From the NCBI RefSeq assembly GCF_014490485.1, contig NZ_JACTVA010000031.1, positions 1-61,472 of the forward strand: a DNA stretch of 61,472 bases, written 5' to 3'. Position numbers and translations under genes: made by a program. Shown in pieces: positions 1 to 61,472 of this stretch (position 1 is the stretch's first letter; each line of letters starts with the position of its first letter). Origin of the DNA: Teichococcus aerophilus (GTDB lineage Bacteria > Pseudomonadota > Alphaproteobacteria > Acetobacterales > Acetobacteraceae). The notes below the pieces were generated by a model. That model worked only from the letters and a program-made list of their open reading frames with translations. It was not told the DNA's origin and made no database searches.

Positions 1-145
1 GGGGGACGGATTCGAAGGTGGGGGGCGGCGCGGGCTCGGTGGGCCAGAGCAGGGTGGCGGCCACGCCGGCATGCAGCAGCACGGCCAGCACCGCGGCCGC
101 CGGGCGCAGCCAGGCCTCCGGCCCGCGCGGCGCCGGCGGCGTCAC
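1..145 (-). CDS. TonB-family protein, N-terminal part (cut by window edge)
   Basis: Only the first ~48 codons are in the window. Reading leftward from a GTG at 143-145, the product has a short Pro/Arg-rich cytoplasmic start (VTPPAPRGPEAWLRP), one hydrophobic helix (about residues 16-35, AAAVLAVLLHAGVAATLLW) and then a proline-rich stretch (PTEPAPPP). This is the layout of TonB/energy-transducer proteins: one inner-membrane anchor followed by a periplasm-spanning Pro-rich arm. The GTG overlaps the TGA of the upstream metal transporter (GTGA), so the two are probably translationally coupled. The C-terminal TonB domain lies outside the window, so another Pro-rich single-pass membrane protein is possible. 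Confidence 0.55.
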   Translation of the reverse strand, partial: MTPPAPRGPEAWLRPAAAVLAVLLHAGVAATLLWPTEPAPPPTFESVP

Positions 146-1032
146 AGCACCAGCACGCCCTGGTGCTTGGCCTTCACCTCGGGCTCCACATGGATGGTGA
201 TGATGGCGCTGCCGAGTTCGGCCTTCAGCGCGGCCTCGATCCGGTCGCAGATCTCGTGCGCCTCGCTCACCGTCATGCCGCCGGGCACGACCAGGTGGAA
301 CTCGACGAAGGTGGTGCGGCCGGAATGGCGGGTGCGGAGGTCGTGCATCTCCAGCGCGCCCTCCCCTTCCTGCGACATCAGACTGCGGATGCGGGCGAGG
401 AGGGAGGGTTCCACCGCCTCGTCCATCAGTCCGCCGACGCTTTCGCGCAGCAGCTGCCAGCCGGAGAACAGGATGTTCACCGCGGTCAGCGCCGCCAGCA
501 GCGGGTCGAACCACAGCAGGCCGGTGAGGGCGACGATGGAGACGCCGGCGACGACGCCGATGGAGGTGACGACATCGGCCATCAGGTGGCGGGAATCGGC
601 CAGCAGGGCCGGGGAGCGCAGGCGTCGGCCTTCCCGCCGCAGCATCACCGCCCAGGCGGCGTTGACGGTGGTGGCGCCGACGGAGATGGCGAGGCCGACC
701 CAGGGCAGGTCCGGCACGTGGGGGTTGGCGAAGGCGCCCCAGGCCTCGCTGAGGATCAGCAGCGCGGCGACGATGATCAGCGCGCCTTCCAGCACCGCCG
801 AGAAATACTCGGCCTTGGCGTGGCCGTAGGGGTGGTTGGCATCCGGCGGCGCGGCGGAGAGCGAGATGGCCACCAGCGCGGCCAGGGCGGCGGCGACGTT
901 GACCACGGATTCCAGCGCATCGGCCATCAGGGCGACGCTGCCGGTGAGCCACCAGGCAGCCGCCTTCAGGCCCAGCACCGTCACCGCGATGCCGACGCTG
1001 CCCGCTGCCAATCGTGTCGCCCGGTCCGTCAC
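142..1032 (-). CDS. Cation diffusion facilitator (CDF) family metal transporter
   Basis: A 296-aa inner-membrane protein of the CDF/FieF type, which exports divalent metals (Zn, Fe, Co, Cd or Mn) in exchange for protons. Typical signatures are ALMADALESVVN in TM2 (with the metal-site Asp), HPYGHAKAEYFSA after TM2/TM3, and ADSRHLMADVVTSIGV in TM5 with the second Asp/His pair. Six hydrophobic segments are followed by a cytoplasmic ferredoxin-like domain (about 210-290, with HDLRTRHSGRTTFVEFHL and HVEPE). The length is normal for the family. The stop codon overlaps the start of the TonB-like gene downstream. The metal transported cannot be read with certainty. Confidence 0.93.
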   Translation of the reverse strand: MTDRATRLAAGSVGIAVTVLGLKAAAWWLTGSVALMADALESVVNVAAALAALVAISLSAAPPDANHPYGHAKAEYFSAVLEGALIIVAALLILSEAWGAFANPHVPDLPWVGLAISVGATTVNAAWAVMLRREGRRLRSPALLADSRHLMADVVTSIGVVAGVSIVALTGLLWFDPLLAALTAVNILFSGWQLLRESVGGLMDEAVEPSLLARIRSLMSQEGEGALEMHDLRTRHSGRTTFVEFHLVVPGGMTVSEAHEICDRIEAALKAELGSAIITIHVEPEVKAKHQGVLVL

Positions 1033-1140
1033 CCAGAAGCTGCCCTGTGTTGTGCCGGGGCCTTCCTAGAGCGTGATCCACGCCGATAGAAGCGGGGATC
1101 GCGCTGCCCTGCCCCGTTTGAGGGTGACGGGGTTGGGGTG

Positions 1141-1372
1141 AAGGCCGGGGAAAGAATTCCCCGGACCCCTTCTTTTTTCTGTGAGTTGGGTGGCTGGTGG
1201 AGCGGGTGGTCTCTTGGGGGCGCGCCGGGGGCCTGCGACTGACGCCCCAGCCCGTGCGGCCAATTTGATTCAAACAGGCTTCGCCATCTGGCGCATGCCT
1301 CCGGCCCCGAGCCCGATCTTGAACAGAACAAAAAGAAGATGGGGGCCTGGGGGAATTCCTTCCCCCAGCCTT
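1141..1372. repeat. Family A inverted-terminator repeat, copy A1
   Basis: Left end AAGGCCGGGGAAAGAATTCC... then CCTTCTTTTTTCTG; the right end is its inverted copy, with arms CTGGGGGAA/TTCCCCCAG preceded by AAAAAGAAG. The ends form hairpins with T-tracts pointing inward. The core GACTGACGCCCCAGCCCG near 1238 is a diverged form of the family core. The right-end terminator begins 14 nt after the metH stop codon and probably ends that transcript. Apart from this element I see nothing else in the 354-bp gap between the CDF gene and metH. Confidence 0.85.
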
Positions 1373-1386
1373 CCCCTCCCCCCGCC

Positions 1387-4300
1387 TCAGACCGAGAAGT
1401 ACTTGGCGCGCGGGTGGTGCAGGACGATGGCGCTGGTGGATTGTTCCGGGTGCAGCTGCCATTCGTCGCTGATGGAGACGCCGATGCGGTCCGAGTTCAG
1501 CAGCTTCAGCAGCGGTTCCTGGTCTTCCAGCCGCGGGCAGGCGGGGTAGCCGAAGGAGTAGCGGCCGCCGCGGTAGCTCTGGGCCAGCATCTTCTCCATG
1601 TCCCGGTCGTCGTCGCCGGCGTAGCCCAGCTCGGCGCGGATGCGCTTGTGGACGTATTCGGCCATGGCTTCGGCCATCTCGACCGAGAGGCCGTGCAGGT
1701 AGAGGTAGTCCTGGTAGCGGTTGGCTTCGAACCACTCGCGCGCCAGGTCGCTGGCCTTCTGGCCGACGGTGACAACCTGCAGGCCGATGACGTCGCGCTT
1801 CTCCGGCCCGTCATCGATGTCGCGGATGAAGTCGGCGATGCAGTCGCCGTCTTCCTTGGGCTGGCGCGGCAGGGTGAAGCGGCAGGCTTCGGTGATGCCG
1901 TCTTCCTCGAACAGGATGACGTCGTTGCCCTGGCCGGCGCATTTCCAGTAGCCGTAGATGGCCTGCGGGCTGAGGATCTTTTGCTCCTCCGACAGCGTCA
2001 GCATGCGGCGGAGGACGGGGCGGAGTTCCTGCTTGGCCCAGCCGATGAAGTCTTCCAGGCTGCGGCCTTGTTTCCGGAAGCCCCACTGGAACTGGTAGAG
2101 CGAGCGCTCGTTGACGAAGGGCACCACGGCCTTCGGGTCGCTGTGCAGGACGCGGCTGCCCCAGAAGGGCGGGGTCGGCACGGGCTCGTCGGCGGTCAGG
2201 CGGCGGCGGCGTTCCTGCGCGTAGTTCAGGTCCACGGGCGCGAAGCCGCGCGGGTCGGCGGTGCCGAGGACGCGGGTGGTGTTGCGGGACTTGCCGGCGC
2301 GCTTCTGCTGCAGCGTGCCGAGATAGCCGTCGAAATCGCTGCCCATGACGCGGTCCATCAGGTGCAGGCCGTCGAAGGCATCGCGCGCATAGGCGACGCG
2401 GCCGGAGGCGTATGCGTTGACGCAATCGTCCTCGACGAAGTTACGGGTCAGCGCGGCGCCGCCGAGCAGGACCGGGACCTCCAGCCCCTGGCGGGACATT
2501 TCCTCGAGGTTTTCCTTCATCACCACGGTGGATTTCACCAGCAGGCCGGACATGCCGATGGCGTGCGCCTTGTGCTCGCGCACCGCGACCATCATGTCGG
2601 CCAGCGGCACCTTGATGCCGAGGTTGATGACCTTGTAGCCGTTGTTGGTGAGGATGATGTCGACGAGGTTCTTGCCGATGTCGTGCACGTCCCCGCGCAC
2701 GGTGGCGAGGACGATGGTGCCCTTCTCCTGCCCCTCGATCTTCTCCATGTGCGGTTCGAGATAGGCGACGGCGGCCTTCATCGTCTCGGCGGACTGGAGC
2801 ACGAAGGGGAGCTGCATCTTGCCGGCGCCGAACAGCTCGCCCACGACCTTCATGCCTTCGAGCAGGATGCCATTGATGATGTCCAGCGGCTTGATGCCCT
2901 TGGCCATGGCGTCGGCCAGCTCGTCGTCCAGGCCCTTGCGGTCACCGTCGACGATGCGGTCCTTCAGGCGGCCCTCGACCGTCTCGGCCTTCACCTTCTT
3001 GGCGGAATCGGCGGCTTTGCGGCCGGCGAACATTTCCAGCAGCTTCTGCAGCGGGTCGTAGCCCTCGCTGCGGCGGTCGAAAATCAGGTCTTCGGCGACC
3101 TTCACTTCCTCGGCCGGGATGGAGTGCAGCGGCTTGATTTTGGAGACGTGGACGATGGCGCCGGTCATGCCTGCCTTCACCGCGTGGTCCAGGAACACGC
3201 TGTTCAGCACGTGGCGGGAGGCCGGGTTGAGGCCGAAGGAGATGTTGGACAGGCCGAGGATGATCTGGATGTCCGGGAACTTGTCCCGGATCATGCGGAT
3301 GCCTTCCAGCGTCCACTGGCCGAGCTTGCGGTCGTCCTCGTTGCCCGTGGCGATGGTGAAGGTCAGCGGGTCGATCATCAAATCGCTCTGCGGCAAGCCG
3401 TGCTTGTTGCAGGCGAAATCGACCAGCCGCTCGGCGATGCGGAGCTTGTCCTCCGGCGTCTTCGCCATGCCGACCTCGTCGATGGTCAGGGCGATGACGG
3501 CGGTGCCGAACTTCTTGGCGAGCTTCATGCGTTCGGTCGCATGGCCCTCGCCGTCCTCGAAGTTGATCGAGTTGATGATGGGCTTGCCGCCATGCAGCTT
3601 CAGGGCGGATTCGAGGACGGGGGTCTCGGTGCTGTCGATCACCAGGGGCGCGTTGACGCTGCCGGTGAAGCGGCGGACGACCTCGTTCATCTCCAGCGTC
3701 TCGTCGCGGCCGACGAAGGCGGTGCAGATGTCGAGCGAGTTGGAGCCCTCCCCCACCTGCTCGCGGCCGATGGAGACGCAGGCATCCCAGTCATGCTCGG
3801 CCTGGCGTTCGCGCCACAGCTTGGAGCCGTTGGCGTTGCAGCGCTCGCCGATGGAGAAGTAGCTGTTCTCCTGCCGCAGGGAGACCTGGCCATAGAGGCT
3901 GGCGACGGAAGGGACCCAGTGGAACTGCCGCTGCGCCGGCGCCGGGCGGTACTTGTTGCCGGCGATCTTGCGCAGCATGGCATCCAGGCCCTGGATGTGC
4001 GGGATGGATGTGCCGCAGCAGCCGCCGATGAGGTTCAGCCCGTCTTCCTCGACGAAGCGCTGCATCCAGCTGGCCATTTCCTCGGCGCCGAGCGGGTAGT
4101 GGGTCTTGCCGTCCACCAGCTCCGGCAGGCCGGCATTGGGCTGGCAGGAGAGCAGGCCGGGCCAGTTCTTGGAGAGCCAGCGGACATGCTCGGCCATCTC
4201 CTGCGGGCCGGTGGCGCAGTTCAGGCCGATCAGCGGCACGTCCAGCGCGTGGATGGCGGTGGCGGCGGCGGCGATGTCGCTGCCCACCAGCAGCGTGCCG

Positions 4301-4887
4301 GTGGTCTCCACCGTCACCTGCACGAAGATCGGGATATCGCTGTTGGCGCGCGCCTTGGCGATCTTGGCGGCGTTGACGGCCGCCTTGATGAACAGCGTGT
4401 CCTGGTTGGTCTCGGTCAGCAGCGCATCGGCGCCGCCGGCGATCAGCCCCTCGCACTGCAGGACGAGCGCGGCTTCCAGCGTGTCGTAGTCGATATGGCC
4501 GAGCGTCGGCAGCTTGGTGCCGGGGCCGATATCGCCGATGACCCAGCGGTCGCGGCCATCGGCGAAGCTCTCCGCCGCCTCGCGGGCCAGTTCGACGGAG
4601 AGCTTGTTGATTTCAAAAGCGCGGCTGCCCAGCTCGAACTCTTCCAGCGTGATGGGCGAGCCGCCGAAGGAGTTGGTCAGCACCATGTCCGACCCGGCTT
4701 CGTAGTAGCCGCGGTGGATTTCCCGCACGAGCTCGGGGCGGGAGAGGTTGAGGACCTCGGTGCAGTTCTCCTTACCCCAGAAATCCTTCTCGATTTCCAG
4801 GGTCAGCGCCTGAACGCGGCTGCCCATGCCGCCATCGCACAGCAGAACGCGGTCGCGCAGGGCATCGAGCAGGTGGGGACGGGCCAT
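1387..4887 (-). CDS. metH: Cobalamin-dependent methionine synthase
   Basis: MetH moves the methyl group of 5-methyltetrahydrofolate to homocysteine through methylcobalamin, in the cytoplasm. The 1166-aa protein has all four modules. The homocysteine domain (about 1-310) has zinc ligands Cys224, Cys290 and Cys291 (GGCCGTS). The pterin domain starts near 345 (FSIGERCNANGSK). The cap/cobalamin domain (about 640-880) carries the DxHxxG motif in RGDVHDIGKN with His735 as lower cobalt ligand. The C-terminal reactivation domain (about 900-1166) has RGGRYSFGYPACP. The start is 16 nt downstream of the ArsR-methyltransferase gene, so the two form an operon. No cobalamin or SAM riboswitch is visible upstream; control probably comes from the operator in front of the regulator gene. 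Confidence 0.97.
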   Translation of the reverse strand: MARPHLLDALRDRVLLCDGGMGSRVQALTLEIEKDFWGKENCTEVLNLSRPELVREIHRGYYEAGSDMVLTNSFGGSPITLEEFELGSRAFEINKLSVELAREAAESFADGRDRWVIGDIGPGTKLPTLGHIDYDTLEAALVLQCEGLIAGGADALLTETNQDTLFIKAAVNAAKIAKARANSDIPIFVQVTVETTGTLLVGSDIAAAATAIHALDVPLIGLNCATGPQEMAEHVRWLSKNWPGLLSCQPNAGLPELVDGKTHYPLGAEEMASWMQRFVEEDGLNLIGGCCGTSIPHIQGLDAMLRKIAGNKYRPAPAQRQFHWVPSVASLYGQVSLRQENSYFSIGERCNANGSKLWRERQAEHDWDACVSIGREQVGEGSNSLDICTAFVGRDETLEMNEVVRRFTGSVNAPLVIDSTETPVLESALKLHGGKPIINSINFEDGEGHATERMKLAKKFGTAVIALTIDEVGMAKTPEDKLRIAERLVDFACNKHGLPQSDLMIDPLTFTIATGNEDDRKLGQWTLEGIRMIRDKFPDIQIILGLSNISFGLNPASRHVLNSVFLDHAVKAGMTGAIVHVSKIKPLHSIPAEEVKVAEDLIFDRRSEGYDPLQKLLEMFAGRKAADSAKKVKAETVEGRLKDRIVDGDRKGLDDELADAMAKGIKPLDIINGILLEGMKVVGELFGAGKMQLPFVLQSAETMKAAVAYLEPHMEKIEGQEKGTIVLATVRGDVHDIGKNLVDIILTNNGYKVINLGIKVPLADMMVAVREHKAHAIGMSGLLVKSTVVMKENLEEMSRQGLEVPVLLGGAALTRNFVEDDCVNAYASGRVAYARDAFDGLHLMDRVMGSDFDGYLGTLQQKRAGKSRNTTRVLGTADPRGFAPVDLNYAQERRRRLTADEPVPTPPFWGSRVLHSDPKAVVPFVNERSLYQFQWGFRKQGRSLEDFIGWAKQELRPVLRRMLTLSEEQKILSPQAIYGYWKCAGQGNDVILFEEDGITEACRFTLPRQPKEDGDCIADFIRDIDDGPEKRDVIGLQVVTVGQKASDLAREWFEANRYQDYLYLHGLSVEMAEAMAEYVHKRIRAELGYAGDDDRDMEKMLAQSYRGGRYSFGYPACPRLEDQEPLLKLLNSDRIGVSISDEWQLHPEQSTSAIVLHHPRAKYFSV

Positions 4888-4903
4888 GCGGCAGGGCCTT
4901 CCT

Positions 4904-5857
4904 TCAGAAATTCAGGGAGTGTTCGGGGAGGGCGGCAACCGGCGTGACCAGCCGGCGGGCCGGCCAGAGCCGCACGGCCAGCGGCCCCGCGATCTCCACC
5001 GGCGGCAGCGGCGCGCAGCCGGCGGCACCGAGCCAGCCGGCGAGCGCCGCGTCGTCGAAGCCCGGCCAGCGATGCGCCAGGCCGGTCAGCAATTCGCCGC
5101 GCTCATGCGGGGCGAGGTCGATGACCACCAGCAGGCCCTCGGGCTTCAGCACGCGGGCGGCTTCCGCCAGCGCGGCCTGGGGGTCCTCGGCGTAGTGCAG
5201 CACCATCTGCAGGGTGGCGAGGTCGAAGGCGCCATCCGGCAGCGGCAGGCGGTACATGTCGGCCAGGCGGACGCTGGCATTGGCCATGCCGCGCTCGGCC
5301 AGGCGGGCGCGGGCCAGGGCCAGCATCTCCCGGCTGGCATCGAGGCCCAGCGCGGCCTCGGCCCGGGGGGCCAGCACGTCCAGCAGCTTGCCGGTGCCGG
5401 TGCCGATATCGACGGCGCGGCCGAGGCGCTTCGGCAGGAATTTCACCAACGCGGCCTCGATGGCGGGGGCCGGCAGGCCGAGGGCGCGCATCTCGTCCCA
5501 ATCGGCGCCGTCCCGGCGGAAGCTCTCGCTGGCGACGCGGGCGCGTTCGGCGGCGATGCGGGCGCTGGCGCGGCGGTCGGCGGCGATGGTGGCATCGTCC
5601 TCCGGCAGGCGGGCCAGGATCTGCCGCGTCATCTCCGCATCATGGGCCAGCTGGAAGTAGACGTTGGCGCCTTCCGGCAGTCGTTCCAGCAGCCCGGCTT
5701 CCACCAGCAGCTTCAGGTGGCGGGACAAGCGCGGCTGGGACTGGCCGAGGATGGCGCAGAGCTCGCTCACGCAGAAGGCGCCCCGCCCGCACAAAGCGAG
5801 CAGGCGCAGGCGGGTGGGCTCGGCCGCGGCGCGCAATTGGTTGAGCAGGGGCTCCAT
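4904..5857 (-). CDS. ArsR-family regulator fused to a SAM-dependent methyltransferase
   Basis: A 317-aa two-domain protein. Residues ~1-95 are an ArsR winged helix (AAEPTRLRLLALC, then recognition helix region SQPRLSRHLKLLVEAGLL). Residues ~140-260 are a class I methyltransferase with motif I VDIGTGTGKLL and later ADMYRLPLPDGAFDLA and VLKPEGLLVVID. The ArsR N-terminal part lacks an obvious metal-binding cysteine set, fitting regulators that sense SAH/SAM rather than metals (the SahR-like group is known to control methionine-cycle genes). It precedes metH by 16 nt. A perfect palindrome at 5870-5891 sits 13 nt before its ATG, which suggests autorepression and control of metH. The methyltransferase substrate is unknown. 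Confidence 0.85.
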   Translation of the reverse strand: MEPLLNQLRAAAEPTRLRLLALCGRGAFCVSELCAILGQSQPRLSRHLKLLVEAGLLERLPEGANVYFQLAHDAEMTRQILARLPEDDATIAADRRASARIAAERARVASESFRRDGADWDEMRALGLPAPAIEAALVKFLPKRLGRAVDIGTGTGKLLDVLAPRAEAALGLDASREMLALARARLAERGMANASVRLADMYRLPLPDGAFDLATLQMVLHYAEDPQAALAEAARVLKPEGLLVVIDLAPHERGELLTGLAHRWPGFDDAALAGWLGAAGCAPLPPVEIAGPLAVRLWPARRLVTPVAALPEHSLNF

Positions 5858-5869
5858 GGGCTTGCGGAT

Positions 5870-5891
5870 GACATAAAGAGTTCTTTATGTC
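5870..5891. promoter_or_regulatory. Perfect 10-bp inverted repeat, probable ArsR-type operator
   Basis: GACATAAAGA, two bases, then TCTTTATGTC. It is AT-rich in an otherwise very GC-rich region and lies between the divergent ArsR-methyltransferase and CxCC genes. Length and symmetry fit a dimeric winged-helix repressor. Its position would block both start regions. Binding by the adjacent regulator is inferred. Confidence 0.75.
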
Positions 5892-5898
5892 TAGCATC

Positions 5899-6252
5899 AT
5901 GACGTGGTCCCTGGATGCCCGCACCCCTGTCCGCCTGCTGGACGACGCCGCCGAAGCCCCGCCGGGCGCGGTGGTGCTGGCCGAGGATGGCGCCCCCCTG
6001 CCCGCCGGACATGCCAGGGTGGAACGCTACGCGACGCCCGTGGCGACGGCGCACCCGATCGGCTGCGCCTGTTGCCAGCCGCGCAACCCGGTGGCCATCG
6101 CGCTCGACCGGCTGTTCCTGGCGCGGATGCGCGGCGACGCGCCGTGGTTCAAGGAAGTGGTGGCGCTGACCCGGAGCGAGGCCGGGCGCGCCGCGATCGG
6201 CGTGGCGCTGGAAGAGGACAGCGTGACGGTGGCGCGGTTTCGGGTGGGGTGA
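5899..6252 (+). CDS. Small conserved-looking protein with a CxCC motif
   Basis: A 117-aa soluble protein I cannot assign to a family. Its most notable feature is HPIGCACCQPRNPVAIAL in the middle: a C-x-C-C motif like the metal site of CobW/COG0523 metallochaperone GTPases (GCxCC), but without any P-loop or G-domain. The C-terminal half is helical (LDRLFLARMRGDAPWFKEVVALT). I prefer the ATG at 5899 because an in-frame ATG at 5887 lies inside the operator palindrome. Divergent from the metH regulator and sharing the operator, it may belong to the same regulon. Zn or other metal binding is only a guess. Confidence 0.7.
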   Translation: MTWSLDARTPVRLLDDAAEAPPGAVVLAEDGAPLPAGHARVERYATPVATAHPIGCACCQPRNPVAIALDRLFLARMRGDAPWFKEVVALTRSEAGRAAIGVALEEDSVTVARFRVG

Positions 6253-6274
6253 CGGGGGGGGGCGGGAGAGAAGG

Positions 6275-6522
6275 AAGGCTGGGGAAAGAATTCCCCAGGC
6301 CCCATCTTTTTTTCTGCGAGTCTGGCGTGACGCTTCAGGGCTGAAAGTGGACGCTTCTGATGATTTTAATAATGGCCACGCGGGCTGAACCGTCAGTCGC
6401 CGGAGGTCCTAGACCTCCGGCGCGAACCGGCCGGGTCTCAGATCAGACCAACCGTTCCACAAGCCCCCCGAAAACTCGAAAAAAGAAGATGGGGATCCGG
6501 GGGAATTCTTTCCCCCGGCCTT
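6275..6522. repeat. Family A inverted-terminator repeat, copy A2 (core inverted)
   Basis: The left end has arms CTGGGGAA/TTCCCCAG and a T7 tract; the right end has CCGGGGGAA/TTCCCCCGG. The conserved core is present in the opposite direction to most copies (GGGCTGAACCGTCAGTCGCC, palindrome at ~6396-6421). It lies between convergent genes: 22 nt after the CxCC gene stop and 8 nt after the stop of the minus-strand membrane gene, so both borders can act as terminators. Confidence 0.88.
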
Positions 6523-6530
6523 CCTCGCCT

Positions 6531-6959
6531 TCAGGCACCGAAGCCGCTACCCGGCATGCCACGCACGAAGGCGCGCCAGTCGTGCTTGCGGGCGGCGGCG
6601 CGTTCGGTACCGTCCGGCAGCTTGGCGTAGAGGGTCAGGGCATCCTTGGCCCAGAGCGCGTCGAAGTTCAGCTCGCTCTCCAGCGCCAGGGCGGCGCTGC
6701 GTTCGAAGACGCCGGCCTTGATGCGGGGCTGCACCTTGATCATCCAGGCGATGGTGCCTGCCATCAGGATGGCCGCGCCGACATAGAAATGGATCAGCCA
6801 GATGCCCAGCAGGCTGGCGATCAGCAGGCCGGTCAGCGGCAGCACGTTCTCCATCTGCCGGTAGACCGGGGAGCCGGGGCTGTTCATCTTGCGGATGTGC
6901 ACGCCGAGCTGCACCTCCCCCCGGTCGATCATGCCACGCAGCGCTTCCAGCTCCGTCAT
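6531..6959 (-). CDS. Small membrane protein of unknown function
   Basis: A 142-aa protein with a charged N-terminus (MTELEALRGMIDRGEVQLGVHIRK), two close hydrophobic segments (about 38-75, LLIASLLGIWLIHFYVG and AAILMAGTIAWMIKV) and a soluble C-terminal half. Its ATG overlaps the TGA of yejF (ATGA), so it is the last cistron of that transcript. I recognise no family. A role linked to the peptide transporter is suggested only by position. Confidence 0.75.
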   Translation of the reverse strand: MTELEALRGMIDRGEVQLGVHIRKMNSPGSPVYRQMENVLPLTGLLIASLLGIWLIHFYVGAAILMAGTIAWMIKVQPRIKAGVFERSAALALESELNFDALWAKDALTLYAKLPDGTERAAARKHDWRAFVRGMPGSGFGA

Positions 6960-8536
6960 GCGTCGAACGCCGCGCGCATCAGCGCCTGGGTATAAGCCTC
7001 GCGCGGGGCGCGCAGCACCGTTTCGGCATCGCCACTTTCAACCACTTTTCCACCCTTCAGCACCATGATCCGGTGCGCCATGGCGCGCACCACCCGCAGG
7101 TCATGGCTGATGAACAGATAGGCCAGCCGGTGCCGCGCCTGCAAACCGCGCAGCAGCTCCACCACCTGGGCCTGGACCGAGACATCCAGCGCGCTGGTCG
7201 GCTCATCCAGCACCAGCAGGCGGGGGTTCAGCACCAGGGCGCGGGCGATGGCGACGCGCTGGCGCTGGCCGCCGCTGAATTCGTGCGGGTAGCGCTCGGC
7301 CGTCGCGGGGTCGAGGCCTACTTCCTCCAGCGCCGCGCGCACCTTGGCGTCGCGCTGCGCCCGGGTCAGTTCCGCCGCATGGACGGCGAGGCCCTCCCCC
7401 ACGATCTCCGCCACACTCATGCGCGGGGAGAGCGAGCCGTAGGGGTCCTGGAACACCACCTGCATGCGGGAGCGCAGCGGGCGCAGGGCGGTGCGGGAGA
7501 GGCCCTGGATCGGCTGCCCTTCGAAGCGCACGAGGCCTTCGCAGCGTTCGAGTTGCAGCAGGGAGAGGCCGAGGGTGGTCTTGCCGGAGCCGCTCTCCCC
7601 CACCAGGCCCAGCGTCTCGCCTTCCCGCAGATCCAGGGAGACGCCATCGACGGCGCGGACCTCGCCCACCTGGCGGCGGAACAAGCCGCGGCGGATGGGG
7701 AAGTGGACTTTGATCTGCTCGGCTTCCAGCACCACCGGAGCGTCCGGTGGCACCGGCTCCGGCCGCCCGCGCGGCTCGGTCGCCAGCAGCATCTTCGTGT
7801 ATTCGTGCTGGGGGTTGCCCAGGATTTCCGCAGCCGGACCTTGTTCCACCACGGTGCCGTGGCGCATGACCACGACATGGTCGGCATGGCGGCGCACGAT
7901 CGACAGATCGTGGGTGATCAACAGCATCGCCATGTTCAACTGGCGCTTCAGCTGGTCCAGCAACTCCAGGATCTGCGCCTGGATGGTGACGTCCAGCGCC
8001 GTGGTCGGCTCATCGGCGATCAGCAGCTTCGGATCGTTGGCCAGGGCGGCGGCGATCATCACCCGCTGCCGCTGGCCACCGGAGAGCTGGTGCGGGAAGG
8101 CATCCAGCCGCTTTGCCGGGTCCGGCAGCCCGGCGCGTTCCAGCAGCGCGATCACCCGCGCGCGCAGGGCGGTGCCGCGCAGCTTCTGGTGCAGTTGCAC
8201 CGCCTCCCCCACCTGGCGCCCGATGCTGTGCAGGGGGTTGAGCGAGGTCATCGGCTCCTGGAACACCATGCCGGCGGTGCCGCCGCGCAGGCGCTGCAAT
8301 TCGGCCGGTGTGGCCTGCAGCACCTCCACCCCATCCAGGGTGATGCTGCCGGCCGGGTTGGCGCCGCCGGGGCCGAGCAGCCGCAGGCAGGACAGGGCGG
8401 TGACGGATTTGCCGGAGCCGGATTCCCCCACCAGCGCCACGGTCTGGCCGGGCTGCACGGCGAAGGAGACATCCCGCACCACGGACTGGCCACGGAAGGC
8501 GACGGTGAGGTTCTGGACGTCGAGGAGGGCACTCAT
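6956..8536 (-). CDS. yejF: Double-ATPase ABC transporter subunit, YejF type
   Basis: A 526-aa cytoplasmic ATPase that carries two complete ABC domains in one chain. Domain 1 has Walker A GESGSGKS at 37-44, signature LSGGQRQRV and Walker B LLIADEPTTALD. Domain 2 has Walker A GESGSGKT, signature FSGGQRQRV and Walker B LLVLDEPTSALD. This is the layout of YejF, which powers uptake of oligopeptides and, in enterobacteria, microcin C. The ATG at 8536 (MSALLDVQNLTVAFRG) starts directly at the first ABC domain. Unusually, a family A repeat of 264 bp separates it from yejE, so it may not be co-transcribed with yejABE. Confidence 0.93.
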   Translation of the reverse strand: MSALLDVQNLTVAFRGQSVVRDVSFAVQPGQTVALVGESGSGKSVTALSCLRLLGPGGANPAGSITLDGVEVLQATPAELQRLRGGTAGMVFQEPMTSLNPLHSIGRQVGEAVQLHQKLRGTALRARVIALLERAGLPDPAKRLDAFPHQLSGGQRQRVMIAAALANDPKLLIADEPTTALDVTIQAQILELLDQLKRQLNMAMLLITHDLSIVRRHADHVVVMRHGTVVEQGPAAEILGNPQHEYTKMLLATEPRGRPEPVPPDAPVVLEAEQIKVHFPIRRGLFRRQVGEVRAVDGVSLDLREGETLGLVGESGSGKTTLGLSLLQLERCEGLVRFEGQPIQGLSRTALRPLRSRMQVVFQDPYGSLSPRMSVAEIVGEGLAVHAAELTRAQRDAKVRAALEEVGLDPATAERYPHEFSGGQRQRVAIARALVLNPRLLVLDEPTSALDVSVQAQVVELLRGLQARHRLAYLFISHDLRVVRAMAHRIMVLKGGKVVESGDAETVLRAPREAYTQALMRAAFDA

Positions 8537-8565
8537 GGGATGGCGAGCCCTGGGGTAGGAAGGAG

Positions 8566-8829
8566 AAGGCCGGGGGGAATGAATTCCCCCCAGACCCCCC
8601 ATCTTTCTTTTGCGAGCTTGGGGATGGCCCCGAGGTGGTGCGGGGCGGTGCCGGGTGGTGGAGCTGATTGAATCAATAAGGCCACGCGGGCTGCACCGTC
8701 AGTCGCCGAGGGACTAAGTCCCTCGGCGCACCCAGGCGTCGGAACTGGGGCGAGGTGTTCCCGGGAAGCACCCACGGAAAACTCGCAGAAAAAAGAAGGG
8801 GGCTTGGGGGAATTCATTCCCCCAACCTT
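8566..8829. repeat. Family A inverted-terminator repeat, copy A3, inside the yej operon
   Basis: Hairpin ends at 8566-8600 and ~8790-8829 (right arms TTGGGGGAA/TTCCCCCAA). The core is inverted. Its inner palindrome at 8704-8728 reads CGCCGAGGGACT-A-AGTCCCTCGGCG, with several paired substitutions relative to other copies yet still perfect. The right end lies 11 nt beyond the yejE stop and forms a terminator on the yej coding strand, so it should cut yejF off from yejABE unless yejF has its own promoter. Confidence 0.88.
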
Positions 8830-8840
8830 GCCTGGATTCT

Positions 8841-9872
8841 TCACCGGCTCCCCCCCGGAAGTTTGCGCGGGTCGAAGGCGTCGCGGACGGCTTCGCCGAC
8901 GAAGATCAGCAGGGTGAGGACGCCGCCGAGGACGACGAAGGCGGTGAGGCCGAGCCAGGGGGCCTGGAGGTTGTTCTTGCCCTGGTTCACCAGTTCGCCG
9001 AGCGAGGGCGAGCCGGGGGGCAGGCCGAAGCCAAGGAAATCCAGCGAGGCGAGGATGGTGACGGAGCCGGAGAGCAGGAAGGGCAGGAAGGTGAGCGTGG
9101 CCACCATGGCGTTGGGCAGGATGTGGCGCAGCATCAGGCGGGAATCGGCGACGCCGAGGGCCTTGGCGGCGCGCACGTAATCCAGGTTGCGGCCGCGCAG
9201 GAATTCGGCGCGGACGACGCCGGTGAGCGACATCCAGGAGAAGAGGAGGAGGAAGACGAGGAGCGTCCAGAAGCCGGGCTCGATGATGGAGGAGAGGATG
9301 ATGAGCAGGAAGAGCTGCGGCATCCCCGACCAGATCTCGATGAAGCGCTGGAAGCCGAGATCGACCCAGCCGCCGTAATAGCCCTGCACCGCACCGGCGA
9401 GGATGCCGATGACGGAGCTGACGAGGGTGAGCGCGAAGCCGAACAGGACGGAGATGCGGAAGCCCCAGATGATGCGGGCCAGGACATCCCGCGACTGGTC
9501 ATCGGTGCCGAGCGGGTTGCGCCAGGAGGGGGGCGAGGGCGCGGGCTGGCCGAGGTCGCGGATGATGGTATCGAACCGGTAGGGGACGGCGGGCCAGATG
9601 GCCCAGCCACGTTCCTCGACCTCCTTGCGCAGTTCGGCATCGCGCCAGACGGCTTCGGTGGGGAAGCCGTCGGGGATGATGTCGCTTTCGGCGTAGTCGG
9701 TGAGGACGGGGAAGAACCAGCGGCCATCGACCTTGGCGACGATCGGGCGGTCATTGGCGACGAGCTCGGCGCCGAGGGTGAGCACGAACAGCAGCGCGAA
9801 GACCCAGAGGGAGATCCAGCCCCGGCGGTTGGCGCGGAAGTTCTGCAGGCGGCGGCGCAGGATGGGCGACAT
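8841..9872 (-). CDS. yejE: ABC transporter permease, YejE type
   Basis: A 343-aa inner-membrane permease. A first helix (WISLWVFALLFVLTLGAEL) is followed by a long periplasmic region (about 40-125, ending NPLGTDDQSRDVLARIIWG) and the BPD_transp_1 core with EAA-loop sequence EFLRGRNLDYVRAAKALGVAD and RHILPNAM. It ends with DAFDPRKLPGG. This matches YejE, the partner of YejB in oligopeptide/microcin C uptake. The ATG at 9872 shares bases with the yejB stop (ATGA), showing translational coupling. Confidence 0.94.
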   Translation of the reverse strand: MSPILRRRLQNFRANRRGWISLWVFALLFVLTLGAELVANDRPIVAKVDGRWFFPVLTDYAESDIIPDGFPTEAVWRDAELRKEVEERGWAIWPAVPYRFDTIIRDLGQPAPSPPSWRNPLGTDDQSRDVLARIIWGFRISVLFGFALTLVSSVIGILAGAVQGYYGGWVDLGFQRFIEIWSGMPQLFLLIILSSIIEPGFWTLLVFLLLFSWMSLTGVVRAEFLRGRNLDYVRAAKALGVADSRLMLRHILPNAMVATLTFLPFLLSGSVTILASLDFLGFGLPPGSPSLGELVNQGKNNLQAPWLGLTAFVVLGGVLTLLIFVGEAVRDAFDPRKLPGGSR

Positions 9873-10972
9873 CAGCGGCGCGCCTCGAAATCGATGCGCG
9901 GGTCGATGAGAGTGTAGGTGACGTCGCCGACGATCTGCATGACGAGGCCGAGGAGGGTGAAGATGTAGAGGGTGCCGAACATCACCGGGTAGTCCCGCCG
10001 GATGGCGCTTTCGAAGCCGAGCAGGCCGAGCCCGTCCAGCGAGAAGACGATCTCCACCAGCAGCGCGCCGGTGAAGAGGATGCCGATGAAGGCGGCGGGG
10101 AAGCCGGCGATGATGAGCAGCATGGCGTTGCGGAAGACATGGCCGTAGAGCACGCGGCTTTCGCTGGCGCCCTTGGCGCGGGCGGAGAGCACGTATTGCT
10201 TGCCGATCTCGTCCATGAAGCTGTTCTTCGTCAGCATGGTCAGGCTGGCGAAGCCGCCGATGACCAGTGCCGTGGTCGGCAGCACCATGTGCCAGGCGTA
10301 GTCCAGCGCCCGTTGCCAGAAGGGCCAGTCGGCGGCGCCGGAACTGGCGAGGCCGCGCAGCGGGAAGATTTGCAGGAAGGAGCCGCCGGCGAACAGCACC
10401 ACCAGCAAGATGGCGAAGAGGAAGCCCGGCACCGCGTAGCCGACCAGCACGACGGCGGAGGACCAGAAGTCGAAGCGCGAGCCGTCCCGAACCGCCTTGG
10501 CGATGCCGAGGGGGATGGAGATGAAGTAGATCAGCAGCGTCGACCACAGGCCGAGGCTGATAGAGACAGGCATCTTCTCCAGCAGCAGGTCCAGCACCGG
10601 GCGGCCCTGGAACAGGCTGCGGCCGAAATCGAAGGTCAGGTAGCCCTTCAGCATCTCGAAGAAGCGGACATGGGCGGGTTTGTCGAAGCCGAAGGTGCGC
10701 TCGATCTCCGCCACCACCGCCGGGTCCAGGCCACGGGCGCCGCGGTAGTTGCCGGCGGGGCCGCTGGAATCGCCGCCGGAAGGGGTGCGGACTTCGCCGC
10801 CGCCATCATTGGCGATGCGGCCGATGGCGCTGCCGCCCTGGCCGCGCAGTTCCGCCAGCATCTGTTCCACCGGGCCACCGGGGGCGAATTGCACGATGGC
10901 GAAGTTGATCAGGATGATGCCGAACAGGGTCGGCACCAGCAGGGCCAGGCGACGGAGAAGATAGGCTCCCAC
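9872..10972 (-). CDS. yejB: ABC transporter permease, YejB type
   Basis: A 366-aa permease starting at GTG 10970-10972 ([20 protein letters not shown]). The insertion after TM1 is long and Gly/Asp-rich (about 40-100), as in YejB. The permease core includes [22 protein letters not shown], the EAA loop that contacts the ATPase. It lies 7 nt after yejA and overlaps yejE. The GTG start was chosen because coding begins right at the amphipathic LLRRL helix typical of this family. Confidence 0.92.
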
Positions 10973-10979
10973 GCGGGTG

Positions 10980-12875
10980 CTACGGCGCCACGCTACGGTC
11001 GGCCGGCAGGGCGCGGGCCCGGTCCGGCTCCACCCACCAGCTGGCGAGGTCCAGCCCGTAGCGCGGGTTGCGCTCCGGCTTGCCGAACTTGTCCCACCAG
11101 GCGACGCGGAAGGTGCGGCTGTGCCAGTGCGGCACCATGTAGAAGCCCCACAGCAGCACACGGTCCAGCGCCCGGCAGCGGTCGATCAGCGCCTGGCGGT
11201 CCGGCGCCGCGACCACCAGCTCCACCAGCGCGTCCACCACGGGGTCGGAGACGCCGATCAGGTTGCGGCTGCCGGGTTCCTTGGCCTTCTCGCTGCTGAA
11301 GAAATCCCGCTGCTCGTTGCCGGGGGAGAGGCTCTGCGGGATCAGGTCCACCGTCATGTCGAAATCGTATTCGTCGGTGCGCTTCTGGTACTGGGCGGCA
11401 TCGACGGTGCGGGTGCGGGCCTCGATGCCCAGGCGTTGCAGGGCCTGGGCGTAGGGCAGCGCCACACGCTCGAAGGTCGGGCTGTTCAGCAGGATCTCGA
11501 AGCTGAAGGGCTGGTTCTGGGCGTTGACCAGCTTGCGCTCCTTCACTGTCCAGCCCGCCGCCTGCAGCAGCGCCAGCGCCTTGCGCGCATTCTCCCGCCC
11601 CGCATTCGTGCCGTCCGAGACGGGGACGCGGTATTCGGTGGTGAACAGCTCGTCCGGCACGCGGCCACGGAAGGCGGAGAGGATCAGCAGTTCTCCCTCC
11701 GACGGCAGGCCGGAGGAGGCGAGCTCGGAATTGGAGAAGTAGGACGTTGTGCGGGTGTAGCTGCCGTAGAAGAGGTTGGCGTTCATCCACTCGAAGTCGA
11801 ACATCAGGCCCAGGGCCTCGCGCACCCGGCGGTCCTGGAACAGCGGGCGGCGGGCGTTCATGGCGAAGCCCTGCATGCCGGTCGGCAGCTCGTGCGGGAT
11901 TTCCTCCCGCTTCACCAGGCCGCGGCGGAAGGCGGGGAAGTCGTAGGCGGTGGCCCAGTCCTTCGCCACGTTCTCCTGCCGGAAATCCACCTGGCCGGCC
12001 TTGAAGGCTTCCAGCGCCACGGTACCGTCGCGGAAATACTCGTAGCGCAGCGTATCGACGTTGTTGGTGCCCTTCATGGTGGGCAGGTCCCGCCCCCAGT
12101 AATCGGCCACGCGGCGGTAGGTGATGCTGCGCCCCGGCTCGAACCGCTCCACCTTGTAGGGGCCGGAGCCGAGCGGCACGTCCAGGCTGGGCTGGGCGAA
12201 GTCCTTGCCCTCCCAGAAATGCTTCGGCAGCACCGGCATCTGGCCGAGGATCAGCCCCAGCTCCCGGTTGCCGTCGGTGGAGAAGCGGAACACCAGGCGG
12301 TGCGGGCCCTCGGCCACCACCTCCGCCACATCGCCCCAATAGGCGCGGAAGAACGGCCGGCCCTTTTCCCGCAGGGTGTTGAAGGTCCAGACCGCGTCCT
12401 CGGCCGTGACGGGCTTGCCGTCGTGCCAGCGGGCCTTCTCATTCAGCTCGAACACGATGCCTTTGCGGTCGGCGGGGATCTCCATCGCCTTGGCCAGGTG
12501 GGCATATTCGGTGCTGGCCTCGTCCGGGCTGGGGGCGAGCAGCGTGTCGTAGATGCGCGCCGTGCCCACTGCCGGCGAACCGCGCAGAATGAAGGCGTTC
12601 AGGCTGTCGAAGCTGCCGATGGCGGCCTGGGCCATCTCTCCCCCCTTCGGCGCGGCCGGGTTCACCCAGGGCCAGTTGGGGAAGTCCGCCGGCAAAGACG
12701 GCTCGCCCAGCAGGGACAGCGCATGCGTGCGCCGCGGCGGCACCACGGCCGGCGCAGCATCGGCCACCGGCGGGGCGGCGGCAGGCGGTGGCGCGGCCGG
12801 CACCTGTGCCCGGGCCAGGCCCGTGGCACCGCTGGCGAGAAGGAAACCGGAGGTGATCAAATGGCGACGACGCAT
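10980..12875 (-). CDS. yejA: Periplasmic oligopeptide-binding protein, YejA type
   Basis: A 631-aa extracellular solute-binding protein of family 5. The N-terminus is a Sec/Tat-like signal ([23 protein letters not shown]), followed by an Ala/Pro-rich linker to about residue 45 that is longer than usual. The body includes [22 protein letters not shown], the family signature, and [17 protein letters not shown] near the C-terminus. It delivers peptides to YejB/YejE. It is the first gene of the yej transcript; about 120 bp upstream are unique sequence that should hold the promoter. Confidence 0.94.
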
Positions 12876-12994
12876 GGCCCTAGGATGTGGTTTTGGTCGG
12901 CGCAGGACAACCGCTCATCTTGGTGAAAGGTGTCCCAAGGGCGTGCGGAGACATTTTGTTGCCGGGGGCGGCGCTGGAGGGGGGTGGCAGGGAG

Positions 12995-13240
12995 AAGGCC
13001 GGGGAAGGAATTCCCCGGGCCCCTTCTTTTCTTTTTTCGAGTTTCTTGGGTGCGGCTGTTGGGGGCGTTGGGCGTGGGAGACGGCTGGGTGCGCCGGAGG
13101 TCTAGGACCTCCGGCGACTGACGGTTCAGCCCTTGTGGCCCATAGTTAAAATCATCAAGAAGCGTCCGCTTTCACTTTGAGGCGCTCGACCAAACTCGCA
13201 GAAAAAAAGAAGGGGTCCGGGAAATTCTTTCCCCGGCCTT
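12995..13240. repeat. Family A inverted-terminator repeat, copy A4
   Basis: A near-consensus copy between the divergent yejA and M81 peptidase genes, where no transcript needs terminating. Left hairpin CCGGGGAA/TTCCCCGG with T-tract; inner palindrome at 13092-13116 (CGCCGGAGGTC-TAG-GACCTCCGGCG); core ACTGACGGTTCAGCCC; right end TCCGGGAAATTCTTTCCCCGG is slightly damaged. Its place between divergent genes shows the element is more than a simple gene-end terminator. Confidence 0.9.
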
Positions 13241-13384
13241 GCCTTGCCTAACCTCCAGAGAACGGCTTGCCACCCCTGCCCCCGTCCCGCATCGTTATGT
13301 CTTCCGGCAGCCACCACTCTGTTTTTATTCGCGATTGGCTGCCAGCTTCGAGGGGCCGGGCGTGCGTCCCGGTGGGGGACCAGC

Positions 13385-14881
13385 ATGACATTGCGGATCG
13401 CGGCCGGTGGCTTCCAGCATGAGACTCATTCCTTCGCGCCACGGCCCACCGTCTACGGCGACTTCCTGAAGCCTGGCGGTTTTCCGCCGCTGTCACGCGG
13501 GGCGGCGTTGTTTCCGGCGATCGAGGGGTCTTCGACCGCATTGGCGGGGGCTTTGCCGCCGTTGCGGCAGGCGGGGGCCACGCTGGTGCCGTTGCTGTGG
13601 TGCCTGGGCATGCCGGCCGGGCCGATCCAGGACGAGGCGTTCGAGCGGATTGCCGCCATGCTGTGTGCCGACCTGTCCGTGGCGCTGGAGGATGGGGCGC
13701 TGGATGGCGTGTATCTGGACCTTCACGGTGCGGCGCTGACCGACACTTTCCCGGATGCGGAGGGGGAGTTGCTGCGGCGGGTGCGCGCCATTCTGGGCCC
13801 GGATGTGCCGGTGGTGATCAGCCTGGACCCGCATGCCAATTTGACCGCCGCCATGGTGGATCTGACGGATGGCGTGGTGCCGTACCTGACCTACCCGCAT
13901 ATCGACAAAAGAGAGACCGGGGCGCGGGCGGCGGCGCTGCTGCTGCAAAGGGTGGCGCGCGGCGCGCCCTTCGCCACCGCGTTCCGGCAGTTGGACTATT
14001 GGTTCACCCTGAGCGCCCAGTGCACCATGGCCGGGCCGATGCAGGCGGCCATGGCGGCGCGGGAGGCGATGGCCGCCCGGCACGGCGTGGCCGAGTTGGG
14101 CTTCTGTTTCGGCTTTCCCTATGCAGATTTCGCCGATTGCGGGGCCGCCGTGTCGTGCCACGCGGACAGCGCCGCGCAGGCGGAGGCGGCGGTGGACGCG
14201 TTCATCACCTGGCTGCAGGCGCATGAGGACGATTTCCGCCCCGATGCCATCCCGGCCGCCGAGGCGGTGGCGGCGGCGCTGCGGGCGGCCGAGGGTGCCA
14301 GCCGCCCCGTGATCCTGGCCGATACGCAGGACAACCCGGGCGGCGGCGGCCATGCTGACACCACCGGCCTGCTGGCCGAGCTGGTGGCGCAGGGGGCCAG
14401 CGGCGCCGTGCTCTGCCTGATCAACGATGCCGAATCCGCCGCCGCCTGCCACGCGGCGGGGCTGGGTGGCAGCCTGGCGCTTTCGCTTGGCGGCAAGTCC
14501 GACGGCGTGCCGTTCGACGCCACGGCCCGGGTGGTGGCGCTGGGCGATGGCCACTTCCCGCTGACCGGGCCGATGGGCCAGGGCAACACCGCCAATCTGG
14601 GCTCCTGCGCGCTGGTGGAGTTCGAGCCTGGCATCCGCGTCATGGTCGCCAGCCGCAAGACCCAGGCCTACGACCAGGCCATCCTGCGCCACCTGGGAGT
14701 GGAGCCGGCCGATTGCCGCATCGTGGCGTTGAAATCCTCGGTCCATTTCCGGGCGGATTACGCGCCGATCGCGGAGTGCATCATCATCGCGGCGGCACCG
14801 GGGCCGGTGATCGCGGACCCGTCGGTGTTACCGTTCCGGCATGTGCGGGGGACGGTGCGGAAGCGGGCGGGGGTGGGGTAA
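13385..14881 (+). CDS. M81 family metallopeptidase (MlrC type)
   Basis: A 498-aa protein of the MlrC/M81 family, named for the enzyme that finishes microcystin breakdown; most homologues have unknown substrates. The N-terminus has the family signature IAAGGFQHETHSFAP. Further marks are LDLHGAALTDTFPDAEGELL, VVISLDPHANLTAAM, TYPHIDKRETG, the metal-site region LADTQDNPGGGGHADTTGLL and the C-terminal LVEFEPGIRVMVASRKTQAYD. The ATG at 13385 fits this start, preceded by GGTGGGGGACC. No signal peptide, so it is cytoplasmic. It stands alone between two repeats, so context adds nothing. Confidence 0.9.
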   Translation: MTLRIAAGGFQHETHSFAPRPTVYGDFLKPGGFPPLSRGAALFPAIEGSSTALAGALPPLRQAGATLVPLLWCLGMPAGPIQDEAFERIAAMLCADLSVALEDGALDGVYLDLHGAALTDTFPDAEGELLRRVRAILGPDVPVVISLDPHANLTAAMVDLTDGVVPYLTYPHIDKRETGARAAALLLQRVARGAPFATAFRQLDYWFTLSAQCTMAGPMQAAMAAREAMAARHGVAELGFCFGFPYADFADCGAAVSCHADSAAQAEAAVDAFITWLQAHEDDFRPDAIPAAEAVAAALRAAEGASRPVILADTQDNPGGGGHADTTGLLAELVAQGASGAVLCLINDAESAAACHAAGLGGSLALSLGGKSDGVPFDATARVVALGDGHFPLTGPMGQGNTANLGSCALVEFEPGIRVMVASRKTQAYDQAILRHLGVEPADCRIVALKSSVHFRADYAPIAECIIIAAAPGPVIADPSVLPFRHVRGTVRKRAGVG

Positions 14882-14976
14882 GGCGCCCTGCCCTCTTCCG
14901 GGTTCTGGCAGTCCGGATGTCGGGGGTAGTGGTGGGCTACGGGGGAGAAAGGGGTTCTCGCCAGAGTCCAGGTTTG

Positions 14977-15225
14977 AAGGCCGGGGAAAGAATTCCCCGG
15001 ACGCCTTCTTTTCTTTTTTCGAGTTTTCGCCGGGTGGCTGTTGAGGGGATAGGCTGGTTTGGGACCAAGGCCGGAGTGCGCCAGAGGTCTATGACCTCCG
15101 GCGACTGTGGGTTCAGCTCGCGTGGCCCATTTTAGATATCAATGTGGCATCCGCTCCCAGTCCTGAGGCGTGCCGCCAAACTCGAAAAAAGAAGTTAGGG
15201 GTCCGGGAAATTCTTTCCCGGCCTT
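14977..15225. repeat. Family A inverted-terminator repeat, copy A5
   Basis: The left hairpin is intact (CCGGGGAA-AGAA-TTCCCCGG) 95 nt after the M81 gene. Inner palindrome is imperfect (CAGAGGTC-TAT-GACCTCCGGCG). The right end has lost one G (TCCGGGAAATTCTTTCCCGG). Between two same-strand genes. The 105 bp from its end to aroC hold a 6-bp inverted repeat GCAGAA/TTCTGC at 15300-15321. Confidence 0.86.
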
Positions 15226-15330
15226 GCTTCCGCCGCCGCCGCCCTGGCCCTGCCCCCGCCCGCATGGGGCCTGACAGCATCCCCCGCTTCGCGCATAAGG
15301 CAGAACGATTATTCTTTCTGCGGGGTGTCC

Positions 15331-16437
15331 ATGTCTCACAACAGCTTCGGCCATCTGTTCCGCGTCACCAGCTGGGGCGAGAGCCATGGGCCGGCGATTG
15401 GCGGTGTGGTCGATGGCTGCCCGGCCGGGTTGTCGCTCGGCGAGGCCGATATCCAGCCGTTCCTGGACCGCCGCCGGCCGGGCCAGTCCAAGTACGTGAC
15501 GCAGCGGCAGGAGCCGGACCAGGTCCGCATCCTCTCCGGCGTGTTCGAGGGGCTGACGACCGGCACGCCGATCGCCTTCATGATCGAGAACCAGGACCAG
15601 CGCAGCAAGGATTACGGCGACATCGCCAACACCTTCCGCCCCGGCCATGCGGACCTGGCGTACCACCTGAAATATGGCGTGCGGGATTATCGCGGCGGCG
15701 GGCGTTCCAGCGCGCGGGAGACGGCGATCCGCGTGGCCGCCGGGGCCATTGCCCGCAAGGTGCTGGGGGATGGCGTGCGGGTGCGCGGCGCCATGGTGCA
15801 GATGGGGGCCGACCGGATCGACCGTGCGCGGTTCGACTTTGCCCAGTTGGAGCAGAATCCGTTCTTCTGCCCCGACCCGAGCTCGGTCGACCGGTGGGAG
15901 GAGTTGCTGGCCGCCACCCGCAAATCCGGCAGCAGCCTGGGCGCCATCATCGAGGTGGTGGCGGAGGGCGTGCCGGTGGGGCTGGGTGCGCCGCTCTATG
16001 CCAAGCTGGATGCCGATATCGCCGGCGCGCTGATGAGCATCAACGCGGTGAAGGCGGTCGAGATCGGCGAGGGTTTCGCCAGCGCCGCGCTGACCGGCGA
16101 ACAGAATGCCGACGAGATGCGGATGGGGCCGGATGGGGAGGTCGAGTTCCTCTCCAACCACGCCGGCGGCATCCTGGGCGGGATTTCCACCGGGCAGCCG
16201 GTGGTGGCGCGGTTCGTGGTGAAGCCGACCTCCTCCATCCTGACGCCGCGCCAGTCGGTGGACCGGTTCGGGCATGAGGTGGACGTGCTGACCAAGGGCC
16301 GCCACGACCCCTGCGTCGGCCTGCGGGCGGTGCCGGTGGGCGAGGCGATGCTGGCCTGCGTGCTGGCGGACCACCTGCTGCGCCACCGGGCGCAGAACCC
16401 GGATGCACCGACGCGGCCCCGGCTGCCGCGGAACTGA
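15331..16437 (+). CDS. aroC: Chorismate synthase
   Basis: This enzyme makes chorismate from EPSP with reduced FMN, the last shared step towards aromatic amino acids and folate. The 368-aa protein has the three family signatures: [15 protein letters not shown] near the N-terminus, the [30 protein letters not shown] region, and [16 protein letters not shown] near the end. An upstream in-frame GTG (15325) adds two residues; I chose ATG 15331. Single gene, no visible operon partner. Confidence 0.97.
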
Positions 16438-16517
16438 GGCGGGGGCGGAAGCTCCGCCTTGGCGTGCGATGGAGTGACGGGGCGCGTTCCGAGCGCCAAC
16501 CGGCATTCGGGACAACG

Positions 16518-16560
16518 AAGGCCAGGGGAAAGAATTCCCCTGTACCCCCTTCTTTTTTTC
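16518..16560 (+). terminator. Solitary left end of family A (A6), terminator after aroC
   Basis: Arms CAGGGGAA/TTCCCCTG with an AGAA loop, followed by CCCCCTTCTTTTTTTC. The A-T pair replaces the usual C-G pair at the second stem position and is compensated. No matching right end follows before the lipoprotein operon, so it is either a decayed element or a hairpin that exists alone. The rest of the gap to 16852 holds only the palindrome at 16752-16793. Confidence 0.8.
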
Positions 16561-16751
16561 TGCGGTTTGAGGTTCTTGCTGAACTGGCACTCTGCCTGAT
16601 GTGCCCGACATCGTCCAAGGCCATGGACCTTCGGAACACTCCGGCTGGGCTGGAGAAACCGAGGGGTGCCCGTTATCCGCGAACATCGCGAGAGGGCCTG
16701 GAATGCATGCCTCAGCCTTCTGCCGCCGTTCAAGTCGGTGCCGATGAGGCC

Positions 16752-16793
16752 TAGAGCATGCCGCGTTCACATCCGTTCACACAGCATGCTCTA
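16752..16793. repeat. 10-bp inverted repeat with 22-nt spacer
   Basis: TAGAGCATGC ... GCATGCTCTA, with CGTTCACATCCGTTCACAC in the spacer (direct repeat of GTTCACA). A partial relative, GGAGCATGGTCCGTTCGCACA, occurs at about 30452. Such GAGCATG...GTTCAC units are scattered repeats in alphaproteobacteria. It lies just beyond the end of the lipoprotein operon and could end its transcript. Confidence 0.6.
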
Positions 16794-16852
16794 TGCCTTT
16801 GTTTGGTCGCGTGATTCAGGCTTTCGGTGGTTCTACCTCACGCTATCACGTT

Positions 16853-17269
16853 CTAGTCGATCGCCTGAGCGTTCAGGAACAGCGCCTGCTCCAGCGCCTC
16901 GAAGAAATGGCGGAAGGGTTCGGCATCCGCCATTTCCTCCATATTATACTGGCCGCTGACGCGTACGACGGTCTGCCGCGCGCCGCGCGGACGGACCGTC
17001 ACGGTCAGGCGCAGGACATAGCCTTGCAGCTTGGTGGCACTGATGGTGCCCAGCGTGTCATCCGCCCGGTCGATGACGAAGCCCAGATCCTGTAAGGCGG
17101 CGAGGGAAGCGCGGAGGACGCGCAGCCTGTCCGGCGTATCGAACGCACGGGTGGAGATCGACCGCATCTCCACCTGGCTGCGGCTGGTGGCCAGGATCTG
17201 CTGGCGCGAATCCGTCTGGCAGCCGGCCAGGGCCAGGAGGACCAGCAGGGCGCAGGGTCGCGGGCTCAT
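16853..17269 (-). CDS. Small lipoprotein E of a five-gene lipoprotein operon
   Basis: 138 aa with a lipoprotein signal (MSPRPCALLVLLALAGC; lipobox LAGC). The mature part is a single alpha/beta-type domain: RSQVEMRSISTRAFDTPDRLRVLRASLAALQDLGF..., then TVRPRGARQTVVRVSGQY. It is clearly paralogous to gene B of the same operon (same TRxFDTPD-RVLRAS-LQD-G pattern and PRG-xQTVVR). Likely anchored in the outer or inner membrane facing the periplasm. Its ATG overlaps the stop of gene D (ATGA). Function unknown. Confidence 0.85.
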   Translation of the reverse strand: MSPRPCALLVLLALAGCQTDSRQQILATSRSQVEMRSISTRAFDTPDRLRVLRASLAALQDLGFVIDRADDTLGTISATKLQGYVLRLTVTVRPRGARQTVVRVSGQYNMEEMADAEPFRHFFEALEQALFLNAQAID

Positions 17270-17826
17270 ATTTCGTTGGCTTCCAGGAAGACCGATTGGG
17301 AAAGAGCGTCGAAGAAGGCGCGGTAGATCTGCGGGTCCTCGATGGTCTCCACGCGGGAGACCTGGTTGTTGGTGTTCGTCACCACCCGCTGGAAGGTAAT
17401 CCGGGCCAGGGTACTGGCCGCGTCCCCGCCCGCGGTGACGACGATGGCGGCGCGGATGCGCTGGTCCCGCTCCCACACCGCCTGGTGCTGCGTGCGGGCC
17501 AGGGCCGCCAGCAGGACCAGCAGCATCTGGCCGGCCACTTGCTGTGCCTCCACCGCATCGCGCTCCTTCGACGCAACGATCAGGCCAGCGCCGGCGCGGG
17601 CGTCATCGATGGTGAAGCCCAGATCCTGCATGACGCCGGCGGCCGCCTGGAGGACCAGCGGTTCGTCCCGCGTCTCGAAGCGGCGCGACTGCAGCTTGCG
17701 CAGGGCGAGTGCGCCGCTGGATGCCGCCATGGCGCCCCCGTGCAGGGCAGCACGATCCTGCTGGCAGGCGCCCAGCAGGATCAGCGGAAAGGCCAGCAGG
17801 GCGCGGCGGGGCGCCTGATGCCGCAT
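17266..17826 (-). CDS. Small lipoprotein D of the operon
   Basis: 186 aa; signal peptide and lipobox LLGAC at residues 17-21. The mature part reads RRFETRDEPLVLQAAAGVMQ..., then DDARAGAGLIVASKERDA and a more hydrophobic helix (QMLLVLLAALARTQ). It parallels gene A of the same operon (VMQDLGxT, AGAGxLxxxKxRDAxEAxQVAG, hydrophobic stretch, DQxIR). The ATG shares a base with the stop of gene C (TGATG). No known family recognised. Confidence 0.85.
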   Translation of the reverse strand: MRHQAPRRALLAFPLILLGACQQDRAALHGGAMAASSGALALRKLQSRRFETRDEPLVLQAAAGVMQDLGFTIDDARAGAGLIVASKERDAVEAQQVAGQMLLVLLAALARTQHQAVWERDQRIRAAIVVTAGGDAASTLARITFQRVVTNTNNQVSRVETIEDPQIYRAFFDALSQSVFLEANEI

Positions 17827-18251
17827 CAGAAGCTGCTGGAGCGGTAGGCGAAATCCCGCACCCTGCCTTGGGCGTCATAGCGGATGATGACGGTCAGGGT
17901 CCGCTGGCTGGTGCTGGCCGCGCTGGCACCGCCGCTGACACCGGCGAGGAACAGGGCGTTCACGCCGCCCGAGCTGCCGCTGCGCACGGTCTGGGTCGCG
18001 ATCCGGTCGTAGACCCAGTTCTCGCGCCGCTGCTCGTCCGTCGTGACGACGTTGGGGGAGCCGAGGACTTCCACCACTTCGGCGTTGGTCATGCCGATGC
18101 GGATCTCGCGCTGGACGGTGCCGACGGTCAGGCGGCTGCCGGCCTCCTGGCCGCGTGCCACGTCGGCAGCGTGGTCCGCCGCCGAGGAGCAACCGGCCAG
18201 CAGGGCGCCGCCCAGCAGCAGAGCGAGGAAGCGGGAGGACATGATGGTCAT
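17826..18251 (-). CDS. SmpA/BamE-like lipoprotein C of the operon
   Basis: 141 aa; lipobox LLAGC at about residue 21. The mature domain has IRIGMTNAEVVEVLGSPN followed by TVIIRYDAQGRVRDFAYRSSS: the IRxGMTxxEVxxxLGxP motif and closing beta-hairpin of the SmpA/OmlA (BamE-like) fold. BamE itself is part of the outer-membrane protein assembly machine; this protein is probably a diverged relative, not BamE proper. It is the middle gene, flanked on each side by one member of each paralogous pair, which suggests the five products act together at the cell envelope. Confidence 0.82.
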   Translation of the reverse strand: MTIMSSRFLALLLGGALLAGCSSAADHAADVARGQEAGSRLTVGTVQREIRIGMTNAEVVEVLGSPNVVTTDEQRRENWVYDRIATQTVRSGSSGGVNALFLAGVSGGASAASTSQRTLTVIIRYDAQGRVRDFAYRSSSF

Positions 18252-18772
18252 GGCGCGGCAGGCTCCTGGCGTGCGGTCAGGGATTCGGCAGGGGGCACCA
18301 CGGGCATCGGTGCCTCCTCCTCCCGCGCGGGCGCAGCCATGGCGTCCAGTGCGAGGGTGCGGGAGAGCGGCTCGAAGAACAGGCTGCGGTAAAAGAGGGC
18401 GTCATCCACCTGGGCGTCGCCCTTGGGGACCGGCACCAGCGCGTTGGCGCGCACCACGGTTTGGCTGTTGCCGCGCGGGTAGGCCGAGGCGGTCATGCGC
18501 AGGCGGCCCGCCTTCACCGCCGTGACGGTACCGGCTTCGGGCGAGACCCGGGTGATGGCGTAGCCGTGGTCCTGCAGGGTAGCGATCGAAGCGCGCAGGA
18601 CCCGATTCTGGTCCGGTGTGTCAAAGGTCCGGGACTGGATGTCCCGCAATTCGACCGCGCTGCGGGTGCTGGCGATGACGGGCCTGTCGGCTTGCCCGAC
18701 AGCGCAGGCGCCCAGCAGGGCGATCAGGGAGAGGGCAGGCAGGCGGAGGGCCCGCGCGATACGCGAGCTCAT
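18248..18772 (-). CDS. Small lipoprotein B of the operon
   Basis: 174 aa; signal with lipobox LLGAC at about 19-23. The mature domain starts STRSAVELRDIQSRTFDTPD and continues NRVLRASIATLQDHGYAI... and YPRGNSQTVVRANALV, paralogous to gene E. The C-terminal 30 residues are acidic and Pro-rich (REEEAPMPVVPPAES). ATGA overlaps at both borders link it to A and C. Probably a periplasm-facing lipid-anchored protein; function unknown. Confidence 0.85.
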   Translation of the reverse strand: MSSRIARALRLPALSLIALLGACAVGQADRPVIASTRSAVELRDIQSRTFDTPDQNRVLRASIATLQDHGYAITRVSPEAGTVTAVKAGRLRMTASAYPRGNSQTVVRANALVPVPKGDAQVDDALFYRSLFFEPLSRTLALDAMAAPAREEEAPMPVVPPAESLTARQEPAAP

Positions 18773-19335
18773 ACCGCGCTCCCCTGCGCTGCGAGGCTTT
18801 GGCCCAGCTTCTCGAAGAATTCGCGCTGCAGTTCGGGCGCGTTGAGGGCCTCGTGGCGCACCATGCCGCGGTTGTCGCCGATCAGGCGCTCGAACGAGAC
18901 GCGCATGGCCACGGTCCGTGGGGCGGCGCCTGGGGGCAACGGCACAGCGCTGCCTTCGGGCCAGGTCGTCACCGTCAGGCGGATCATCTGATCGGTGTCC
19001 CACCGGGCGTTGGCCGCGCCGAACAGCACCGCCATCACGATGGCACCGGCCACCTGGCCGGCCTCAGTCGCATCGCGGGACTTGGTGCCGGCGAGGACAC
19101 CAGCGCCGGCGGAGGATTCGCTGACGGTGTAGCCCAGGTCCTGCATCACCTGTGTGGCCTCGGCGAGCAGAGTGGCTTCGTCACCCTGCAGGCGCCGCGT
19201 CTCGGCCTCGCGGATTTGTGCGGCCTGCTCTGGCGGCTTGCCGATCTGCATGGCGAGTTCATTGGGATTGACGCAGGCGGTGAGCATGGTAGCCGACAGG
19301 AGTGCGGCGGTGGCTCGGCGGAATGTTCGGGTCAC
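18769..19335 (-). CDS. Small lipoprotein A, first gene of the operon
   Basis: 188 aa from a GTG at 19333-19335 (V-TRTFRRATAALLSATMLTAC; lipobox LTAC). An ATG further upstream would put extra polar sequence before the signal peptide, so GTG is preferred. The mature part has a charged helix (QAAQIREAETRRLQGDEATLL), then ATQVMQDLGYTVSESSAGAG and a hydrophobic stretch (GAIVMAVLFGAANA). It is paralogous to gene D. Upstream, GTAAC-GGTTT-GTTAC at 19348-19362 is a small inverted repeat near the start and could be an operator. Confidence 0.82.
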   Translation of the reverse strand: MTRTFRRATAALLSATMLTACVNPNELAMQIGKPPEQAAQIREAETRRLQGDEATLLAEATQVMQDLGYTVSESSAGAGVLAGTKSRDATEAGQVAGAIVMAVLFGAANARWDTDQMIRLTVTTWPEGSAVPLPPGAAPRTVAMRVSFERLIGDNRGMVRHEALNAPELQREFFEKLGQSLAAQGSAV

Positions 19336-19347
19336 GGGACGCTCGAT

Positions 19348-19362
19348 GTAACGGTTTGTTAC
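19348..19362. promoter_or_regulatory. Short inverted repeat before the lipoprotein operon
   Basis: GTAAC-5 nt-GTTAC, 13 nt upstream of the GTG start of lipoprotein A. The surrounding ~60 bp are AT-richer than the neighbourhood, as expected for the promoter between this operon and the divergent gene at 19508. The size fits a TetR-like or similar half-site pair, but the arms are short and this may be chance. Confidence 0.35.
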
Positions 19363-19507
19363 TAATATTCGCCTAACGAAATCGTGAGCGCAAGCAACCC
19401 TGACGAGAAATTCTCCAGGCTCAGTTTTTGAATCCGCAACCACTGGGTGGCCACTCGCGCTAGCTTTCGCGAGTGAAACGAAGCTCACCGCTTTGCAGAG
19501 AAACGCC

Positions 19508-20725
19508 ATGTCCCAGTTTCAGCCTGTTTCCGACGAAGTGCGATCCGATGCCACGCTGGCCTTCCTGGCCCTGGCGGGTGAGACCGTGTGGTCGGAACGG
19601 ATGGCGGATCTGGCCCGGCGGGCGCGGCCGACCTCCTGGCGCGGGCGGGCCGCGCAGCAGCGGCACGCGCTGGAGCTGATCCTCTCCCGCCTGGCGAAGC
19701 CCGAGGCGCATGGCAAGCCGCCAGGGGTGGCCGAGCGGGTGTTGCTGGGCCTGGCGCGGGATGCCGTGGCGCTTTCCGACACCCTGCCCGCCGAGCCGCG
19801 GGAGCGGTTGCGGGCCCAATTGCTGCAAGGCCTGACCGGCGAGGCCACGCTGATCCCGCTGTTCCACTTGTTGCGGGAAGCCGCGCGCCAGCGTGCCCGC
19901 GGCTTCGAGGTGCGCTTCACCGGCCTGACCGACGGCACCCCGCACGACCTGCTGCTGCTGCGCGACGGCGTGGAGGCCGAACTGGCCTGCGAGACCGTCT
20001 CGGCCGAGGAAGGCCGCCCGGTGCTGCGGGGCGACTGGTGCGCGCTGATGGACGGCATCAACCCCGGCCTGCAAACCTGGCTGGCGGCGCATCCTGGCCG
20101 CTACCTGCTGAAGATGACCCTGCCGGAAGGCATTCAGGGGCCGGAGCAGCTGGCGGAGCTGCAGCGCCGCGTCTCCGCCCTGCTGGAGGCCGAGAAGCGG
20201 CAGGATGCCTCGGCCGCCGCCGTGCTGAAGCTGGACCCGCTGGTGCTGGCCGGCGCCCAGATGGCCGCGCGCGGCGACCTGCCGGGGCGGCTGCGCGCGC
20301 AGTTCGGCCCGGATGCGCACCTGGCGGTGACCGGCGATGCCTCGGCCGGCAGCCTGTTCGTGATGGCGGCCCAGGCCGGGCAGAGCAACGCCGTGCCCGA
20401 CGCCGTGGTGCGGCGGCTGGCCATCGCCGCCGGGCAACGGCTGACCGGCAGCCGGCCCGGCATCCTCTCGGTATTCCTGGAGGATGTGGAGCGGCAGGAA
20501 TGGCAGCGCCTGCGGGAATCGCTGCACATGGAAGGCGCCATCCGCCGCTTCTTCACCACCGGGGCCGGGCGGCCGCTGGCCGCCGTTTCCTGCGTCACCC
20601 GGCTGGAGATGTTCGGCGCCCAGCCGCCTGGCGCGGTGGAAGGCGGCGAGCTGCGCTTCCGCAACCCGGTGCACCCCGCCGCCGGGTGCGTGGTGCTGGC
20701 ACCGGCCATCGCCTCCTGCAGCTGA
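19508..20725 (+). CDS. Hypothetical protein with a nuclease-like but degenerate motif
   Basis: A 405-aa soluble protein that I cannot place firmly. The first ~130 residues are helical and Arg/Ala-rich. A beta-rich section follows (RGFEVRFTGLTDGTPHDLLL, then GVEAELACETVSAEEGRPV at 154-172). This resembles PD-(D/E)XK nuclease-fold proteins of the VExECKTVSxDxGR type, with Asp147 as the first acid, but the E-x-K position reads A160-C161-E162, so the catalytic pair seems lost. The rest is a mixed alpha/beta C-terminal half. Start at ATG 19508 (MSQFQPVSDEV). Divergent from the lipoprotein operon. The nuclease-fold link is inference. Confidence 0.8.
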   Translation: MSQFQPVSDEVRSDATLAFLALAGETVWSERMADLARRARPTSWRGRAAQQRHALELILSRLAKPEAHGKPPGVAERVLLGLARDAVALSDTLPAEPRERLRAQLLQGLTGEATLIPLFHLLREAARQRARGFEVRFTGLTDGTPHDLLLLRDGVEAELACETVSAEEGRPVLRGDWCALMDGINPGLQTWLAAHPGRYLLKMTLPEGIQGPEQLAELQRRVSALLEAEKRQDASAAAVLKLDPLVLAGAQMAARGDLPGRLRAQFGPDAHLAVTGDASAGSLFVMAAQAGQSNAVPDAVVRRLAIAAGQRLTGSRPGILSVFLEDVERQEWQRLRESLHMEGAIRRFFTTGAGRPLAAVSCVTRLEMFGAQPPGAVEGGELRFRNPVHPAAGCVVLAPAIASCS

Positions 20726-20810
20726 AGCTTCATGTTACGGCTTGGTTGCACGAAGTCGTGATCGGGAATCGGCGGAATCGTCTCATCGTTCTGACACTTT
20801 CCAGGGTCTT

Positions 20811-20834
20811 ATTGCGTTGCATCACAACCGCAAT
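20811..20834. promoter_or_regulatory. Imperfect palindrome upstream of the 50-aa gene
   Basis: ATTGCG-TTG ... CAAC-CGCAAT, 22 nt before the small ORF start. It could be an operator or a 5'-UTR hairpin. No other signal supports either reading. Confidence 0.35.
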
Positions 20835-20855
20835 GCGACCCGAGGCCTTGGCACC

Positions 20856-21008
20856 ATGTCCGAACGTGAAATGGAAGCGAAGCTGATCGAGCTGGATCGG
20901 CTGTTGAATGATCCGGAGGTCCAGATGGACCCGCACCGGGTGTGGAAGCTGCTCTCCGAAATCTCCGGTGCCGCCAAGCCCGTGATGCAGACGGCCGTGG
21001 CCGCCTGA
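20856..21008 (+). CDS. 50-aa small protein
   Basis: MSEREMEAKLIELDRLLNDP... is a highly charged, helical 50-aa product; the middle (LDRLLNDPEVQMDPHRVWKL) is reminiscent of the N-terminal helices of peptide-chain release factors but is too short to be one. It is separated by 130 bp from the preceding gene, has the codon bias of the region and is followed within 20 nt by a strong terminator hairpin, all of which support a real gene. Cytoplasmic, function unknown. Confidence 0.65.
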   Translation: MSEREMEAKLIELDRLLNDPEVQMDPHRVWKLLSEISGAAKPVMQTAVAA

Positions 21009-21024
21009 ACGACTGACCTCCTCC

Positions 21025-21053
21025 ACCCTGGCCGCCCCCTCAGCGGCCAGGGT
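21025..21053 (+). terminator. Hairpin terminator after the 50-aa gene
   Basis: An 11-bp perfect stem ACCCTGGCCGC/GCGGCCAGGGT with a 7-nt loop, 16 nt after the stop. A second hairpin follows at 21067-21087 (GGCCTGCGT-GGA-ACGCAGGCC). The T-run is short, so termination may be partly Rho-assisted. Confidence 0.7.
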
Positions 21054-21199
21054 GTTCCCGCCTCGCGGCCTGCGTGGAACGCAGGCCTGCGGTTGAGGCA
21101 AAAACCTTCCATCCCTATCCGATACGCAACGTGAGACTGCCTTGAGCGGTGTCGCGCTTTTTGCGCTTTTTTGATGGGCGAAGCGGATCGTGGAAGCGG

Positions 21200-21430
21200 A
21201 AGGCCGGGGAAAGAATTCCCCGGACCCCTTCTTTTTTCTGCGAGTTTGGCGTGGCGCCTCAGGACTGAGAGCGGGCGCTGCTTGGTGATTTCAATAATGG
21301 GCCACGAGGGCTGAACCCGCAGTCGCCGGAGGTCCAACCCAGCAGTCTCTCAAGCGCACCGCTTCAACAGCCACGCCGGCAAACTCGAAAAAAGGAAAGA
21401 AGGGGTCCGGGGAATTCTTTCCCCGGCCTT
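21200..21430. repeat. Family A inverted-terminator repeat, copy A7 (core inverted)
   Basis: Both terminal hairpins are near consensus. Core in reverse direction: TTTGGCGTGGCGCCTCAGGA then GGGCTGAACCCGCAGTCGCC; the inner palindrome is cut short (CGCCGGAGGTCCAAC). It lies between convergent transcripts; the right border is 11 nt after the tlyA stop. Confidence 0.88.
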
Positions 21431-21441
21431 CCCGCTTCCCT

Positions 21442-22191
21442 TCAGCCCGGCGCCCCGGCCTTCCGCGCTGCGATGAGGAATTCGCGGTTGCCTTCCGGCC
21501 CCAGGATGGGGCTGGCCTCGATGCCGAGCACGGTCCAGTCCGGCAGGGTTTTCCACCACGCTTCGATGGTGTCGCAGACGGCCTGGTGGACGGCCGGGTC
21601 ACGGACGACGCCGCCTTTGCCGACCTTGTCCGGGCCGGCCTCGAATTGTGGCTTGATCAGTGCCACGGCCCAGGCACCGGGGGCGGCCAGGGCCAGGGCG
21701 GCGGGCAGCACGGTGGCCAGGCCGATGAAGCTGGCGTCGCAGACGACGATGCCCGGGGCTTCGGGGATGTGGGTGGCGTCCAGGCGGCGGGCATTGGTTT
21801 TTTCCAGCACCACCACGCGGTCGTCGCTGCGCAGTTTCCAGGCGAGTTGGCCGTGGCCGACATCCACCGCGTAGACCTTGGTGGCGCCATGGTGCAGCAG
21901 CACGTCGGTGAAGCCGCCGGTGGAGGCCCCGACATCGACGGCGATGCGGCCTGCGGGGGAGAGGGCGAAGTGCTCCAGCGCGTGGGAGAGCTTCATACCG
22001 CCGCGGGAGACCCAGGGGTGTTCCTGGCCCTTCACTTCCAGCGGCATGTCCTCGGCCACCGGCTGGCCGGGCTTGTCCACCCGCCTGGTGTTGGAGAAGA
22101 CCTTGCCGGCCATGATGAGGGCCTGGGCGCGGGTGCGGGTTTCCACCAGCCCGCGCTCCACCAGCGCCTGGTCGGCGCGCAGCTTGGCCAT
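21442..22191 (-). CDS. tlyA: TlyA family rRNA (cytidine-2'-O)-methyltransferase
   Basis: A 249-aa protein with an N-terminal S4 RNA-binding domain (RADQALVERGLVETRTRAQA) and a FtsJ-like methyltransferase (motif I VDVGASTGGFTDVLL; VSRGGMKLSHAL before it; CDASFIGL; KPQFEAGPDKVGKGGVV). TlyA methylates 16S and/or 23S rRNA and affects capreomycin sensitivity in mycobacteria. It is the last gene of the xseB-ispA-dxs cluster, as in many alphaproteobacteria; its start is 1 nt from the stop of the upstream small gene. Confidence 0.94.
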   Translation of the reverse strand: MAKLRADQALVERGLVETRTRAQALIMAGKVFSNTRRVDKPGQPVAEDMPLEVKGQEHPWVSRGGMKLSHALEHFALSPAGRIAVDVGASTGGFTDVLLHHGATKVYAVDVGHGQLAWKLRSDDRVVVLEKTNARRLDATHIPEAPGIVVCDASFIGLATVLPAALALAAPGAWAVALIKPQFEAGPDKVGKGGVVRDPAVHQAVCDTIEAWWKTLPDWTVLGIEASPILGPEGNREFLIAARKAGAPG

Positions 22192-22192
22192 G

Positions 22193-22474
22193 TCAGTGCA
22201 GCTTCGGGCGGGTGGCGGGGTCGGGGGTGCCTTCCCAGCCGGGGAAGCCGTCCTCGAAGCCGGCTTCGTCCAGCTCGCAATCCCAGATGCGCCAGCCATC
22301 CGGCCAGTCGATGAAGCCTTCCTTGTCCCGCCGGGCATCGAGCGCGGCCTGAGCCAGCTCCTGGGTAGAGAACAGGCCGATGCGCAGGCCGTTCACCTCG
22401 TCCCAGTCGATCTCGTCATCATCGACGCCGGGGCCGAGCTGGTAGTGCCACAGCTCGAAGACGATCATGCTCAT
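22193..22474 (-). CDS. Small acidic protein between dxs and tlyA (DUF7336-like)
   Basis: 93 aa, strongly acidic (VDDDEIDWDEVNG), with the pattern GLFSTQELAQAALDARRDKEGF and WPDGWRIWDCELDEAGFEDGF. This matches the general layout of small DUF7336-type proteins (IGxYSSxEEAxAA...GFxDYPDGFxIxxYELD...WxEGF), so I suggest that link with moderate trust. The ATG at 22474 gives MSMIVFELWHYQLG. It is 13 nt from dxs and 1 nt from tlyA, hence co-transcribed. Function unknown. Confidence 0.75.
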   Translation of the reverse strand: MSMIVFELWHYQLGPGVDDDEIDWDEVNGLRIGLFSTQELAQAALDARRDKEGFIDWPDGWRIWDCELDEAGFEDGFPGWEGTPDPATRPKLH

Positions 22475-22487
22475 GCGCGCCTCCCCT

Positions 22488-24530
22488 TCACGCCCGGGCC
22501 GGGGCGATGGCGGCGCCGCGGCCATCGCCCAGCGCGGCCAGGGCATTGGCGACGATGGAGCGGGCGGAGAGGCCTGCGGCGTCGTACTGCGCCTTGGGCG
22601 TCTCGTGGTCGATGAAGGTGTCGGGCAGGCACATCGGGCGGAACTTGAGCCCGGAATCGAACGCGCCCTTCCAGGCGAGGTGCTGCATGACCAGGCCGCC
22701 GAAGCCGCAGACGGAGCCTTCCTCCAGCGTGATTAGCACCTCGTGCTCCCGCGCCAGGCGCTCGACCAGCGCGGTATCCAGCGGCTTGGCGAAGCGGGCA
22801 TCGGCGACGGTGCAGGAGAGGCCGCGCGCCGCCAGTTCCTCCGCCGCGCGCAGGCATTCCTCAAGCCGGGTGCCGTAGGAGAGCAGGGCGACGGTGGTGC
22901 CTTCGCGCAGCACGCGGCCGCGGCCGATCTCGATGGGCGTGCCGCGGGCGGGCACCTCGGCATGGCCGAAGCCCTCCCCGCGCGGGAAGCGGAAGGCGAT
23001 GGGGCCGTCGTCGAAGGCGGCGGAGGTGGCGACCATGTGGGCCAGCTCCACCTCATCCGACGGCGCCATCAGCACCATCTGCGGGATACAGCCGAGATAG
23101 GCGATGTCGTAGGCGCCGGCATGGGTGGCGCCGTCCGCGCCCACCAGCCCGGCGCGGTCCAGCGCGAAGCGCACCGGCAGGTTCTGCAGCGCGACGTCGT
23201 GCACCACCTGGTCGTAGGCGCGCTGCAGGAAGGTCGAATAGATCGCCACGAAGGGCTTGATGCCTTCGGTCGCCAGGCCGGCGGCGAAGGTGACGGCGTG
23301 CTGCTCGGCGATGCCGACATCGAAGGTGCGCTTCGGGAAGCGTTTTGCGAAAGCGTCCAGCCCGGTGCCGGAGGGCATGGCGGCGGTGACGGCGACGATG
23401 CGGTCATCGCGCTCGGCCTCGGCGATCAGGGCCTTGGCGAACACATTCGTGTAAGTCGGCGGGCCGGGGGGCGCCTTGTTCTGCGCGCCGGTGACGACGT
23501 TGAACTTGGCGACGGCGTGGTACTTGTCGCTGGCGGCCTCGGCCGGGGCGTAGCCCTTGCCCTTCTGGGTGACGACGTGCAGCAGCACCGGCGGCCCGGC
23601 CTCGGCATCGCGCAGGTTGCGCAGCAGCGGCAGCAGGTGGTCCATGTTGTGGCCGTCGATCGGGCCCACGTAGTAGAAGCCCAGTTCCTCGAACAGCGTG
23701 CCGCCGGTCAGCATGCCGCGGGCGAATTCGTCGGCGCGGCGGGCGGCGCGTTCCAGCGGCGCGGGGAAGCGGCGGGCCACCTTGGCCATCACTTCGCGCA
23801 GCGACAGGAAGGGGCGCGAGGAGATCAGGCGCGAGAGGTAGGAGGACATGGCGCCGACGGGCGGCGCGATGGACATGTCGTTGTCGTTCAGCACGACGAT
23901 GAGGCGGGAGCGCATGGCGCCGGCGTTGTTCATCGCCTCATAGGCCATGCCGGCGCTCATCGCGCCGTCGCCGATCACGGCGATGACGTTCTGGTCGCCG
24001 CGCTTCTCGCCCGGCTTGCGCAGCAGGTCCCGCGCCACCGCCATGCCGAGGCCGGCGGAGATGGAGGTGGAGGAGTGCGCGGCGCCGAAGGGGTCGTACT
24101 CGCTCTCGGACCGCCGGGTGAAGCCGGAGAGGCCGCCGCCCTGGCGCAGGGTGCGGATGCGGTCCCGCCGCCCGGTGAGGATCTTGTGGGGGTAGGCCTG
24201 GTGGCCGACATCCCAGATCAGCTTGTCCTTCGGCGTGTCGAACACCGCGTGGATGGCCACTGTGAGTTCCACCACGCCCAGGCTGGCGCCCAGGTGGCCA
24301 CCGGTCTGGCTGACGGCGTGCACCGTCTCCGCCCGCAATTCCGCCGCCACCTGCTTCAGCTGCTCGGCGGAAAAGTTCTTCAGGTCCGCCGGCACGCGCA
24401 CGCGGTCCAGCATCGGCGTGGCCGGGGCGGGGTTTACGGGCGGGGTACTGGCGGCCGCAGGACTGGAGGTCGGAGGACTGGCGGCCGGGGGATTGGGCGT
24501 CGGACGATTGGAGGTCGGAGACTGGGTCAT
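22488..24530 (-). CDS. dxs: 1-deoxy-D-xylulose-5-phosphate synthase
   Basis: Dxs condenses pyruvate and glyceraldehyde-3-phosphate with thiamine diphosphate, the first step of the MEP isoprenoid route. The 680-aa protein has [33 protein letters not shown], the ThDP motif ([20 protein letters not shown]), [18 protein letters not shown] and the pyrimidine-domain [21 protein letters not shown]. The first ~39 residues are an unusual Pro/Ser/Thr-rich five-residue repeat ahead of the canonical [13 protein letters not shown] start. The ATG at 24530 is supported by its TGATG overlap with the ispA stop; ATG 24413 is the alternative. Confidence 0.96.
24447..24523. repeat. 15-bp tandem repeat in the dxs 5' end
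   Basis: Five imperfect 15-bp units of the form ACTGG(A/C)GG(T/C)CGGAGG. They encode the Pro-rich N-terminal tail of Dxs as successive five-residue blocks (for example [20 protein letters not shown]). A unit length divisible by three keeps the frame if copy number changes. Confidence 0.8.
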
Positions 24531-25459
24531 CAGGACCTCCGGGCGATGGTGTAATCGGCGAGCATGCGTAACAGATCGGCACGCTCCCCCAGGCTGTCGA
24601 GGTGGTCGCGCGCCTGTTCGGCCAGTCTTTCGGCCTGGGCACGGGCGCGTTCCAGCCCCAGCAGGCCGACCAGGGTGGCCTTGCCGGCGTCCTCGTCCTT
24701 GCCAGTGCGCTTGCCGGTTTCCTCGGCCGTGGCGGTCGCGTCCAGCACGTCGTCAGCGATCTGGAAGGCGGCGCCGAGGTCGCGCCCATAGGCGCAGAGC
24801 GCGTGGCGCTGGCGATCGGGCGCCTTGCCCAGGATGGCGCCGGCCTCGGCCGCGAACTCGATCAGCTTGCCGGTCTTGAGCAGTTGCAGGCGGCCGATGG
24901 AGGCCTCAGTGGGCGGGGTCTCCCCGTGCTCGGCCAGCATGTCCAGCATCTGGCCGCCGCACATGCCGCGCGGGCCGGCGGCGATGGCCAGGCGGCGCAC
25001 CAGCTCGATCCGCACGGCGGCGTCGGAATGGGTGTCCTCGTCCGCCAGCACGGCGAAGGCGTGGGCCTGCAGCGCATCGCCGGCCAGGATGGCGGTGGCC
25101 TCGCCGAAGGCTTTGTGGGTGGTGGGCTTGCCGCGGCGGATGTCGTCGTCATCCATCGCCGGCAGGTCGTCATGCACCAGGGAGTAGGCGTGCAGCATCT
25201 CGATCGCGGCGGCGACGCGGAGCGCGCTGGCGCGGGCGACGCCGAAGGGGCGGGCGGATTCCAGCACCAGGAAGCCCCGGATGCGCTTGCCGCCGCCCAG
25301 CGTGGCGTAGCGCATGGCGGTGGCCAGCGGCGCTTCCGGCCCTTCCTCGGGCGGCAGCATGGTGTCCAGCGTCTCCTCGATCTCCGCCGCCGCGTCGCGC
25401 AGCGCGGCGACGAGGGGGGAGAGGCTGCCGAGGCTGGGGGTGGCGGCGGCGGGGCTCAC
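24530..25459 (-). CDS. ispA: Polyprenyl (farnesyl) diphosphate synthase
   Basis: A 309-aa trans-prenyltransferase that builds geranyl/farnesyl diphosphate from IPP and DMAPP. First Asp-rich motif [17 protein letters not shown]; second motif [25 protein letters not shown] and [15 protein letters not shown] also present. The start is a GTG at 25457-25459 ([11 protein letters not shown]) that overlaps the xseB stop (GTGA). Directly followed by dxs, giving coordinated isoprenoid production. Confidence 0.94.
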
Positions 25460-25731
25460 GTCAGGTCCCGCAGCGTGCCGCCGGCGACGATGGCCTGCAC
25501 CTTCTGCTCGGCCTCGGCCAGCTTGGCCTCGCAATGGCGGCGCAGCGCGGCGCCGCGCTCATAGTCGGCGATGGCTTCTTCCAGCTTGGCCTGGCCGCCT
25601 TCCAGCTTCTTCACGATGCCGTCCAGCTCCGCCAGCGCTGCCTCGAAGGAGAGGGCGGCGACGTCGTTGGGGTCGGCTTTCGCCGCGCGGGCCGCAACGG
25701 GTGCCTTGGGCTGGGACGGCGTGTCGGACAT
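25456..25731 (-). CDS. xseB: Exodeoxyribonuclease VII small subunit
   Basis: A 91-aa helical protein with LSFEAALAELDGIVKKLEGG, ADYERGAALRRHCEAKLAEAE and VQAIV, the standard XseB pattern. With XseA it degrades single-stranded DNA in the cytoplasm. ATG 25731 (MSDTPSQPKAP) is preferred over one four codons earlier because GAGG lies at a proper distance. It opens the ispA-dxs-tlyA block, 51 nt after the deacetylase gene. Confidence 0.94.
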   Translation of the reverse strand: MSDTPSQPKAPVAARAAKADPNDVAALSFEAALAELDGIVKKLEGGQAKLEEAIADYERGAALRRHCEAKLAEAEQKVQAIVAGGTLRDLT

Positions 25732-25782
25732 GAAGAACCTCAAACTCAGCAGGGCACGGGAATGGCCGGTGGGGCAGACCCC

Positions 25783-26712
25783 TCAGGCCATCAACGCGCG
25801 GACATGGGCGGCGGTCGATGTCGCCAGCGCATCCAGATCATAGCCGCCTTCCAGCAGGGAGACGACTCGCCCGCCGCAAAGGCGGTCGGCGATCCGGCAG
25901 ATTTCATGGGTCAGCCATCCGAAATCGGCCTCCCGCACCCGCAATTGGGCCAGCGGGTCCCGCGCATGGGCATCGAAGCCGGCGGAGAGCACCAGCAGGT
26001 CGGGCGCGAAGGCCTCCACCGCCGGCAGCAGGCGGTCCGCCCAGGCGGCGCGGAAGGCGGCGCCGTCCGCGCCCGGCGGCAGAGGCGCGTTGACGATATT
26101 GCCCACCCCCGTCTCCGACACGTCCCCGGTGCCGGGATAGCAGGGCGACTGGTGGCTGGAGGCGAACAGGATGGAAGGGTCGTCCCACACCGCCGCCTGG
26201 GTGCCGTTGCCGTGATGCACGTCGAAATCCAGGATGGCGACACGGGCCAGGCCGTGCGCCCGCTGCGCGTGCCGGGCGGCGATGACGGCGTTGCCGAAGA
26301 AGCAGAAGCCCATGGCGCGGGATGGCTCGGCATGGTGGCCGGGCGGGCGGGTGGCGCAGAAGGCGCGGCGGATGCTGGCATCCGTGCAGACCGCATCCAC
26401 CGCCGCCACCGCCGCGCCGGCGGCATGCAGGGCGGCCTCCGCGCTGGCGTGGTTCATGGCGGTGTCGCTATCCAGCGGCACGTAGCGGCCGGGCTGGGGG
26501 CGGATGGCCAGGATCTGCGCCACATAGTCCGGCGGGTGGGCCAGGCAGAGCTGCGCCTCGGTGGCGGGGGGCGCGACCTCCCGCAACAGATGGGCGAAAT
26601 CCTCGGCCTCCAGCGCCGAGAGCACGGCGCGCAGGCGGTCCGGGCTTTCCGGGTGGTCCTCGCTGTTCTGGTGGGCGAGGCAACTGTGGTGGGTCAGCAG
26701 CAGGACGCTCAT
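25783..26712 (-). CDS. Histone deacetylase-family (acetoin utilization type) protein
   Basis: A 309-aa arginase-fold zinc hydrolase. Signatures: HPESPDRLRAVLSAL at the N-terminus; TRPPGHHAEPSRAMGFCFFGN with the paired His; ILDFDVHHGNGTQ with zinc ligands Asp and His; VLSAGFDAHARDPL with the third zinc Asp; and SLLEGGYD. Bacterial members remove acetyl or other acyl groups from small amines or proteins. The ATG at 26712 overlaps the stop of the tusA-like gene. The substrate cannot be told from sequence. Confidence 0.93.
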   Translation of the reverse strand: MSVLLLTHHSCLAHQNSEDHPESPDRLRAVLSALEAEDFAHLLREVAPPATEAQLCLAHPPDYVAQILAIRPQPGRYVPLDSDTAMNHASAEAALHAAGAAVAAVDAVCTDASIRRAFCATRPPGHHAEPSRAMGFCFFGNAVIAARHAQRAHGLARVAILDFDVHHGNGTQAAVWDDPSILFASSHQSPCYPGTGDVSETGVGNIVNAPLPPGADGAAFRAAWADRLLPAVEAFAPDLLVLSAGFDAHARDPLAQLRVREADFGWLTHEICRIADRLCGGRVVSLLEGGYDLDALATSTAAHVRALMA

Positions 26713-26957
26713 GCCGGGGGCCGGGCGACGTCCTCGCGCTTGCGCAGGGTGAAGCGGAACAGGCCGGCGGCTTCGCTGAAGCTGACCAGGGCGTGGCCGG
26801 TCTCCCGGCAATAGGCCTGGAAATCGGCGACGCTGGCGGGATCGGTGGCCAGCACGGTCAGGCGCGCGCCGCCGGGCAGGCCGCGCAGCACCTTGTTGGC
26901 CTTGAGGACGGGGAGTGGGCAGGTGAGGCCCTGGACGTCGAGCGTGGTTTCACTCAT
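26709..26957 (-). CDS. TusA/SirA-family sulfur carrier-like protein
   Basis: An 82-aa protein with the TusA signature LDVQGLTCPLPVLKANKVL, whose Cys carries sulfur in thiouridine or molybdopterin pathways, and TDPASVADFQAYCRETGHAL. The second half fits the usual TusA fold. Start ATG 26957 (MSETTLDVQG). First gene of a run of seven same-strand genes ending in tlyA. Whether it acts in tRNA thiolation or general sulfur transfer is open. Confidence 0.9.
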   Translation of the reverse strand: MSETTLDVQGLTCPLPVLKANKVLRGLPGGARLTVLATDPASVADFQAYCRETGHALVSFSEAAGLFRFTLRKREDVARPPA

Positions 26958-27022
26958 GGCCGGACAATGGATCATCCGGGCGGGGCGGATGCAAGGGGGC
27001 GGGGCTGCGCTGGGACGGGGGT

Positions 27023-27777
27023 AAGGCCGGGGGAAGGAATTCCCCCGGGCCCCCATCTTTTTCCTGCGAGTCTGGGGTGGGGCTTGGATGGGGGGTGAAG
27101 AGTGTTGGGGCTGCGAGCAGCCGGACCACAGGGGACTGTCTCGGAAGTCTGCTGAGTGAAGGCGAGGTCGGACTGTTTCGTGCCGGCACGGAGGCGCGCC
27201 TGGCCCAATGCGGGGGCATTGGGCAGGCTGCCGACAAGGCTGGTACGGAAAGGCCCGCCGCCACTCGGCAGGCTTTTGAAGCAGTCGCTCAGGCCTGCGG
27301 CGCTGTGCCGGCGGGCCAGGCAGTCGTTTGGATCAGCGTCGGGCTTCTTCGCTTTCGGCCCTTGGCGGGGGTGCGGTTGGATCGGGGGTGCGGTGGCCGA
27401 GCAGCGGTTCCGGCGCCTCATGCAGCGCCAGCCCTTCCCGCTGGTAGCGGATTCGGCGCACCCGTTCCCGCCGGTGCTCCAGCCATCGACCAATTCCGGC
27501 GAAAGCCAGCGGGCCGCAGCCGGTCGCCAGGCTGGCGTGGGTCTTGGCATCCAGAGGCAGCGGCAGCATCCAGGTGCCGAATGCAGCCGCCAGCCCCGCG
27601 GCCGCCGCCCATCCCCAGCCCCGGTAGTCCGTACCCGCGCCCGATCTCAAGCCGCCCTCCCCACTCCGCACCGCGCCAGACTATCGCCCCGCTGGGCCGA
27701 GCGCGACCTTGGGCATTCCGGGCGAAGAACTCGCGGACAAAAGATGGGGGCCTGGGGGAATTCTTTCCCCCAGCCTT
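27023..27777. repeat. Family A ends around a small gene (copy A8, 755 bp)
   Basis: Left end at 27023-27064 (arms CCGGGGGAA/TTCCCCCGG, then ATCTTTTTCCTGCGAGT) and right end at about 27736-27777 (CTGGGGGAA/TTCCCCCAG preceded by AAAAGATGG). The pair is inverted as in other copies but 755 bp apart, and a 112-codon membrane-protein ORF lies inside. The family core is missing. It could be a gene captured between two ends or a copy that grew by insertion. No other gene is visible at 27065-27332. Confidence 0.65.
27333..27671 (-). CDS. Small putative membrane protein inside repeat A8
   Basis: 112 aa: a short Gly-rich start, one or two hydrophobic segments (GWAAAAGLAAAFGTWMLPL and ASLATGCGPLAFAGI), then a strongly basic helix (RWLEHRRERVRRIRYQREG) and a Pro/Glu-rich tail. 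The positive charges after the membrane part suggest a cytoplasmic C-terminus. No family recognised; no clear ribosome binding site. It could be a spurious ORF in GC-rich DNA, but the hydrophobic/basic pattern speaks for coding. Confidence 0.45.
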   Translation of the reverse strand: MRSGEGGLRSGAGTDYRGWGWAAAAGLAAAFGTWMLPLPLDAKTHASLATGCGPLAFAGIGRWLEHRRERVRRIRYQREGLALHEAPEPLLGHRTPDPTAPPPRAESEEARR

Positions 27778-27816
27778 GCTTCCTCCACCCCCCCGCCCCC
27801 GCCTATCCTCCCCGCC

Positions 27817-28719
27817 ATGGATCTACGCATCGGCATCGACCTCGGCGGCACCAAGACGGAGATCGTGGCGCTGGCCCCTGACGGCGAGGTGCGGCTGCGC
27901 CGCCGCGCCCGCACCCCGGGTGATTATGATGGCATCCTTGGCCTGCTGACCGGCCTGGTGGTGGAGGCGGAGGCGGAGTTGGGCGCCGCCGCGCCCGCCC
28001 CGGTGGGAATCGGCATCCCCGGCAGCCTGAGCCCGGCGACGGGGCTGGTGCGCAACGCCAACACCCAGTGCCTGAACGGCCGGGCGCTGGATGCGGACCT
28101 CGCGGCACGGCTGGGGCGGAAGGTGCGGGTTTCCAACGACGCCAATTGCCTGGCGCTGAGCGAGGCCGCGGATGGCGCCGGGGCCGGGCATGGCGTGGTG
28201 TTCAGCGTGATCCTGGGTACCGGGTGCGGCGGTGGCATCGTCGTCGGCGGGCGGTTGATCGAGGGCTACAACAAGGTGGGCGGCGAGTGGGGGCATACCC
28301 CCCTGCCCTGGATGACGCCGGGCGAGTTCCCCGGCCCACGCTGCTGGTGCGGGTTGCAGGGCTGCCTGGAGACCTTCCTGTGCGGCCCGGCCCTGGCGGC
28401 GGACTGGAAGGGCGCGGGCGAGCGGGATGCCGGCGGCATCGCCGAGGCCGCCGCCAGTGGCGATGCGGCGGCGCGCGGGGCGCTGGAGCGGCATGCCAGC
28501 CGGCTGGCGCGCGCGCTGGCCGCCATCACCAACCTGATCGATCCCGATGCGATCGTGCTGGGGGGCGGGCTATCCAACCTGGCGCATCTGTATGAGGAGG
28601 TGCCGCGGCTGATGGAGCCATGGATCTTCGGCGATGTCGGCCGCACCCGGCTGCTGCGGGCGCGGCACGGCGATTCCTCCGGCGTGTTCGGCGCCGCACG
28701 GCTGTGGGACGAGGGATGA
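27817..28719 (+). CDS. ROK-family sugar kinase (fructokinase/Mak-like)
   Basis: A 300-aa kinase with the phosphate-1 motif IGIDLGGTKTEIVAL, VSNDANCLALSEA, the catalytic/ATP region VILGTGCGGGIVVGGRL and the ROK zinc site GGEWGHTPLPW with CWCGLQGCLETF. E. coli Mak (fructokinase) and NagK (N-acetylglucosamine kinase) are the nearest well-known types; the RIGIDLGGTKTE start is more like Mak. The stop overlaps the racemase start (ATGA), so both are one transcript. Confidence 0.92.
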   Translation: MDLRIGIDLGGTKTEIVALAPDGEVRLRRRARTPGDYDGILGLLTGLVVEAEAELGAAAPAPVGIGIPGSLSPATGLVRNANTQCLNGRALDADLAARLGRKVRVSNDANCLALSEAADGAGAGHGVVFSVILGTGCGGGIVVGGRLIEGYNKVGGEWGHTPLPWMTPGEFPGPRCWCGLQGCLETFLCGPALAADWKGAGERDAGGIAEAAASGDAAARGALERHASRLARALAAITNLIDPDAIVLGGGLSNLAHLYEEVPRLMEPWIFGDVGRTRLLRARHGDSSGVFGAARLWDEG

Positions 28720-29453
28720 CGCGCATGCAGGGCGAGCAAAAGGTCATCGGGCTGCTGGGCGGCATGAGCTGGGAAAGCTCGGCCGAGTATTACCGCATCA
28801 TCAACGAGGCGGTGCGGGAGCGGCTGGGCGGGCTGCATTCGGCGCGCTGCCTGATGTGGTCCTTCGACTTCGCCACGGTCGAGGCGTTGCAGCATGCCGG
28901 GCGGTGGGACGACGCGACCGCGCTGATGATCGACGCCGCCCGGCGGCTGGAACGCGGCGGGGCCGACTTCATCCTGATCTGCACCAATACCATGCACCGC
29001 ATGGCGGACGCCGTGCAGGCGGCGATCGGCATCCCCATCCTGCACATCGCCGACCCGACGGCGGAGCGCATCAAGGCCGCCGGGCTGCGCCGCATCGGCC
29101 TGCTGGGCACCGCCTTCACCATGGAGCAGGATTTCTACAAGGGCCGCCTGGCCCGGCAGCACGGGCTGGAGGTGCTGGTGCCGGAGGAGGCGGACCGCGC
29201 CACGGTCCATCGCATCATCTACGACGAACTGGTGCAGGGGCGGGTCGAGCCCGCCTCCCGCGCCGCGTACCGGGAGATCATCGCCCGGCTGGTGGACCGG
29301 GGGGCGGAGGCGGTGATCCTGGGCTGCACCGAGATCATGCTGCTGGTGAAGCCGGAAGACAGCAGCGTGCCGCAATTCGACACCACGGCGATCCACGCGG
29401 AGGTGGCGGTGGAACGGGCCCTGGCTGGGGTGGGGCTGGCATCGGAGGGATGA
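28716..29453 (+). CDS. Aspartate/glutamate racemase-family protein (YgeA-like)
   Basis: 245 aa. Family marks: IGLLGGMSWESSAEYYRIINE, DFILICTNTMHRMAD with the first catalytic Cys, and AEAVILGCTEIMLLV with the second Cys. Both catalytic cysteines are present, so it should be active; YgeA-type enzymes racemise several amino acids. The ATG at 28716 overlaps the kinase stop; a second ATG at 28725 is possible. Link to sugar metabolism is by position only. Confidence 0.9.
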   Translation: MTRMQGEQKVIGLLGGMSWESSAEYYRIINEAVRERLGGLHSARCLMWSFDFATVEALQHAGRWDDATALMIDAARRLERGGADFILICTNTMHRMADAVQAAIGIPILHIADPTAERIKAAGLRRIGLLGTAFTMEQDFYKGRLARQHGLEVLVPEEADRATVHRIIYDELVQGRVEPASRAAYREIIARLVDRGAEAVILGCTEIMLLVKPEDSSVPQFDTTAIHAEVAVERALAGVGLASEG

Positions 29454-29465
29454 AGGCGAAGAGTT

Positions 29466-29711
29466 AAGGCCGGGGAAGGAATTCCCCAGGCCCCTTCTTT
29501 CTTTTTTTCGAGTTTTCGCGCGGGGCTTTTGAAGCCGTGCGCTTGAGAGACGGCTGGGTGCGCCGGAGGTCCAGCACCTCCGGCGACTGAAGGTTCAGCC
29601 CCGCGTGGCCTATTGTTAAAATCATCAAGCAGCGCCCGCTCCCAGTCCTGAAGCGCTTCGCTAAACTCGCAGAAAAAAAGAAGGGGTCCGGGGAATTCCT
29701 TCCCCGGCCTT
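29466..29711. repeat. Family A inverted-terminator repeat, copy A9
   Basis: Starts 12 nt after the racemase stop. Left arms CCGGGGAA/TTCCCCAGG with one mismatch, then CTTTCTTTTTTTCGAGTTTT. Inner palindrome CGCCGGAGGTC-CAG-CACCTCCGGCG has one mismatch. Core ACTGAAGGTTCAGCCCC and CTGAAGCGCTTCGCTAAAC, right end near consensus. Between two same-strand genes. Confidence 0.9.
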
Positions 29712-29797
29712 CTCCCACCCCCGTCTCGCCCATCTTTGAAGGGAGCGCGCGCGTGATTCGCTGGCGCGGGCGGGTGTGATTGGCCCAGGCTGAGGGC

Positions 29798-30439
29798 ATG
29801 GAACGCTATATTCTTTATGGGAACCGGCGCTCCGGTTCCGCGACGGTCGAGATGGCGCTGGCGGAGATTGGCGCGCCGGTGGAGTTGCGGGATGTGCCGT
29901 TGGAGGGCGACCACCAGTTGGCCCCCGGGTATCTCAAGATCAACCCGATGGGGCGCCTTCCCGCGCTGGTGCTGCCGGACGGCACGGTGCTGACGGAGAG
30001 CCTGGCGATTCTGCTGACCCTGGTGGACCGGCACCCGGAGGCCGGGTTGTTGCCGCCGCCGGGGGAGACGGGCCGGGCGATCGCGCTGCGGTGGATGACG
30101 CTGGCGGCGGCCGAGTTCTACCCGCATGTCACCCGCTACGATTATCCCGAGCGCTTTACCCCCGAGGCGGGCTGCGCCCCGGCGCTGCGGACCCGCGCGA
30201 TGGAAATGGGGCGGGAGATCTGGACGATGGTGGAGCGGGAGGCGGCGCCGGCGCCGTTTATCCTGGGGGAGCGGTTCTCGCTGGCGGACATCTACCTCTC
30301 GGTCCTGACGCGCTGGATGAAGGGGGATGACTGGCTTCCGGCGCACTGCCCGCGGCTGGATGCGCTGGCGCGGGCGGTGGCGGCGCGGCCGGCGGCGGGG
30401 CCGGTCTGGCAGCGGCATTTTGGCCGGGAGACGGGCTGA
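29798..30439 (+). CDS. Glutathione S-transferase family protein
   Basis: 213 aa. The thioredoxin-like N-terminal domain has YGNRRSGSATVEMALAEIGA (Ser at the usual catalytic spot), NPMGRLPALVLPDGTVLTES with the cis-Pro and the glutathione-contacting Glu-Ser. The all-helical C-terminal domain contains FILGERFSLADIYLSVLTRWM, the N-capping Asp motif. ATG 29798 preceded by GAGGG. Cytoplasmic; substrate unknown. Confidence 0.9.
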   Translation: MERYILYGNRRSGSATVEMALAEIGAPVELRDVPLEGDHQLAPGYLKINPMGRLPALVLPDGTVLTESLAILLTLVDRHPEAGLLPPPGETGRAIALRWMTLAAAEFYPHVTRYDYPERFTPEAGCAPALRTRAMEMGREIWTMVEREAAPAPFILGERFSLADIYLSVLTRWMKGDDWLPAHCPRLDALARAVAARPAAGPVWQRHFGRETG

Positions 30440-30749
30440 GCCTTTCCGTGCTGGAGCATGGTCCGTTCGCACAGGCGCACTTTGGGTGTTCTGGCTGTTT
30501 GGGGGCGAATCTTGACCCCATCCGGTGATTCCAGCTGATGGCGATCGGCTCCAGGCGGCGTGTGGACCTGGGGCGACGACTGGGCGTGTGGCTTGGCACG
30601 ATGCGCTTCGCGTGACGGGGCAAGGCGGGCGATCGCGGCCTGATTCATGAAACCACGTCCATGAAGGCTGGCGCTTTCGGGCGGTTGGCCCCACCTCGGC
30701 CGGGAATGCGCTTGCTGCACCGCAGCAACCCTGGCTGAGGCTTTTCCCG
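30440..30749. other. Gap between GST and MFS genes, no gene seen
   Basis: 310 bp without a convincing ORF or family A repeat. GGAGCATGGTCCGTTCGCACA at ~30453 is related to the palindrome spacer at 16752-16793. The last ~100 bp should contain the promoter of the MFS gene, but no clear -35/-10 pair stands out. Confidence 0.5.
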
Positions 30750-31967
30750 ATGTCCATCTCCGCCACCGCCGCGCCCCTGCCACGGGCCATGCCCGCATGG
30801 CTGGTGCTGCTCATGGCCGCCGCCTGCGGCATCCTGGTCGCCAATCTGTATTACGCGCAGCCGCTGATCGGGCCGATCAGCCAGTCGCTTGGCCTGAGCC
30901 CGGCGGCTGCCGGGCTGATCGTCACGCTGGCCCAGGTGGGATACGGGCTGGGGCTGTTGCTGCTGGTGCCGTTGGGCGACCTGGTGGAGAACCGCCTTCT
31001 GGTGGTCGGCGTGGTGGCCGCCTGTGCCGTTTCCCTGGCTGGGGCGGCGGTATCCAGCACGGCGCTGCCGTTCCTGCTCTCCGCCCTCGCCATCGGAATC
31101 TGCACCGTGGCGGCGCAGATCCTGGTGCCGTTCGCGGCGCATCTCTCGCCGGAGCCGATCCGTGGCCGCGTGGTCGGCCAGGTGATGAGCGGGCTGCTGC
31201 TGGGCATCATGCTGGCGCGGCCGCTGGCCAGCCTCATCGCCAGCGTTTCCGGCTGGCATACCGTATTCGTGCTCTCCGCCGTGGTGACGGCGGTGCTGGC
31301 CGTGGCGCTGTGGCGGCTGCTGCCGCAGCGCGTGCCGGCGCATGCGGGGGTCAGCTATGGCGGGCTGTTGCGCTCCATGGCGAAGCTATGGGGTACGCAG
31401 CCGGTGCTGCGGCGGCGGGCGCTGTGCCATGCGGGACTGTTTTCCGCCTTCAGCCTGTTCTGGACCGCGGTGCCGCTGCACCTGACGGAGCAGTTCGGCA
31501 TGACCCAGCGCGGCATCGCGCTGTTTGCCCTGGTGGGCGTGGCGGGGGCGCTGGTGGCGCCGCTGGCCGGGCGGCTGGCCGATGCCGGACAGATGCGGCC
31601 GGCCCTGGCGCGCAACGGCATCCGGCTGGCCCTGGCCATGGGGGCGGTGGCCTTCCCCGTCTCGCTGCTGGGCAGTGGCGGGGTGGCGCTCGGCGCCCTG
31701 CTGGTGGGCGCCATCCTGCTCGATGCGGCGGTGACGCTGAACCTCATTCTCTCGCAGCGCGCGGTGTATGCGTTGGGGGATGCCATCCGCAGCCGGCTGA
31801 ACGGGCTGTTCATGGCGGTGTTCTTCACCGGCGGCGCCATCGGCTCGGCCCTGGGCGGGTGGGCGATGGCGGAAGGCGGCTGGGGACTGACGGCCTGGGT
31901 GGGGTTCGCCCTGCCGGCGGCGGCCCTGGCCTATGCGCTGTTCGAGGGGGTGCGGGGCGAAGGGTAG
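30750..31967 (+). CDS. MFS transporter, drug/metabolite exporter type
   Basis: A 405-aa inner-membrane protein with 12 predicted helices in two halves. GYGLGLLLLVPLGDLVENR after TM2 is the loop 2-3 motif of MFS (G-x-L-x-D-R/N), and a duplicate occurs as GALVAPLAGRLADAGQ in the second half. Similar to YnfM/NepI-like proton-driven exporters that begin with AANLYYAQPLI. Stands alone; the substrate is unknown. The family A copy begins 2 nt after its stop codon. Confidence 0.9.
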   Translation: MSISATAAPLPRAMPAWLVLLMAAACGILVANLYYAQPLIGPISQSLGLSPAAAGLIVTLAQVGYGLGLLLLVPLGDLVENRLLVVGVVAACAVSLAGAAVSSTALPFLLSALAIGICTVAAQILVPFAAHLSPEPIRGRVVGQVMSGLLLGIMLARPLASLIASVSGWHTVFVLSAVVTAVLAVALWRLLPQRVPAHAGVSYGGLLRSMAKLWGTQPVLRRRALCHAGLFSAFSLFWTAVPLHLTEQFGMTQRGIALFALVGVAGALVAPLAGRLADAGQMRPALARNGIRLALAMGAVAFPVSLLGSGGVALGALLVGAILLDAAVTLNLILSQRAVYALGDAIRSRLNGLFMAVFFTGGAIGSALGGWAMAEGGWGLTAWVGFALPAAALAYALFEGVRGEG

Positions 31968-31969
31968 GG

Positions 31970-32439
31970 AAGGCCGGGGAAGGAATTCCCCGGGCCCCTT
32001 CTTTTTTCTTCGGGTCTCTGGGGGTGGCAGCGACGGGGGTTGGCCGGCCCTTGGTTTGGTGCGCGACCTTTGGGGTGCGGGTTGACTTGGGAACTGCCGG
32101 GTGGCCGTGGCGCCCTTGGTCATACCGGTGTCTGGCTGACAGGGCCTGCAGTGGCGCGCGGCGGCACAGGAACATTCCGGCTGCGCCTTGGGCGCGGGCT
32201 CACCTGAGGCGGAAGCGCTGCGAATCACGCGATCAGGAACATGGAGAGAGCGCGCTTTGTGAGCGCACAGGTCATGCCCTCACTCGTCCTTCTGACGCGT
32301 TGCAGCCTGTGCTGGCGTCAGAAGCAGTTCAGGCGCGGCCGCGCGGGTCGCCGGAAGCCCGACGCACCACCCGGCCATCCAGGCCCGAACCCAACTCGAG
32401 GAAAGACGATGCGGCCTGGGGAATTCCTTCCCCAGCCTT
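31970..32439. repeat. Family A repeat, copy A10 (470 bp, core replaced)
   Basis: Left end CCGGGGAA-GGAA-TTCCCCGG plus T6, right end CTGGGGAA/TTCCCCAG. Orientation as usual between convergent MFS and phnA-like genes. The interior is longer than in other copies and I find no trace of the inner palindrome or core; GCGTTGCAGCCTGTGCTGGC and CCTTCTGACGC/GCGTCAGAAG at ~32288-32326 form a local hairpin. No gene inside. Confidence 0.75.
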
Positions 32440-32472
32440 CCGCTTGCCTCCACCTCGCCCACCGCCGGCGTG

Positions 32473-32703
32473 TCAGGCCTTCTTCAGGAAGCAGGCTTTC
32501 AGCACCAGGCCCTTCACCTTGTCGGCGTTGCACTCGATCTCGTCGGGGTCGTCGGTCAGGCGGATGTTCTTGATCAGGGTGCCGCGCTTCAGGGTGACGG
32601 AGGTGCCCTTCACCTTCAGGTCCTTGATGACCTGGACGGAGTCGCCGTCGCTCAGGCGGGCGCCGTTGCTGTCCTTCACCACGATCTCGTCCGACACGGC
32701 CAT
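32473..32703 (-). CDS. PhnA/YjdM C-terminal domain protein, short form
   Basis: A 76-aa beta-rich protein: VVKDSNGARLSDGDSVQVIK, then LKRGTLIKNIRLTDDPDEI and GLVLKACFLKKA. This is the C-terminal domain of YjdM (once called PhnA); the N-terminal zinc-ribbon of the E. coli protein is absent, as in several short homologues. Name and phosphonate link are historical; the real role is not known. ATG 32703 chosen (MAVSDEIVVK); another ATG lies four codons upstream. Confidence 0.88.
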   Translation of the reverse strand: MAVSDEIVVKDSNGARLSDGDSVQVIKDLKVKGTSVTLKRGTLIKNIRLTDDPDEIECNADKVKGLVLKACFLKKA

Positions 32704-32871
32704 GCTCTCCCTCACGCGGCCGCTGGGTTGCGGCGCGGCGGGGTTATCGGCCCTGGCGGCGGTGGCGCCAAGGGGATGGGCTCAACGAGGGGGGCGGCGC
32801 GGAGATGTCTGCCGTTTGGGACAGCGGAGGCGTCGCGGCCCTGGACGCATCGATATCCGGATCTGGACAGG

Positions 32872-33114
32872 AAGGCCGGGGAAGGGATTCCCCGGGCCCC
32901 TTCTTTTTTCTTCGAGTCTTCGGGTGTGGCTGCCGGGGGCGTCCTGCCTTTCCGCGGCCGGACCGGGGTGACGCCGGAGACTGATGGTTCAGCCCCGGTG
33001 GCCCGTGATCTTTCACGGAAGCATCTGCCGGCTTCGAAGCCCCACGCCAACGGACAGAGAAAAGATGGCGTCGACGTATACGTTTACGCAGGGGGATTCT
33101 TTCCCCTGACCCTT
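32872..33114. repeat. Family A repeat, copy A11 (right end decayed)
   Basis: The left end is intact (CCGGGGAA-GGGA-TTCCCCGG + T6). Core GAGACTGATGGTTCAGCCCC is recognisable though the inner palindrome has been lost. The right end has diverged: CAGGGGGATTCTTTCCCCTG still pairs, with CAGGGG/CCCCTG instead of CCGGGG/CCCCGG, but the A-rich flank is broken up. Between two minus-strand genes. Confidence 0.75.
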
Positions 33115-33168
33115 TTCTCGCCCTGAGCTGGCCGACCCTGAGCTGGAGGTCGATTGGCCCTGGGGATG

Positions 33169-33210
33169 CGGCGCATGGCCGCGCCCTTGTGGGGTCGCGG
33201 CCATGCGCCG
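33169..33210 (-). terminator. Very strong hairpin after the aldolase gene
   Basis: A 15-bp perfect stem (CGGCGCATGGCCGCG with its complement) around CCCTTGTGGGGT, which can add three more pairs. It starts 7 nt after the aldolase stop. No T-tract follows, so it may protect the mRNA 3' end or act with Rho. Confidence 0.7.
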
Positions 33211-33217
33211 GCGAGGG

Positions 33218-33979
33218 TCAGCCCTTGCGCATCACCGCCACGTCGCGCAGCGCGCCGACGCCAACCAGCGCGGCGTCGTTGCTGACGGTGGTGAAGCGGA
33301 AGCCCATCTTGATCATCTTGAGCGCGTATTCCGGCGTGCCGTTGTGCAGGCCGACGGCGATGTTGCGCTTGGCGGCTTCCTTCAGCAGGCGCTCGTAGAT
33401 GGTCATCACCTCCGGTTCCTCCCGGTCCAGCCGCGGCGGCAGGCCGAGGGTGATGCCGAGGTCGGACGGGCCGATATAGATCGCGTCGATGCCGGGGACA
33501 TCCAGGATGGCTTCCAGGTTATCCAGCGCCTGCTTCGTCTCGATCATGGCGATGACGGCGATGTCGTCATTCGCCGTGTCGAAATAGGCACCGCCCTGGC
33601 CGTAGATCGCCGCGCGGACGGGGCCGAAGGAGCGGGTGCCGACCGGTGCGTAGCGGCAGGCGGAGACCAGGGCCTTCGCCTCGGCCGGGGTGTTGATCAT
33701 GGGGCAGATGACGCCCATGGCGCCGGCATCGAGCACCTTGCCGATGATGCCCTGCTCCAGCCACGGCACGCGCACCAGCGGCGTGACCGGATGCGCCTGG
33801 ATGGCCTGCATGCAGGCGACGGTGGACATGTAGTCCTGGATGCCGTGCTGCATATCCACGGTCAGGCTGTCGAAGCCCGCCTTCGCCATCAGCTCCGCGC
33901 TGAAGGCCGACGGAATGCCAAGCCAACCATTGACCACCGCGCGGCCCTGTTTCCACGCATCCTTCACCGGGTTCGACAT
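33218..33979 (-). CDS. HpcH/HpaI-family class II aldolase
   Basis: 253 aa. This family cleaves 4-hydroxy-2-oxo acids to pyruvate and an aldehyde using a divalent metal. Signatures: NGWLGIPSAFSAELMAKAGF, LTVDMQHGIQDY with catalytic His, PLVRVPW with the carboxylate-binding Arg, IAMIETKQALDNLEAIL with metal-binding Glu, and AIYIGPSDLGITLGL with metal-binding Asp. Close in type to GarL/RhmA/HpcH; which sugar or aromatic acid it serves is not clear as no pathway genes adjoin it. Confidence 0.93.
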   Translation of the reverse strand: MSNPVKDAWKQGRAVVNGWLGIPSAFSAELMAKAGFDSLTVDMQHGIQDYMSTVACMQAIQAHPVTPLVRVPWLEQGIIGKVLDAGAMGVICPMINTPAEAKALVSACRYAPVGTRSFGPVRAAIYGQGGAYFDTANDDIAVIAMIETKQALDNLEAILDVPGIDAIYIGPSDLGITLGLPPRLDREEPEVMTIYERLLKEAAKRNIAVGLHNGTPEYALKMIKMGFRFTTVSNDAALVGVGALRDVAVMRKG

Positions 33980-34473
33980 GCTTGGGACGTCCTCATGTTA
34001 TCTGCTGACCTGCCATTCGTGGCGGGTGAGGAAACGCTAGGCTCCGATCCCCGAAGCGTCAACGCGACCTGGGCGGGGTTGGGGCGCGATGTTCGCCGTG
34101 GGGGAACATATCGCGGGGGATTCGCCCGGCCCCGCTTCTGGGTTTCGCGCTGTGGAACCGGCAGGCGGGGGCGGGGGTTTTTGGAATAGCGCGGAGCCTG
34201 CCGAGGGCGCGCCTCGAGAAGGGCGCTGCCCCTCTCACACTCTCCCCGCCAAAGGCCTGAGGCCTTTGGAAACCCGGTTGGGGTTTGGGCCCGATCGGGG
34301 TGGCGTGTTCCGGTTGTGGGTGGCGCCGGCAAAAAACCGCCCAAGGGTTTCGCTGCTTGCAGAGCGTTCGCGTGCGCGGTTGGCGGAGGCGGGGCGCGCC
34401 GAAGGGACGCGCTGCCAAGACGTTATCCATCCGCTGACCAGCACAGCCGAAATCCCCACAGCCACCCCGCAAT
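33980..34473. other. Gap before the DDAH-like gene, repeat remnants only
   Basis: About 490 bp with no plausible gene. It contains a small palindrome (ATGTTC...GAACAT near 34089-34109) and the family B hairpins at 34219-34275. Promoters for the aldolase gene should lie in the first 100 bp. Confidence 0.5.
34219..34275. repeat. Family B repeat, end 1 (copy B1)
   Basis: GAGAAGGGCGCTGCCCCTCTC, ACACTCTCCCCGCC and the hairpin AAAGGCC-TGA-GGCCTTTGG-AAACCC. Two further copies stand at 37206-37266 and 40289-40350, there accompanied by a second hairpin (end 2). Here end 2 is absent and the sequence runs into a solitary family A right end. Confidence 0.75.
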
Positions 34474-34520
34474 GACTCGAAAAAAGAAGATGGGGTCCGG
34501 GGAATTCCTTCCCCGGCCTT
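34474..34520 (-). terminator. Solitary family A right end (A12)
   Basis: ACTCGAAAAAAGAAGATGG followed by TCCGGGGAA-TTCC-TTCCCCGG-CCTT. The partner left end is not found upstream; instead a family B hairpin lies at 34219-34275. It sits upstream of the plus-strand DDAH-like gene, so it terminates nothing obvious on its own strand. It suggests that B insertion or deletion removed the other half. Confidence 0.75.
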
Positions 34521-34592
34521 CCCTCCCGCCGCACGACATTTGCGGCGTGCCCCCCTGGCCGGGCGTGCGGGACGGGCGTAGCCTTGCTGTCC

Positions 34593-35456
34593 ATGTCGAC
34601 ACATTGGCGCGTCGCCTCGGAAACGGGGCTGCTCAGAGAGGTTCTGGTCTGCCCGCCGGACCATTACCATTGGCTGCCCACCAACAGCATTGCCCGCCAT
34701 ACCCTGGCGGAGAACCGGCAGGGCCCGGCGCCCGCGCATCTGGCGGCCCAGCATGCGGAGCTGGTGGCGGCGATGGAGCAGGCCGGCGTCACCGTGCACC
34801 GGCTGAAGCCGGAGCCGCACCTGCCCTACATGGTCTATACGCGGGACAGCGTGGTGGTGACGCACCAGGGCCCGGTGCTGTGCCAGCTGGAGCGGCCGCA
34901 GCGGCGGGGCGAATATGCCGGGCTGGTGGATTTCCATGCAGAGCGGGGCAGCAGTTTCTGGAAGAAGTCCAGCGCCGGGACGCTGGAGGGCGGCGACATC
35001 CACATCCTGCGCCCGGGCCTGGCGGTGATCGGCCATTCGGGTGGCCGCACGGACGAGGCAGGCGCCGAGCAGTTGGCGGGCTGGCTGCGGGCGGAAGGCT
35101 GGGAGGTGCGGCTGGAGCCGTTCGACGAGCACTTCCTGCACCTGGACGTGTTGTTCTGCCTGGCGGCACCGGACCTGGCCGTGGCGTGCACGGATGTGCT
35201 GGACCCGGCCTTCATCGACTGGCTGAAGGGGCATGGCATACGGTGCATCCCGGTCAGCTACCGCGATGTCATGGCGCTGGGCTGCAACATCCTGGCTTTG
35301 GGCGAAGGCCGCGTGGTCTCCGCGCGTGGCAGCACGGCGCTGAATGCCGCGCTGCGGGCCGAGGGGCTGGAGGTGCTGGACCCGGAGCTGTCCCTGTTCA
35401 CGCTGGGCGGCGGCGGGCCGCATTGCCTGACCTGCCCGCTGTCGCGCGAGGGGTAA
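34593..35456 (+). CDS. Dimethylarginine dimethylaminohydrolase-like amidinohydrolase
   Basis: 287 aa of the pentein (guanidino-group modifying) superfamily. Seen: YMVYTRDSVVVTHQGPVL at the substrate Asp position, STAGTLEGGDIHILRPG-like block (SAGTLEGGDIHIL), HLDVLFCLAAPDLAVAC with the catalytic His, and GGGGPHCLTCPLSREG with the catalytic Cys at the C-terminus. DDAH makes citrulline and methylamines from methylarginines; arginine deiminase-type activity is the alternative. Cytoplasmic. Start at ATG 34593 (MSTHWRVASETGLL). Confidence 0.88.
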   Translation: MSTHWRVASETGLLREVLVCPPDHYHWLPTNSIARHTLAENRQGPAPAHLAAQHAELVAAMEQAGVTVHRLKPEPHLPYMVYTRDSVVVTHQGPVLCQLERPQRRGEYAGLVDFHAERGSSFWKKSSAGTLEGGDIHILRPGLAVIGHSGGRTDEAGAEQLAGWLRAEGWEVRLEPFDEHFLHLDVLFCLAAPDLAVACTDVLDPAFIDWLKGHGIRCIPVSYRDVMALGCNILALGEGRVVSARGSTALNAALRAEGLEVLDPELSLFTLGGGGPHCLTCPLSREG

Positions 35457-35799
35457 CGGGGCGAGCGTGGCCGGCGCGGCGACGATGGCCGCGCTGGTGC
35501 CCGGGGGGCCTGCCAGGATGCAGGGGCTGACGGGGAATGGCTGGCCCGGTGGAAGCCGGCGAGAAAGCACTGCCCGATGGCTGGCTGGACAGGCGGCCCG
35601 GGCAGAATGCGCCTGGCGAAGGGCGTAGGGCCGGGACGGCGCAGGAAGCCCAGCCTGATAGCGGGGTCAGCGGACGGCCCAGGCGGCGGCATGGACGGCA
35701 TGAGCGATCACGGGATGGACGGCTGCCCGTTGCCGCGTAAAGAACCACAGGCCCGCCGCGGCGGGATGCATGACCCACCTCTCGAAGGGGACAACGCCC
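35457..35799. other. Gap between DDAH-like and FAD-oxidase genes
   Basis: 343 bp, GC-rich, with short ORFs that show no convincing protein features, and no family A or B copy. A purine-rich GAAGGGGACAA precedes the chosen FAD-oxidase start. Confidence 0.45.
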
Positions 35800-37191
35800 A
35801 TGAATATCGAAACCAACCCCGTCGAGACGGTCATCGCCGCCGCGCGTGAGTTCCTTGGCGTCCGGATGAGCACCAATGCTTCCATCCGCGAGCAGCATTC
35901 CAAGGGCGAGGACGCCAACCCGCCGGTGCTGCCGGATGCGGTGGCCTTCGTGGAGAGCACCGAGGAGGTCTCCCGCCTGCTGGCGTTGTGCAACCTGCAT
36001 GGCGTGCCGGTCACGCCCTTCGGTGCCGGCACTAGCCTGGAAGGGCATGTCGTGCCGGTGCGCAAGGGCATCAGCCTCGACCTCTCCCGCATGACCGCCA
36101 TCCTGGAGGTGAATGCGGAGGACATGGACTGCCTGGTGGAGGCCGGCGTCAGCCGCCACCAGCTGAACGACTACCTGCGGGACCAGGGGCTGTTCTTTCC
36201 GGTGGACCCGGGCAGCCATTGCAGCCTGGGCGGCATGGTGGCCACGCGCGCCAGCGGCACCAACGCCGTGCGCTACGGCACGATGCGGGAGGCGACGATG
36301 GGCCTGGAGGTGGTGCTGGCCGATGGCCGCGTCATCCAGACCGGCGGCCGCACGCGCAAGGCCTCCAACGGCTACGACCTGACGCGGCTGTTCGTGGGGT
36401 CGGAGGGCACGCTGGGCGTGGTGACGAAAATCCGCCTGCGGCTGCAGGGCATCCCGGAAGCCACCACCGCCGCCGTCTGCCAGTTCGACAGCCTGCAGGC
36501 GGCGGTGGAGACCGTGATCATGACCATGCAGGCCGGCATCCCCATCGCACGAATCGAACTGGCGGATGCGGACCAGATGCGGGCCTCGATCGCCTATTCC
36601 AAGCTGGACTTCCAGCCGCTGCCGACGCTGTTCCTGGAATTCCACGGCAGCCCCGCCAGCGTGCGGGAGCAGGCCGAGGCGGTGGAGGCACTGGCGACCG
36701 AGATGGGCGGGCTGGGCTTCGCCTGGGCCGAGGATGCCGATGCGCGCAACAAGCTGTGGAAGGCGCGGCATGACGCCTGGTGGGCGGCCAACGCGCTGTA
36801 CCCGGGCTGCCGCGGCATCACCACCGATGTGTGCGTGCCGATCTCCCGCCTCGCCGAGGCCATCGTCAGCGCCAAGGAGGAGGCGGTGGCTTCCGGGCAG
36901 AACACCTGCATCGTCGGCCATGTGGGGGACGGCAACTACCACGTCGTCATCCTGTTCCCCGAAGGCGACCCGCAGGGGCTGGAGAAGGCGTGGGAGCTGG
37001 ACCGCAAGATCGTCGCCAAGGGGCTGGCGCTGGGTGGCACCTGCTCCGGCGAGCACGGCATCGGGCTGGGGAAGCGCGAGTTCCTGGCGCAGGAGCACGG
37101 CGTGGACGTGCTGGACGTCATGCGCTCCCTGAAGGCGACGCTGGACCCCAAGGGGATCATGAACCCGGGGAAGATGTTTCCGGGCAACTGA
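35800..37191 (+). CDS. FAD-linked oxidase, D-lactate/glycolate dehydrogenase (GlcD) type
   Basis: A 463-aa flavoprotein of the VAO/PCMH family that oxidises D-2-hydroxy acids. The FAD domain has VTPFGAGTSLEGHVVPV, DPGSHCSLGGMVATRASGTNAVRYG and FVGSEGTLGVVTKI. The C-terminal domain has HVGDGNYHVVILF and CSGEHGIGLGKREFLAQEHG, with the His of the metal/substrate site, and ends LDPKGIMNPGKMF. ATG 35800 is preferred because a good ribosome binding site (GAAGGGGA) precedes it; an ATG at 35770 would add 10 residues. Stands alone without glcEF. Confidence 0.93.
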   Translation: MNIETNPVETVIAAAREFLGVRMSTNASIREQHSKGEDANPPVLPDAVAFVESTEEVSRLLALCNLHGVPVTPFGAGTSLEGHVVPVRKGISLDLSRMTAILEVNAEDMDCLVEAGVSRHQLNDYLRDQGLFFPVDPGSHCSLGGMVATRASGTNAVRYGTMREATMGLEVVLADGRVIQTGGRTRKASNGYDLTRLFVGSEGTLGVVTKIRLRLQGIPEATTAAVCQFDSLQAAVETVIMTMQAGIPIARIELADADQMRASIAYSKLDFQPLPTLFLEFHGSPASVREQAEAVEALATEMGGLGFAWAEDADARNKLWKARHDAWWAANALYPGCRGITTDVCVPISRLAEAIVSAKEEAVASGQNTCIVGHVGDGNYHVVILFPEGDPQGLEKAWELDRKIVAKGLALGGTCSGEHGIGLGKREFLAQEHGVDVLDVMRSLKATLDPKGIMNPGKMFPGN

Positions 37192-37205
37192 AGCTGGTGT
37201 GTCGG

Positions 37206-37440
37206 GTGAGAGGGGTGCTGCGCCTCTCACACTCTCCCCGCCAAAGGCCTGAGGCCTTTGGAAACCCCTTTTATGAGGGGCTCCCGGTGAGAGATGTCGA
37301 ACGCCTAACCGACTGATCTCAAGAATATTTATTGGTCAAGGCCGCCCTGCTGTCGGGAGCGGCACCATCCTGACGCATACGCGGTGCAGGGGATCGTATC
37401 CCCTGCCGGGGGAGCTTGAGGGGCAGCGCCCCCTCGATCC
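37206..37440. repeat. Family B repeat, copy B2 (both ends)
   Basis: End 1 (37206-37266): GTGAGAGGGGTGCTGCGCCTC, CACACTCTCCCCGCC and AAAGGCC-TGA-GGCCTTT. End 2 (37383-37440): GGTGCAGGGGATC-GTATCCCCTGCC, GGGGGAGCTTGAGGGGC and AGCGCCCCCTCGATCC. Between them ~115 bp are AT-richer and unique. End 1 lies 15 nt beyond the FAD-oxidase stop and could terminate it. The remaining ~380 bp up to 37822 show no gene. Confidence 0.75.
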
Positions 37441-37822
37441 GACCTGGAAGCTCCAGCGCCGGACAGCCACTCAGCCCTGCAAGACATCGCCGCCGTGGCA
37501 ACTTGGCCAAGCCGCCCCCTCAGTGGAATGCGTTCAAGGCCGTGTTCCCGCTTCCCCAGACCATGCCGGATATGCAACGGTCATCACGGCGCACCGCCAT
37601 GCAGGTGCTGTGGGCAGCGTGGAAGAAGGCGCCCAGGCATAGCCAAGACGCGCGCGGATACGACTGGCCCGGCACTGTCCGGGCGGATCTGCAGCCACCC
37701 CATCGTCTCCGCCCGTGCAGAGCGCTGCGGGGCAGGCGCGGGTGGGCTGGCTGCCTCGTCATCGCGCGCGCTGGCGAGGCGGGCACAGGTTGGGCCGTCG
37801 ACCTTCATGGGAGCCACCGCAC

Positions 37823-38740
37823 ATGCCACGTTTGATCGCCTTGATGCTCGCCCTGCTGGGCGTTGTCAGTCCCGCCGCCGCGCAGACCCTGTCCTTTCCC
37901 GCCGCTTTCGTGGCGCGGGAGATCGAGACCAACGGCACCACCCTCCATGTCCGCGTCGGCGGCCAGGGGCCCGCCGTGCTGTTGCTGCACGGCTATGGCG
38001 AGACCGGCGACATGTGGGCGGCGATGGCCACCGACCTGGCGCGGGACCACACGGTGGTGGTGCCGGATTTGCGCGGCATGGGTCTCTCGGCCAAGCCGGC
38101 GGGAGGTTACGACAAGAAGAACCAGGCGGCCGACATCGCCGGCGTGCTCGATACGCTGCGGATCACGCAAGCGGATGTGGTGGCGCATGACATCGGCAAC
38201 ATGGTGGCCTTCGCCTTCGCCATCGAGCATCCGGGGCAAGTGACGCGGCTGGTGCTGATCGATGCGCCCGTACCCGGCATCGGCCCGTGGGACGAAGTGC
38301 TGAAGAACCCGCTGCTGTGGCATTTCCGCTTCGGTGGCCCGGATATGGAGCGGCTGGTGGCGGGGCGGGAGCGCATCTACCTGGACCGTTTCTGGAACGA
38401 GTTCTCCGCCGACCCTGCCAGCTTCGCCGAGGCCGACCGTGCCCATTACGCCCAGCTCTACGCACAGCCGGGCGCGATGCGGGCTGGCTTCGCCCAGTTC
38501 GCCGCCTTCGACCAGGATGCGGTGGACAACCGGGCATCCCTGGCCGCGCGTGGCATGCTGGCCATGCCGGTGCTGGCCCTCGGCGGGGAGAAATCCTTCG
38601 GCCCGATGATGGCCACCGTGATGCGCGCGGCGGCCACCAACGTCACGGAAGGCATCGTTCCGAACTCCGGCCACTGGATCATGGAGGAGAACCCGGCGGC
38701 CACCATCCAGCTGGTCCGTGCCTTCCTGAGCGCCCGATAA
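37823..38740 (+). CDS. Exported alpha/beta hydrolase with Asp nucleophile (epoxide hydrolase-like)
   Basis: 305 aa. A signal peptide (MPRLIALMLALLGVVSPAAAQ) directs it to the periplasm. The hydrolase core shows the oxyanion region LLLHGYGETGDMW, nucleophile elbow VVAHDIGNMVA with Asp instead of Ser, and IVPNSGHWIMEENP with the catalytic His. An Asp nucleophile is typical of epoxide hydrolases and haloalkane dehalogenases, and the family around LRGMGLSAKPAGGYDKKNQAADI is usually annotated as epoxide hydrolase-like. Substrate unknown. Solitary gene ending in a hairpin-rich gap. Confidence 0.9.
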   Translation: MPRLIALMLALLGVVSPAAAQTLSFPAAFVAREIETNGTTLHVRVGGQGPAVLLLHGYGETGDMWAAMATDLARDHTVVVPDLRGMGLSAKPAGGYDKKNQAADIAGVLDTLRITQADVVAHDIGNMVAFAFAIEHPGQVTRLVLIDAPVPGIGPWDEVLKNPLLWHFRFGGPDMERLVAGRERIYLDRFWNEFSADPASFAEADRAHYAQLYAQPGAMRAGFAQFAAFDQDAVDNRASLAARGMLAMPVLALGGEKSFGPMMATVMRAAATNVTEGIVPNSGHWIMEENPAATIQLVRAFLSAR

Positions 38741-38753
38741 AGACTGGTAGGTA

Positions 38754-38803
38754 GGTCCAGCGGGCGCCGCCCCTGGACCCCCGCCAGGGTGGAAAATCCA
38801 CCC
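38754..38803. terminator. Two hairpins between convergent genes
   Basis: GGTCCAG...CTGGACC (38754-38779, with GGGCGCCGCCC in between) and GGGTGGA-AAA-TCCACCC (38787-38803). They separate the stops of the hydrolase (+) and the P-loop kinase (-). The first is similar in style to family B end 1 but not the same sequence. Confidence 0.6.
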
Positions 38804-38815
38804 CGGACCCCGCTG

Positions 38816-39304
38816 TCAGTTTTCAGGCAGGGAGGCGAGCAGGGCCACAAGGGTCTCCTCAACGGTCGCGGTGCCAGTGTCGATCGTCGCATCGGCGAAG
38901 GGGCGTTCGGCATAACCCTCGGCGATCATCTGCCGGATGCGCGCATGCTCCGCCGCATCGAATTCACGCAAGCGGCCCGGGGCGACGATCTGGGGGTAGG
39001 ACGCCCGCAGGTTCACGAACACTGGCCGGGCGCCCACCGCCTCGATATGCCGCCGGTAGAACATCCAGGTGGCGCAGCCGAGGGGATAGGCGATCACGGC
39101 ATGGTCGCTGACCGCGAAGGCATCCTGGGTGGCCCGGACCACCGCCCGGCTGGTGCGCAGGATGGAGCAGTACCAAGGCCGGCCGGGGTCCGAATAATCG
39201 TCCCCATCGATGAAGACACCACCGATCCGCCGCGCCAGCGCACGCCCCAGCGTCGTCTTGCCCGAGCCGATCGGGCCATTCAGGAAAACAGCCGTCTTGC
39301 CCAT
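38816..39304 (-). CDS. Small P-loop kinase-like protein
   Basis: 162 aa. Walker A FLNGPIGSGKTTLGRALARR at the start and VFIDGDDYSDPGRPWYCSIL just after, as in shikimate/gluconate/adenylylsulfate kinase-like proteins where the Asp binds substrate. A LID-like Arg pair (GRLREFDAAEHARIRQMI) follows. No specific substrate can be named. ATG 39304 was chosen because it begins directly with the P-loop strand. Cytoplasmic. Confidence 0.82.
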   Translation of the reverse strand: MGKTAVFLNGPIGSGKTTLGRALARRIGGVFIDGDDYSDPGRPWYCSILRTSRAVVRATQDAFAVSDHAVIAYPLGCATWMFYRRHIEAVGARPVFVNLRASYPQIVAPGRLREFDAAEHARIRQMIAEGYAERPFADATIDTGTATVEETLVALLASLPEN

Positions 39305-39562
39305 CACGCGGCCCCATTGATGGCGGGGGCGGGGTGACACCGCCACCCCACCGGAATGCAGGGGCGGCGCCCCTGCCCTTCCCCCGACTCGGCCAAAGCA
39401 TCCGGAACGAATCCGGCACCCTCTTGGGGTGCCGAATCGGGGACGCCCACAACATCTTGCGTGTGGAGAACAGCGTACATCCGTTCTCCCGACTCGGGGC
39501 AGGTGATTGATTCACCTGGGCGACTCGGGCGCCCCGATTCATGCTTCGTTCTGGCCCGGGGA
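39305..39562. other. Hairpin-rich gap, no gene
   Basis: 258 bp with CAGGGGCGGCGCCCCTG (39358-39374), CGGCACCC-TCTTG-GGGTGCCG (39414-39434), CAGGTGA-TTGAT-TCACCTG (about 39501-39519) and the heptamer CGACTCG repeated three times. They probably serve as terminators and boundary structures for the two flanking minus-strand genes. Confidence 0.5.
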
Positions 39563-40219
39563 TCAGCCGCCGCGGGCACTGTCGGCGGAGACGGCGCGAA
39601 GGACGTATTCGTCCGCCAGCGGGGCGTAGTCCCGCCAGATGCCGGCCAGGGTGGCGATGGGCGTGGCGTCCCGGTCCACGCGCAGGTCGGCGTAGGGGAA
39701 GCTTTCCTTGTCCACCACCAGGAGGGCGGCGGAGACCAGGGGACGGCCTTCGCCACCGGCATCCTCGCCAGCCTGCAGGGCGGCCAGCAGGCGGTCAGCC
39801 AGCGGGGCGTCGGAGTTGGCCAGGAAAGTCTCGATCATCACGCGCGGCACGTCGGCGCTGGCCATGATGTTGCCGATGGCGACGCAGCCGGGGCCGTGCG
39901 CGTCGGCATGGGCAGGCTTCATGCGGGCGCCGTGGAAATGCGCGGTGCGACCCTGGGCGTCGATGGCGGCCAGCTGGCGCCAGCCGTGGTCCGGCGTGCT
40001 GGCGACCAGGGCGGCAATGGTCTCCGCCGCCGAGCAGCCGCTGCGCAGCAGGTCGACGCCGCGCGGGCCGAGGCGGGGGTCGGTGCGGTGCTGGGTGAGC
40101 ACGCCGCCGGTCTGCGCGGCCAGGTAGGGCACGCGGCCCCCGATGCCGATGGAGGAGGTGGTGCAGGCGGCACCGAACTGGCCGGTGCGGGCGCAGCGGC
40201 CCAGGAGCGAGAAGGTCAT
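39563..40219 (-). CDS. DUF1028 family protein
   Basis: 218 aa, almost wholly the DUF1028 domain: MTFSLLGRCARTGQFGAACT, GIGGRVPYLAAQTGGVLTQH, GPRGVDLLRSGCSAAETIAAL, CVAIGNIMASADVP and DLRVDRDATPIATL. The fold is related to Ntn-hydrolases and homologues are often next to peptidases or amidohydrolases, but no activity is established. No signal peptide. Stands alone here. Confidence 0.93.
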   Translation of the reverse strand: MTFSLLGRCARTGQFGAACTTSSIGIGGRVPYLAAQTGGVLTQHRTDPRLGPRGVDLLRSGCSAAETIAALVASTPDHGWRQLAAIDAQGRTAHFHGARMKPAHADAHGPGCVAIGNIMASADVPRVMIETFLANSDAPLADRLLAALQAGEDAGGEGRPLVSAALLVVDKESFPYADLRVDRDATPIATLAGIWRDYAPLADEYVLRAVSADSARGG

Positions 40220-40288
40220 GACGGCGCATTCAACGCGGGGGGACGGGTGCTGTCCATGGGGGTGGGGTTCGTGACGCCGCGCAGGTTT

Positions 40289-40510
40289 GTGAGAGGGGCG
40301 CTGCCCCTCTCACACTCTCCCTGCCAAAGGCCTGGGCCTTTGGAAACCCGTTCGTGGGTCGATTCCGCCTACGGCCAATCCCTTTAAATAATTGATTAAT
40401 AATAGTATTATTTAGAAACGCTCGAGGTAACGGCGCGATTCACTCATCGCGGGTGCAGGGGATCGCATCCCCTGCCGGGGGAGTTCGAGGGGGCGGAGCC
40501 CCTTCGATCC
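40289..40510. repeat. Family B repeat, copy B3 (both ends)
   Basis: End 1 (40289-40350): GTGAGAGGGGCGC-TGCCCCTCTCAC, ACTCTCCCTGCC and AAAGGCC-TG-GGCCTTTGG. End 2 (40452-40510): GGTGCAGGGGATC-GCATCCCCTGCC, GGGGGAGTTCGAGGGGGC and GGAGCCCCTTCGATCC. The sequence between includes an AT-rich run (40381-40412) with TTAAATAATTGATTAATAAT. Together with 40511-40645 it forms the gap upstream of yjbH; no gene inside. Confidence 0.78.
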
Positions 40511-40645
40511 ACCGGGGCATCCGGTACCGAGCCGACACAGCCCGGCCTCTCGGCAAAGCCAGTGACGAAGTTCGGACTCGCCTTGAGTTTGCACTTAGGG
40601 CAAATATCACGGATTCGTGAACTCGGTGTCTGATCAGCCTTCGCC

Positions 40646-42766
40646 ATGCGCCCCTTTCTTCGACTGACGCTGGCGGTGTTGTCCCTCTCTGCCGCCTTCA
40701 CGCCTGCGGCGGCGGAGGAAATTCCGGCCACCGGGGGCAATTTCGGCGGCGTCGGGTTGATCGAGACGCGCAATGCCCGCTTCCGCGACGATGGCACGCT
40801 GGAGACCGGGGCGGCGGTGCGGCACCAGCGGCGCTTCTGGTTCGTCAATTTCCAGGCCCTGCCCTTTTTGGAGACGACCTTCCGCCTGACCGAGCGGCTG
40901 GACGCCACCGCCGGGCGGGGCATGACCACCGACCGCTCCTTCGACCTCAAGCTGCGGCTGTTGCGGGAGGGGGACTACACGCCCGCCGTGGCGGTGGGGC
41001 TGCAGGATTTCATCGGCACCGGGCTGTATAGCGGCGAGTACATCGTCGCTTCCAAGCGCTGGTGGGGGCTGGATGTCTCGGCCGGGCTGGGCTGGGGGCG
41101 GCTGGGCACGGGCGGGGAATGGAACAACCCGCTGGCCTATGCCTCCGGCGCCTTCAACAGCCGGCCGCGCAGCGTCGGCCGTGGTGGCACGGTGCAGACC
41201 AACTGGTTCCGCGGCGAGGACGTGGCGCCGTTCGGCGGTGTCGAGTGGAGCGTGCCGGAGTTCGATACGCCCTGGGGCAGCGTCGGCGGGCTGCGCGCCA
41301 AGGTGGAATGGTCCGGCGACGCGTTGCGGGACGAGCGCGGCGGCTATCCCGCCCGGCGCGCCGGTGGGCGGGGCGAGGCGGAGTCGCGCTTCAACTTCGG
41401 CCTGCAATGGTCGAACGAATGGCTGGATGCCGGGGTCTTCGCCACGCATGGGACGGATGTGCTGTTCCGCGTTTCCCTGCGGCTGAACCCGGACGATCCG
41501 CCCAGCATCTCGCCGCCCGCGCCACCGCCGTTGCGCGCCCGGCCGGCCGCCAGCGTGGCGCCGGTCGACGAAGCGGCATTGGCAGAGCAGATGTTCGCGG
41601 CATTGGCGCAGGCCGGGTTCACCCCCCTCGCCTTCCGGCTGGATGGCACGGTGGCCGAAATCGCGGTGGAGGGTGGCCGCTTCGCCGGGCAGCCGCAGGT
41701 GGCGGCGCGGGTGCTGCGCGCCACCCAGGGGCTGCTGCCGGGGCAGGTCGACATGCTGCGCCTGCGCTGGTGGCAGGCGGGGGCGGAGATCGCGGTGCTG
41801 GAGGTGCCGCGGGCCGTGCTGGAAGGCAGCATGACCGGCCGCGTCAGCCCGGAGGAAGCCTGGGCCACCAGCTTCCCGCTTCCCGCCACTGGCGAGATCG
41901 CCCCCGGCAGCCTGGTGCCATCCGGCATCGCCTGGGACTGGGCGGTGGAGCCGCGCCTCTCCCTCCAGCTCGGCGACCCGACGCGCACGCTGCGCTGGCA
42001 GACCGGGGTGGCGGCGGGCGGGCGGGTCTCGCTCGGCTCGGGCTTCAGCCTGGCGGGCAGCGTGCAGCAGACGCTGCTGGGCAACCTGGCGGACGGCCCG
42101 GCCTCGGACAGTCTGTTGCCACATGTGCGCACCGATTACGGCCGCTACGCCGCCGAGGGGAAGACCTCGATCCCCGGCCTGTATGGCGAACGGATCTGGA
42201 ACCTGGCGCCGGACGTCTTCGCCCGCGCCACGGTGGGGTGGCTGGAGCCGATGTTCGGCGGTGCGTCCTCCGAAGTGCTGTGGCGGCCGCATGACCGTGG
42301 CTTCGCGGTGGGGCTGGACCTGAACTGGGTGAAGCAGCGCGACTTCGATGGCGGACTTGGCTTCCGCAACTACAGCGCCGCCACCGGGCATCTTTCCCTC
42401 TACGCCGACCTGCCGGTGTGGGGACTGTACGGCGTGCTGCGCGCCGGGCGCTATCTGGCGGGGGATTGGGGCGGCACGGTGGAGATCGGCCGCCGCTTCG
42501 CTTCCGGCATCGAGGTGGGCGGCTTCGCCACGCTGACCAATGTCTCCGCCGCGCAGTTCGGAGAAGGGTCGTTCGACAAGGGGCTGTATGTGCGCATCCC
42601 GCTCTCGCTGTTCGGCGCCGATAGCCGCGGGCGCGGCGGCGTGCTGATCCGGCCGATCCAGCGCGATGGCGGGCAACGCCTCTCGGTAGACAACCCGCTG
42701 TGGGAAGTGACGCGGGACGGGCGGACGGAGATGCTGCGGGAAGGGATTGCGGGATTCGCGCGGTGA
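40646..42766 (+). CDS. YjbH-family outer-membrane exopolysaccharide protein
   Basis: 706 aa with a cleavable signal peptide (MRPFLRLTLAVLSLSAAFTPAAAEE). The N-terminal half contains ATGGNFGGVGLIETRNARF and TTDRSFDLKLRLLREG, LQDFIGTGLYSGEYIVASKR, the YjbH domain pattern of a beta-barrel; a periplasmic alpha/beta section (about 300-400) follows, then a second barrel-like section up to RLSVDNPLWEVTRDGRTEM. YjbH is thought to help export exopolysaccharide with YjbEFG, none of which are adjacent. Length fits. Ends 14 nt before a family A element. Confidence 0.92.
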   Translation: MRPFLRLTLAVLSLSAAFTPAAAEEIPATGGNFGGVGLIETRNARFRDDGTLETGAAVRHQRRFWFVNFQALPFLETTFRLTERLDATAGRGMTTDRSFDLKLRLLREGDYTPAVAVGLQDFIGTGLYSGEYIVASKRWWGLDVSAGLGWGRLGTGGEWNNPLAYASGAFNSRPRSVGRGGTVQTNWFRGEDVAPFGGVEWSVPEFDTPWGSVGGLRAKVEWSGDALRDERGGYPARRAGGRGEAESRFNFGLQWSNEWLDAGVFATHGTDVLFRVSLRLNPDDPPSISPPAPPPLRARPAASVAPVDEAALAEQMFAALAQAGFTPLAFRLDGTVAEIAVEGGRFAGQPQVAARVLRATQGLLPGQVDMLRLRWWQAGAEIAVLEVPRAVLEGSMTGRVSPEEAWATSFPLPATGEIAPGSLVPSGIAWDWAVEPRLSLQLGDPTRTLRWQTGVAAGGRVSLGSGFSLAGSVQQTLLGNLADGPASDSLLPHVRTDYGRYAAEGKTSIPGLYGERIWNLAPDVFARATVGWLEPMFGGASSEVLWRPHDRGFAVGLDLNWVKQRDFDGGLGFRNYSAATGHLSLYADLPVWGLYGVLRAGRYLAGDWGGTVEIGRRFASGIEVGGFATLTNVSAAQFGEGSFDKGLYVRIPLSLFGADSRGRGGVLIRPIQRDGGQRLSVDNPLWEVTRDGRTEMLREGIAGFAR

Positions 42767-42780
42767 CGGTCGGGGGGAGG

Positions 42781-43034
42781 AAGGCCGGGGAAGGAATTCC
42801 CCGGGCCCCTTCTTTTCTTTTTTCGAGTTTTCGCGGGCGTGGCTGTTGAGAGGTTTGTTCTGGTTTGAGGCCCGGCCAGTTCGCGCCGGAGGTCTATGAC
42901 CTCCGGCGACTGAGGGTTCAGCCCGTGTGGCCCATTTTAAATATCATCCAGAGCGTCCGCTCTCAGTCCTGAAGCGCTTCGCTAAACTCGCAGAAAAAAG
43001 AAGGGGGTCCGGGGGAATTCATTCCCCCGGCCTT
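42781..43034. repeat. Family A inverted-terminator repeat, copy A13
   Basis: A near-consensus copy between convergent yjbH and VOC genes: both hairpins intact, inner palindrome CGCCGGAGGTC-TAT-GACCTCCGGCG at ~42892-42916, core ACTGAGGGTTCAGCCCGTGT and CATTTTAAATATCATC, then CTCAGTCCTGAAGCGCTTCG. The right border ends 16 nt after the VOC stop. Good reference copy for the family. Confidence 0.93.
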
Positions 43035-43050
43035 TTCCACGCCGTCACCC

Positions 43051-43524
43051 TCAGGCCGCTTCCAGCGCGGCCATATCCAGCTTCGTCATGCCCATCATGA
43101 CCTGCATGACGCGGGCGGCGCGCGCTCTGTCCGCTCCCATCAGCAGCTCCGGCAGGACGCGCGGAAACACCTGCCAGGAGAGGCCGAAACGGTCCGTCAG
43201 CCAGCCGCACTGGCTGGGCTGCCCGCCGACCAGCAGCGCATTCCAGAAATGATCCAGTTCCTGCTGCGTGTGGCAGGGGATACTGAGCGAAGTGGCCGGG
43301 CTGAAGTGGAAATCCGGCCCGCCATTCAGTCCCTGCAGGGCGTGGCCGTCGAGGGTGAAGGTCTGCAGCAGGATGCGGCCTTCCGCCCCTGGCCCGCCGG
43401 CCGGGTTGCGCATGGCGGGGCCGAGGGAGGCCTCCCGCCCCGCCGCGCGGAAGGTATCGACGTAGAAGGCGGCGGCTTCTTCGGCCTGGCCGTCGAACCA
43501 CAGGCAGGTGGCGACACCTTGCAT
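43051..43524 (-). CDS. VOC family protein, PhnB/3-demethylubiquinone-MT-like
   Basis: 157 aa. The N-terminus VATCLWFDGQAEEAAAFYVDTF and the later LNGGPDFHFSPATSLSIPC, WLTDRFGLSWQVFPRVLPEL are typical of the PhnB-like VOC group that is (misleadingly) named 3-demethylubiquinone-9 3-methyltransferase. No methyltransferase motif is present. Starts 3 nt after the second VOC gene; both appear to be controlled by the divergent HxlR gene. Substrate unknown. Confidence 0.9.
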   Translation of the reverse strand: MQGVATCLWFDGQAEEAAAFYVDTFRAAGREASLGPAMRNPAGGPGAEGRILLQTFTLDGHALQGLNGGPDFHFSPATSLSIPCHTQQELDHFWNALLVGGQPSQCGWLTDRFGLSWQVFPRVLPELLMGADRARAARVMQVMMGMTKLDMAALEAA

Positions 43525-43527
43525 GGC

Positions 43528-43962
43528 TCAGCCCTCCACGGGTGCCTTGGTGGCGGCGGCCTGGGCGGCGGCCATGTCCATCCACATCAATTCCCAGATA
43601 TGGCCGTCCGGGTCCTCGAAGCTGCGGCCGTACATGAAGCCGTAATCCTGCTTCGGGCCGGGATCGGCCTGCCCGCCGGCGGCGGCGGCCTTGCCGACTA
43701 CGGCGTCCACCTCCGCCCGGCTCTCGGCGGAGAGGCAGACCAGCACTTCGGTCGCCGCCCGCGCGTCGGCGATCGGGCGCGGGGTGAACTGGGCGAATTT
43801 GGGATGGGTCAGCAGCATGACGCTGATGGTCTCGGAGAAGACCATGCAGGCGGCGGTGTCGTCGCTGAATTGCGGGTTCCGGGTGGCGCCAACCGCTTCG
43901 TAGAAGGCCACGGCGCGCGGCAGGTCCTGGACCGGCAGGTTGACGAAAATCAGCTTCGGCAT
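43528..43962 (-). CDS. VOC/glyoxalase family protein
   Basis: 144 aa: KLIFVNLPVQDLPRAVAFYEAV at the N-terminus, MVFSETISVMLLTHPKFAQFT in the middle and FEDPDGHIWELMWMD at the end with the Glu of the metal site. This is the glyoxalase/bleomycin-resistance fold used by many small-molecule enzymes. It is the first gene of a two-gene VOC transcript, divergent from an HxlR regulator. Confidence 0.92.
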   Translation of the reverse strand: MPKLIFVNLPVQDLPRAVAFYEAVGATRNPQFSDDTAACMVFSETISVMLLTHPKFAQFTPRPIADARAATEVLVCLSAESRAEVDAVVGKAAAAGGQADPGPKQDYGFMYGRSFEDPDGHIWELMWMDMAAAQAAATKAPVEG

Positions 43963-44028
43963 GGGAGGTTTCCTTCGGCTTGTTCTGGGGCCGGCGCTGT
44001 TGGCCAGCCGGTGTTTGACCGTGATGCC

Positions 44029-44054
44029 ATGGTTGAGTTATTAAAAGCAACCAT
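44029..44054. promoter_or_regulatory. 7-bp inverted repeat, possible HxlR operator
   Basis: ATGGTTG - 12 AT-rich nt - CAACCAT. It lies between the divergent VOC and HxlR genes and is AT-rich against a GC-rich background. Both arms contain an ATG, and the second one is the chosen HxlR start. Fits an autoregulatory site for a dimeric winged-helix protein. Confidence 0.55.
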
Positions 44055-44748
44055 GAAGTCAGAAAAAGTAACCAGAGCTGCGCCCGCCAGGCGACGCCAA
44101 TGGTACGAGGATGCCTGCGCCGCCGCCCACGCGCTGGACCTGCTGGGCGAACGCTGGGCCCTGCTGGTGATGCGGGAGCTGATGTTCGGCCCCCGCCGCT
44201 TCAACGAATTGCGCGCCCGCCTGCCCGGCCTCAGCGCCAATGTGCTGACCCAGCGGCTGGACGGGCTGGAAGCCGCCGGCGTGCTGGTGCGCCGCCGCCT
44301 GCCGCCCCCGGCCTCTGCCCAGGTCTACGAACTCACCGCCTGGGGGCTGGAGAGCGAGCCGATCTTCCAGGCGCTTGGCCGCTGGGCCGCACGCTCCCCC
44401 GCCCACGACCCTAGCCTGCCATTCAGCGCCGCCTCCCTGCTGCTATCCCTGCGCACCATGCTGGATGCGGAGCGCGCCGCCGGGCTGGAGGCGCGGATCG
44501 GCCTGCTGCTGGACGGCGAGTCCTACCTGGCCCGGCTCTCCCACGGCACCATCGCCATCGAACCAGGGCCGGTGGAGGGTGTGCAACTGATACTGGACGG
44601 CGCACCGCGCAGCATCGCCGCCGTCCTCTATGGCGGGCAGTCCCTGGCAGCACTGGAACAGGACGGGGCCCTGCGCCTCTCGGGCGACCGCGCCCTCGCG
44701 GAACGGCTGGTGACGCTGTTCCCGCTGCCCCCGAAGGCAGAGGTCTGA
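44053..44748 (+). CDS. HxlR-family regulator with C-terminal SCP2-like domain
   Basis: 231 aa. The winged helix spans about 20-105: CAAAHALDLLGERWALLVMR, MFGPRRFNELRARLPGLSANVLTQRLDGLEAAGVL is the classic HxlR core. Residues ~130-225 (SLRTMLDAERAAGL..., LIL-DGAPRSIAAVLYG, LRLSGDRALAERLVTLFP) look like the SCP2 sterol-carrier fold often attached to these regulators, which may bind a hydrophobic ligand. I use ATG 44053 so that the palindrome stays upstream; ATG 44029 is possible. Likely controls the adjacent VOC genes. Confidence 0.9.
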   Translation: MKSEKVTRAAPARRRQWYEDACAAAHALDLLGERWALLVMRELMFGPRRFNELRARLPGLSANVLTQRLDGLEAAGVLVRRRLPPPASAQVYELTAWGLESEPIFQALGRWAARSPAHDPSLPFSAASLLLSLRTMLDAERAAGLEARIGLLLDGESYLARLSHGTIAIEPGPVEGVQLILDGAPRSIAAVLYGGQSLAALEQDGALRLSGDRALAERLVTLFPLPPKAEV

Positions 44749-44795
44749 ACATGCTGGGACTGCCGGGTTAGCCGGGGGGGAAGCGGGTGGGAAGG

Positions 44796-45043
44796 AAGGC
44801 CGGGGAAAGAATTCCCCGGGCCCCTTCTTTTATTTTTTTCGAGTTTTCACGCGGAAGCTGTTGGACGGTCGAGCTTGAGAGACGGCTGGGTGCGCCGGAG
44901 GTCCAGAACCTCCGGCGACTGAGGGTTCAGCCCAGTTGGCCCATTATAAATATCATCAAGCAGCGCCCGCTCTCAGTCCCGGAGCGCTTAGCCAAACTCG
45001 CAGAAAGAAAAGAAGGGGTCCGGGGAATTCCTTCCCCGGCCTT
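44796..45043. repeat. Family A inverted-terminator repeat, copy A14
   Basis: Between convergent HxlR and SMP-30 genes. Left hairpin CCGGGGAA-AGAA-TTCCCCGG with TTCTTTTATTTTTTTCGAG, inner palindrome CGCCGGAGGTC-CAG-AACCTCCGGCG, core ACTGAGGGTTCAGCCC and ATTATAAATATCATC, right hairpin TCCGGGGAA/TTCCCCGG. Confidence 0.92.
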
Positions 45044-45070
45044 CCCTTCGCTTCAAAGCGCGAAGCTTCG

Positions 45071-45961
45071 TCAGGTCGCCGGGATATCCACGCTCAGCAC
45101 GGTGCCGCTGTCACTTTCGGTGATCAGCAGGGTGGTGCCGTCGGGTGCCATGCAGACATTGGTGGGCATGCGGCCGTAGCCGCGGCAGTCGATGGCGAAG
45201 AGGGGTGCGCCGTAGGGGTCGACGCCCCAGACCATGCCGTGGCCGGGGTTGGCGATGAACAGGCGGTCCCGCGCATCGACGGCCAGGCCATCGGGGCCGG
45301 AGATGCCGGCGGGGGTGCGGAAGAACACGCCGGCCTTGCCCACCCAGGCGTCGTCCCGCAGGGCGAAGCGCCAGACTTCGCAGGCGCGGGTCATGGCGAC
45401 GTAGGCGTGGGTGCCGGCGCGGTTCAGCACGATGCCGTTGGGGCTGGCGCCGTTGCCGATGAGCTTGTCCACCCGCCCGTCCGGCCACAGGCGCCAGACG
45501 CGGCCGGTGGGGTCCTGCATTCCGGTCTGGCCCTGGTCCGTCATCAGCACCTGGCCGTGCGGGCCGGTGGTGACGTCGTTCAGGCCTTTGAAGCCTTCGC
45601 TGGCCACGGTTTCCAGCAGTGGCGCGATGGCGCCGGTGGAGGGGTCCAGCGACAGCAGGCCGTGGCGGTAGTCGGCCACCAGCAGGCTGTCCGCGGTGCC
45701 GACGGCGAGGCCGTTGGGCCAACCCTCGTATTCAGCCACCACCGGCCACTGGGTGGGGGTGACGCGGAAGATGCGGCCGTAGGGGATATCCACCACGTGC
45801 AGGTTGCCGGCGGCGTCGAAGCACGGGCCTTCGAGGAAGCTGTCGATTTCCTGGCCGCTCCTGTTGGCGTCGGCCCAGGTGGTGCGGCGGGGATTGCGAT
45901 GGCGCTCCGGCAGGCGGGAGAGCACGCGGGGGGTCAGGTCGCGGGGGGCAGGGAACCACAT
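45071..45961 (-). CDS. SMP-30/gluconolactonase/LRE family protein
   Basis: 296 aa, six-bladed beta-propeller. Family marks: SFLEGPCFDAAGNLHVVDIPYGRI with the metal-binding Glu, NGLAVGTADSLLVADYRHGLL, FKGLNDVTTGPHGQVLMTDQG with the Asn/Asp metal site, GASPNGIVLNRAGTHAYVA and GPDGLAVDARDRLFIAN. Such enzymes hydrolyse sugar or other lactones. ATG 45961 (MWFPAPRDLTPRVL) gives the normal family length; no signal peptide. Solitary gene. Confidence 0.92.
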   Translation of the reverse strand: MWFPAPRDLTPRVLSRLPERHRNPRRTTWADANRSGQEIDSFLEGPCFDAAGNLHVVDIPYGRIFRVTPTQWPVVAEYEGWPNGLAVGTADSLLVADYRHGLLSLDPSTGAIAPLLETVASEGFKGLNDVTTGPHGQVLMTDQGQTGMQDPTGRVWRLWPDGRVDKLIGNGASPNGIVLNRAGTHAYVAMTRACEVWRFALRDDAWVGKAGVFFRTPAGISGPDGLAVDARDRLFIANPGHGMVWGVDPYGAPLFAIDCRGYGRMPTNVCMAPDGTTLLITESDSGTVLSVDIPAT

Positions 45962-46225
45962 GGAAGCGGAAGCTGCGCCCGCCGCAGGCGGGACGCAAGG
46001 CCGTGGCGGTGGCCTTTCGGGCGGTATTCCGTGCCGGCTGCGCCGGACGTGGTGACGCGGATTTTTCACCGCCCGCGTTCTCAAATAGGGGTGCGGCGTC
46101 GGTGGGCCGGGCGGAAGGCATTTGCGGCTCAGGGATGGAACGATGGCGAGGGGCGGAGACGCGGGCACCCGAGGTAGGAGCCTCAGGCCACGGCCACGAC
46201 ACGGGCGAATGTGGCCTTGGGCAAG

Positions 46226-46465
46226 AAGGCCGGGGAAGGAATTCCCCGGACCCCATCTTTCTTCTGCGAGTCTTTCGGGCGTGGCTGTGGCGGCGTCAGC
46301 TTTTCAGAGCGCAGGCTGGGGTTACGCTGGAGGTCCAGGACCGCCGGAGGCTGATGGTTGGGCCCCCGGAGTCCACGATATTCTCATGGGTGATCGGTCA
46401 CCCCGAGCCCCACGCCAACTGGTAGAAAAAGATGGGGTTTCAGGGGAATTCCTGCCCCTGACCTT
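46226..46465. repeat. Family A repeat, copy A15 (diverged)
   Basis: Left hairpin CCGGGGAA-GGAA-TTCCCCGG with ATCTTTCTTCTGCGAGTCTT; right hairpin CAGGGGAA-TTCC-TGCCCCTG. Inner palindrome decayed (CTGGAGGTCCAGGACCGCCGGAG), core GCTGATGGTTGGGCCC. Between divergent SMP-30 and molybdenum hydroxylase genes. The remaining 260 bp on its left and 170 bp on its right show no further gene. Confidence 0.8.
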
Positions 46466-46633
46466 CCCCGCCAACCCAAGCCGAACGCTGACCAGGGCCA
46501 AGGCCAGGGGCAGCGCGCAACGGGTCAACGCCCCCGCCCGGCACCCCGATCCAACCGTCATCGCAAGGGGACTTCCCTTTTCGGGCTGGCTGGGCCGATG
46601 ATGCGGCCGGGACAGAATGCGGGAAACGAACCA

Positions 46634-48958
46634 ATGGCGAAATTCGGCCTCAGCCAGCCCATGCGGCGGATCGAGGACCCCCGGCTGTTGAAGGGCAACG
46701 GCCGCTATACCGACGACATCTCCGTACCCGGGCAGTTGCACGGCATCCTGCTGCGCAGCCCGCATGCCCATGCGCGCATCCTCTCCATCGACACCGCCGA
46801 TGCCAGCGCCCTGCCCGGCGTGCACGCGGTGCTGACGGGGCAGGACTGGCTGGATGACGGGCTGGGCGAGATCCCCTGCGCCATCCCGCTGAAGAACCGC
46901 GACGGCACCCCGCGCGCCGATACACCGCGCTACGGCCTGGCGGTCGGCACCGTGCGGCATGTGGGGGACCCGGTGGCCTTCATCGTGGCCGACAGCATCC
47001 AGGCGGCGCGGGACGCGGCCGAGGCGGTGATGGTCGACTACGACGTGCTGCCCGCCACCACCGAGCTGGGCAAGGCGCGGGATGCCGGCCAGCCGCAGGT
47101 GTGGGACACCGCGCCCAACAATGTGTGCTTCGACTGGGCGGCGGGGGACCAGGCGGCGACGGATGCGCTGTTCGCCCAGGCCACGCATGTCACCAAGCTG
47201 ACGGTGGTGAACAACCGCATCGTCGTGAACAGCATGGAGGGCCGCGCCGCCCTGGCCGAGTACGACGCGGCGGCACAGAAATTCACCCTGTATGCCGGCA
47301 CCCAGGGCTCCTGGCTGGTGAAGGACCTGCTGGCCAAGTCCGTCTTCCACCTGCCGCCGGAGAAGTTCCGCGTCGTCACGCCAGATGTCGGCGGCGGCTT
47401 CGGCATGAAGCTGTATCTGTATGGCGAGTATGCCCTGTGCTGCTGGGCCGCCCGCAAGCTGAACCGCCCGGTGAAGTGGGCGAGCGAGCGGATGGAGGCG
47501 TTCCAGTCCGACACCCAGGGCCGCGCCAACCTGACGACGGGCGAGCTGGCGCTGGACAAGGACGGCAAGTTCCTGGCGCTGCGCACGCTGAACCTGGCGG
47601 ATATGGGTGGCTACCTGTCCACTTTTGCTCCGTTCATCCCGAGCGGGGCAGGAACAAAAGTGCTGGCCAGCGTCTATGGCTTCCAGGCCATCTACGCCAA
47701 CGTGCTGGGCATCCTGACCAACACGGTGCCGGTGGACGCCTATCGCGGCGCCGGGCGGCCGGAGAGCAATTACCTGGTGGAGCGGCTGATCGACGCCGCG
47801 GCGCGCGAGACGGGCATCGACCGGGTGGAGCTGCGCCGCCGCAACATGGTGCCGCCCAGCGCCATGCCGCACCGCACCCCGGTGGGCCAGACCTACGATT
47901 CGGGCGATTTCGTCCAGGTGCTGGACAAGGCGCTGGAGAAGTCCGGCTGGGCCGGCTTCGCGGCACGGCGCAGCGCGTCCGAGGCCAAGGGCAAGAAGCG
48001 CGGCATCGGCATGGCCTACTACCTGGAGGCCACCGGCGGCGACCCCAGCGAGCGGGCCGAAGTGCGCTTCGCTCAGGACGGCATGGTGGACGTGCTGGTC
48101 GGCACGCAATCGACCGGCCAGGGGCATGAGACGGCCTACGCGATGATCACCAGCCACCAGCTGGGCATCCCGATGGAGAAGATCCGCATCCTGCAGGGCG
48201 ACTCGGACGAGATCCCGACCGGGGGCGGCACCGGCGGTGCCCGCAGCCTGTATTCGGAAGGCACTGCCCTGCTGGCCACCGCCACCACGGTGATCGAGAA
48301 GGGCAAGCAGGCGGCCGGCGAGGCGCTGGAAGCTTCCCCCAGCGACATCGAGTTCTCGGCCGGTGAGGGCCGCTTCGCCATCGCGGGTACCGACCGTGGC
48401 ATCGGCATCCTCGAACTGGCCGCCGCCCAGCGCGCACGCGCCGCGCGCGGGGAGACCGCCACGCTGCTGGATGCCGCCGAGGTGGCCGCCGTGCCGCACG
48501 GCACCTACCCCAATGGCTGCCACATCGCCGAGGTGGAGGTGGACCCGGAGACCGGCCACACCGACATCCTGCGCTACATCGTGGTGGACGATGTCGGCCA
48601 CGCGCTGAACCCGCTGATCGTGCGCGGGCAGGTGCATGGCGGCGTGGCCCAGGGCATCGGCCAGGCGGTGATGGAACGCACCGCCTACGACCCGGAGACC
48701 GGCCAGCTGATCTCGGCCAGCCTGAACGACTACGCGCTGCCGCGCGCCGTCGACCTGCCGGATATCGAGGTGGAGCTGGTGGAGATCCCCTGCGAGACCA
48801 ACCCGCTGGGGGTGAAGGGGGCTGGCGAGGCCGGGGCGGTGGGCTCGCCGCCCGCCGTGATGAATGCGCTGGTGGATGCGCTGTCCTCGGACGGCGTGAC
48901 CCACCTGGACATGCCGGCGACGCCGGAAGTCATCTGGCGGGCGCTGCAGGCGGCCTGA
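46634..48958 (+). CDS. Xanthine dehydrogenase-family molybdopterin-binding subunit
   Basis: 774 aa, the large subunit of molybdenum hydroxylases (aldehyde/CO/xanthine type), cytoplasmic. N-terminal domain MRRIEDPRLLKGNGRYTDDI; molybdopterin-binding DVGGGFGMKLYLYGEYALCC; substrate loop VDAYRGAGRPESNYLVERL, unlike the AYRCSFR loop of true CO dehydrogenase; GTQSTGQGHETAYAMI; catalytic Glu in GVKGAGEAGAVGSPPAVMNAL. ATG 46634 (MAKFGLSQPMRR) chosen over 46598. The FAD and 2Fe-2S subunits normally encoded beside it are not here, so it must pair with genes elsewhere or be an orphan. Confidence 0.93.
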   Translation: MAKFGLSQPMRRIEDPRLLKGNGRYTDDISVPGQLHGILLRSPHAHARILSIDTADASALPGVHAVLTGQDWLDDGLGEIPCAIPLKNRDGTPRADTPRYGLAVGTVRHVGDPVAFIVADSIQAARDAAEAVMVDYDVLPATTELGKARDAGQPQVWDTAPNNVCFDWAAGDQAATDALFAQATHVTKLTVVNNRIVVNSMEGRAALAEYDAAAQKFTLYAGTQGSWLVKDLLAKSVFHLPPEKFRVVTPDVGGGFGMKLYLYGEYALCCWAARKLNRPVKWASERMEAFQSDTQGRANLTTGELALDKDGKFLALRTLNLADMGGYLSTFAPFIPSGAGTKVLASVYGFQAIYANVLGILTNTVPVDAYRGAGRPESNYLVERLIDAAARETGIDRVELRRRNMVPPSAMPHRTPVGQTYDSGDFVQVLDKALEKSGWAGFAARRSASEAKGKKRGIGMAYYLEATGGDPSERAEVRFAQDGMVDVLVGTQSTGQGHETAYAMITSHQLGIPMEKIRILQGDSDEIPTGGGTGGARSLYSEGTALLATATTVIEKGKQAAGEALEASPSDIEFSAGEGRFAIAGTDRGIGILELAAAQRARAARGETATLLDAAEVAAVPHGTYPNGCHIAEVEVDPETGHTDILRYIVVDDVGHALNPLIVRGQVHGGVAQGIGQAVMERTAYDPETGQLISASLNDYALPRAVDLPDIEVELVEIPCETNPLGVKGAGEAGAVGSPPAVMNALVDALSSDGVTHLDMPATPEVIWRALQAA

Positions 48959-49196
48959 CGCGACGGCCAGGGCCAGGGGGGCACTTCCCCTGGCCCTGGC
49001 AATACTAAAAACAGACCAAGTGGTTTGCAAATTGCGGGGCCAGCCGGTAGGCTCCATGCCTAGGCACCGGTTGAACCCGGCGGGCCCGGCCCCGGTTATT
49101 CCAGGGTCAGCCCACCACGAACCCCGTGTGTGGGCCCATGTGCCGAGGGCTGGCCAGGCGAGCGGCCGGCCCCGGCCCTGCAGGAAAGATCATGCG
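48959..49196. other. Gap before the tiny lipoprotein gene
   Basis: 238 bp with no gene. An AT-richer part (49003-49040, ACTAAAAACAGACCAAGTGG) likely includes the promoter of the small lipoprotein. No family A or B copy. Confidence 0.4.
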
Positions 49197-49382
49197 ATGA
49201 TTCAGCTGATGCGCCGCCGGTGGGGGCCCGCCGCGCTCCTGCTCCTCGCCACGATCGGGCTGGGCGGCTGCGGCGTGGTGGCCCTGCCCTTCCGTGCCAC
49301 CAGCGCCGTGGTGAAAGTCGTGCCGGTGGCCGGCGACGTGGTCGCGGCACCCTTCGATGCGACGGCTGCAGTGATCGACTGA
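49197..49382 (+). CDS. 61-aa lipoprotein
   Basis: MIQLMRRRWGPAALLLLATI then lipobox GLGGC: a type II signal peptide leaves a mature peptide of about 37 residues (CGVVALPFRATSAVVKVVP...) rich in Val/Ala with repeating VVxxPF units. It resembles the very small NF038104-type lipoproteins; that match is from memory of the pattern and moderate. Membrane-anchored, function unknown. An ATG 5 nt earlier is out of frame. A family A terminator end follows 32 nt after the stop. Confidence 0.78.
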   Translation: MIQLMRRRWGPAALLLLATIGLGGCGVVALPFRATSAVVKVVPVAGDVVAAPFDATAAVID

Positions 49383-49414
49383 GGACGGCGGCTGTCGGCC
49401 GGCGAGAAAAGAGG

Positions 49415-49655
49415 AAGGCCGGGGAAAGAATTCCCCGGACCCCATCTTCTTTTTTCGAGTGTTCGGGGGTGGCCGTTGAGAGGTTGGGTCTGAGAGACGG
49501 CTGGGTGCGCCGGAGGTTCTGGACCTCCGGCGACTGACGGTTCAGCCCGCGTGGCCCATTTTAAATATCATCAGAAGCGCCCGCTCTCAGTCCTGCAGCG
49601 CCACGCCAAACTCGCAAAAAGAAGAAGGGGTCCGGGGAATTCATTCCCCGGCCTT
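49415..49655. repeat. Family A inverted-terminator repeat, copy A16
   Basis: Between convergent lipoprotein and RNase D genes. Inner palindrome CGCCGGAGGT-TCTGG-ACCTCCGGCG at 49508-49532, core ACTGACGGTTCAGCCCGCGT and CATTTTAAATATCATC. Both end hairpins intact. The right end lies 21 nt after the rnd stop. Confidence 0.92.
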
Positions 49656-49676
49656 CTGCCCTCAGCGCCAGGACCT

Positions 49677-50861
49677 TCAGTCCTGGATCAGCTTGACCTT
49701 CCGCCCATCCACGCCCAGCGCCAGCTTGCCGCTTTTCAGCGCCAGGGCGGCCTGGCCGAAGACGAGGCGGCGCCAGCCGTGCAGGGCGGGCACTTCCGGC
49801 TCGGCCTCGGCGGCAAGGCGTTCCAGCTCGTCCGAGCTGGCGATCAGCTTGGGGGCGACGTCGTGTTCCTCGGCCTTGGCGGCGAGGAGGACCTTCAGCA
49901 GCGCCACCAGGGCGGGGGAGGCCGGCGGGCCCTGGCGCGGCTCGCGCGGCGGCTCCGGCAGGTCCGATTCCGGCAGTTCCTTGGCGGCGGCCAGGGCGGC
50001 CAGCAGGCCGGCGCCGGTCTTGCCCTCGGCGAAGCCCTTGCTGATGCCGCGGGCGCGGGAAAGGTCGTTGGCGTTGGCCGGCTGGGTGGCGGCGATTTCC
50101 AGCAGCGTCTCGTCCCGCACCAGGCGCTGGCGGGGGATGTTGACGCGCTGGGCCTCCCGCTCCCGCCACGCGGCGGCGGCGCGGAGCGCGGCCAGGAAGC
50201 GGCGGTTGGTGGTGCGCGGCTTCAGGCGTTCCCAGGCGGTTTCCGGGTCCTGCCGATAGGTGGCGGGGTCGGTCAGCTCCGCCATTTCCTCGGCGACCCA
50301 GGAGAGGCGGCCGTCCTTGGTCAGCCGCTCCACCAGCGCGGTGTAGACGCGGCGGAGATGGGTGACGTCGGCCGCCGCATAGGCGATCTGCGCGGGCGAG
50401 AGCGGGCGGGCCGCCCAGTCGCTGAAGCGGTGGGCCTTGTCGATGCTGGCGCCGGCCAGGCCGCGCACCAGGCTGTCATAGCTGGCCTGGTCCCCGAAGC
50501 CGGCAACCATGGCGGCGATCTGCGTATCGAACAACGGCCGGGGCGGCGCGCCGAAGCGGATGATGCAGATCTCCACATCCTGCCGGGCGGCGTGGAACAC
50601 TTTTATGACCTTGGGGTCGGCCAGCAGCTCGCCCAGCGGGGCGAGGTCCAGCCCTTCCGCCTGGGCATCGATCACGGCAACATCGTCCGCACCGCCGAGC
50701 TGCACGACGCAGAGCTCCGGCCAGTAGGTCCGTTCGCGCATGAACTCGGTATCGACGGTCACGAACGGCTCTTCCCGCAAGCGGGTGCAAAGCGCGGCCA
50801 GGGCGTCTGTGGTGGTGATCAGGACAGGGGCGGCGTCCTGGGCCTGATTGCGTCGGCTCAT
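49677..50861 (-). CDS. rnd: Ribonuclease D
   Basis: 394 aa. RNase D trims the 3' ends of tRNA and other small RNAs. DEDD exonuclease motifs: FVTVDTEFMRERTYWPEL (Exo I), KVFHAARQDVEICIIRF and PLFDTQIAAMVAGFG (Exo II), and QIAYAAADVTHLRRVY (Exo III). An HRDC domain follows about 215-290 (WREREAQRVNIPRQRLVRDETLLEIA). ATG 50861 (MSRRNQAQDA) chosen. Divergent from aspS with an element A copy between. Confidence 0.95.
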   Translation of the reverse strand: MSRRNQAQDAAPVLITTTDALAALCTRLREEPFVTVDTEFMRERTYWPELCVVQLGGADDVAVIDAQAEGLDLAPLGELLADPKVIKVFHAARQDVEICIIRFGAPPRPLFDTQIAAMVAGFGDQASYDSLVRGLAGASIDKAHRFSDWAARPLSPAQIAYAAADVTHLRRVYTALVERLTKDGRLSWVAEEMAELTDPATYRQDPETAWERLKPRTTNRRFLAALRAAAAWREREAQRVNIPRQRLVRDETLLEIAATQPANANDLSRARGISKGFAEGKTGAGLLAALAAAKELPESDLPEPPREPRQGPPASPALVALLKVLLAAKAEEHDVAPKLIASSDELERLAAEAEPEVPALHGWRRLVFGQAALALKSGKLALGVDGRKVKLIQD

Positions 50862-50960
50862 TGTGGATATGCTTCTAGCGAAGCACGCGCCGCTCGCAAA
50901 CCCGTGGGCGGCGGAAAGCCGCGCTTGGCGGTGGGGCGGCGTTACGGTGAGGGAAGGTTT

Positions 50961-51208
50961 AAGGCCGGGGAAGGAATTCCCCGGGCCCCTTCTTTTCTTT
51001 TTTCGAATTTGTGGGGCGTGGCTGTTGAAGGGTCGGTTTGGTTTGAGGTCTGGCCGGCCGCGCCGGAGGTCGAGGACCTCCGGCGACTGCGGGTTCAGCC
51101 CTGGTGGCCCATTTTGAATATCATCAGGCAGCGTCCGCCCTTGGCCTGATGCGTGATGCCAAACTCGCAGAAAAAAGAAGGGGCCCGGGGAATTCCTTCC
51201 CCGGCCTT
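50961..51208. repeat. Family A inverted-terminator repeat, copy A17
   Basis: Between divergent rnd and aspS. Inner palindrome CGCCGGAGGTC-GAG-GACCTCCGGCG, core ACTGCGGGTTCAGCCC and CATTTTGAATATCATC, right end GCCCGGGGAATTCCTTCC. Both hairpins intact. A location between two divergent genes again separates promoters, not gene ends. Confidence 0.92.
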
Positions 51209-51288
51209 CTCTCCCCCTCAATAGGTCGCCGAGGGACGATTTCCCTTGTGCCAGTGGGGTTGCGCGTGGCTGGAGGGGCAGTGCGGGC

Positions 51289-51294
51289 TTGACA
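51289..51294 (+). promoter_or_regulatory. Possible -35 box of aspS
   Basis: TTGACA stands 60 nt before the aspS ATG in GC-rich DNA. No good -10 is seen at the proper distance, so this is weak evidence. Confidence 0.35.
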
Positions 51295-51353
51295 GGCCAG
51301 CCTCGCCCGCCCCTTCTTCGCCCGTTTTTCCGCCAGCCGGGGTTTTACTCACG

Positions 51354-53156
51354 ATGCACGCCTACCGGACCCATAACTGTGGCGCATTGCGCGCCGATGA
51401 TGCCGGCAAGACCGCGCGCCTCTCCGGCTGGGTGCACCGCAAGCGCGACCATGGTGGCCTGCTGTTCATCGACCTGCGCGACCATTACGGGCTGACCCAG
51501 TGCGTCATCCCCTCCGGCTCCGAGGTGTTCGAGGCGGCTGACGCGCTGCGCGCCGAGAGCGTCATCACGGTGACCGGCGATGTGGTGGCCCGCGAGGGCA
51601 GCACGGTGAACGACAAGCTGCCGACCGGCGCCATCGAGCTGCGGGTCAAGGCGCTGGAGGTGCAGAGCCACGCCGAGGTGCTGCCGATCCAGGTGGCCGG
51701 CGAGCAGGAATTCCCCGAGGACCTGCGCCTGCGTTACCGCTTCCTGGATCTGCGGCGTGAGAAGCAGCACCGGAACATCATGCTGCGCGCCGGCGTCATC
51801 GCCAGCATCCGCCGCCGCATGATCGACCAGGGCTTTACGGAATTCCAGACGCCGATCCTGACGGCGAGCAGCCCGGAAGGCGCGCGCGACTTCCTGGTGC
51901 CCAGCCGTAACCACCCGGGCAGCTTCTATGCGCTGCCGCAGGCGCCGCAGCAGTTCAAGCAGCTGGCGATGGTGGCGGGCTTCGACCGCTACTTCCAGAT
52001 CGCCCCCTGCTTCCGGGACGAGGCGAGCCGCGCCGACCGCTCCCCGGGCGAGTTCTACCAGCTCGACTTCGAGATGAGTTTTGTGACTCAGGAAGACGTC
52101 TTCGCCGCCATCGAGCCGGTGATGGAGGGCATCTTCAACGAGTTCGGCGGGGGCCGGAAGGTGACGCAGGCGCCCTTCCCGCGCATTCCGTACGACACGG
52201 CGATGCTCGACTACGGTTCCGACAAGCCGGACCTGCGGAACCCGCTGAAGATCACCGACGTGACGGAGAGCTTCCGCGACTCCGGCTTCGGGCTGTTCAA
52301 CAAGGTGGTGGCCGGTGGCGGCATTGTCCGCGCCATTCCGGCGCCGGGCGCGGCCGCCAACCCGCGCGGCTTCTTCGATAAGCTGAACGAGTGGGCGCGC
52401 GCCGAGGGCGCCGGCGGCCTGGGCTACATCCAGTTCGCCGTGGACGGGCCCAAGGGGCCGATCGCGAAGAACCTGGAGGCCGACCGCGTCGAGGCCATCC
52501 GCGTGGCCTGCAACCTGCAGCCGGGCGATGCCGTCTTCTTCGCCGCCGGCAAGAAGGACGAGACACCGAAATTCGCCGGCAAGGTGCGTACCAAGCTGGG
52601 CGAGGAGCTGAAGCTGATCGAGCAGGGCGAGTTCCGCTTCTGCTGGATCGTCGACTTCCCGATGTACGAGTTGAACGAAGAGACCGGGCAGGTGGATTTC
52701 AGCCACAACCCGTTCTCCATGCCGCAGGGTGGCCTGGAGGCCCTCAACAGCATGAACCCGTTGGACATCAAGGCCTTCCAGTACGACATCGTCTGCAACG
52801 GCATCGAGCTCTCCTCCGGCGCCATCCGCAACCACCGCCCGGACATCATGATCCGTGCCTTCGAGATCGCCGGCTACACGGCCCAGACGGTGGAAGAACG
52901 GTTCGGCGGCATGCTGAACGCCTTCCGCTACGGCGCGCCGCCGCATGGTGGCTCGGCCCCCGGCATCGACCGGATGGTGATGTTGCTGGCCGACGAGCCC
53001 AATATCCGTGAAGTGATCCTGTTCCCGCTGAACCAGCAGGGCCAGGACCTTATGATGTTCGCACCGGCCCCGGTGGACGCTGCGCGCCTTAAAGAACTGT
53101 CCATCAAGCTCGATTTGCCGCCGGCAAAGGGTGCGGCGGCGCCTAAGACTCCCTAA
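51354..53156 (+). CDS. aspS: Aspartyl-tRNA synthetase (bacterial type)
   Basis: 600 aa class II synthetase. N-terminal OB-fold anticodon domain ([22 protein letters not shown]), then YRFLDLRR, motif 2 [24 protein letters not shown], the bacterial insertion (GAD) domain about 285-420, and motif 3 [18 protein letters not shown]. The full-length bacterial type. In organisms lacking AsnRS such enzymes are often non-discriminating and also charge tRNA-Asn; I cannot decide that from the window. eipB follows 38 nt later on the same strand. Confidence 0.97.
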
Positions 53157-53194
53157 CTGTCCGGGAGACCGGATTGACGAAGGAGCTACTGGCC

Positions 53195-54091
53195 ATGCGG
53201 CTGCGCGACTTGCTGGGTACCACCGCTGCCGTGGCCGCCCTGGCCTTTGGATTGTCGCTGCCGGCGGGGGCGCAAAGCCCGACCTCGCCGGCCGCGCCGC
53301 CCGCCACCCCGCCGGCCCCTGCCGCCAACCAGGCGCCCGCGGCCCCGTTGGCGGGGGCGGAGGCCATGGCCTCCCACCGCGCGGCCTACCGGCTGAACCT
53401 GGCCAGCGTGCGGCCGGACGGGCAGATCGGCCAGGCCGAGGGCACCATGGCCTTCGAGGTGCGCGACGCCTGCGATGGCTGGACCACCCGCCAGCGCCTG
53501 GCGCTGACCGTGGTCGACCGCGCGGGCCAGGAAATCCAGACGGCCTCCGACTACTCCACCTGGGAGAGCAAGGACGGGCGGCGCCTGCGCTTCACCATGA
53601 CGCAATCCTCCCAGGGCGCCATCAGCCAGCGCGTCTCCGGCGAGGCCGAGCTGAATGGCGAGAATGGCGGCACCGTCCGCTACGAGGAGCCCGCGGCGGC
53701 GCAGATGACGCTGCCGCCCGGCACCATCCTGCCCATGGCCCACACCATCCGCACCCTGGCGCTGGCCCGCGCCGGGCAGCAGCGGATGCTGGTGACGCCG
53801 CTGTTCGACGGCACGACGGCCGAGGGCGCGCAGGACAGCACCACCCTGCTCTCCGCCTGGACCGCCGCGCAGGCCAACCCGCGCTTCCCGCTGCTGGCCG
53901 ACCAAGCGAGCGCGCGGATGAATATCGCCTTCTTCAACCGCGAGGCCTCGGCCGGGGCCGGCACGCCGGAATACCAGGTGGGGCTGCGCTACTTCGCCAA
54001 CGGCATCGCGGACGACATGAAGATGGACTTTGGCGACTTCACCCTGAACGGGGTGCTGGAAAGTCTGGACCCGCTGCCGCACGATTGCTGA
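53195..54091 (+). CDS. eipB: EipB-family cell envelope protein (DUF1849)
   Basis: 298 aa with a signal peptide (to about AGAQ) and an Ala/Pro-rich linker, then the DUF1849 domain: MASHRAAYRLNLASVRPDGQ, AEGTMAFEVRDACDGWTTRQ and TASDYSTWESKDGRRLRF. EipB is a periplasmic beta-spiral protein needed for envelope integrity in Brucella and is conserved in alphaproteobacteria. Its conserved disulfide is present here as Cys93 (DACDGW) and the C-terminal Cys298. ATG 53195 is chosen because GGAGC is 8 nt upstream; a TTG at 53174 is an alternative. Confidence 0.92.
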   Translation: MRLRDLLGTTAAVAALAFGLSLPAGAQSPTSPAAPPATPPAPAANQAPAAPLAGAEAMASHRAAYRLNLASVRPDGQIGQAEGTMAFEVRDACDGWTTRQRLALTVVDRAGQEIQTASDYSTWESKDGRRLRFTMTQSSQGAISQRVSGEAELNGENGGTVRYEEPAAAQMTLPPGTILPMAHTIRTLALARAGQQRMLVTPLFDGTTAEGAQDSTTLLSAWTAAQANPRFPLLADQASARMNIAFFNREASAGAGTPEYQVGLRYFANGIADDMKMDFGDFTLNGVLESLDPLPHDC

Positions 54092-54151
54092 GGCGGGCGC
54101 GGTCGCCGTTAGGGGGGTTACCCCTCTTCGGCTTTGCTGATGGTGAGGAGG

Positions 54152-54396
54152 AAGGCCAGGGAAAGAATTCCCCGGGCCCCTTCTTTTGCTTTTTCGAGTT
54201 TTTCGGCTGTGGCTGTTGGGCGGTTGGCCCTGAGACCCGGCTGGGTGCGCCGGAGGTCTAGGACCTCCGGCGACTGACGGTTCAGCCCTTGTTGCCCATT
54301 ATGAGAATCTTCAAGCAACGTCCGCTCTCAGCCCTCCAGCGCAACGCCAAACTCGCAGAAAAAAGAAGGGGTCCGGGGAATTCCTTCCCCGGCCTT
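54152..54396. repeat. Family A inverted-terminator repeat, copy A18
   Basis: Between convergent eipB and asparaginase genes. Left arm CCAGGGAA pairs with TTCCCCGG with one A-C mismatch. Inner palindrome CGCCGGAGGTC-TAG-GACCTCCGGCG perfect. Core ACTGACGGTTCAGCCC, right end TCCGGGGAA-TTCC-TTCCCCGG intact. Confidence 0.9.
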
Positions 54397-54436
54397 TCTT
54401 TTCCTGCCCTTCCAGCGCGAATGAAGCGCCCCCCTC

Positions 54437-55435
54437 TCAATACGTCTCGAACATCCGGGAGATCTCCGCCGGGTCCTGGGTGACGGAGAGGGCGAAGGCC
54501 AGCAGGATGCGGGCTTTCTGCGGGTTCAGGTTGTCGGCGGGGATGAAGCCGTCGCGGCCCATCTTCTCGGTACGGACGACGCGGCCGCTGCCGACGCGGC
54601 TGGCTTGCACCACAACCACGCCGGCGGCCATGGCGGCGCGCAGGGCATCGGCCTCCGCCGGGGTGCCGGAGCCGGGGGCGAAGCCGGCGCTGACGATGCC
54701 CCGCGCGCCTGCGGCGACGAAGGCGTTGATGGCGGTGCCGTCCGCATCCGCATGGGCGTAGGCGATGTCGACGCGCGGCAGGACGTCCAGGCCGCGGATG
54801 TCGAATTCGGTGTCGGGCGCGGCGCGGCGCAGGGGGCGGCGGTAGAAGGCGATACGGTCCCCATCCGCGTGACCAAGCGCGCCGAAATCGGGCGTGCGGA
54901 AGGTCTGCAGCCGCCAGGTGGAGGTCTTGGTGACATCGCGGGCGGCGTGGATCTCGTCGTTCAGCAGGACCAGCACCCCGAGGCCGCGCGCCTGCGGGCT
55001 GGCCGCCACCCGCACGGCGTTCAGCAGGTTCATCCCGGCATCGGAGGACAGGGCGGAGGCCGGGCGCTGCGAGCCCACCATCACCACCGGCACCGAGACC
55101 TTGAGGCTGAGGGAAAGGGCGTAGGCGGTTTCCTCCATCGAGGAGGTGCCGTGGCCGATGACGATGCCGGCGAGGCCGGGTTCCTCCGCCTCCAGCCGGC
55201 TGCATTCGCGGGACAGGGCGCGCCAGTCGGTAAAGCCGATACGGGTGGAGATGACGGCGCCATAGGGCACGGCGAAGACATCGGCGACCTCCGCCAGCTC
55301 CGGCACCCGGGCGAGGATGGCGGGGGCATCCATGACGATGCCAGCCACGCCGTAATCCTGGATATCCAGCGGACCGCGCCCGATGGAGGCCATGGTGCCC
55401 CCCGTGCCGATGAACGCGATGCGAGGCTTGGACAT
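54437..55435 (-). CDS. Asparaginase-family protein with altered active site
   Basis: 332 aa of the type I/II L-asparaginase family. First active-site block IGTGGTMASIGRG with the nucleophile Thr14; second block IGHGTSSMEETAYAL, where Thr97 is kept but the catalytic Asp is replaced by Ser98; Lys170 in LLNDEIHAARDVTKTST is present. The Asp is part of the Thr-Asp-Lys triad in known enzymes, so activity may be changed or directed at another substrate. No signal peptide. ATG 55435 fits the family start (MSKPRIAFIG). Confidence 0.88.
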   Translation of the reverse strand: MSKPRIAFIGTGGTMASIGRGPLDIQDYGVAGIVMDAPAILARVPELAEVADVFAVPYGAVISTRIGFTDWRALSRECSRLEAEEPGLAGIVIGHGTSSMEETAYALSLSLKVSVPVVMVGSQRPASALSSDAGMNLLNAVRVAASPQARGLGVLVLLNDEIHAARDVTKTSTWRLQTFRTPDFGALGHADGDRIAFYRRPLRRAAPDTEFDIRGLDVLPRVDIAYAHADADGTAINAFVAAGARGIVSAGFAPGSGTPAEADALRAAMAAGVVVVQASRVGSGRVVRTEKMGRDGFIPADNLNPQKARILLAFALSVTQDPAEISRMFETY

Positions 55436-55571
55436 GCTGGGATCTCCGGGATGGAAAGGCGGAGAACGGTCTAGAACGGCAGCGCGGCGGACAGAAGCCG
55501 CGATTGCTTGGGCCGGGTGCGGTTTGGAGTCTGGGGGTTCGGCGCGCGACAGGGGCATGCAAGGTGGAGCG

Positions 55572-55978
55572 AAGGCCGGGGAAGGAATTCCCCGGGCCCC
55601 TTCTTTTCCTTTTTTCGAGTTTTGCGGGCCGGCCGTTCAATGGGTAGCCTGAGAAGCTGTTTGGATACTCTGGTGGGTCGGTCACGGCGGGCTTTTCCGC
55701 GCCAGCTTTGCTGGTGGCCTGGCCAAATGTCCCCGCACCTGGCTTGCGGCACCTCCGCGCTGGCATAAGAGATCCCGGCCCCGCCTTCAGCCGCCAGAGT
55801 TTCCAAACAGCCTGTCAGGGGGCGGCTGGGCGCGCTGGAAATCCAGGGCCTCCAACGACTGACGGTTCAGCTCTGGTGGCCCATGATTGAAATCATCAAG
55901 CAGTGTCCGCTCTCTGCCTGAAGCGCTGCGCCAAGCTGGTCGAAAGAAGAAGGGGTTGGGGAATTCCTTCCCCGGCCT
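55572..55978. repeat. Family A repeat with nested family C (copy A19)
   Basis: A family A copy of 407 bp; the extra length comes from a 156-bp family C element at 55656-55811 inserted just before the GGCTGGGTGCGCCGG part of A. The inner palindrome has decayed (CGCTGGAAATCCAGGGCCTCC). Core ACTGACGGTTCAGCTC and right end GGTTGGGGAA-TTCC-TTCCCCGG remain. Between the asparaginase and SH3 genes. Confidence 0.85.
55656..55811. mobile_element. Family C element, copy C1 (MITE-like)
   Basis: About 156 bp with inverted ends: left GCTGTTTGGATACTCTGG, right CCAGAGTTTCCAAACAGC. No ORF that could code a transposase. TIR shape and size match miniature inverted-repeat elements or an IS remnant. No clear target duplication is seen at the edges. 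Confidence 0.65.
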
Positions 55979-55988
55979 CCCTGTCGCC

Positions 55989-56738
55989 TCAGCGGGAGGC
56001 GGTGGCGATGGTCTGTGCCGGGGCGGGTGCGCCGGTGCGGGTAATCATGCTGGCATGCACCCAGCCTTCCGGCGCGGTGGCGCCCAGTTGCAGCCAGCCG
56101 CCGGGGGCTTCGGCGAAGATGCGCAGGACGGTGCCGCGCGGCACGACGCGGACGACATCGCCGCCGCCATTCGGGTGGGCGCGCATGTTGCCGGCCTGGC
56201 GGAGGGCGGCGCCGCCCTGGACGGTCTGCTGCTCGGCCTCGATCCGCGCCACGGCGGCGGAGGGGGCGGGGGTCAGGGTGGCGAGGTCGGTCGGCACGAC
56301 CGGCAGGCGGGGTGGGGCGGCGGTGCGCTGCTGGCCGCTGGCGGCGCTGGCGACGCAGCGTGTGTGGCTTTCCACGAAGACGCGGGTGGCCGAGGCGCGC
56401 TCGGTCGCCACATGCTGCTCGACGGCCAGGGAGCCATCCGGCTGGCGGTTGACGATGGCGATGAACGGCGCTGCCTGGCCGCTGCCGACCAGGGCCACCT
56501 GGCCGCAGACGGCCATGCTGCCGGGGGCGGATTGCGGGAAGGTCTGGACCTCACCGATTTCGACGGCCGCGTTCAGGGACTGGCGCAGGCCGGCCTCGGC
56601 GGCGGATTTAGCCTCGCGGGCCAGGGCAGCCTCGGCGGCGGGGCGCGGCAGGCTGGCCTGGTCCGCGGCATCGTCGCACGCGGTCAGGGCGATGAGGGCG
56701 AGAAGGGCGGCAAAGCCGGTGGCCGTCGCGGGGTGCAC
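55989..56738 (-). CDS. SH3-domain lipoprotein
   Basis: 249 aa starting with GTG (V-HPATATGFAALLALIALTAC; lipobox LTAC). A first region (about 35-135) has a Cys-containing fold (MAVCGQVALVGSGQAAPFIAI ... SHTRCVASAA). The C-terminal part (about 175-240) is a bacterial SH3 repeat: GGAALRQAGNMRAHPNGGGD, VVPRGTVLRIFAEAPGGWLQL, GWVHASMITR. Membrane-anchored and facing the periplasm, where such SH3 domains often bind peptidoglycan. Flanked by two A+C composite repeats. Confidence 0.85.
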   Translation of the reverse strand: MHPATATGFAALLALIALTACDDAADQASLPRPAAEAALAREAKSAAEAGLRQSLNAAVEIGEVQTFPQSAPGSMAVCGQVALVGSGQAAPFIAIVNRQPDGSLAVEQHVATERASATRVFVESHTRCVASAASGQQRTAAPPRLPVVPTDLATLTPAPSAAVARIEAEQQTVQGGAALRQAGNMRAHPNGGGDVVRVVPRGTVLRIFAEAPGGWLQLGATAPEGWVHASMITRTGAPAPAQTIATASR

Positions 56739-56942
56739 GGGGGGAGCCTCCCTTGATGGAGCAGGGGTTGGGGGATTTGCGGGAAGAACAAGTCGTCCCT
56801 GCGTGAGTTTCTGAAATTACAGTTTCGGAACGAAATGAGGGGATCAACTCGGCGCGCTTATGGCCTGGGTCACGCCGCTTGGGCGGTCCGTCCGAGCGGT
56901 TGGGGGAAGCTGAAACGAGGGGTGGGCTGGGGTTCGGGGGCG

Positions 56943-57329
56943 AAGGCCGGGGAAAGAATTCCCCGGCCCCCTTCTTTTTTCCGCGAGTTTGGCATCCCGC
57001 TTAGAGACCGCTTGAAAACTCTGCTGGGGCGGTCACGGCGGGCTTTTCCGCGTCAGCTTTTCCGATGGCTTGGCCAAATGTCCCTGTATTTGGCCAAGCA
57101 ACTTCCGCGTTGGCACGGAAATCCGGCCGCGCCCCCCAGCCGCCAGAGTTTCCAAACAGCCCGTGAGAACACAGCTGGGTGCGCCGGAGGTCTAGGACCT
57201 CCAGCGACTGACGGTTCAGCCCGCGTGGCCGATCTTCAAAATCATCGAAGAGCGTCCGCTTTTGCCCTGAAGCACGACGCTAACCTCGCAGAAAGAAGAT
57301 AGGGCCTGGGGAATTCCTTCCCCAGCCTT
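56943..57329. repeat. Family A repeat with nested family C (copy A20)
   Basis: 387 bp, with family C at ~57009-57170 at the same place as in A19. Left hairpin CCGGGGAA-AGAA-TTCCCCGG; inner palindrome CGCCGGAGGTC-TAG-GACCTCCAGCG with one mismatch; core ACTGACGGTTCAGCCCGCGT; right hairpin CTGGGGAA-TTCC-TTCCCCAG. It ends 25 nt after the addA stop and should terminate addA. Confidence 0.87.
57009..57170. mobile_element. Family C element, copy C2 (MITE-like)
   Basis: Left end GCTTGAAAACTCTGCTGG is eroded relative to C1; right end CCAGAGTTTCCAAACAGC is the same. Internal matches to C1 include GGTCACGGCGGGCTTTTCCG and TGGCCAAATGTCCC. No coding capacity. Confidence 0.63.
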
Positions 57330-57354
57330 CCCCCTCCCCGCTCAGCCGTGAGCC

Positions 57355-60300
57355 TCAGGCGCCGGGGGTGTGGCGGTCCAGCAGGGCGTCCGGGAGGGCC
57401 ATGGCGTGGGCGGTCCAGGTCCAGACCAGCCAGCATTCCACGGCGCGGCCGGGCCAGGCTTGCCGCAGCAGGGCGCGGTAGGCAGCCATCTGGCGCAAAT
57501 AGAGGGGCTGGACGGCGGCCAGCTCGGTCGGGGGTGGGCGGTTGGTCTTGTAGTCGAGCACGATGATCCGGTCGGGGAAGATGGCCATCCGGTCCACCTG
57601 GCCGACCAGCTTGACGCTGCCGAGCATGCCGACGAGCGGCGCTTCGGCCAGGGAGCCCGGGCCGAAGGCAGGGGCGAGGCCGGGGATTTCCAGCAGGGTC
57701 AGCACCTCGTCGAGCGTCGCCGCCTGCTCGGGGCGCGAGAGGCCCTGGCCGGGACGGGCGAGGAAGGCGGCGGCGATGGTGCGGCGTTCGTCCAGCGGGT
57801 AGTCGGGCAGGTGCTGCAGCAGGGCGTGGATCATGCGGCCGCGGCGGAAGCGGTTGCCGGCGGGGTCGGCGGCGCCGTGCGGCGCGGCGGTGGGGGTTTC
57901 CTCCTCTCCCGGGAGGGAGGAGGGCGAGAGGGTGGCGAGCGCGAGCTCCGGCGTGGCAGGGCGGTGCACCCATTCCGGCAGGGGCAGCGGCGCGGTGGCG
58001 CCGGCGTGGCGCTGCGCCGGGCGCGGCGCGGCCGTCTGCTCGGAGGAGAACCAGCGGAGCGGGCCGTTGAAGCTGGCGGCGGGTGGCGCGCCGAAGGCGG
58101 TGGGTTCGAAATTGTCCTCCCGCGCGCCGGCGAGGCGGGAGAAGCCCTGGGCGACGAGGTCGTACCAGGAGCCGGGCTTGGGGTCGCCCCAGGCGCAGAC
58201 CAGCAGGCGGTCCTCCGCCCGGGTCAGGGCGACGTAGAGGAGGCGGTTCTCCTCTTCCTCCCGCGCCAGGGATTCGGCTTCGGCCAGTTCCAGCCAGGCG
58301 GGGGCGTGGAAGTCCTTGCGGGCGCGCGGGGCCCAGAAGGGCAAGGGCGGCGCGGCCTCGGACCAGCGGACCGGCTTCTCGCCCCGGCCGCTGCCGACAT
58401 CGGGGATGATGACGACGGGCGCCTGCAGGCCCTTGGCGCCATGGGCGGTGAGCAGGCGGACGGCATCGACGCCGCTCTCCGCCTCGCGCTTCACTTCGGC
58501 ACCGCCACGCCGCAGCCACTGGACAAATCCCTGCAGGCTGGGGGGATGGCGGGATTCGTAGGTCAGGGCGGCGTTCAGCACCTCGTCCAGCGGGTCGGCG
58601 GCATCGGGGCCGAGGCGGGCCAGCAGGCGGGCGCGGCCGCCATGGATGCCGAGGACCTCGGCGATGAGGGTGTGGGGGGTGTGCAGGTCAGCCTGGTCGG
58701 CCAGCTCGGCCAGCCAGTCGGCAGCACGGCCCAGCACGGTGTCGCGGCCACGCTCTTCCAGCACCCGCCACCACAGCGGCTGGGTGCGGTTGTGGGCGAT
58801 GCGGAACAGCTCGTCCTCGGACAGGCCGATCAGCGGGCTTTTCAGCACGGCGGCCAGTTGCAGGTCGTCCTCCGGCAACAGGAGCACGTCGCAGAGCGCC
58901 AGCACGTCTTGCACCGCGATCTGCTCGACCAGCCGCAGCCGGTCCACGCCGCCGACGGCGACGCCGTGGGCCTTCAGCGCGGCGACGAGCAGGCTGGAGA
59001 AGCCGGTGCGGCGGCGCAGCAGCACCAGGATGTCGCCCGGGCGGATGGGGCGGTTGCCCTGAGAGGGCAGCGTCTCCTGCCGCACCATGCGGGCGATGCG
59101 GGCGGCGAGGCTCTCGGCCATCAGCGCCTCGGCATCGGTCTCGGCCACCGCTTCCTCCGGCACCAGCCAGGGTTCGGCGCTGCTGTTGGGAGGCTTTGCC
59201 AGGGGGGGCCAGATCTCGACCAGGCCGGCCTCGCCGAGGCGGTCCGCGCGATGGCTGAGGGTGGTGCCCTCGGCCACGACGCCGCGGCGGGCGGAGCCTT
59301 CGGCGAAGACGGCATCGACCAGGGCCAGCACCGGCGCGGTGGAGCGGAAGGAGACCTGGAGGGGCACGGTCTCGAAGCGCGCGCCGGCCTGCGGCACGGT
59401 GGTGGAGAAATGCTGCTGCCAGCGGGCGAAGCCGGCGGCATCGGCGCCCTGGAAGCCGTAGATGGATTGCTTCTCGTCCCCCACGGCGAAGATGCTGCGG
59501 GGGAGCACGCCGTCGCGAGTGCCTTCGCCGGCGAAGAATTCCTCGGCCAGGCGGGCGGCGATGTCCCACTGGGCGGGGTTGCTGTCCTGCGCCTCGTCCA
59601 GCAGCAGGTGGTCCAGGCCGCCATCCAGCTTGTAGAGCACCCAGGCGCTGCCCGGGTCGGTCAGCAGGCGCTGAGCGGCGACGATCAGGTCGTCGAAATC
59701 CACCGCGCCGGCATGGGCCTTGCGGGTGGCGTAGGCGGCCAGCACCGGCTGCGCCAGGGCCAGCAGCGCCAGGCTGGCGGCGTGCAGCCGCCAGGCCTTG
59801 CGGCTGTCCTCCGCCGCGAAGACACGCTCGGCCTCCGCGCGCAAGATGTCGATTGCTTCGGGGAAATTGTCCTTCAGGCCGCCCTTGGTGGCGAGGGAAC
59901 GGTCGGCATAGGGCTTGCCGTCGCCGGTGAGGAACATCCGCGTCCATTCGTCCCACCGCGCGATGCGGGCGACGGGGGGGAGCGCCAGCCACGCCTTCAG
60001 CGCGGCGCCGCGGCGGCGGTCCCCGTCATTGCCGCTGGCGGCGAGCAGGGCGGCGGCGCGGTCCAGCGCGGGGGGGATGTCGCGGATGGCCTCCGCGACC
60101 GCTTCGGCTTCGTCGCCGCTGGCAGGCAGGGCGAGGCGGCGGCGCAGCACGGCGTCGCAGCCTGGCAGGCCGCCGGCTTGGGCGATGGCGCTGGCCAGCC
60201 GGTCCCGGTCCTTGACCATGGCGCGCAGCGTATCAGCGAAATCCTCCGGGCTGCCGAGGCCGGCGATGGCCTGCACCGCATCCGCTGGCAGGCGGCCGGA

Positions 60301-60831
60301 GGCCAGCGCGGCTTCGCGCGATTCCGCCAGCATCTCGGTCGCGTCAGCTTCCTCGATCAGGGTGAATTGCGGCGGCAGGCCGGCTTCGAGCGGAAAGCTG
60401 CGCAGCACGGACTGGCAGAAGGCGTGGATGGTGGCGATGCGCATGCCGCCGGGCTGTTCCAGCACCTCGGCGAACAGGGCGCGGGCGCGCAGCAGGTCCT
60501 CCGGTGCCGGCTTGCGGTTGGTCAGGGCCTGCAGGCTGGCGGCCAGAGCGGCGTCGTCCGAGATGGCCCAGACGCCGAGGCGGCGGGCCAGGCGGTTGGC
60601 CATTTCGGCCGCGGCGGCCTTGGTAAAGGTGAGACAGAGGATGCGGCCGGGCTTGGCGCCGGGGCGCAGCAACAGGCGCAGCACCCGGTCGGTCAGCACC
60701 TTGGTCTTGCCCGACCCGGCGGAGGCGCCCACCCAGGCAGAGCTATCCGGGTCCGAGGCACGGCGCTGGGCGGCCTCGGCCTCGGCGCGGGGGGTCAGGA
60801 GCGGGGCGGTGATGGCGGCCATGGAGTGCAT
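57355..60831 (-). CDS. addA: AddA-type helicase-nuclease for double-strand break repair
   Basis: 1158 aa. AddAB processes DNA ends for RecA loading. UvrD-like helicase motifs: Walker A GASAGSGKT (35-43), ILCLTFTKAAAAEMANRLA, Walker B LLLDEAQDSNPAQW, AVGDEKQSIYGFQGAD, LLTAHGAKGLQAPVVIIPD, and NRLLYVALTRAEDRLL. The C-terminal RecB-like nuclease has GQVDRMAIFPDRIIVLDYKTN with its acidic/Lys active site. Full length for alphaproteobacterial AddA. addB, usually directly upstream, is not in the window: upstream is a divergent cyclotransferase gene. Start at ATG 60831; ATG 60822 is also possible. Confidence 0.95.
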   Translation of the reverse strand: MHSMAAITAPLLTPRAEAEAAQRRASDPDSSAWVGASAGSGKTKVLTDRVLRLLLRPGAKPGRILCLTFTKAAAAEMANRLARRLGVWAISDDAALAASLQALTNRKPAPEDLLRARALFAEVLEQPGGMRIATIHAFCQSVLRSFPLEAGLPPQFTLIEEADATEMLAESREAALASGRLPADAVQAIAGLGSPEDFADTLRAMVKDRDRLASAIAQAGGLPGCDAVLRRRLALPASGDEAEAVAEAIRDIPPALDRAAALLAASGNDGDRRRGAALKAWLALPPVARIARWDEWTRMFLTGDGKPYADRSLATKGGLKDNFPEAIDILRAEAERVFAAEDSRKAWRLHAASLALLALAQPVLAAYATRKAHAGAVDFDDLIVAAQRLLTDPGSAWVLYKLDGGLDHLLLDEAQDSNPAQWDIAARLAEEFFAGEGTRDGVLPRSIFAVGDEKQSIYGFQGADAAGFARWQQHFSTTVPQAGARFETVPLQVSFRSTAPVLALVDAVFAEGSARRGVVAEGTTLSHRADRLGEAGLVEIWPPLAKPPNSSAEPWLVPEEAVAETDAEALMAESLAARIARMVRQETLPSQGNRPIRPGDILVLLRRRTGFSSLLVAALKAHGVAVGGVDRLRLVEQIAVQDVLALCDVLLLPEDDLQLAAVLKSPLIGLSEDELFRIAHNRTQPLWWRVLEERGRDTVLGRAADWLAELADQADLHTPHTLIAEVLGIHGGRARLLARLGPDAADPLDEVLNAALTYESRHPPSLQGFVQWLRRGGAEVKREAESGVDAVRLLTAHGAKGLQAPVVIIPDVGSGRGEKPVRWSEAAPPLPFWAPRARKDFHAPAWLELAEAESLAREEEENRLLYVALTRAEDRLLVCAWGDPKPGSWYDLVAQGFSRLAGAREDNFEPTAFGAPPAASFNGPLRWFSSEQTAAPRPAQRHAGATAPLPLPEWVHRPATPELALATLSPSSLPGEEETPTAAPHGAADPAGNRFRRGRMIHALLQHLPDYPLDERRTIAAAFLARPGQGLSRPEQAATLDEVLTLLEIPGLAPAFGPGSLAEAPLVGMLGSVKLVGQVDRMAIFPDRIIVLDYKTNRPPPTELAAVQPLYLRQMAAYRALLRQAWPGRAVECWLVWTWTAHAMALPDALLDRHTPGA

Positions 60832-60896
60832 GATCGGGCCAGGGCGGCGGCAGGTCCAGGGTAGACAGGCGGCGCTGGCTGCCGCATGCCGGGGCG

Positions 60897-61472
60897 ATGA
60901 CGAAGCAAGCAGCCCCTGTGGCCAATACCACCCCCGAAGCGACGCTGGAGGGCGCCGGCCCGGCGCAGCCGATGCTGCTGACGCGGGAGGCGTTGCTGTC
61001 CGACCGCCTGGGTGATGCGGTGCGTGCCGCGCTGGGCGACCAGGTGCTGAGCGACGAGGCGCGTGAGGCTTCGCTGGCGGAAACGCTGCGGGCGCGGCCG
61101 GATGATGGGCCGGTATGGTTGTTCGGCTATGGCTCGCTGATCTGGAACCCGACCATCCATTACGCCGAAAGCCGCTTTGCCCGGGTGGAGGGGTGGCACC
61201 GCTCCTTCTGCCTGTGCACGCCGATCGGCCGTGGCACGCCGGAGAACCCGGGCCTGGTGCTGGCGCTGGATGAGGGCGGGATCTGCGACGGCATTGCCTT
61301 CCGGTTGGAGGAGGCGGTGCTGGTGGAGGAGTTGTCGCTGATCTGGCGGCGGGAGATGATCACCGGCGCCTATATTCCGCATTGGGTGCCGCTGAAGGAT
61401 GCGGATGGATTGGAGTATGGGTGGGGCATTGCGTTTACGGTGAACCGAGCGGCGTCGCAGTACGCGGATTTG
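60897..61472 (+). CDS. ChaC-family gamma-glutamylcyclotransferase (cut by window edge)
   Basis: 192 codons are visible and the gene continues past the end. After a variable ~60-residue start, PVWLFGYGSLIWNPTIHYAE is the substrate-binding loop of the ChaC fold, followed by RVEGWHRSFCLCTPIGRGTPENPGLVLALDEGG and the catalytic-Glu region WRREMITGAYIPHW. ChaC enzymes cleave glutathione to 5-oxoproline and Cys-Gly. Divergent from addA with a 65-bp gap. Start ATG 60897 (MTKQAAPVANTT). Confidence 0.9.
   Translation, partial: MTKQAAPVANTTPEATLEGAGPAQPMLLTREALLSDRLGDAVRAALGDQVLSDEAREASLAETLRARPDDGPVWLFGYGSLIWNPTIHYAESRFARVEGWHRSFCLCTPIGRGTPENPGLVLALDEGGICDGIAFRLEEAVLVEELSLIWRREMITGAYIPHWVPLKDADGLEYGWGIAFTVNRAASQYADL

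Follow-up and report, generated by a model that had tools for sequence, protein, structure and literature searches.

The genome of this Roseomonas-type bacterium carries, in several hundred copies, a non-coding repeat with two inward-facing, terminator-like hairpin ends. The repeat is an intergenic inverted doublet, typically ~245 bp in length. It is probably best explained as a non-coding inverted doublet of the REP-dimer kind, multiplied as a whole, mainly downstream of genes, its ends having been derived in this lineage into predicted terminators. Computational analysis defines it as a unit repeated at high copy number, placed with a strong bias relative to genes and missing from named sites in relatives. 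One core occurs between two border dialects, and the borders predominate among gene ends that feature a hairpin followed by a T-tract.

Structure and copy number of the repeat

A 245 bp consensus was derived from 65 copies, which have a median pairwise identity of 80% (highest, 92%). Borders matching with up to 2 mismatches number 649 in 5.66 Mb, against none with the reversed pattern; by the ratio 649 x 247/172, the genome may host ~930 borders. The very high copy number anticipated by the earlier note is thus borne out, as are its inward-pointing T-tracts and the REPIN/BIME-like arrangement of paired inverted hairpins. In an 820 kb sample, which consists of contigs matched in border or element scans and may be enriched, 247 borders form 108 inward pairs and 31 singles, some of which may be pairs with the other end below detection. 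Neighbours within 500 bp are outward in 3 cases and in the same direction in 5. The density of pairs varies among contigs from 0 to 27.7 per 100 kb. One pair, having no neighbouring gene call, was dropped to give the set of 107 used below. Doublets are better kept than singles (mean HMM score 48.5, n = 214, vs 38.6, n = 31; P = 3e-5).

A homologous directional core is common to 81 of the 107 sampled pairs; in an alternative clustering run one group included 87 of 106, partly via inserted repeats. The border motif is a 24 bp palindrome, and the hairpin and the T-tract belong to the best-conserved stretches of the repeat. Pairing is kept in the stems of the 247 borders, as computed: the seventh stem pair is C-G in 156, G-C in 31, T-A in 25 and A-T in 16. 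Tails are of two types, ...TTTCGAG and ...CTGCGAG; both tails could be typed in 35 of 106 scored pairs, being opposite in 32 and equal in 3. Terminal inverted repeats are present, the two element ends being complementary to each other, and the type copy folds as a single hairpin (-163.8 kcal/mol, z -10). The whole-element fold was considered as a constrained structure and dropped: left and right stem variants are weakly associated (P = 0.05 and 0.08), and the local hairpin was therefore taken as the unit.

Elements in the window

The window is the whole stretch of DNA analysed, 61,472 nucleotides. Border scans and inspection of the ends identified 19 pairs that face inward, of which 16518-16719 and 32872-33114 have a degenerate right end, and one lone end. 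The 18 pairs and two single ends counted earlier agree with this set once 16518 is taken as a single end. The pattern CCGGGGAAnnnnTTCCCCGG, searched with up to 3 mismatches, has 37 matches (mean in 100 shuffles 1.0, largest 7), among which 35530 and 37165 are non-borders and the border at 15202/15203 appears as two; the pattern also misses some diverged borders. A border HMM also retrieved 37 borders, arranged as 17 pairs and 3 singles. No Rfam match was found in the window at gathering score. Total lengths range from 202 to 754 bp, wider than the 230-470 bp first reported. With our own gene calls, 20 borders facing a gene lie 2-95 nt after the stop codon, the number given earlier, and the three copies then placed between divergent genes are confirmed at 12995, 46226 and 50961, with a fourth at 27024.

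Canonical elements on the plus strand include E4 (12995..13239), between divergent genes and with an empty site in relative G107; E5 (14977..15225), between tandem genes; and E9 (29466..29711), the site of which is also empty in G107. E12 (42781..43033), E13 (44796..45043), E15 (49415..49655, the query copy) and E17 (54152..54396), all canonical and on the plus strand, separate convergent genes. The E12 site is empty in G303 and G302 and holds an unrelated longer sequence in G307 and G269; E17 is absent in G307, G269 and G300, and its site coincides with a 2 kb gap in G239. E16 (50961..51208), again canonical and on the plus strand, resides between divergent genes and is absent in 8/8 relatives with both flanks aligned. 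E7 (21200..21430) is a canonical element on the minus strand, with a reversed core, and six relatives have no element at the site. E18 (55572..55978) and E19 (56943..57329), canonical and on the plus strand, are enlarged by a second inverted repeat to 407 and 387 bp in total; four relatives lack E18, and in four there is no room for E19.

The remaining elements have no assigned strand. E1 (1141..1372) and E14 (46226..46465) are border pairs with diverged cores, the latter located between divergent genes and missing in seven relatives. E2 (6275..6522) is an inward pair between convergent genes, and a border is found near the same junction in G107 (L068, 8140); at the junction of the inward pair E3 (8566..8829), inserts with a GAATTC hairpin are present in G107 and G302 as well. 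E6 (16518..16719) and E11 (32872..33114) have good left borders; the right border is degenerate in E6, and in E11 it is split by an imperfect palindrome of 22 bp. E8 (27024..27777), a border pair of 754 bp in total, includes another repeat sequence and separates divergent genes; pairs occur at this junction in G302 and G107, too. E10 (31970..32439), 470 bp in total, has borders surrounding a core unrelated to the others. The lone border (34474..34520, minus strand) is a single right end reading leftwards, and four relatives have none at the site.

Two border dialects

A new observation is that one core module is found between borders of two dialects, GC-type and T-type. GC-type borders lack the T-tract. 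One such hairpin, of the form found family-wide (GGGGTCC...GGCGGGG, without T-tract), is located in the window at 38779..38811 on the minus strand; no adjoining partner was found. The GC-type signature was identified in 103/395 genomes of the family (32/84 genera), the T-type hairpin in 13/299 (5/102 genera), being nearly confined to the genus. In the individual rows of the dialect classification, the core is flanked by GC-type borders in G269, G307, G303 and G202, and by T-type borders in G302, G299 and some G307 elements. Rows were relied on rather than totals, since the dialect classifier mislabels as T-tract some GC-type borders having TTTT further in. From the breadth of the two distributions, rather than from a tree, we infer that the GC-type is older and that change proceeded from GC-type to T-type.

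Placement relative to genes

In the 820 kb sample, pairs occupy 59/100 convergent, 40/448 tandem and 8/101 divergent junctions (convergent enrichment P = 2e-15 vs divergent, 4e-26 vs tandem), which bears out the strong bias towards gene 3' ends noted earlier. Among junctions with gaps of at least 50 nt the figures are 59/98, 40/229 and 8/99, respectively. None of 107 pairs resides in a called gene, with a tolerance of 40 nt. Gene 3' ends are faced by 158 of 214 sides, at a median distance of 29.5 nt. T-type borders are closer to stop codons than GC-type borders, both here (median 27 vs 42.5 nt) and in relatives (26 vs 41.5 nt). GC-type borders without T-tract also face gene 3' ends, in 8/13 cases here and in 38/43 in relatives, where the loci used for border-placement and tag counts come mostly from element, core or synteny matches and are non-random; a position just after a stop codon hence proves by itself no termination.

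Presence and absence in relatives

Ten window sites have no element in at least one relative, two-sided synteny being lacking at E2, E5, E6 and E10 and ambiguous at E1, E11, E13 and E15. This argues that the repeat spread as a unit, probably by means of some enzyme, and the presence/absence variation expected in the earlier note is observed between species, E16 being absent in 8/8. G107, too, has a pair at the junctions of E8, E13 and E15, and at each the element's own counterpart is not the closest in sequence among the 107; this would fit separate insertions, as well as gene conversion. Orthology with G107 is accordingly not supported by sequence at these three junctions, and E3 is uninformative: the G107 copy at that junction has E3 as nearest relative, E3 is nearest also to another G107 copy (L068, 8140), and descent is thus not demonstrated.

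No excess of target-site duplications was detected in 96 scorable pairs (offsets 0-5; lengths 3-6, 8 and 9), the other eleven of the 107 lacking ends that could be placed, and direct flank similarity was reached by 17/200 shuffles. Insertion edges are unreadable at the sites of relatives, because most of their intergenic DNA does not align. Insertion into pre-existing palindromes was considered and dropped; flank complementarity is slightly above that of shuffles (5/200 reach it), an excess that we attribute to both flanks being purine-rich.

The RAYT gene proposed earlier as a check did not turn up: PF01797 has no match in this genome, and one weak partial match in 1/17 genomes of the genus. 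The same single match was obtained among 18 genomes with either dialect. Loss or an assembly gap may account for the absence, and the CGTC-tagged repeats have no RAYT either. No mobilising enzyme was found. No parent transposon was found among the 108 pairs (longest 753 bp), nor between facing borders up to 8 kb apart in the 820 kb, about 14% of the genome; the one extra facing couple within 8 kb, 32872-34520, encloses an HpcH/HpaI-type aldolase gene, not a transposase. One genome of the genus rated 100% complete (G016) has no match to the element; in five genomes, this one among them, the count is at least 150. A plasmid search returned a single partial match, of 56 bp and on a plasmid from Pseudoroseomonas cervicalis, and a phage search no match.

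Comparison with known repeats

The earlier statement that no described element has this build goes too far: PMC3733652 describes head-head dimers of REPs near the 3' ends of convergent genes, and in some of these the spacers are conserved. The same paper presents CGTC-tagged repeats as high-copy dimers with conserved or variable spacers, not tied to transposase genes, those between convergent genes lying mostly <20 bp from 3' ends in the two species shown. The present repeats resemble them as high-copy head-head dimers near convergent 3' ends, but have no fixed CGTC tag and feature the GGRCCCC signature, a longer core and T-tracts.

REP doublets of Pseudomonas and Enterobacteria have, according to PMC3116915, palindromic ends in inverted doublets, are extragenic, reach hundreds of copies and show compensatory stem changes; doublets are better kept than singlets, and GI doublets span 71 bp between 16-mers. 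The likeness extends to all of this: inverted doublets, extragenic location, copy number, doublet upkeep and stem changes. In contrast to REPINs as portrayed there, the repeats have no fixed GTAG tag, no RAYT found, a core of ~150 bp and a T-tract next to each hairpin. Of 247 borders, taken together with their flanks, 17 contain GTAG and 25 CGTC, and neither is at the border in the consensus. The repeat works like a REP doublet or REPIN, but is not filed as a REPIN, having no fixed GTAG/CGTC tag, no RAYT found and no target-site duplication seen.

Terminator-like borders

On the favoured reading, the repeat would have multiplied entire, as a core between two inward hairpin ends, and it is found mainly a short way past the 3' ends of genes. 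The ends would have a form derived in this lineage: immediately behind the ACCCC signature, a T-tract takes the place held by GC in the GC-type, and GAAGG in the outer flank is able to pair with CCTTC. With the T-tract and this pairing, the hairpins are predicted to be intrinsic terminators for transcripts arriving from either side, and by their build the borders possibly act as terminators or two-way insulators.

In the 820 kb, 144/541 gene ends here have a hairpin plus T-tract, 132 of them with a facing T-type border; in 100 kb from each of four relatives the figures are 1/58, 6/45, 2/62 and 6/62. The other hairpin-plus-T sites number 6 under a rule stricter than suits the borders; of 153 gene ends that a border faces, 132 pass a relaxed rule, applied alike to all sites. 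This rule also picks up the antisense side in 27/543 gene 5' ends here. Runs of at least 6 T in the 820 kb fall within borders in 124 of 157 cases, on the strand downstream of the hairpin, and at least 4 T directly follow the last paired base in 128/247 borders. Four borders fold at -24.3 to -29.2 kcal/mol, with z values between -0.8 and -3.8. Under strict criteria, a terminator scan of the region 42700-57400 gave 9 matches vs 10.1 in shuffles; 3 hit the 16 borders of that region, only one in the inward direction.

Selection on termination itself finds no support in three tests. The better-kept border is the 3'-facing one in 22 and the 5'-facing one in 18 of 40 tandem elements (P = 0.32, not significant); among lone single borders between tandem genes, the orientation suits the upstream gene in 4 and opposes it in 7; stem wobble on the transcribed strand shows no bias (G.U 19 vs A.C 30, P = 0.15). 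Since the ends resemble terminators and exist in several hundred copies, most of the terminator-like stop signals of this genome may stem from a single repeat that spread. More tentatively, an old, family-wide doublet without U-tract could have gained matching changes in the hairpin flanks and become a two-way terminator cassette, ~400 pairs of which would provide nearly all intrinsic termination of a GC-rich genome, relatives having almost none.

Alternative explanations

Imperfect palindromes can be corrected by template switching as DNA replicates, which would keep hairpins paired. A selfish repeat without host role, placed as observed through removal near promoters and paired through such correction, is the rival we take most seriously, though at well below even chances. 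The absence of a G.U over A.C bias, 3'-facing borders that are not significantly better kept, and the 3'-end placement shared by GC-type borders all agree with it; the T-type hairpins, which join the outer GAAGG, the matching CCTTC and the T-tract in a terminator-like build, and the concentration within borders of 124/157 long T runs, speak against it. We consider it unlikely that the repeats are MITEs, non-autonomous transposons whose long inverted ends are shared by an insertion sequence, the DDE transposase of which mobilises them in trans. They are short, non-coding, dispersed, directional units with mutually complementary ends, able to fold as one strong hairpin and variable in site between species, with empty sites in relatives; but their ends are themselves hairpins, left and right ends vary with weak association, the 96 scorable pairs show no target-site duplication, and the 820 kb reveal no parent transposon, no pair exceeding 753 bp and one longer facing couple, which holds the aldolase gene.

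That the borders are the ordinary intrinsic terminators of the genus, kept by selection and paired because convergent genes each need one, is improbable and already disfavoured. The location of 59/107 pairs between convergent genes, the well-kept hairpin and T-tract, the border carried by most hairpin-plus-T gene ends and the shorter stop-codon distance of T-type borders would suit it. Against it stand full pairs at 40 tandem junctions, the tandem lone singles (4 for, 7 against the upstream gene), cores homologous in 81/107 pairs, the lack of a match in G016 and relatives that have no border at the corresponding gene ends. It is a very remote prospect that the repeat is a DNA uptake sequence doubling as a terminator. 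Uptake motifs lie in genes too, and none of 107 pairs does; the motif, moreover, is not of 9-11 nt but a 24 bp palindrome, and it occurs in doublets around a conserved core. A short, conserved motif that is part of terminator-like hairpins and exists in hundreds of copies recalls the dual use described for Neisseria and Pasteurellaceae, where one repeat supplies a large share of predicted intrinsic terminators (PMC1852404). The likeness to that system is one repeat supplying many predicted terminators, whereas motif, pairing and spacing differ, and here a doublet with core is found with no sampled pair in a called gene.

Should multiplication of a REP-like doublet be the correct reading, it would also show that REP-type doublets reach high copy without a detectable RAYT, through some means of spread. 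If the borders do terminate, as their build would allow, the spread of one repeat family has equipped a single genus with a class of transcription stops throughout the genome. The GC-type ends found at like positions in relatives provide a natural control, and make the role of REP-like repeats at gene ends directly testable.

The repeat unit

The paired inward-facing hairpin borders described in the earlier note were recovered, the window carrying 19 inward-facing pairs (E1 to E19, numbered left to right) and one lone border (34474–34520). Read inward, a border is made of AAGG and an 8 bp stem, followed by a GRCCCC signature, then a T-rich tract and finally either CGAGTTT or CTGCGAGT. The hairpin loop is NGAA in most copies, and an EcoRI site spans loop and stem. 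The hairpin pattern is matched 37 times in the window versus 1.0 expected. The genome-wide search suggested in the same note (5.66 Mb, 140 contigs) found 649 borders with up to 2 mismatches, and none with the reversed control. In 820 kb of contigs carrying pattern matches (hereafter, the sample), an HMM detected 247 borders versus 172 by pattern; scaled accordingly, the genome would host ~930 borders and some 400 pairs. The repeat is thus genuine and highly abundant, a doublet of the REP-dimer type.

In the sample, 216 of the 247 borders form 108 inward pairs, most measuring 237–260 bp, and 31 are single. The core, the sequence between two facing borders, is homologous to one seed set in 81 of 107 pairs; 45 of these cores point one way and 36 the opposite way. 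A 245 bp consensus was built from 65 copies; pairwise identity has a median of 80% and reaches 92% at most. The two tails of a pair differ in a fixed way: among the 35 of 106 pairs with both tails typable, 32 feature opposite types. E18, E19 and other longer copies are canonical copies plus other inserted sequence. A different inverted repeat is inserted in the cores of E18 (55649–55743) and E19 (57000–57094), the two being 81% identical over 95 nt; the insert in E8 is, by eye, another one, resembling residues 108483–108839 of C24, a contig of the same genome. All three inserts look like nested MITEs. In E11, an imperfect copy of a 22 bp palindrome, GCGTAAACGTATACGTTTACGC, lies between hairpin and T-tract (33068–33089); the sample includes four copies of it (up to 2 mismatches), and five of a second palindrome, ATCAAACCTATAGGTTTGAT. 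At locus L068 (C135) of the relative G107, runs of N fall inside one border at each of two elements, as if hairpin borders broke assemblies.

Eleven printed pairs from relatives other than G107 measure 87–179 bp in total, and their interiors look unrelated by eye. The doublet is thus the general build; it is its 245 bp form that expanded in T. aerophilus and G107.

Two border dialects

The inner core module was also found in the relatives G269, G307, G303, G302 and G299, and in G202, which belongs to another genus, but not in G239. Outside T. aerophilus it sits between borders of two kinds (30 loci, printed rows). T-type borders, as in the window, read GAAGGCYGGGGAANGAATTCCCCRGACCCC, TTCTTTTTT, then TTCGAGTTT. 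GC-type borders, which have no T-tract, read CCCCGCYGGGGTG...CACCCCRGACCCCGC, directly followed by TTCGAGTTTT or CATCNGTTTT. The GC-type pattern GGGGTCC-palindrome-GGCGGGG occurs in 103 of 395 genomes (32 of 84 genera) sampled from the order, all matches listed being in Acetobacteraceae; the reversed control matches twice. The T-type hairpin occurs in 13 of 299 genomes of the family (5 of 102 genera). The highest number of GC-type hairpins among the 395 genomes, 170 copies, resides in G063, a member of another genus.

From how widely each type is distributed, we infer that the GC-type is probably the older form, and that the T-type may have arisen in this genus via changes on both hairpin sides. 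A T-tract would have been gained inside the hairpin, and GAAGG, able to pair with CCTTC, outside.

In RepRanger (PMC12306157), the T-rich tail is what tells REPs and terminators apart, a rule which would split the two dialects into different classes. The doublet is not classed as a REPIN, since the tests for the tag and for a RAYT were negative. What is unusual is the T-tract dialect and how strongly it predominates among hairpin+T sites. No description of the element was seen among the listed titles and abstract openings of open-access literature on Roseomonas and Acetobacteraceae repeats and on repeat-borne terminators.

Presence/absence and search for a mobiliser

Comparison with relatives, also proposed earlier, revealed ten window sites (E4, E7, E9, E12, E14, E16, E17, E18, E19, and the lone border) lacking the element between aligned flanks in at least one relative. 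E16 is absent from all 8 relatives tested; at the E3 and E8 junctions border sequence is found also in a relative. Flanks align at about 67–92% identity, and edges and duplications are unreadable at the relatives' sites because intergenic DNA mostly fails to align. No target-site duplication was found within the T. aerophilus genome.

The RAYT gene that the earlier note had proposed to look for did not emerge: PF01797, the family including RAYTs, has 0 matches in this genome. One weak partial match was found among 17 genomes of the genus, and the same match is the single one across 18 genomes with either border dialect; the search works, as the E. coli control gives a match. No transposase lies between facing borders in any facing couple of the sample, where only one couple larger than 753 bp and smaller than 8 kb was found, around an aldolase gene.

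Placement relative to genes

According to our own gene calls for the sample, pairs reside in 59/100 convergent, 40/448 tandem and 8/101 divergent junctions; at junctions of at least 50 nt, figures are 59/98, 40/229 and 8/99. No pair falls inside called genes (40 nt tolerance). The median distance is 29.5 nt for sides facing a 3' end, 135 nt for sides facing a 5' end. This placement resembles that of REP repeats, as described in PMC3733652.

Constraint on the hairpins and predicted termination

At stem pair 7 of the 247 borders, C-G (156), G-C (31), T-A (25) and A-T (16) were observed: letters change, pairing is kept. Within an element, left and right border variants are only weakly associated (P = 0.05 and 0.08); what is kept would therefore seem to be the local hairpin, although a whole type copy is predicted to fold as one hairpin. 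On the transcribed strand, G.U pairs (19) are not in excess over A.C (30; P = 0.15). The stem variation is compatible with constraint or correction at either level, DNA or RNA.

Termination at the borders, predicted from their build, is likely. In the sample, 124 of 157 runs of at least 6 T fall in borders, on the strand downstream of the hairpin. By one relaxed rule applied to all genomes, 144 of the 541 gene 3' ends with room score for a hairpin with a T-rich window after it; a facing border is present at 132 of the 144. Only 12 of 388 borderless ends, and no shuffled end, passed the rule. In 100 kb of each relative, such ends were 1/58 in G016, 6/45 in G303, 2/62 in G302, and 6/62 in G205, every one in the latter with a border. 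If intrinsic termination matters in this genome, the repeat supplies most of it. A strict terminator scan of 42700–57400 speaks against selection for termination: it touched 3 of 16 borders, one inward, with no excess over shuffles, because about five bases (RCCCC) separate stem and T-tract.

T-type borders are closer to stop codons than GC-type borders: 39/75 versus 1/8 are within 30 nt in T. aerophilus, 6/9 versus 6/38 in relatives. This favours a role in termination, though, by eye, other hairpins often lie between stop codon and GC-type border in the loci examined. Against selection for termination count the about equal upkeep of borders facing 3' and 5' ends, and the orientation of lone singles in tandem context, 4 being oriented for the upstream gene and 7 against. 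GC-type borders also face 3' ends (38/43 in relatives' loci, 8/13 here), which also argues against such selection.

Other repeats in the window

A second dispersed repeat, featuring GC-rich hairpins, is found at 34216–34275, 37208–37267 and 40291–40350, the latter two sharing 95% and 85% identity with the first copy. Five consecutive small genes occupy the minus strand at 16853–19287; three share a 74 nt repeat (69–73% identical), and the genes are perhaps paralogues.
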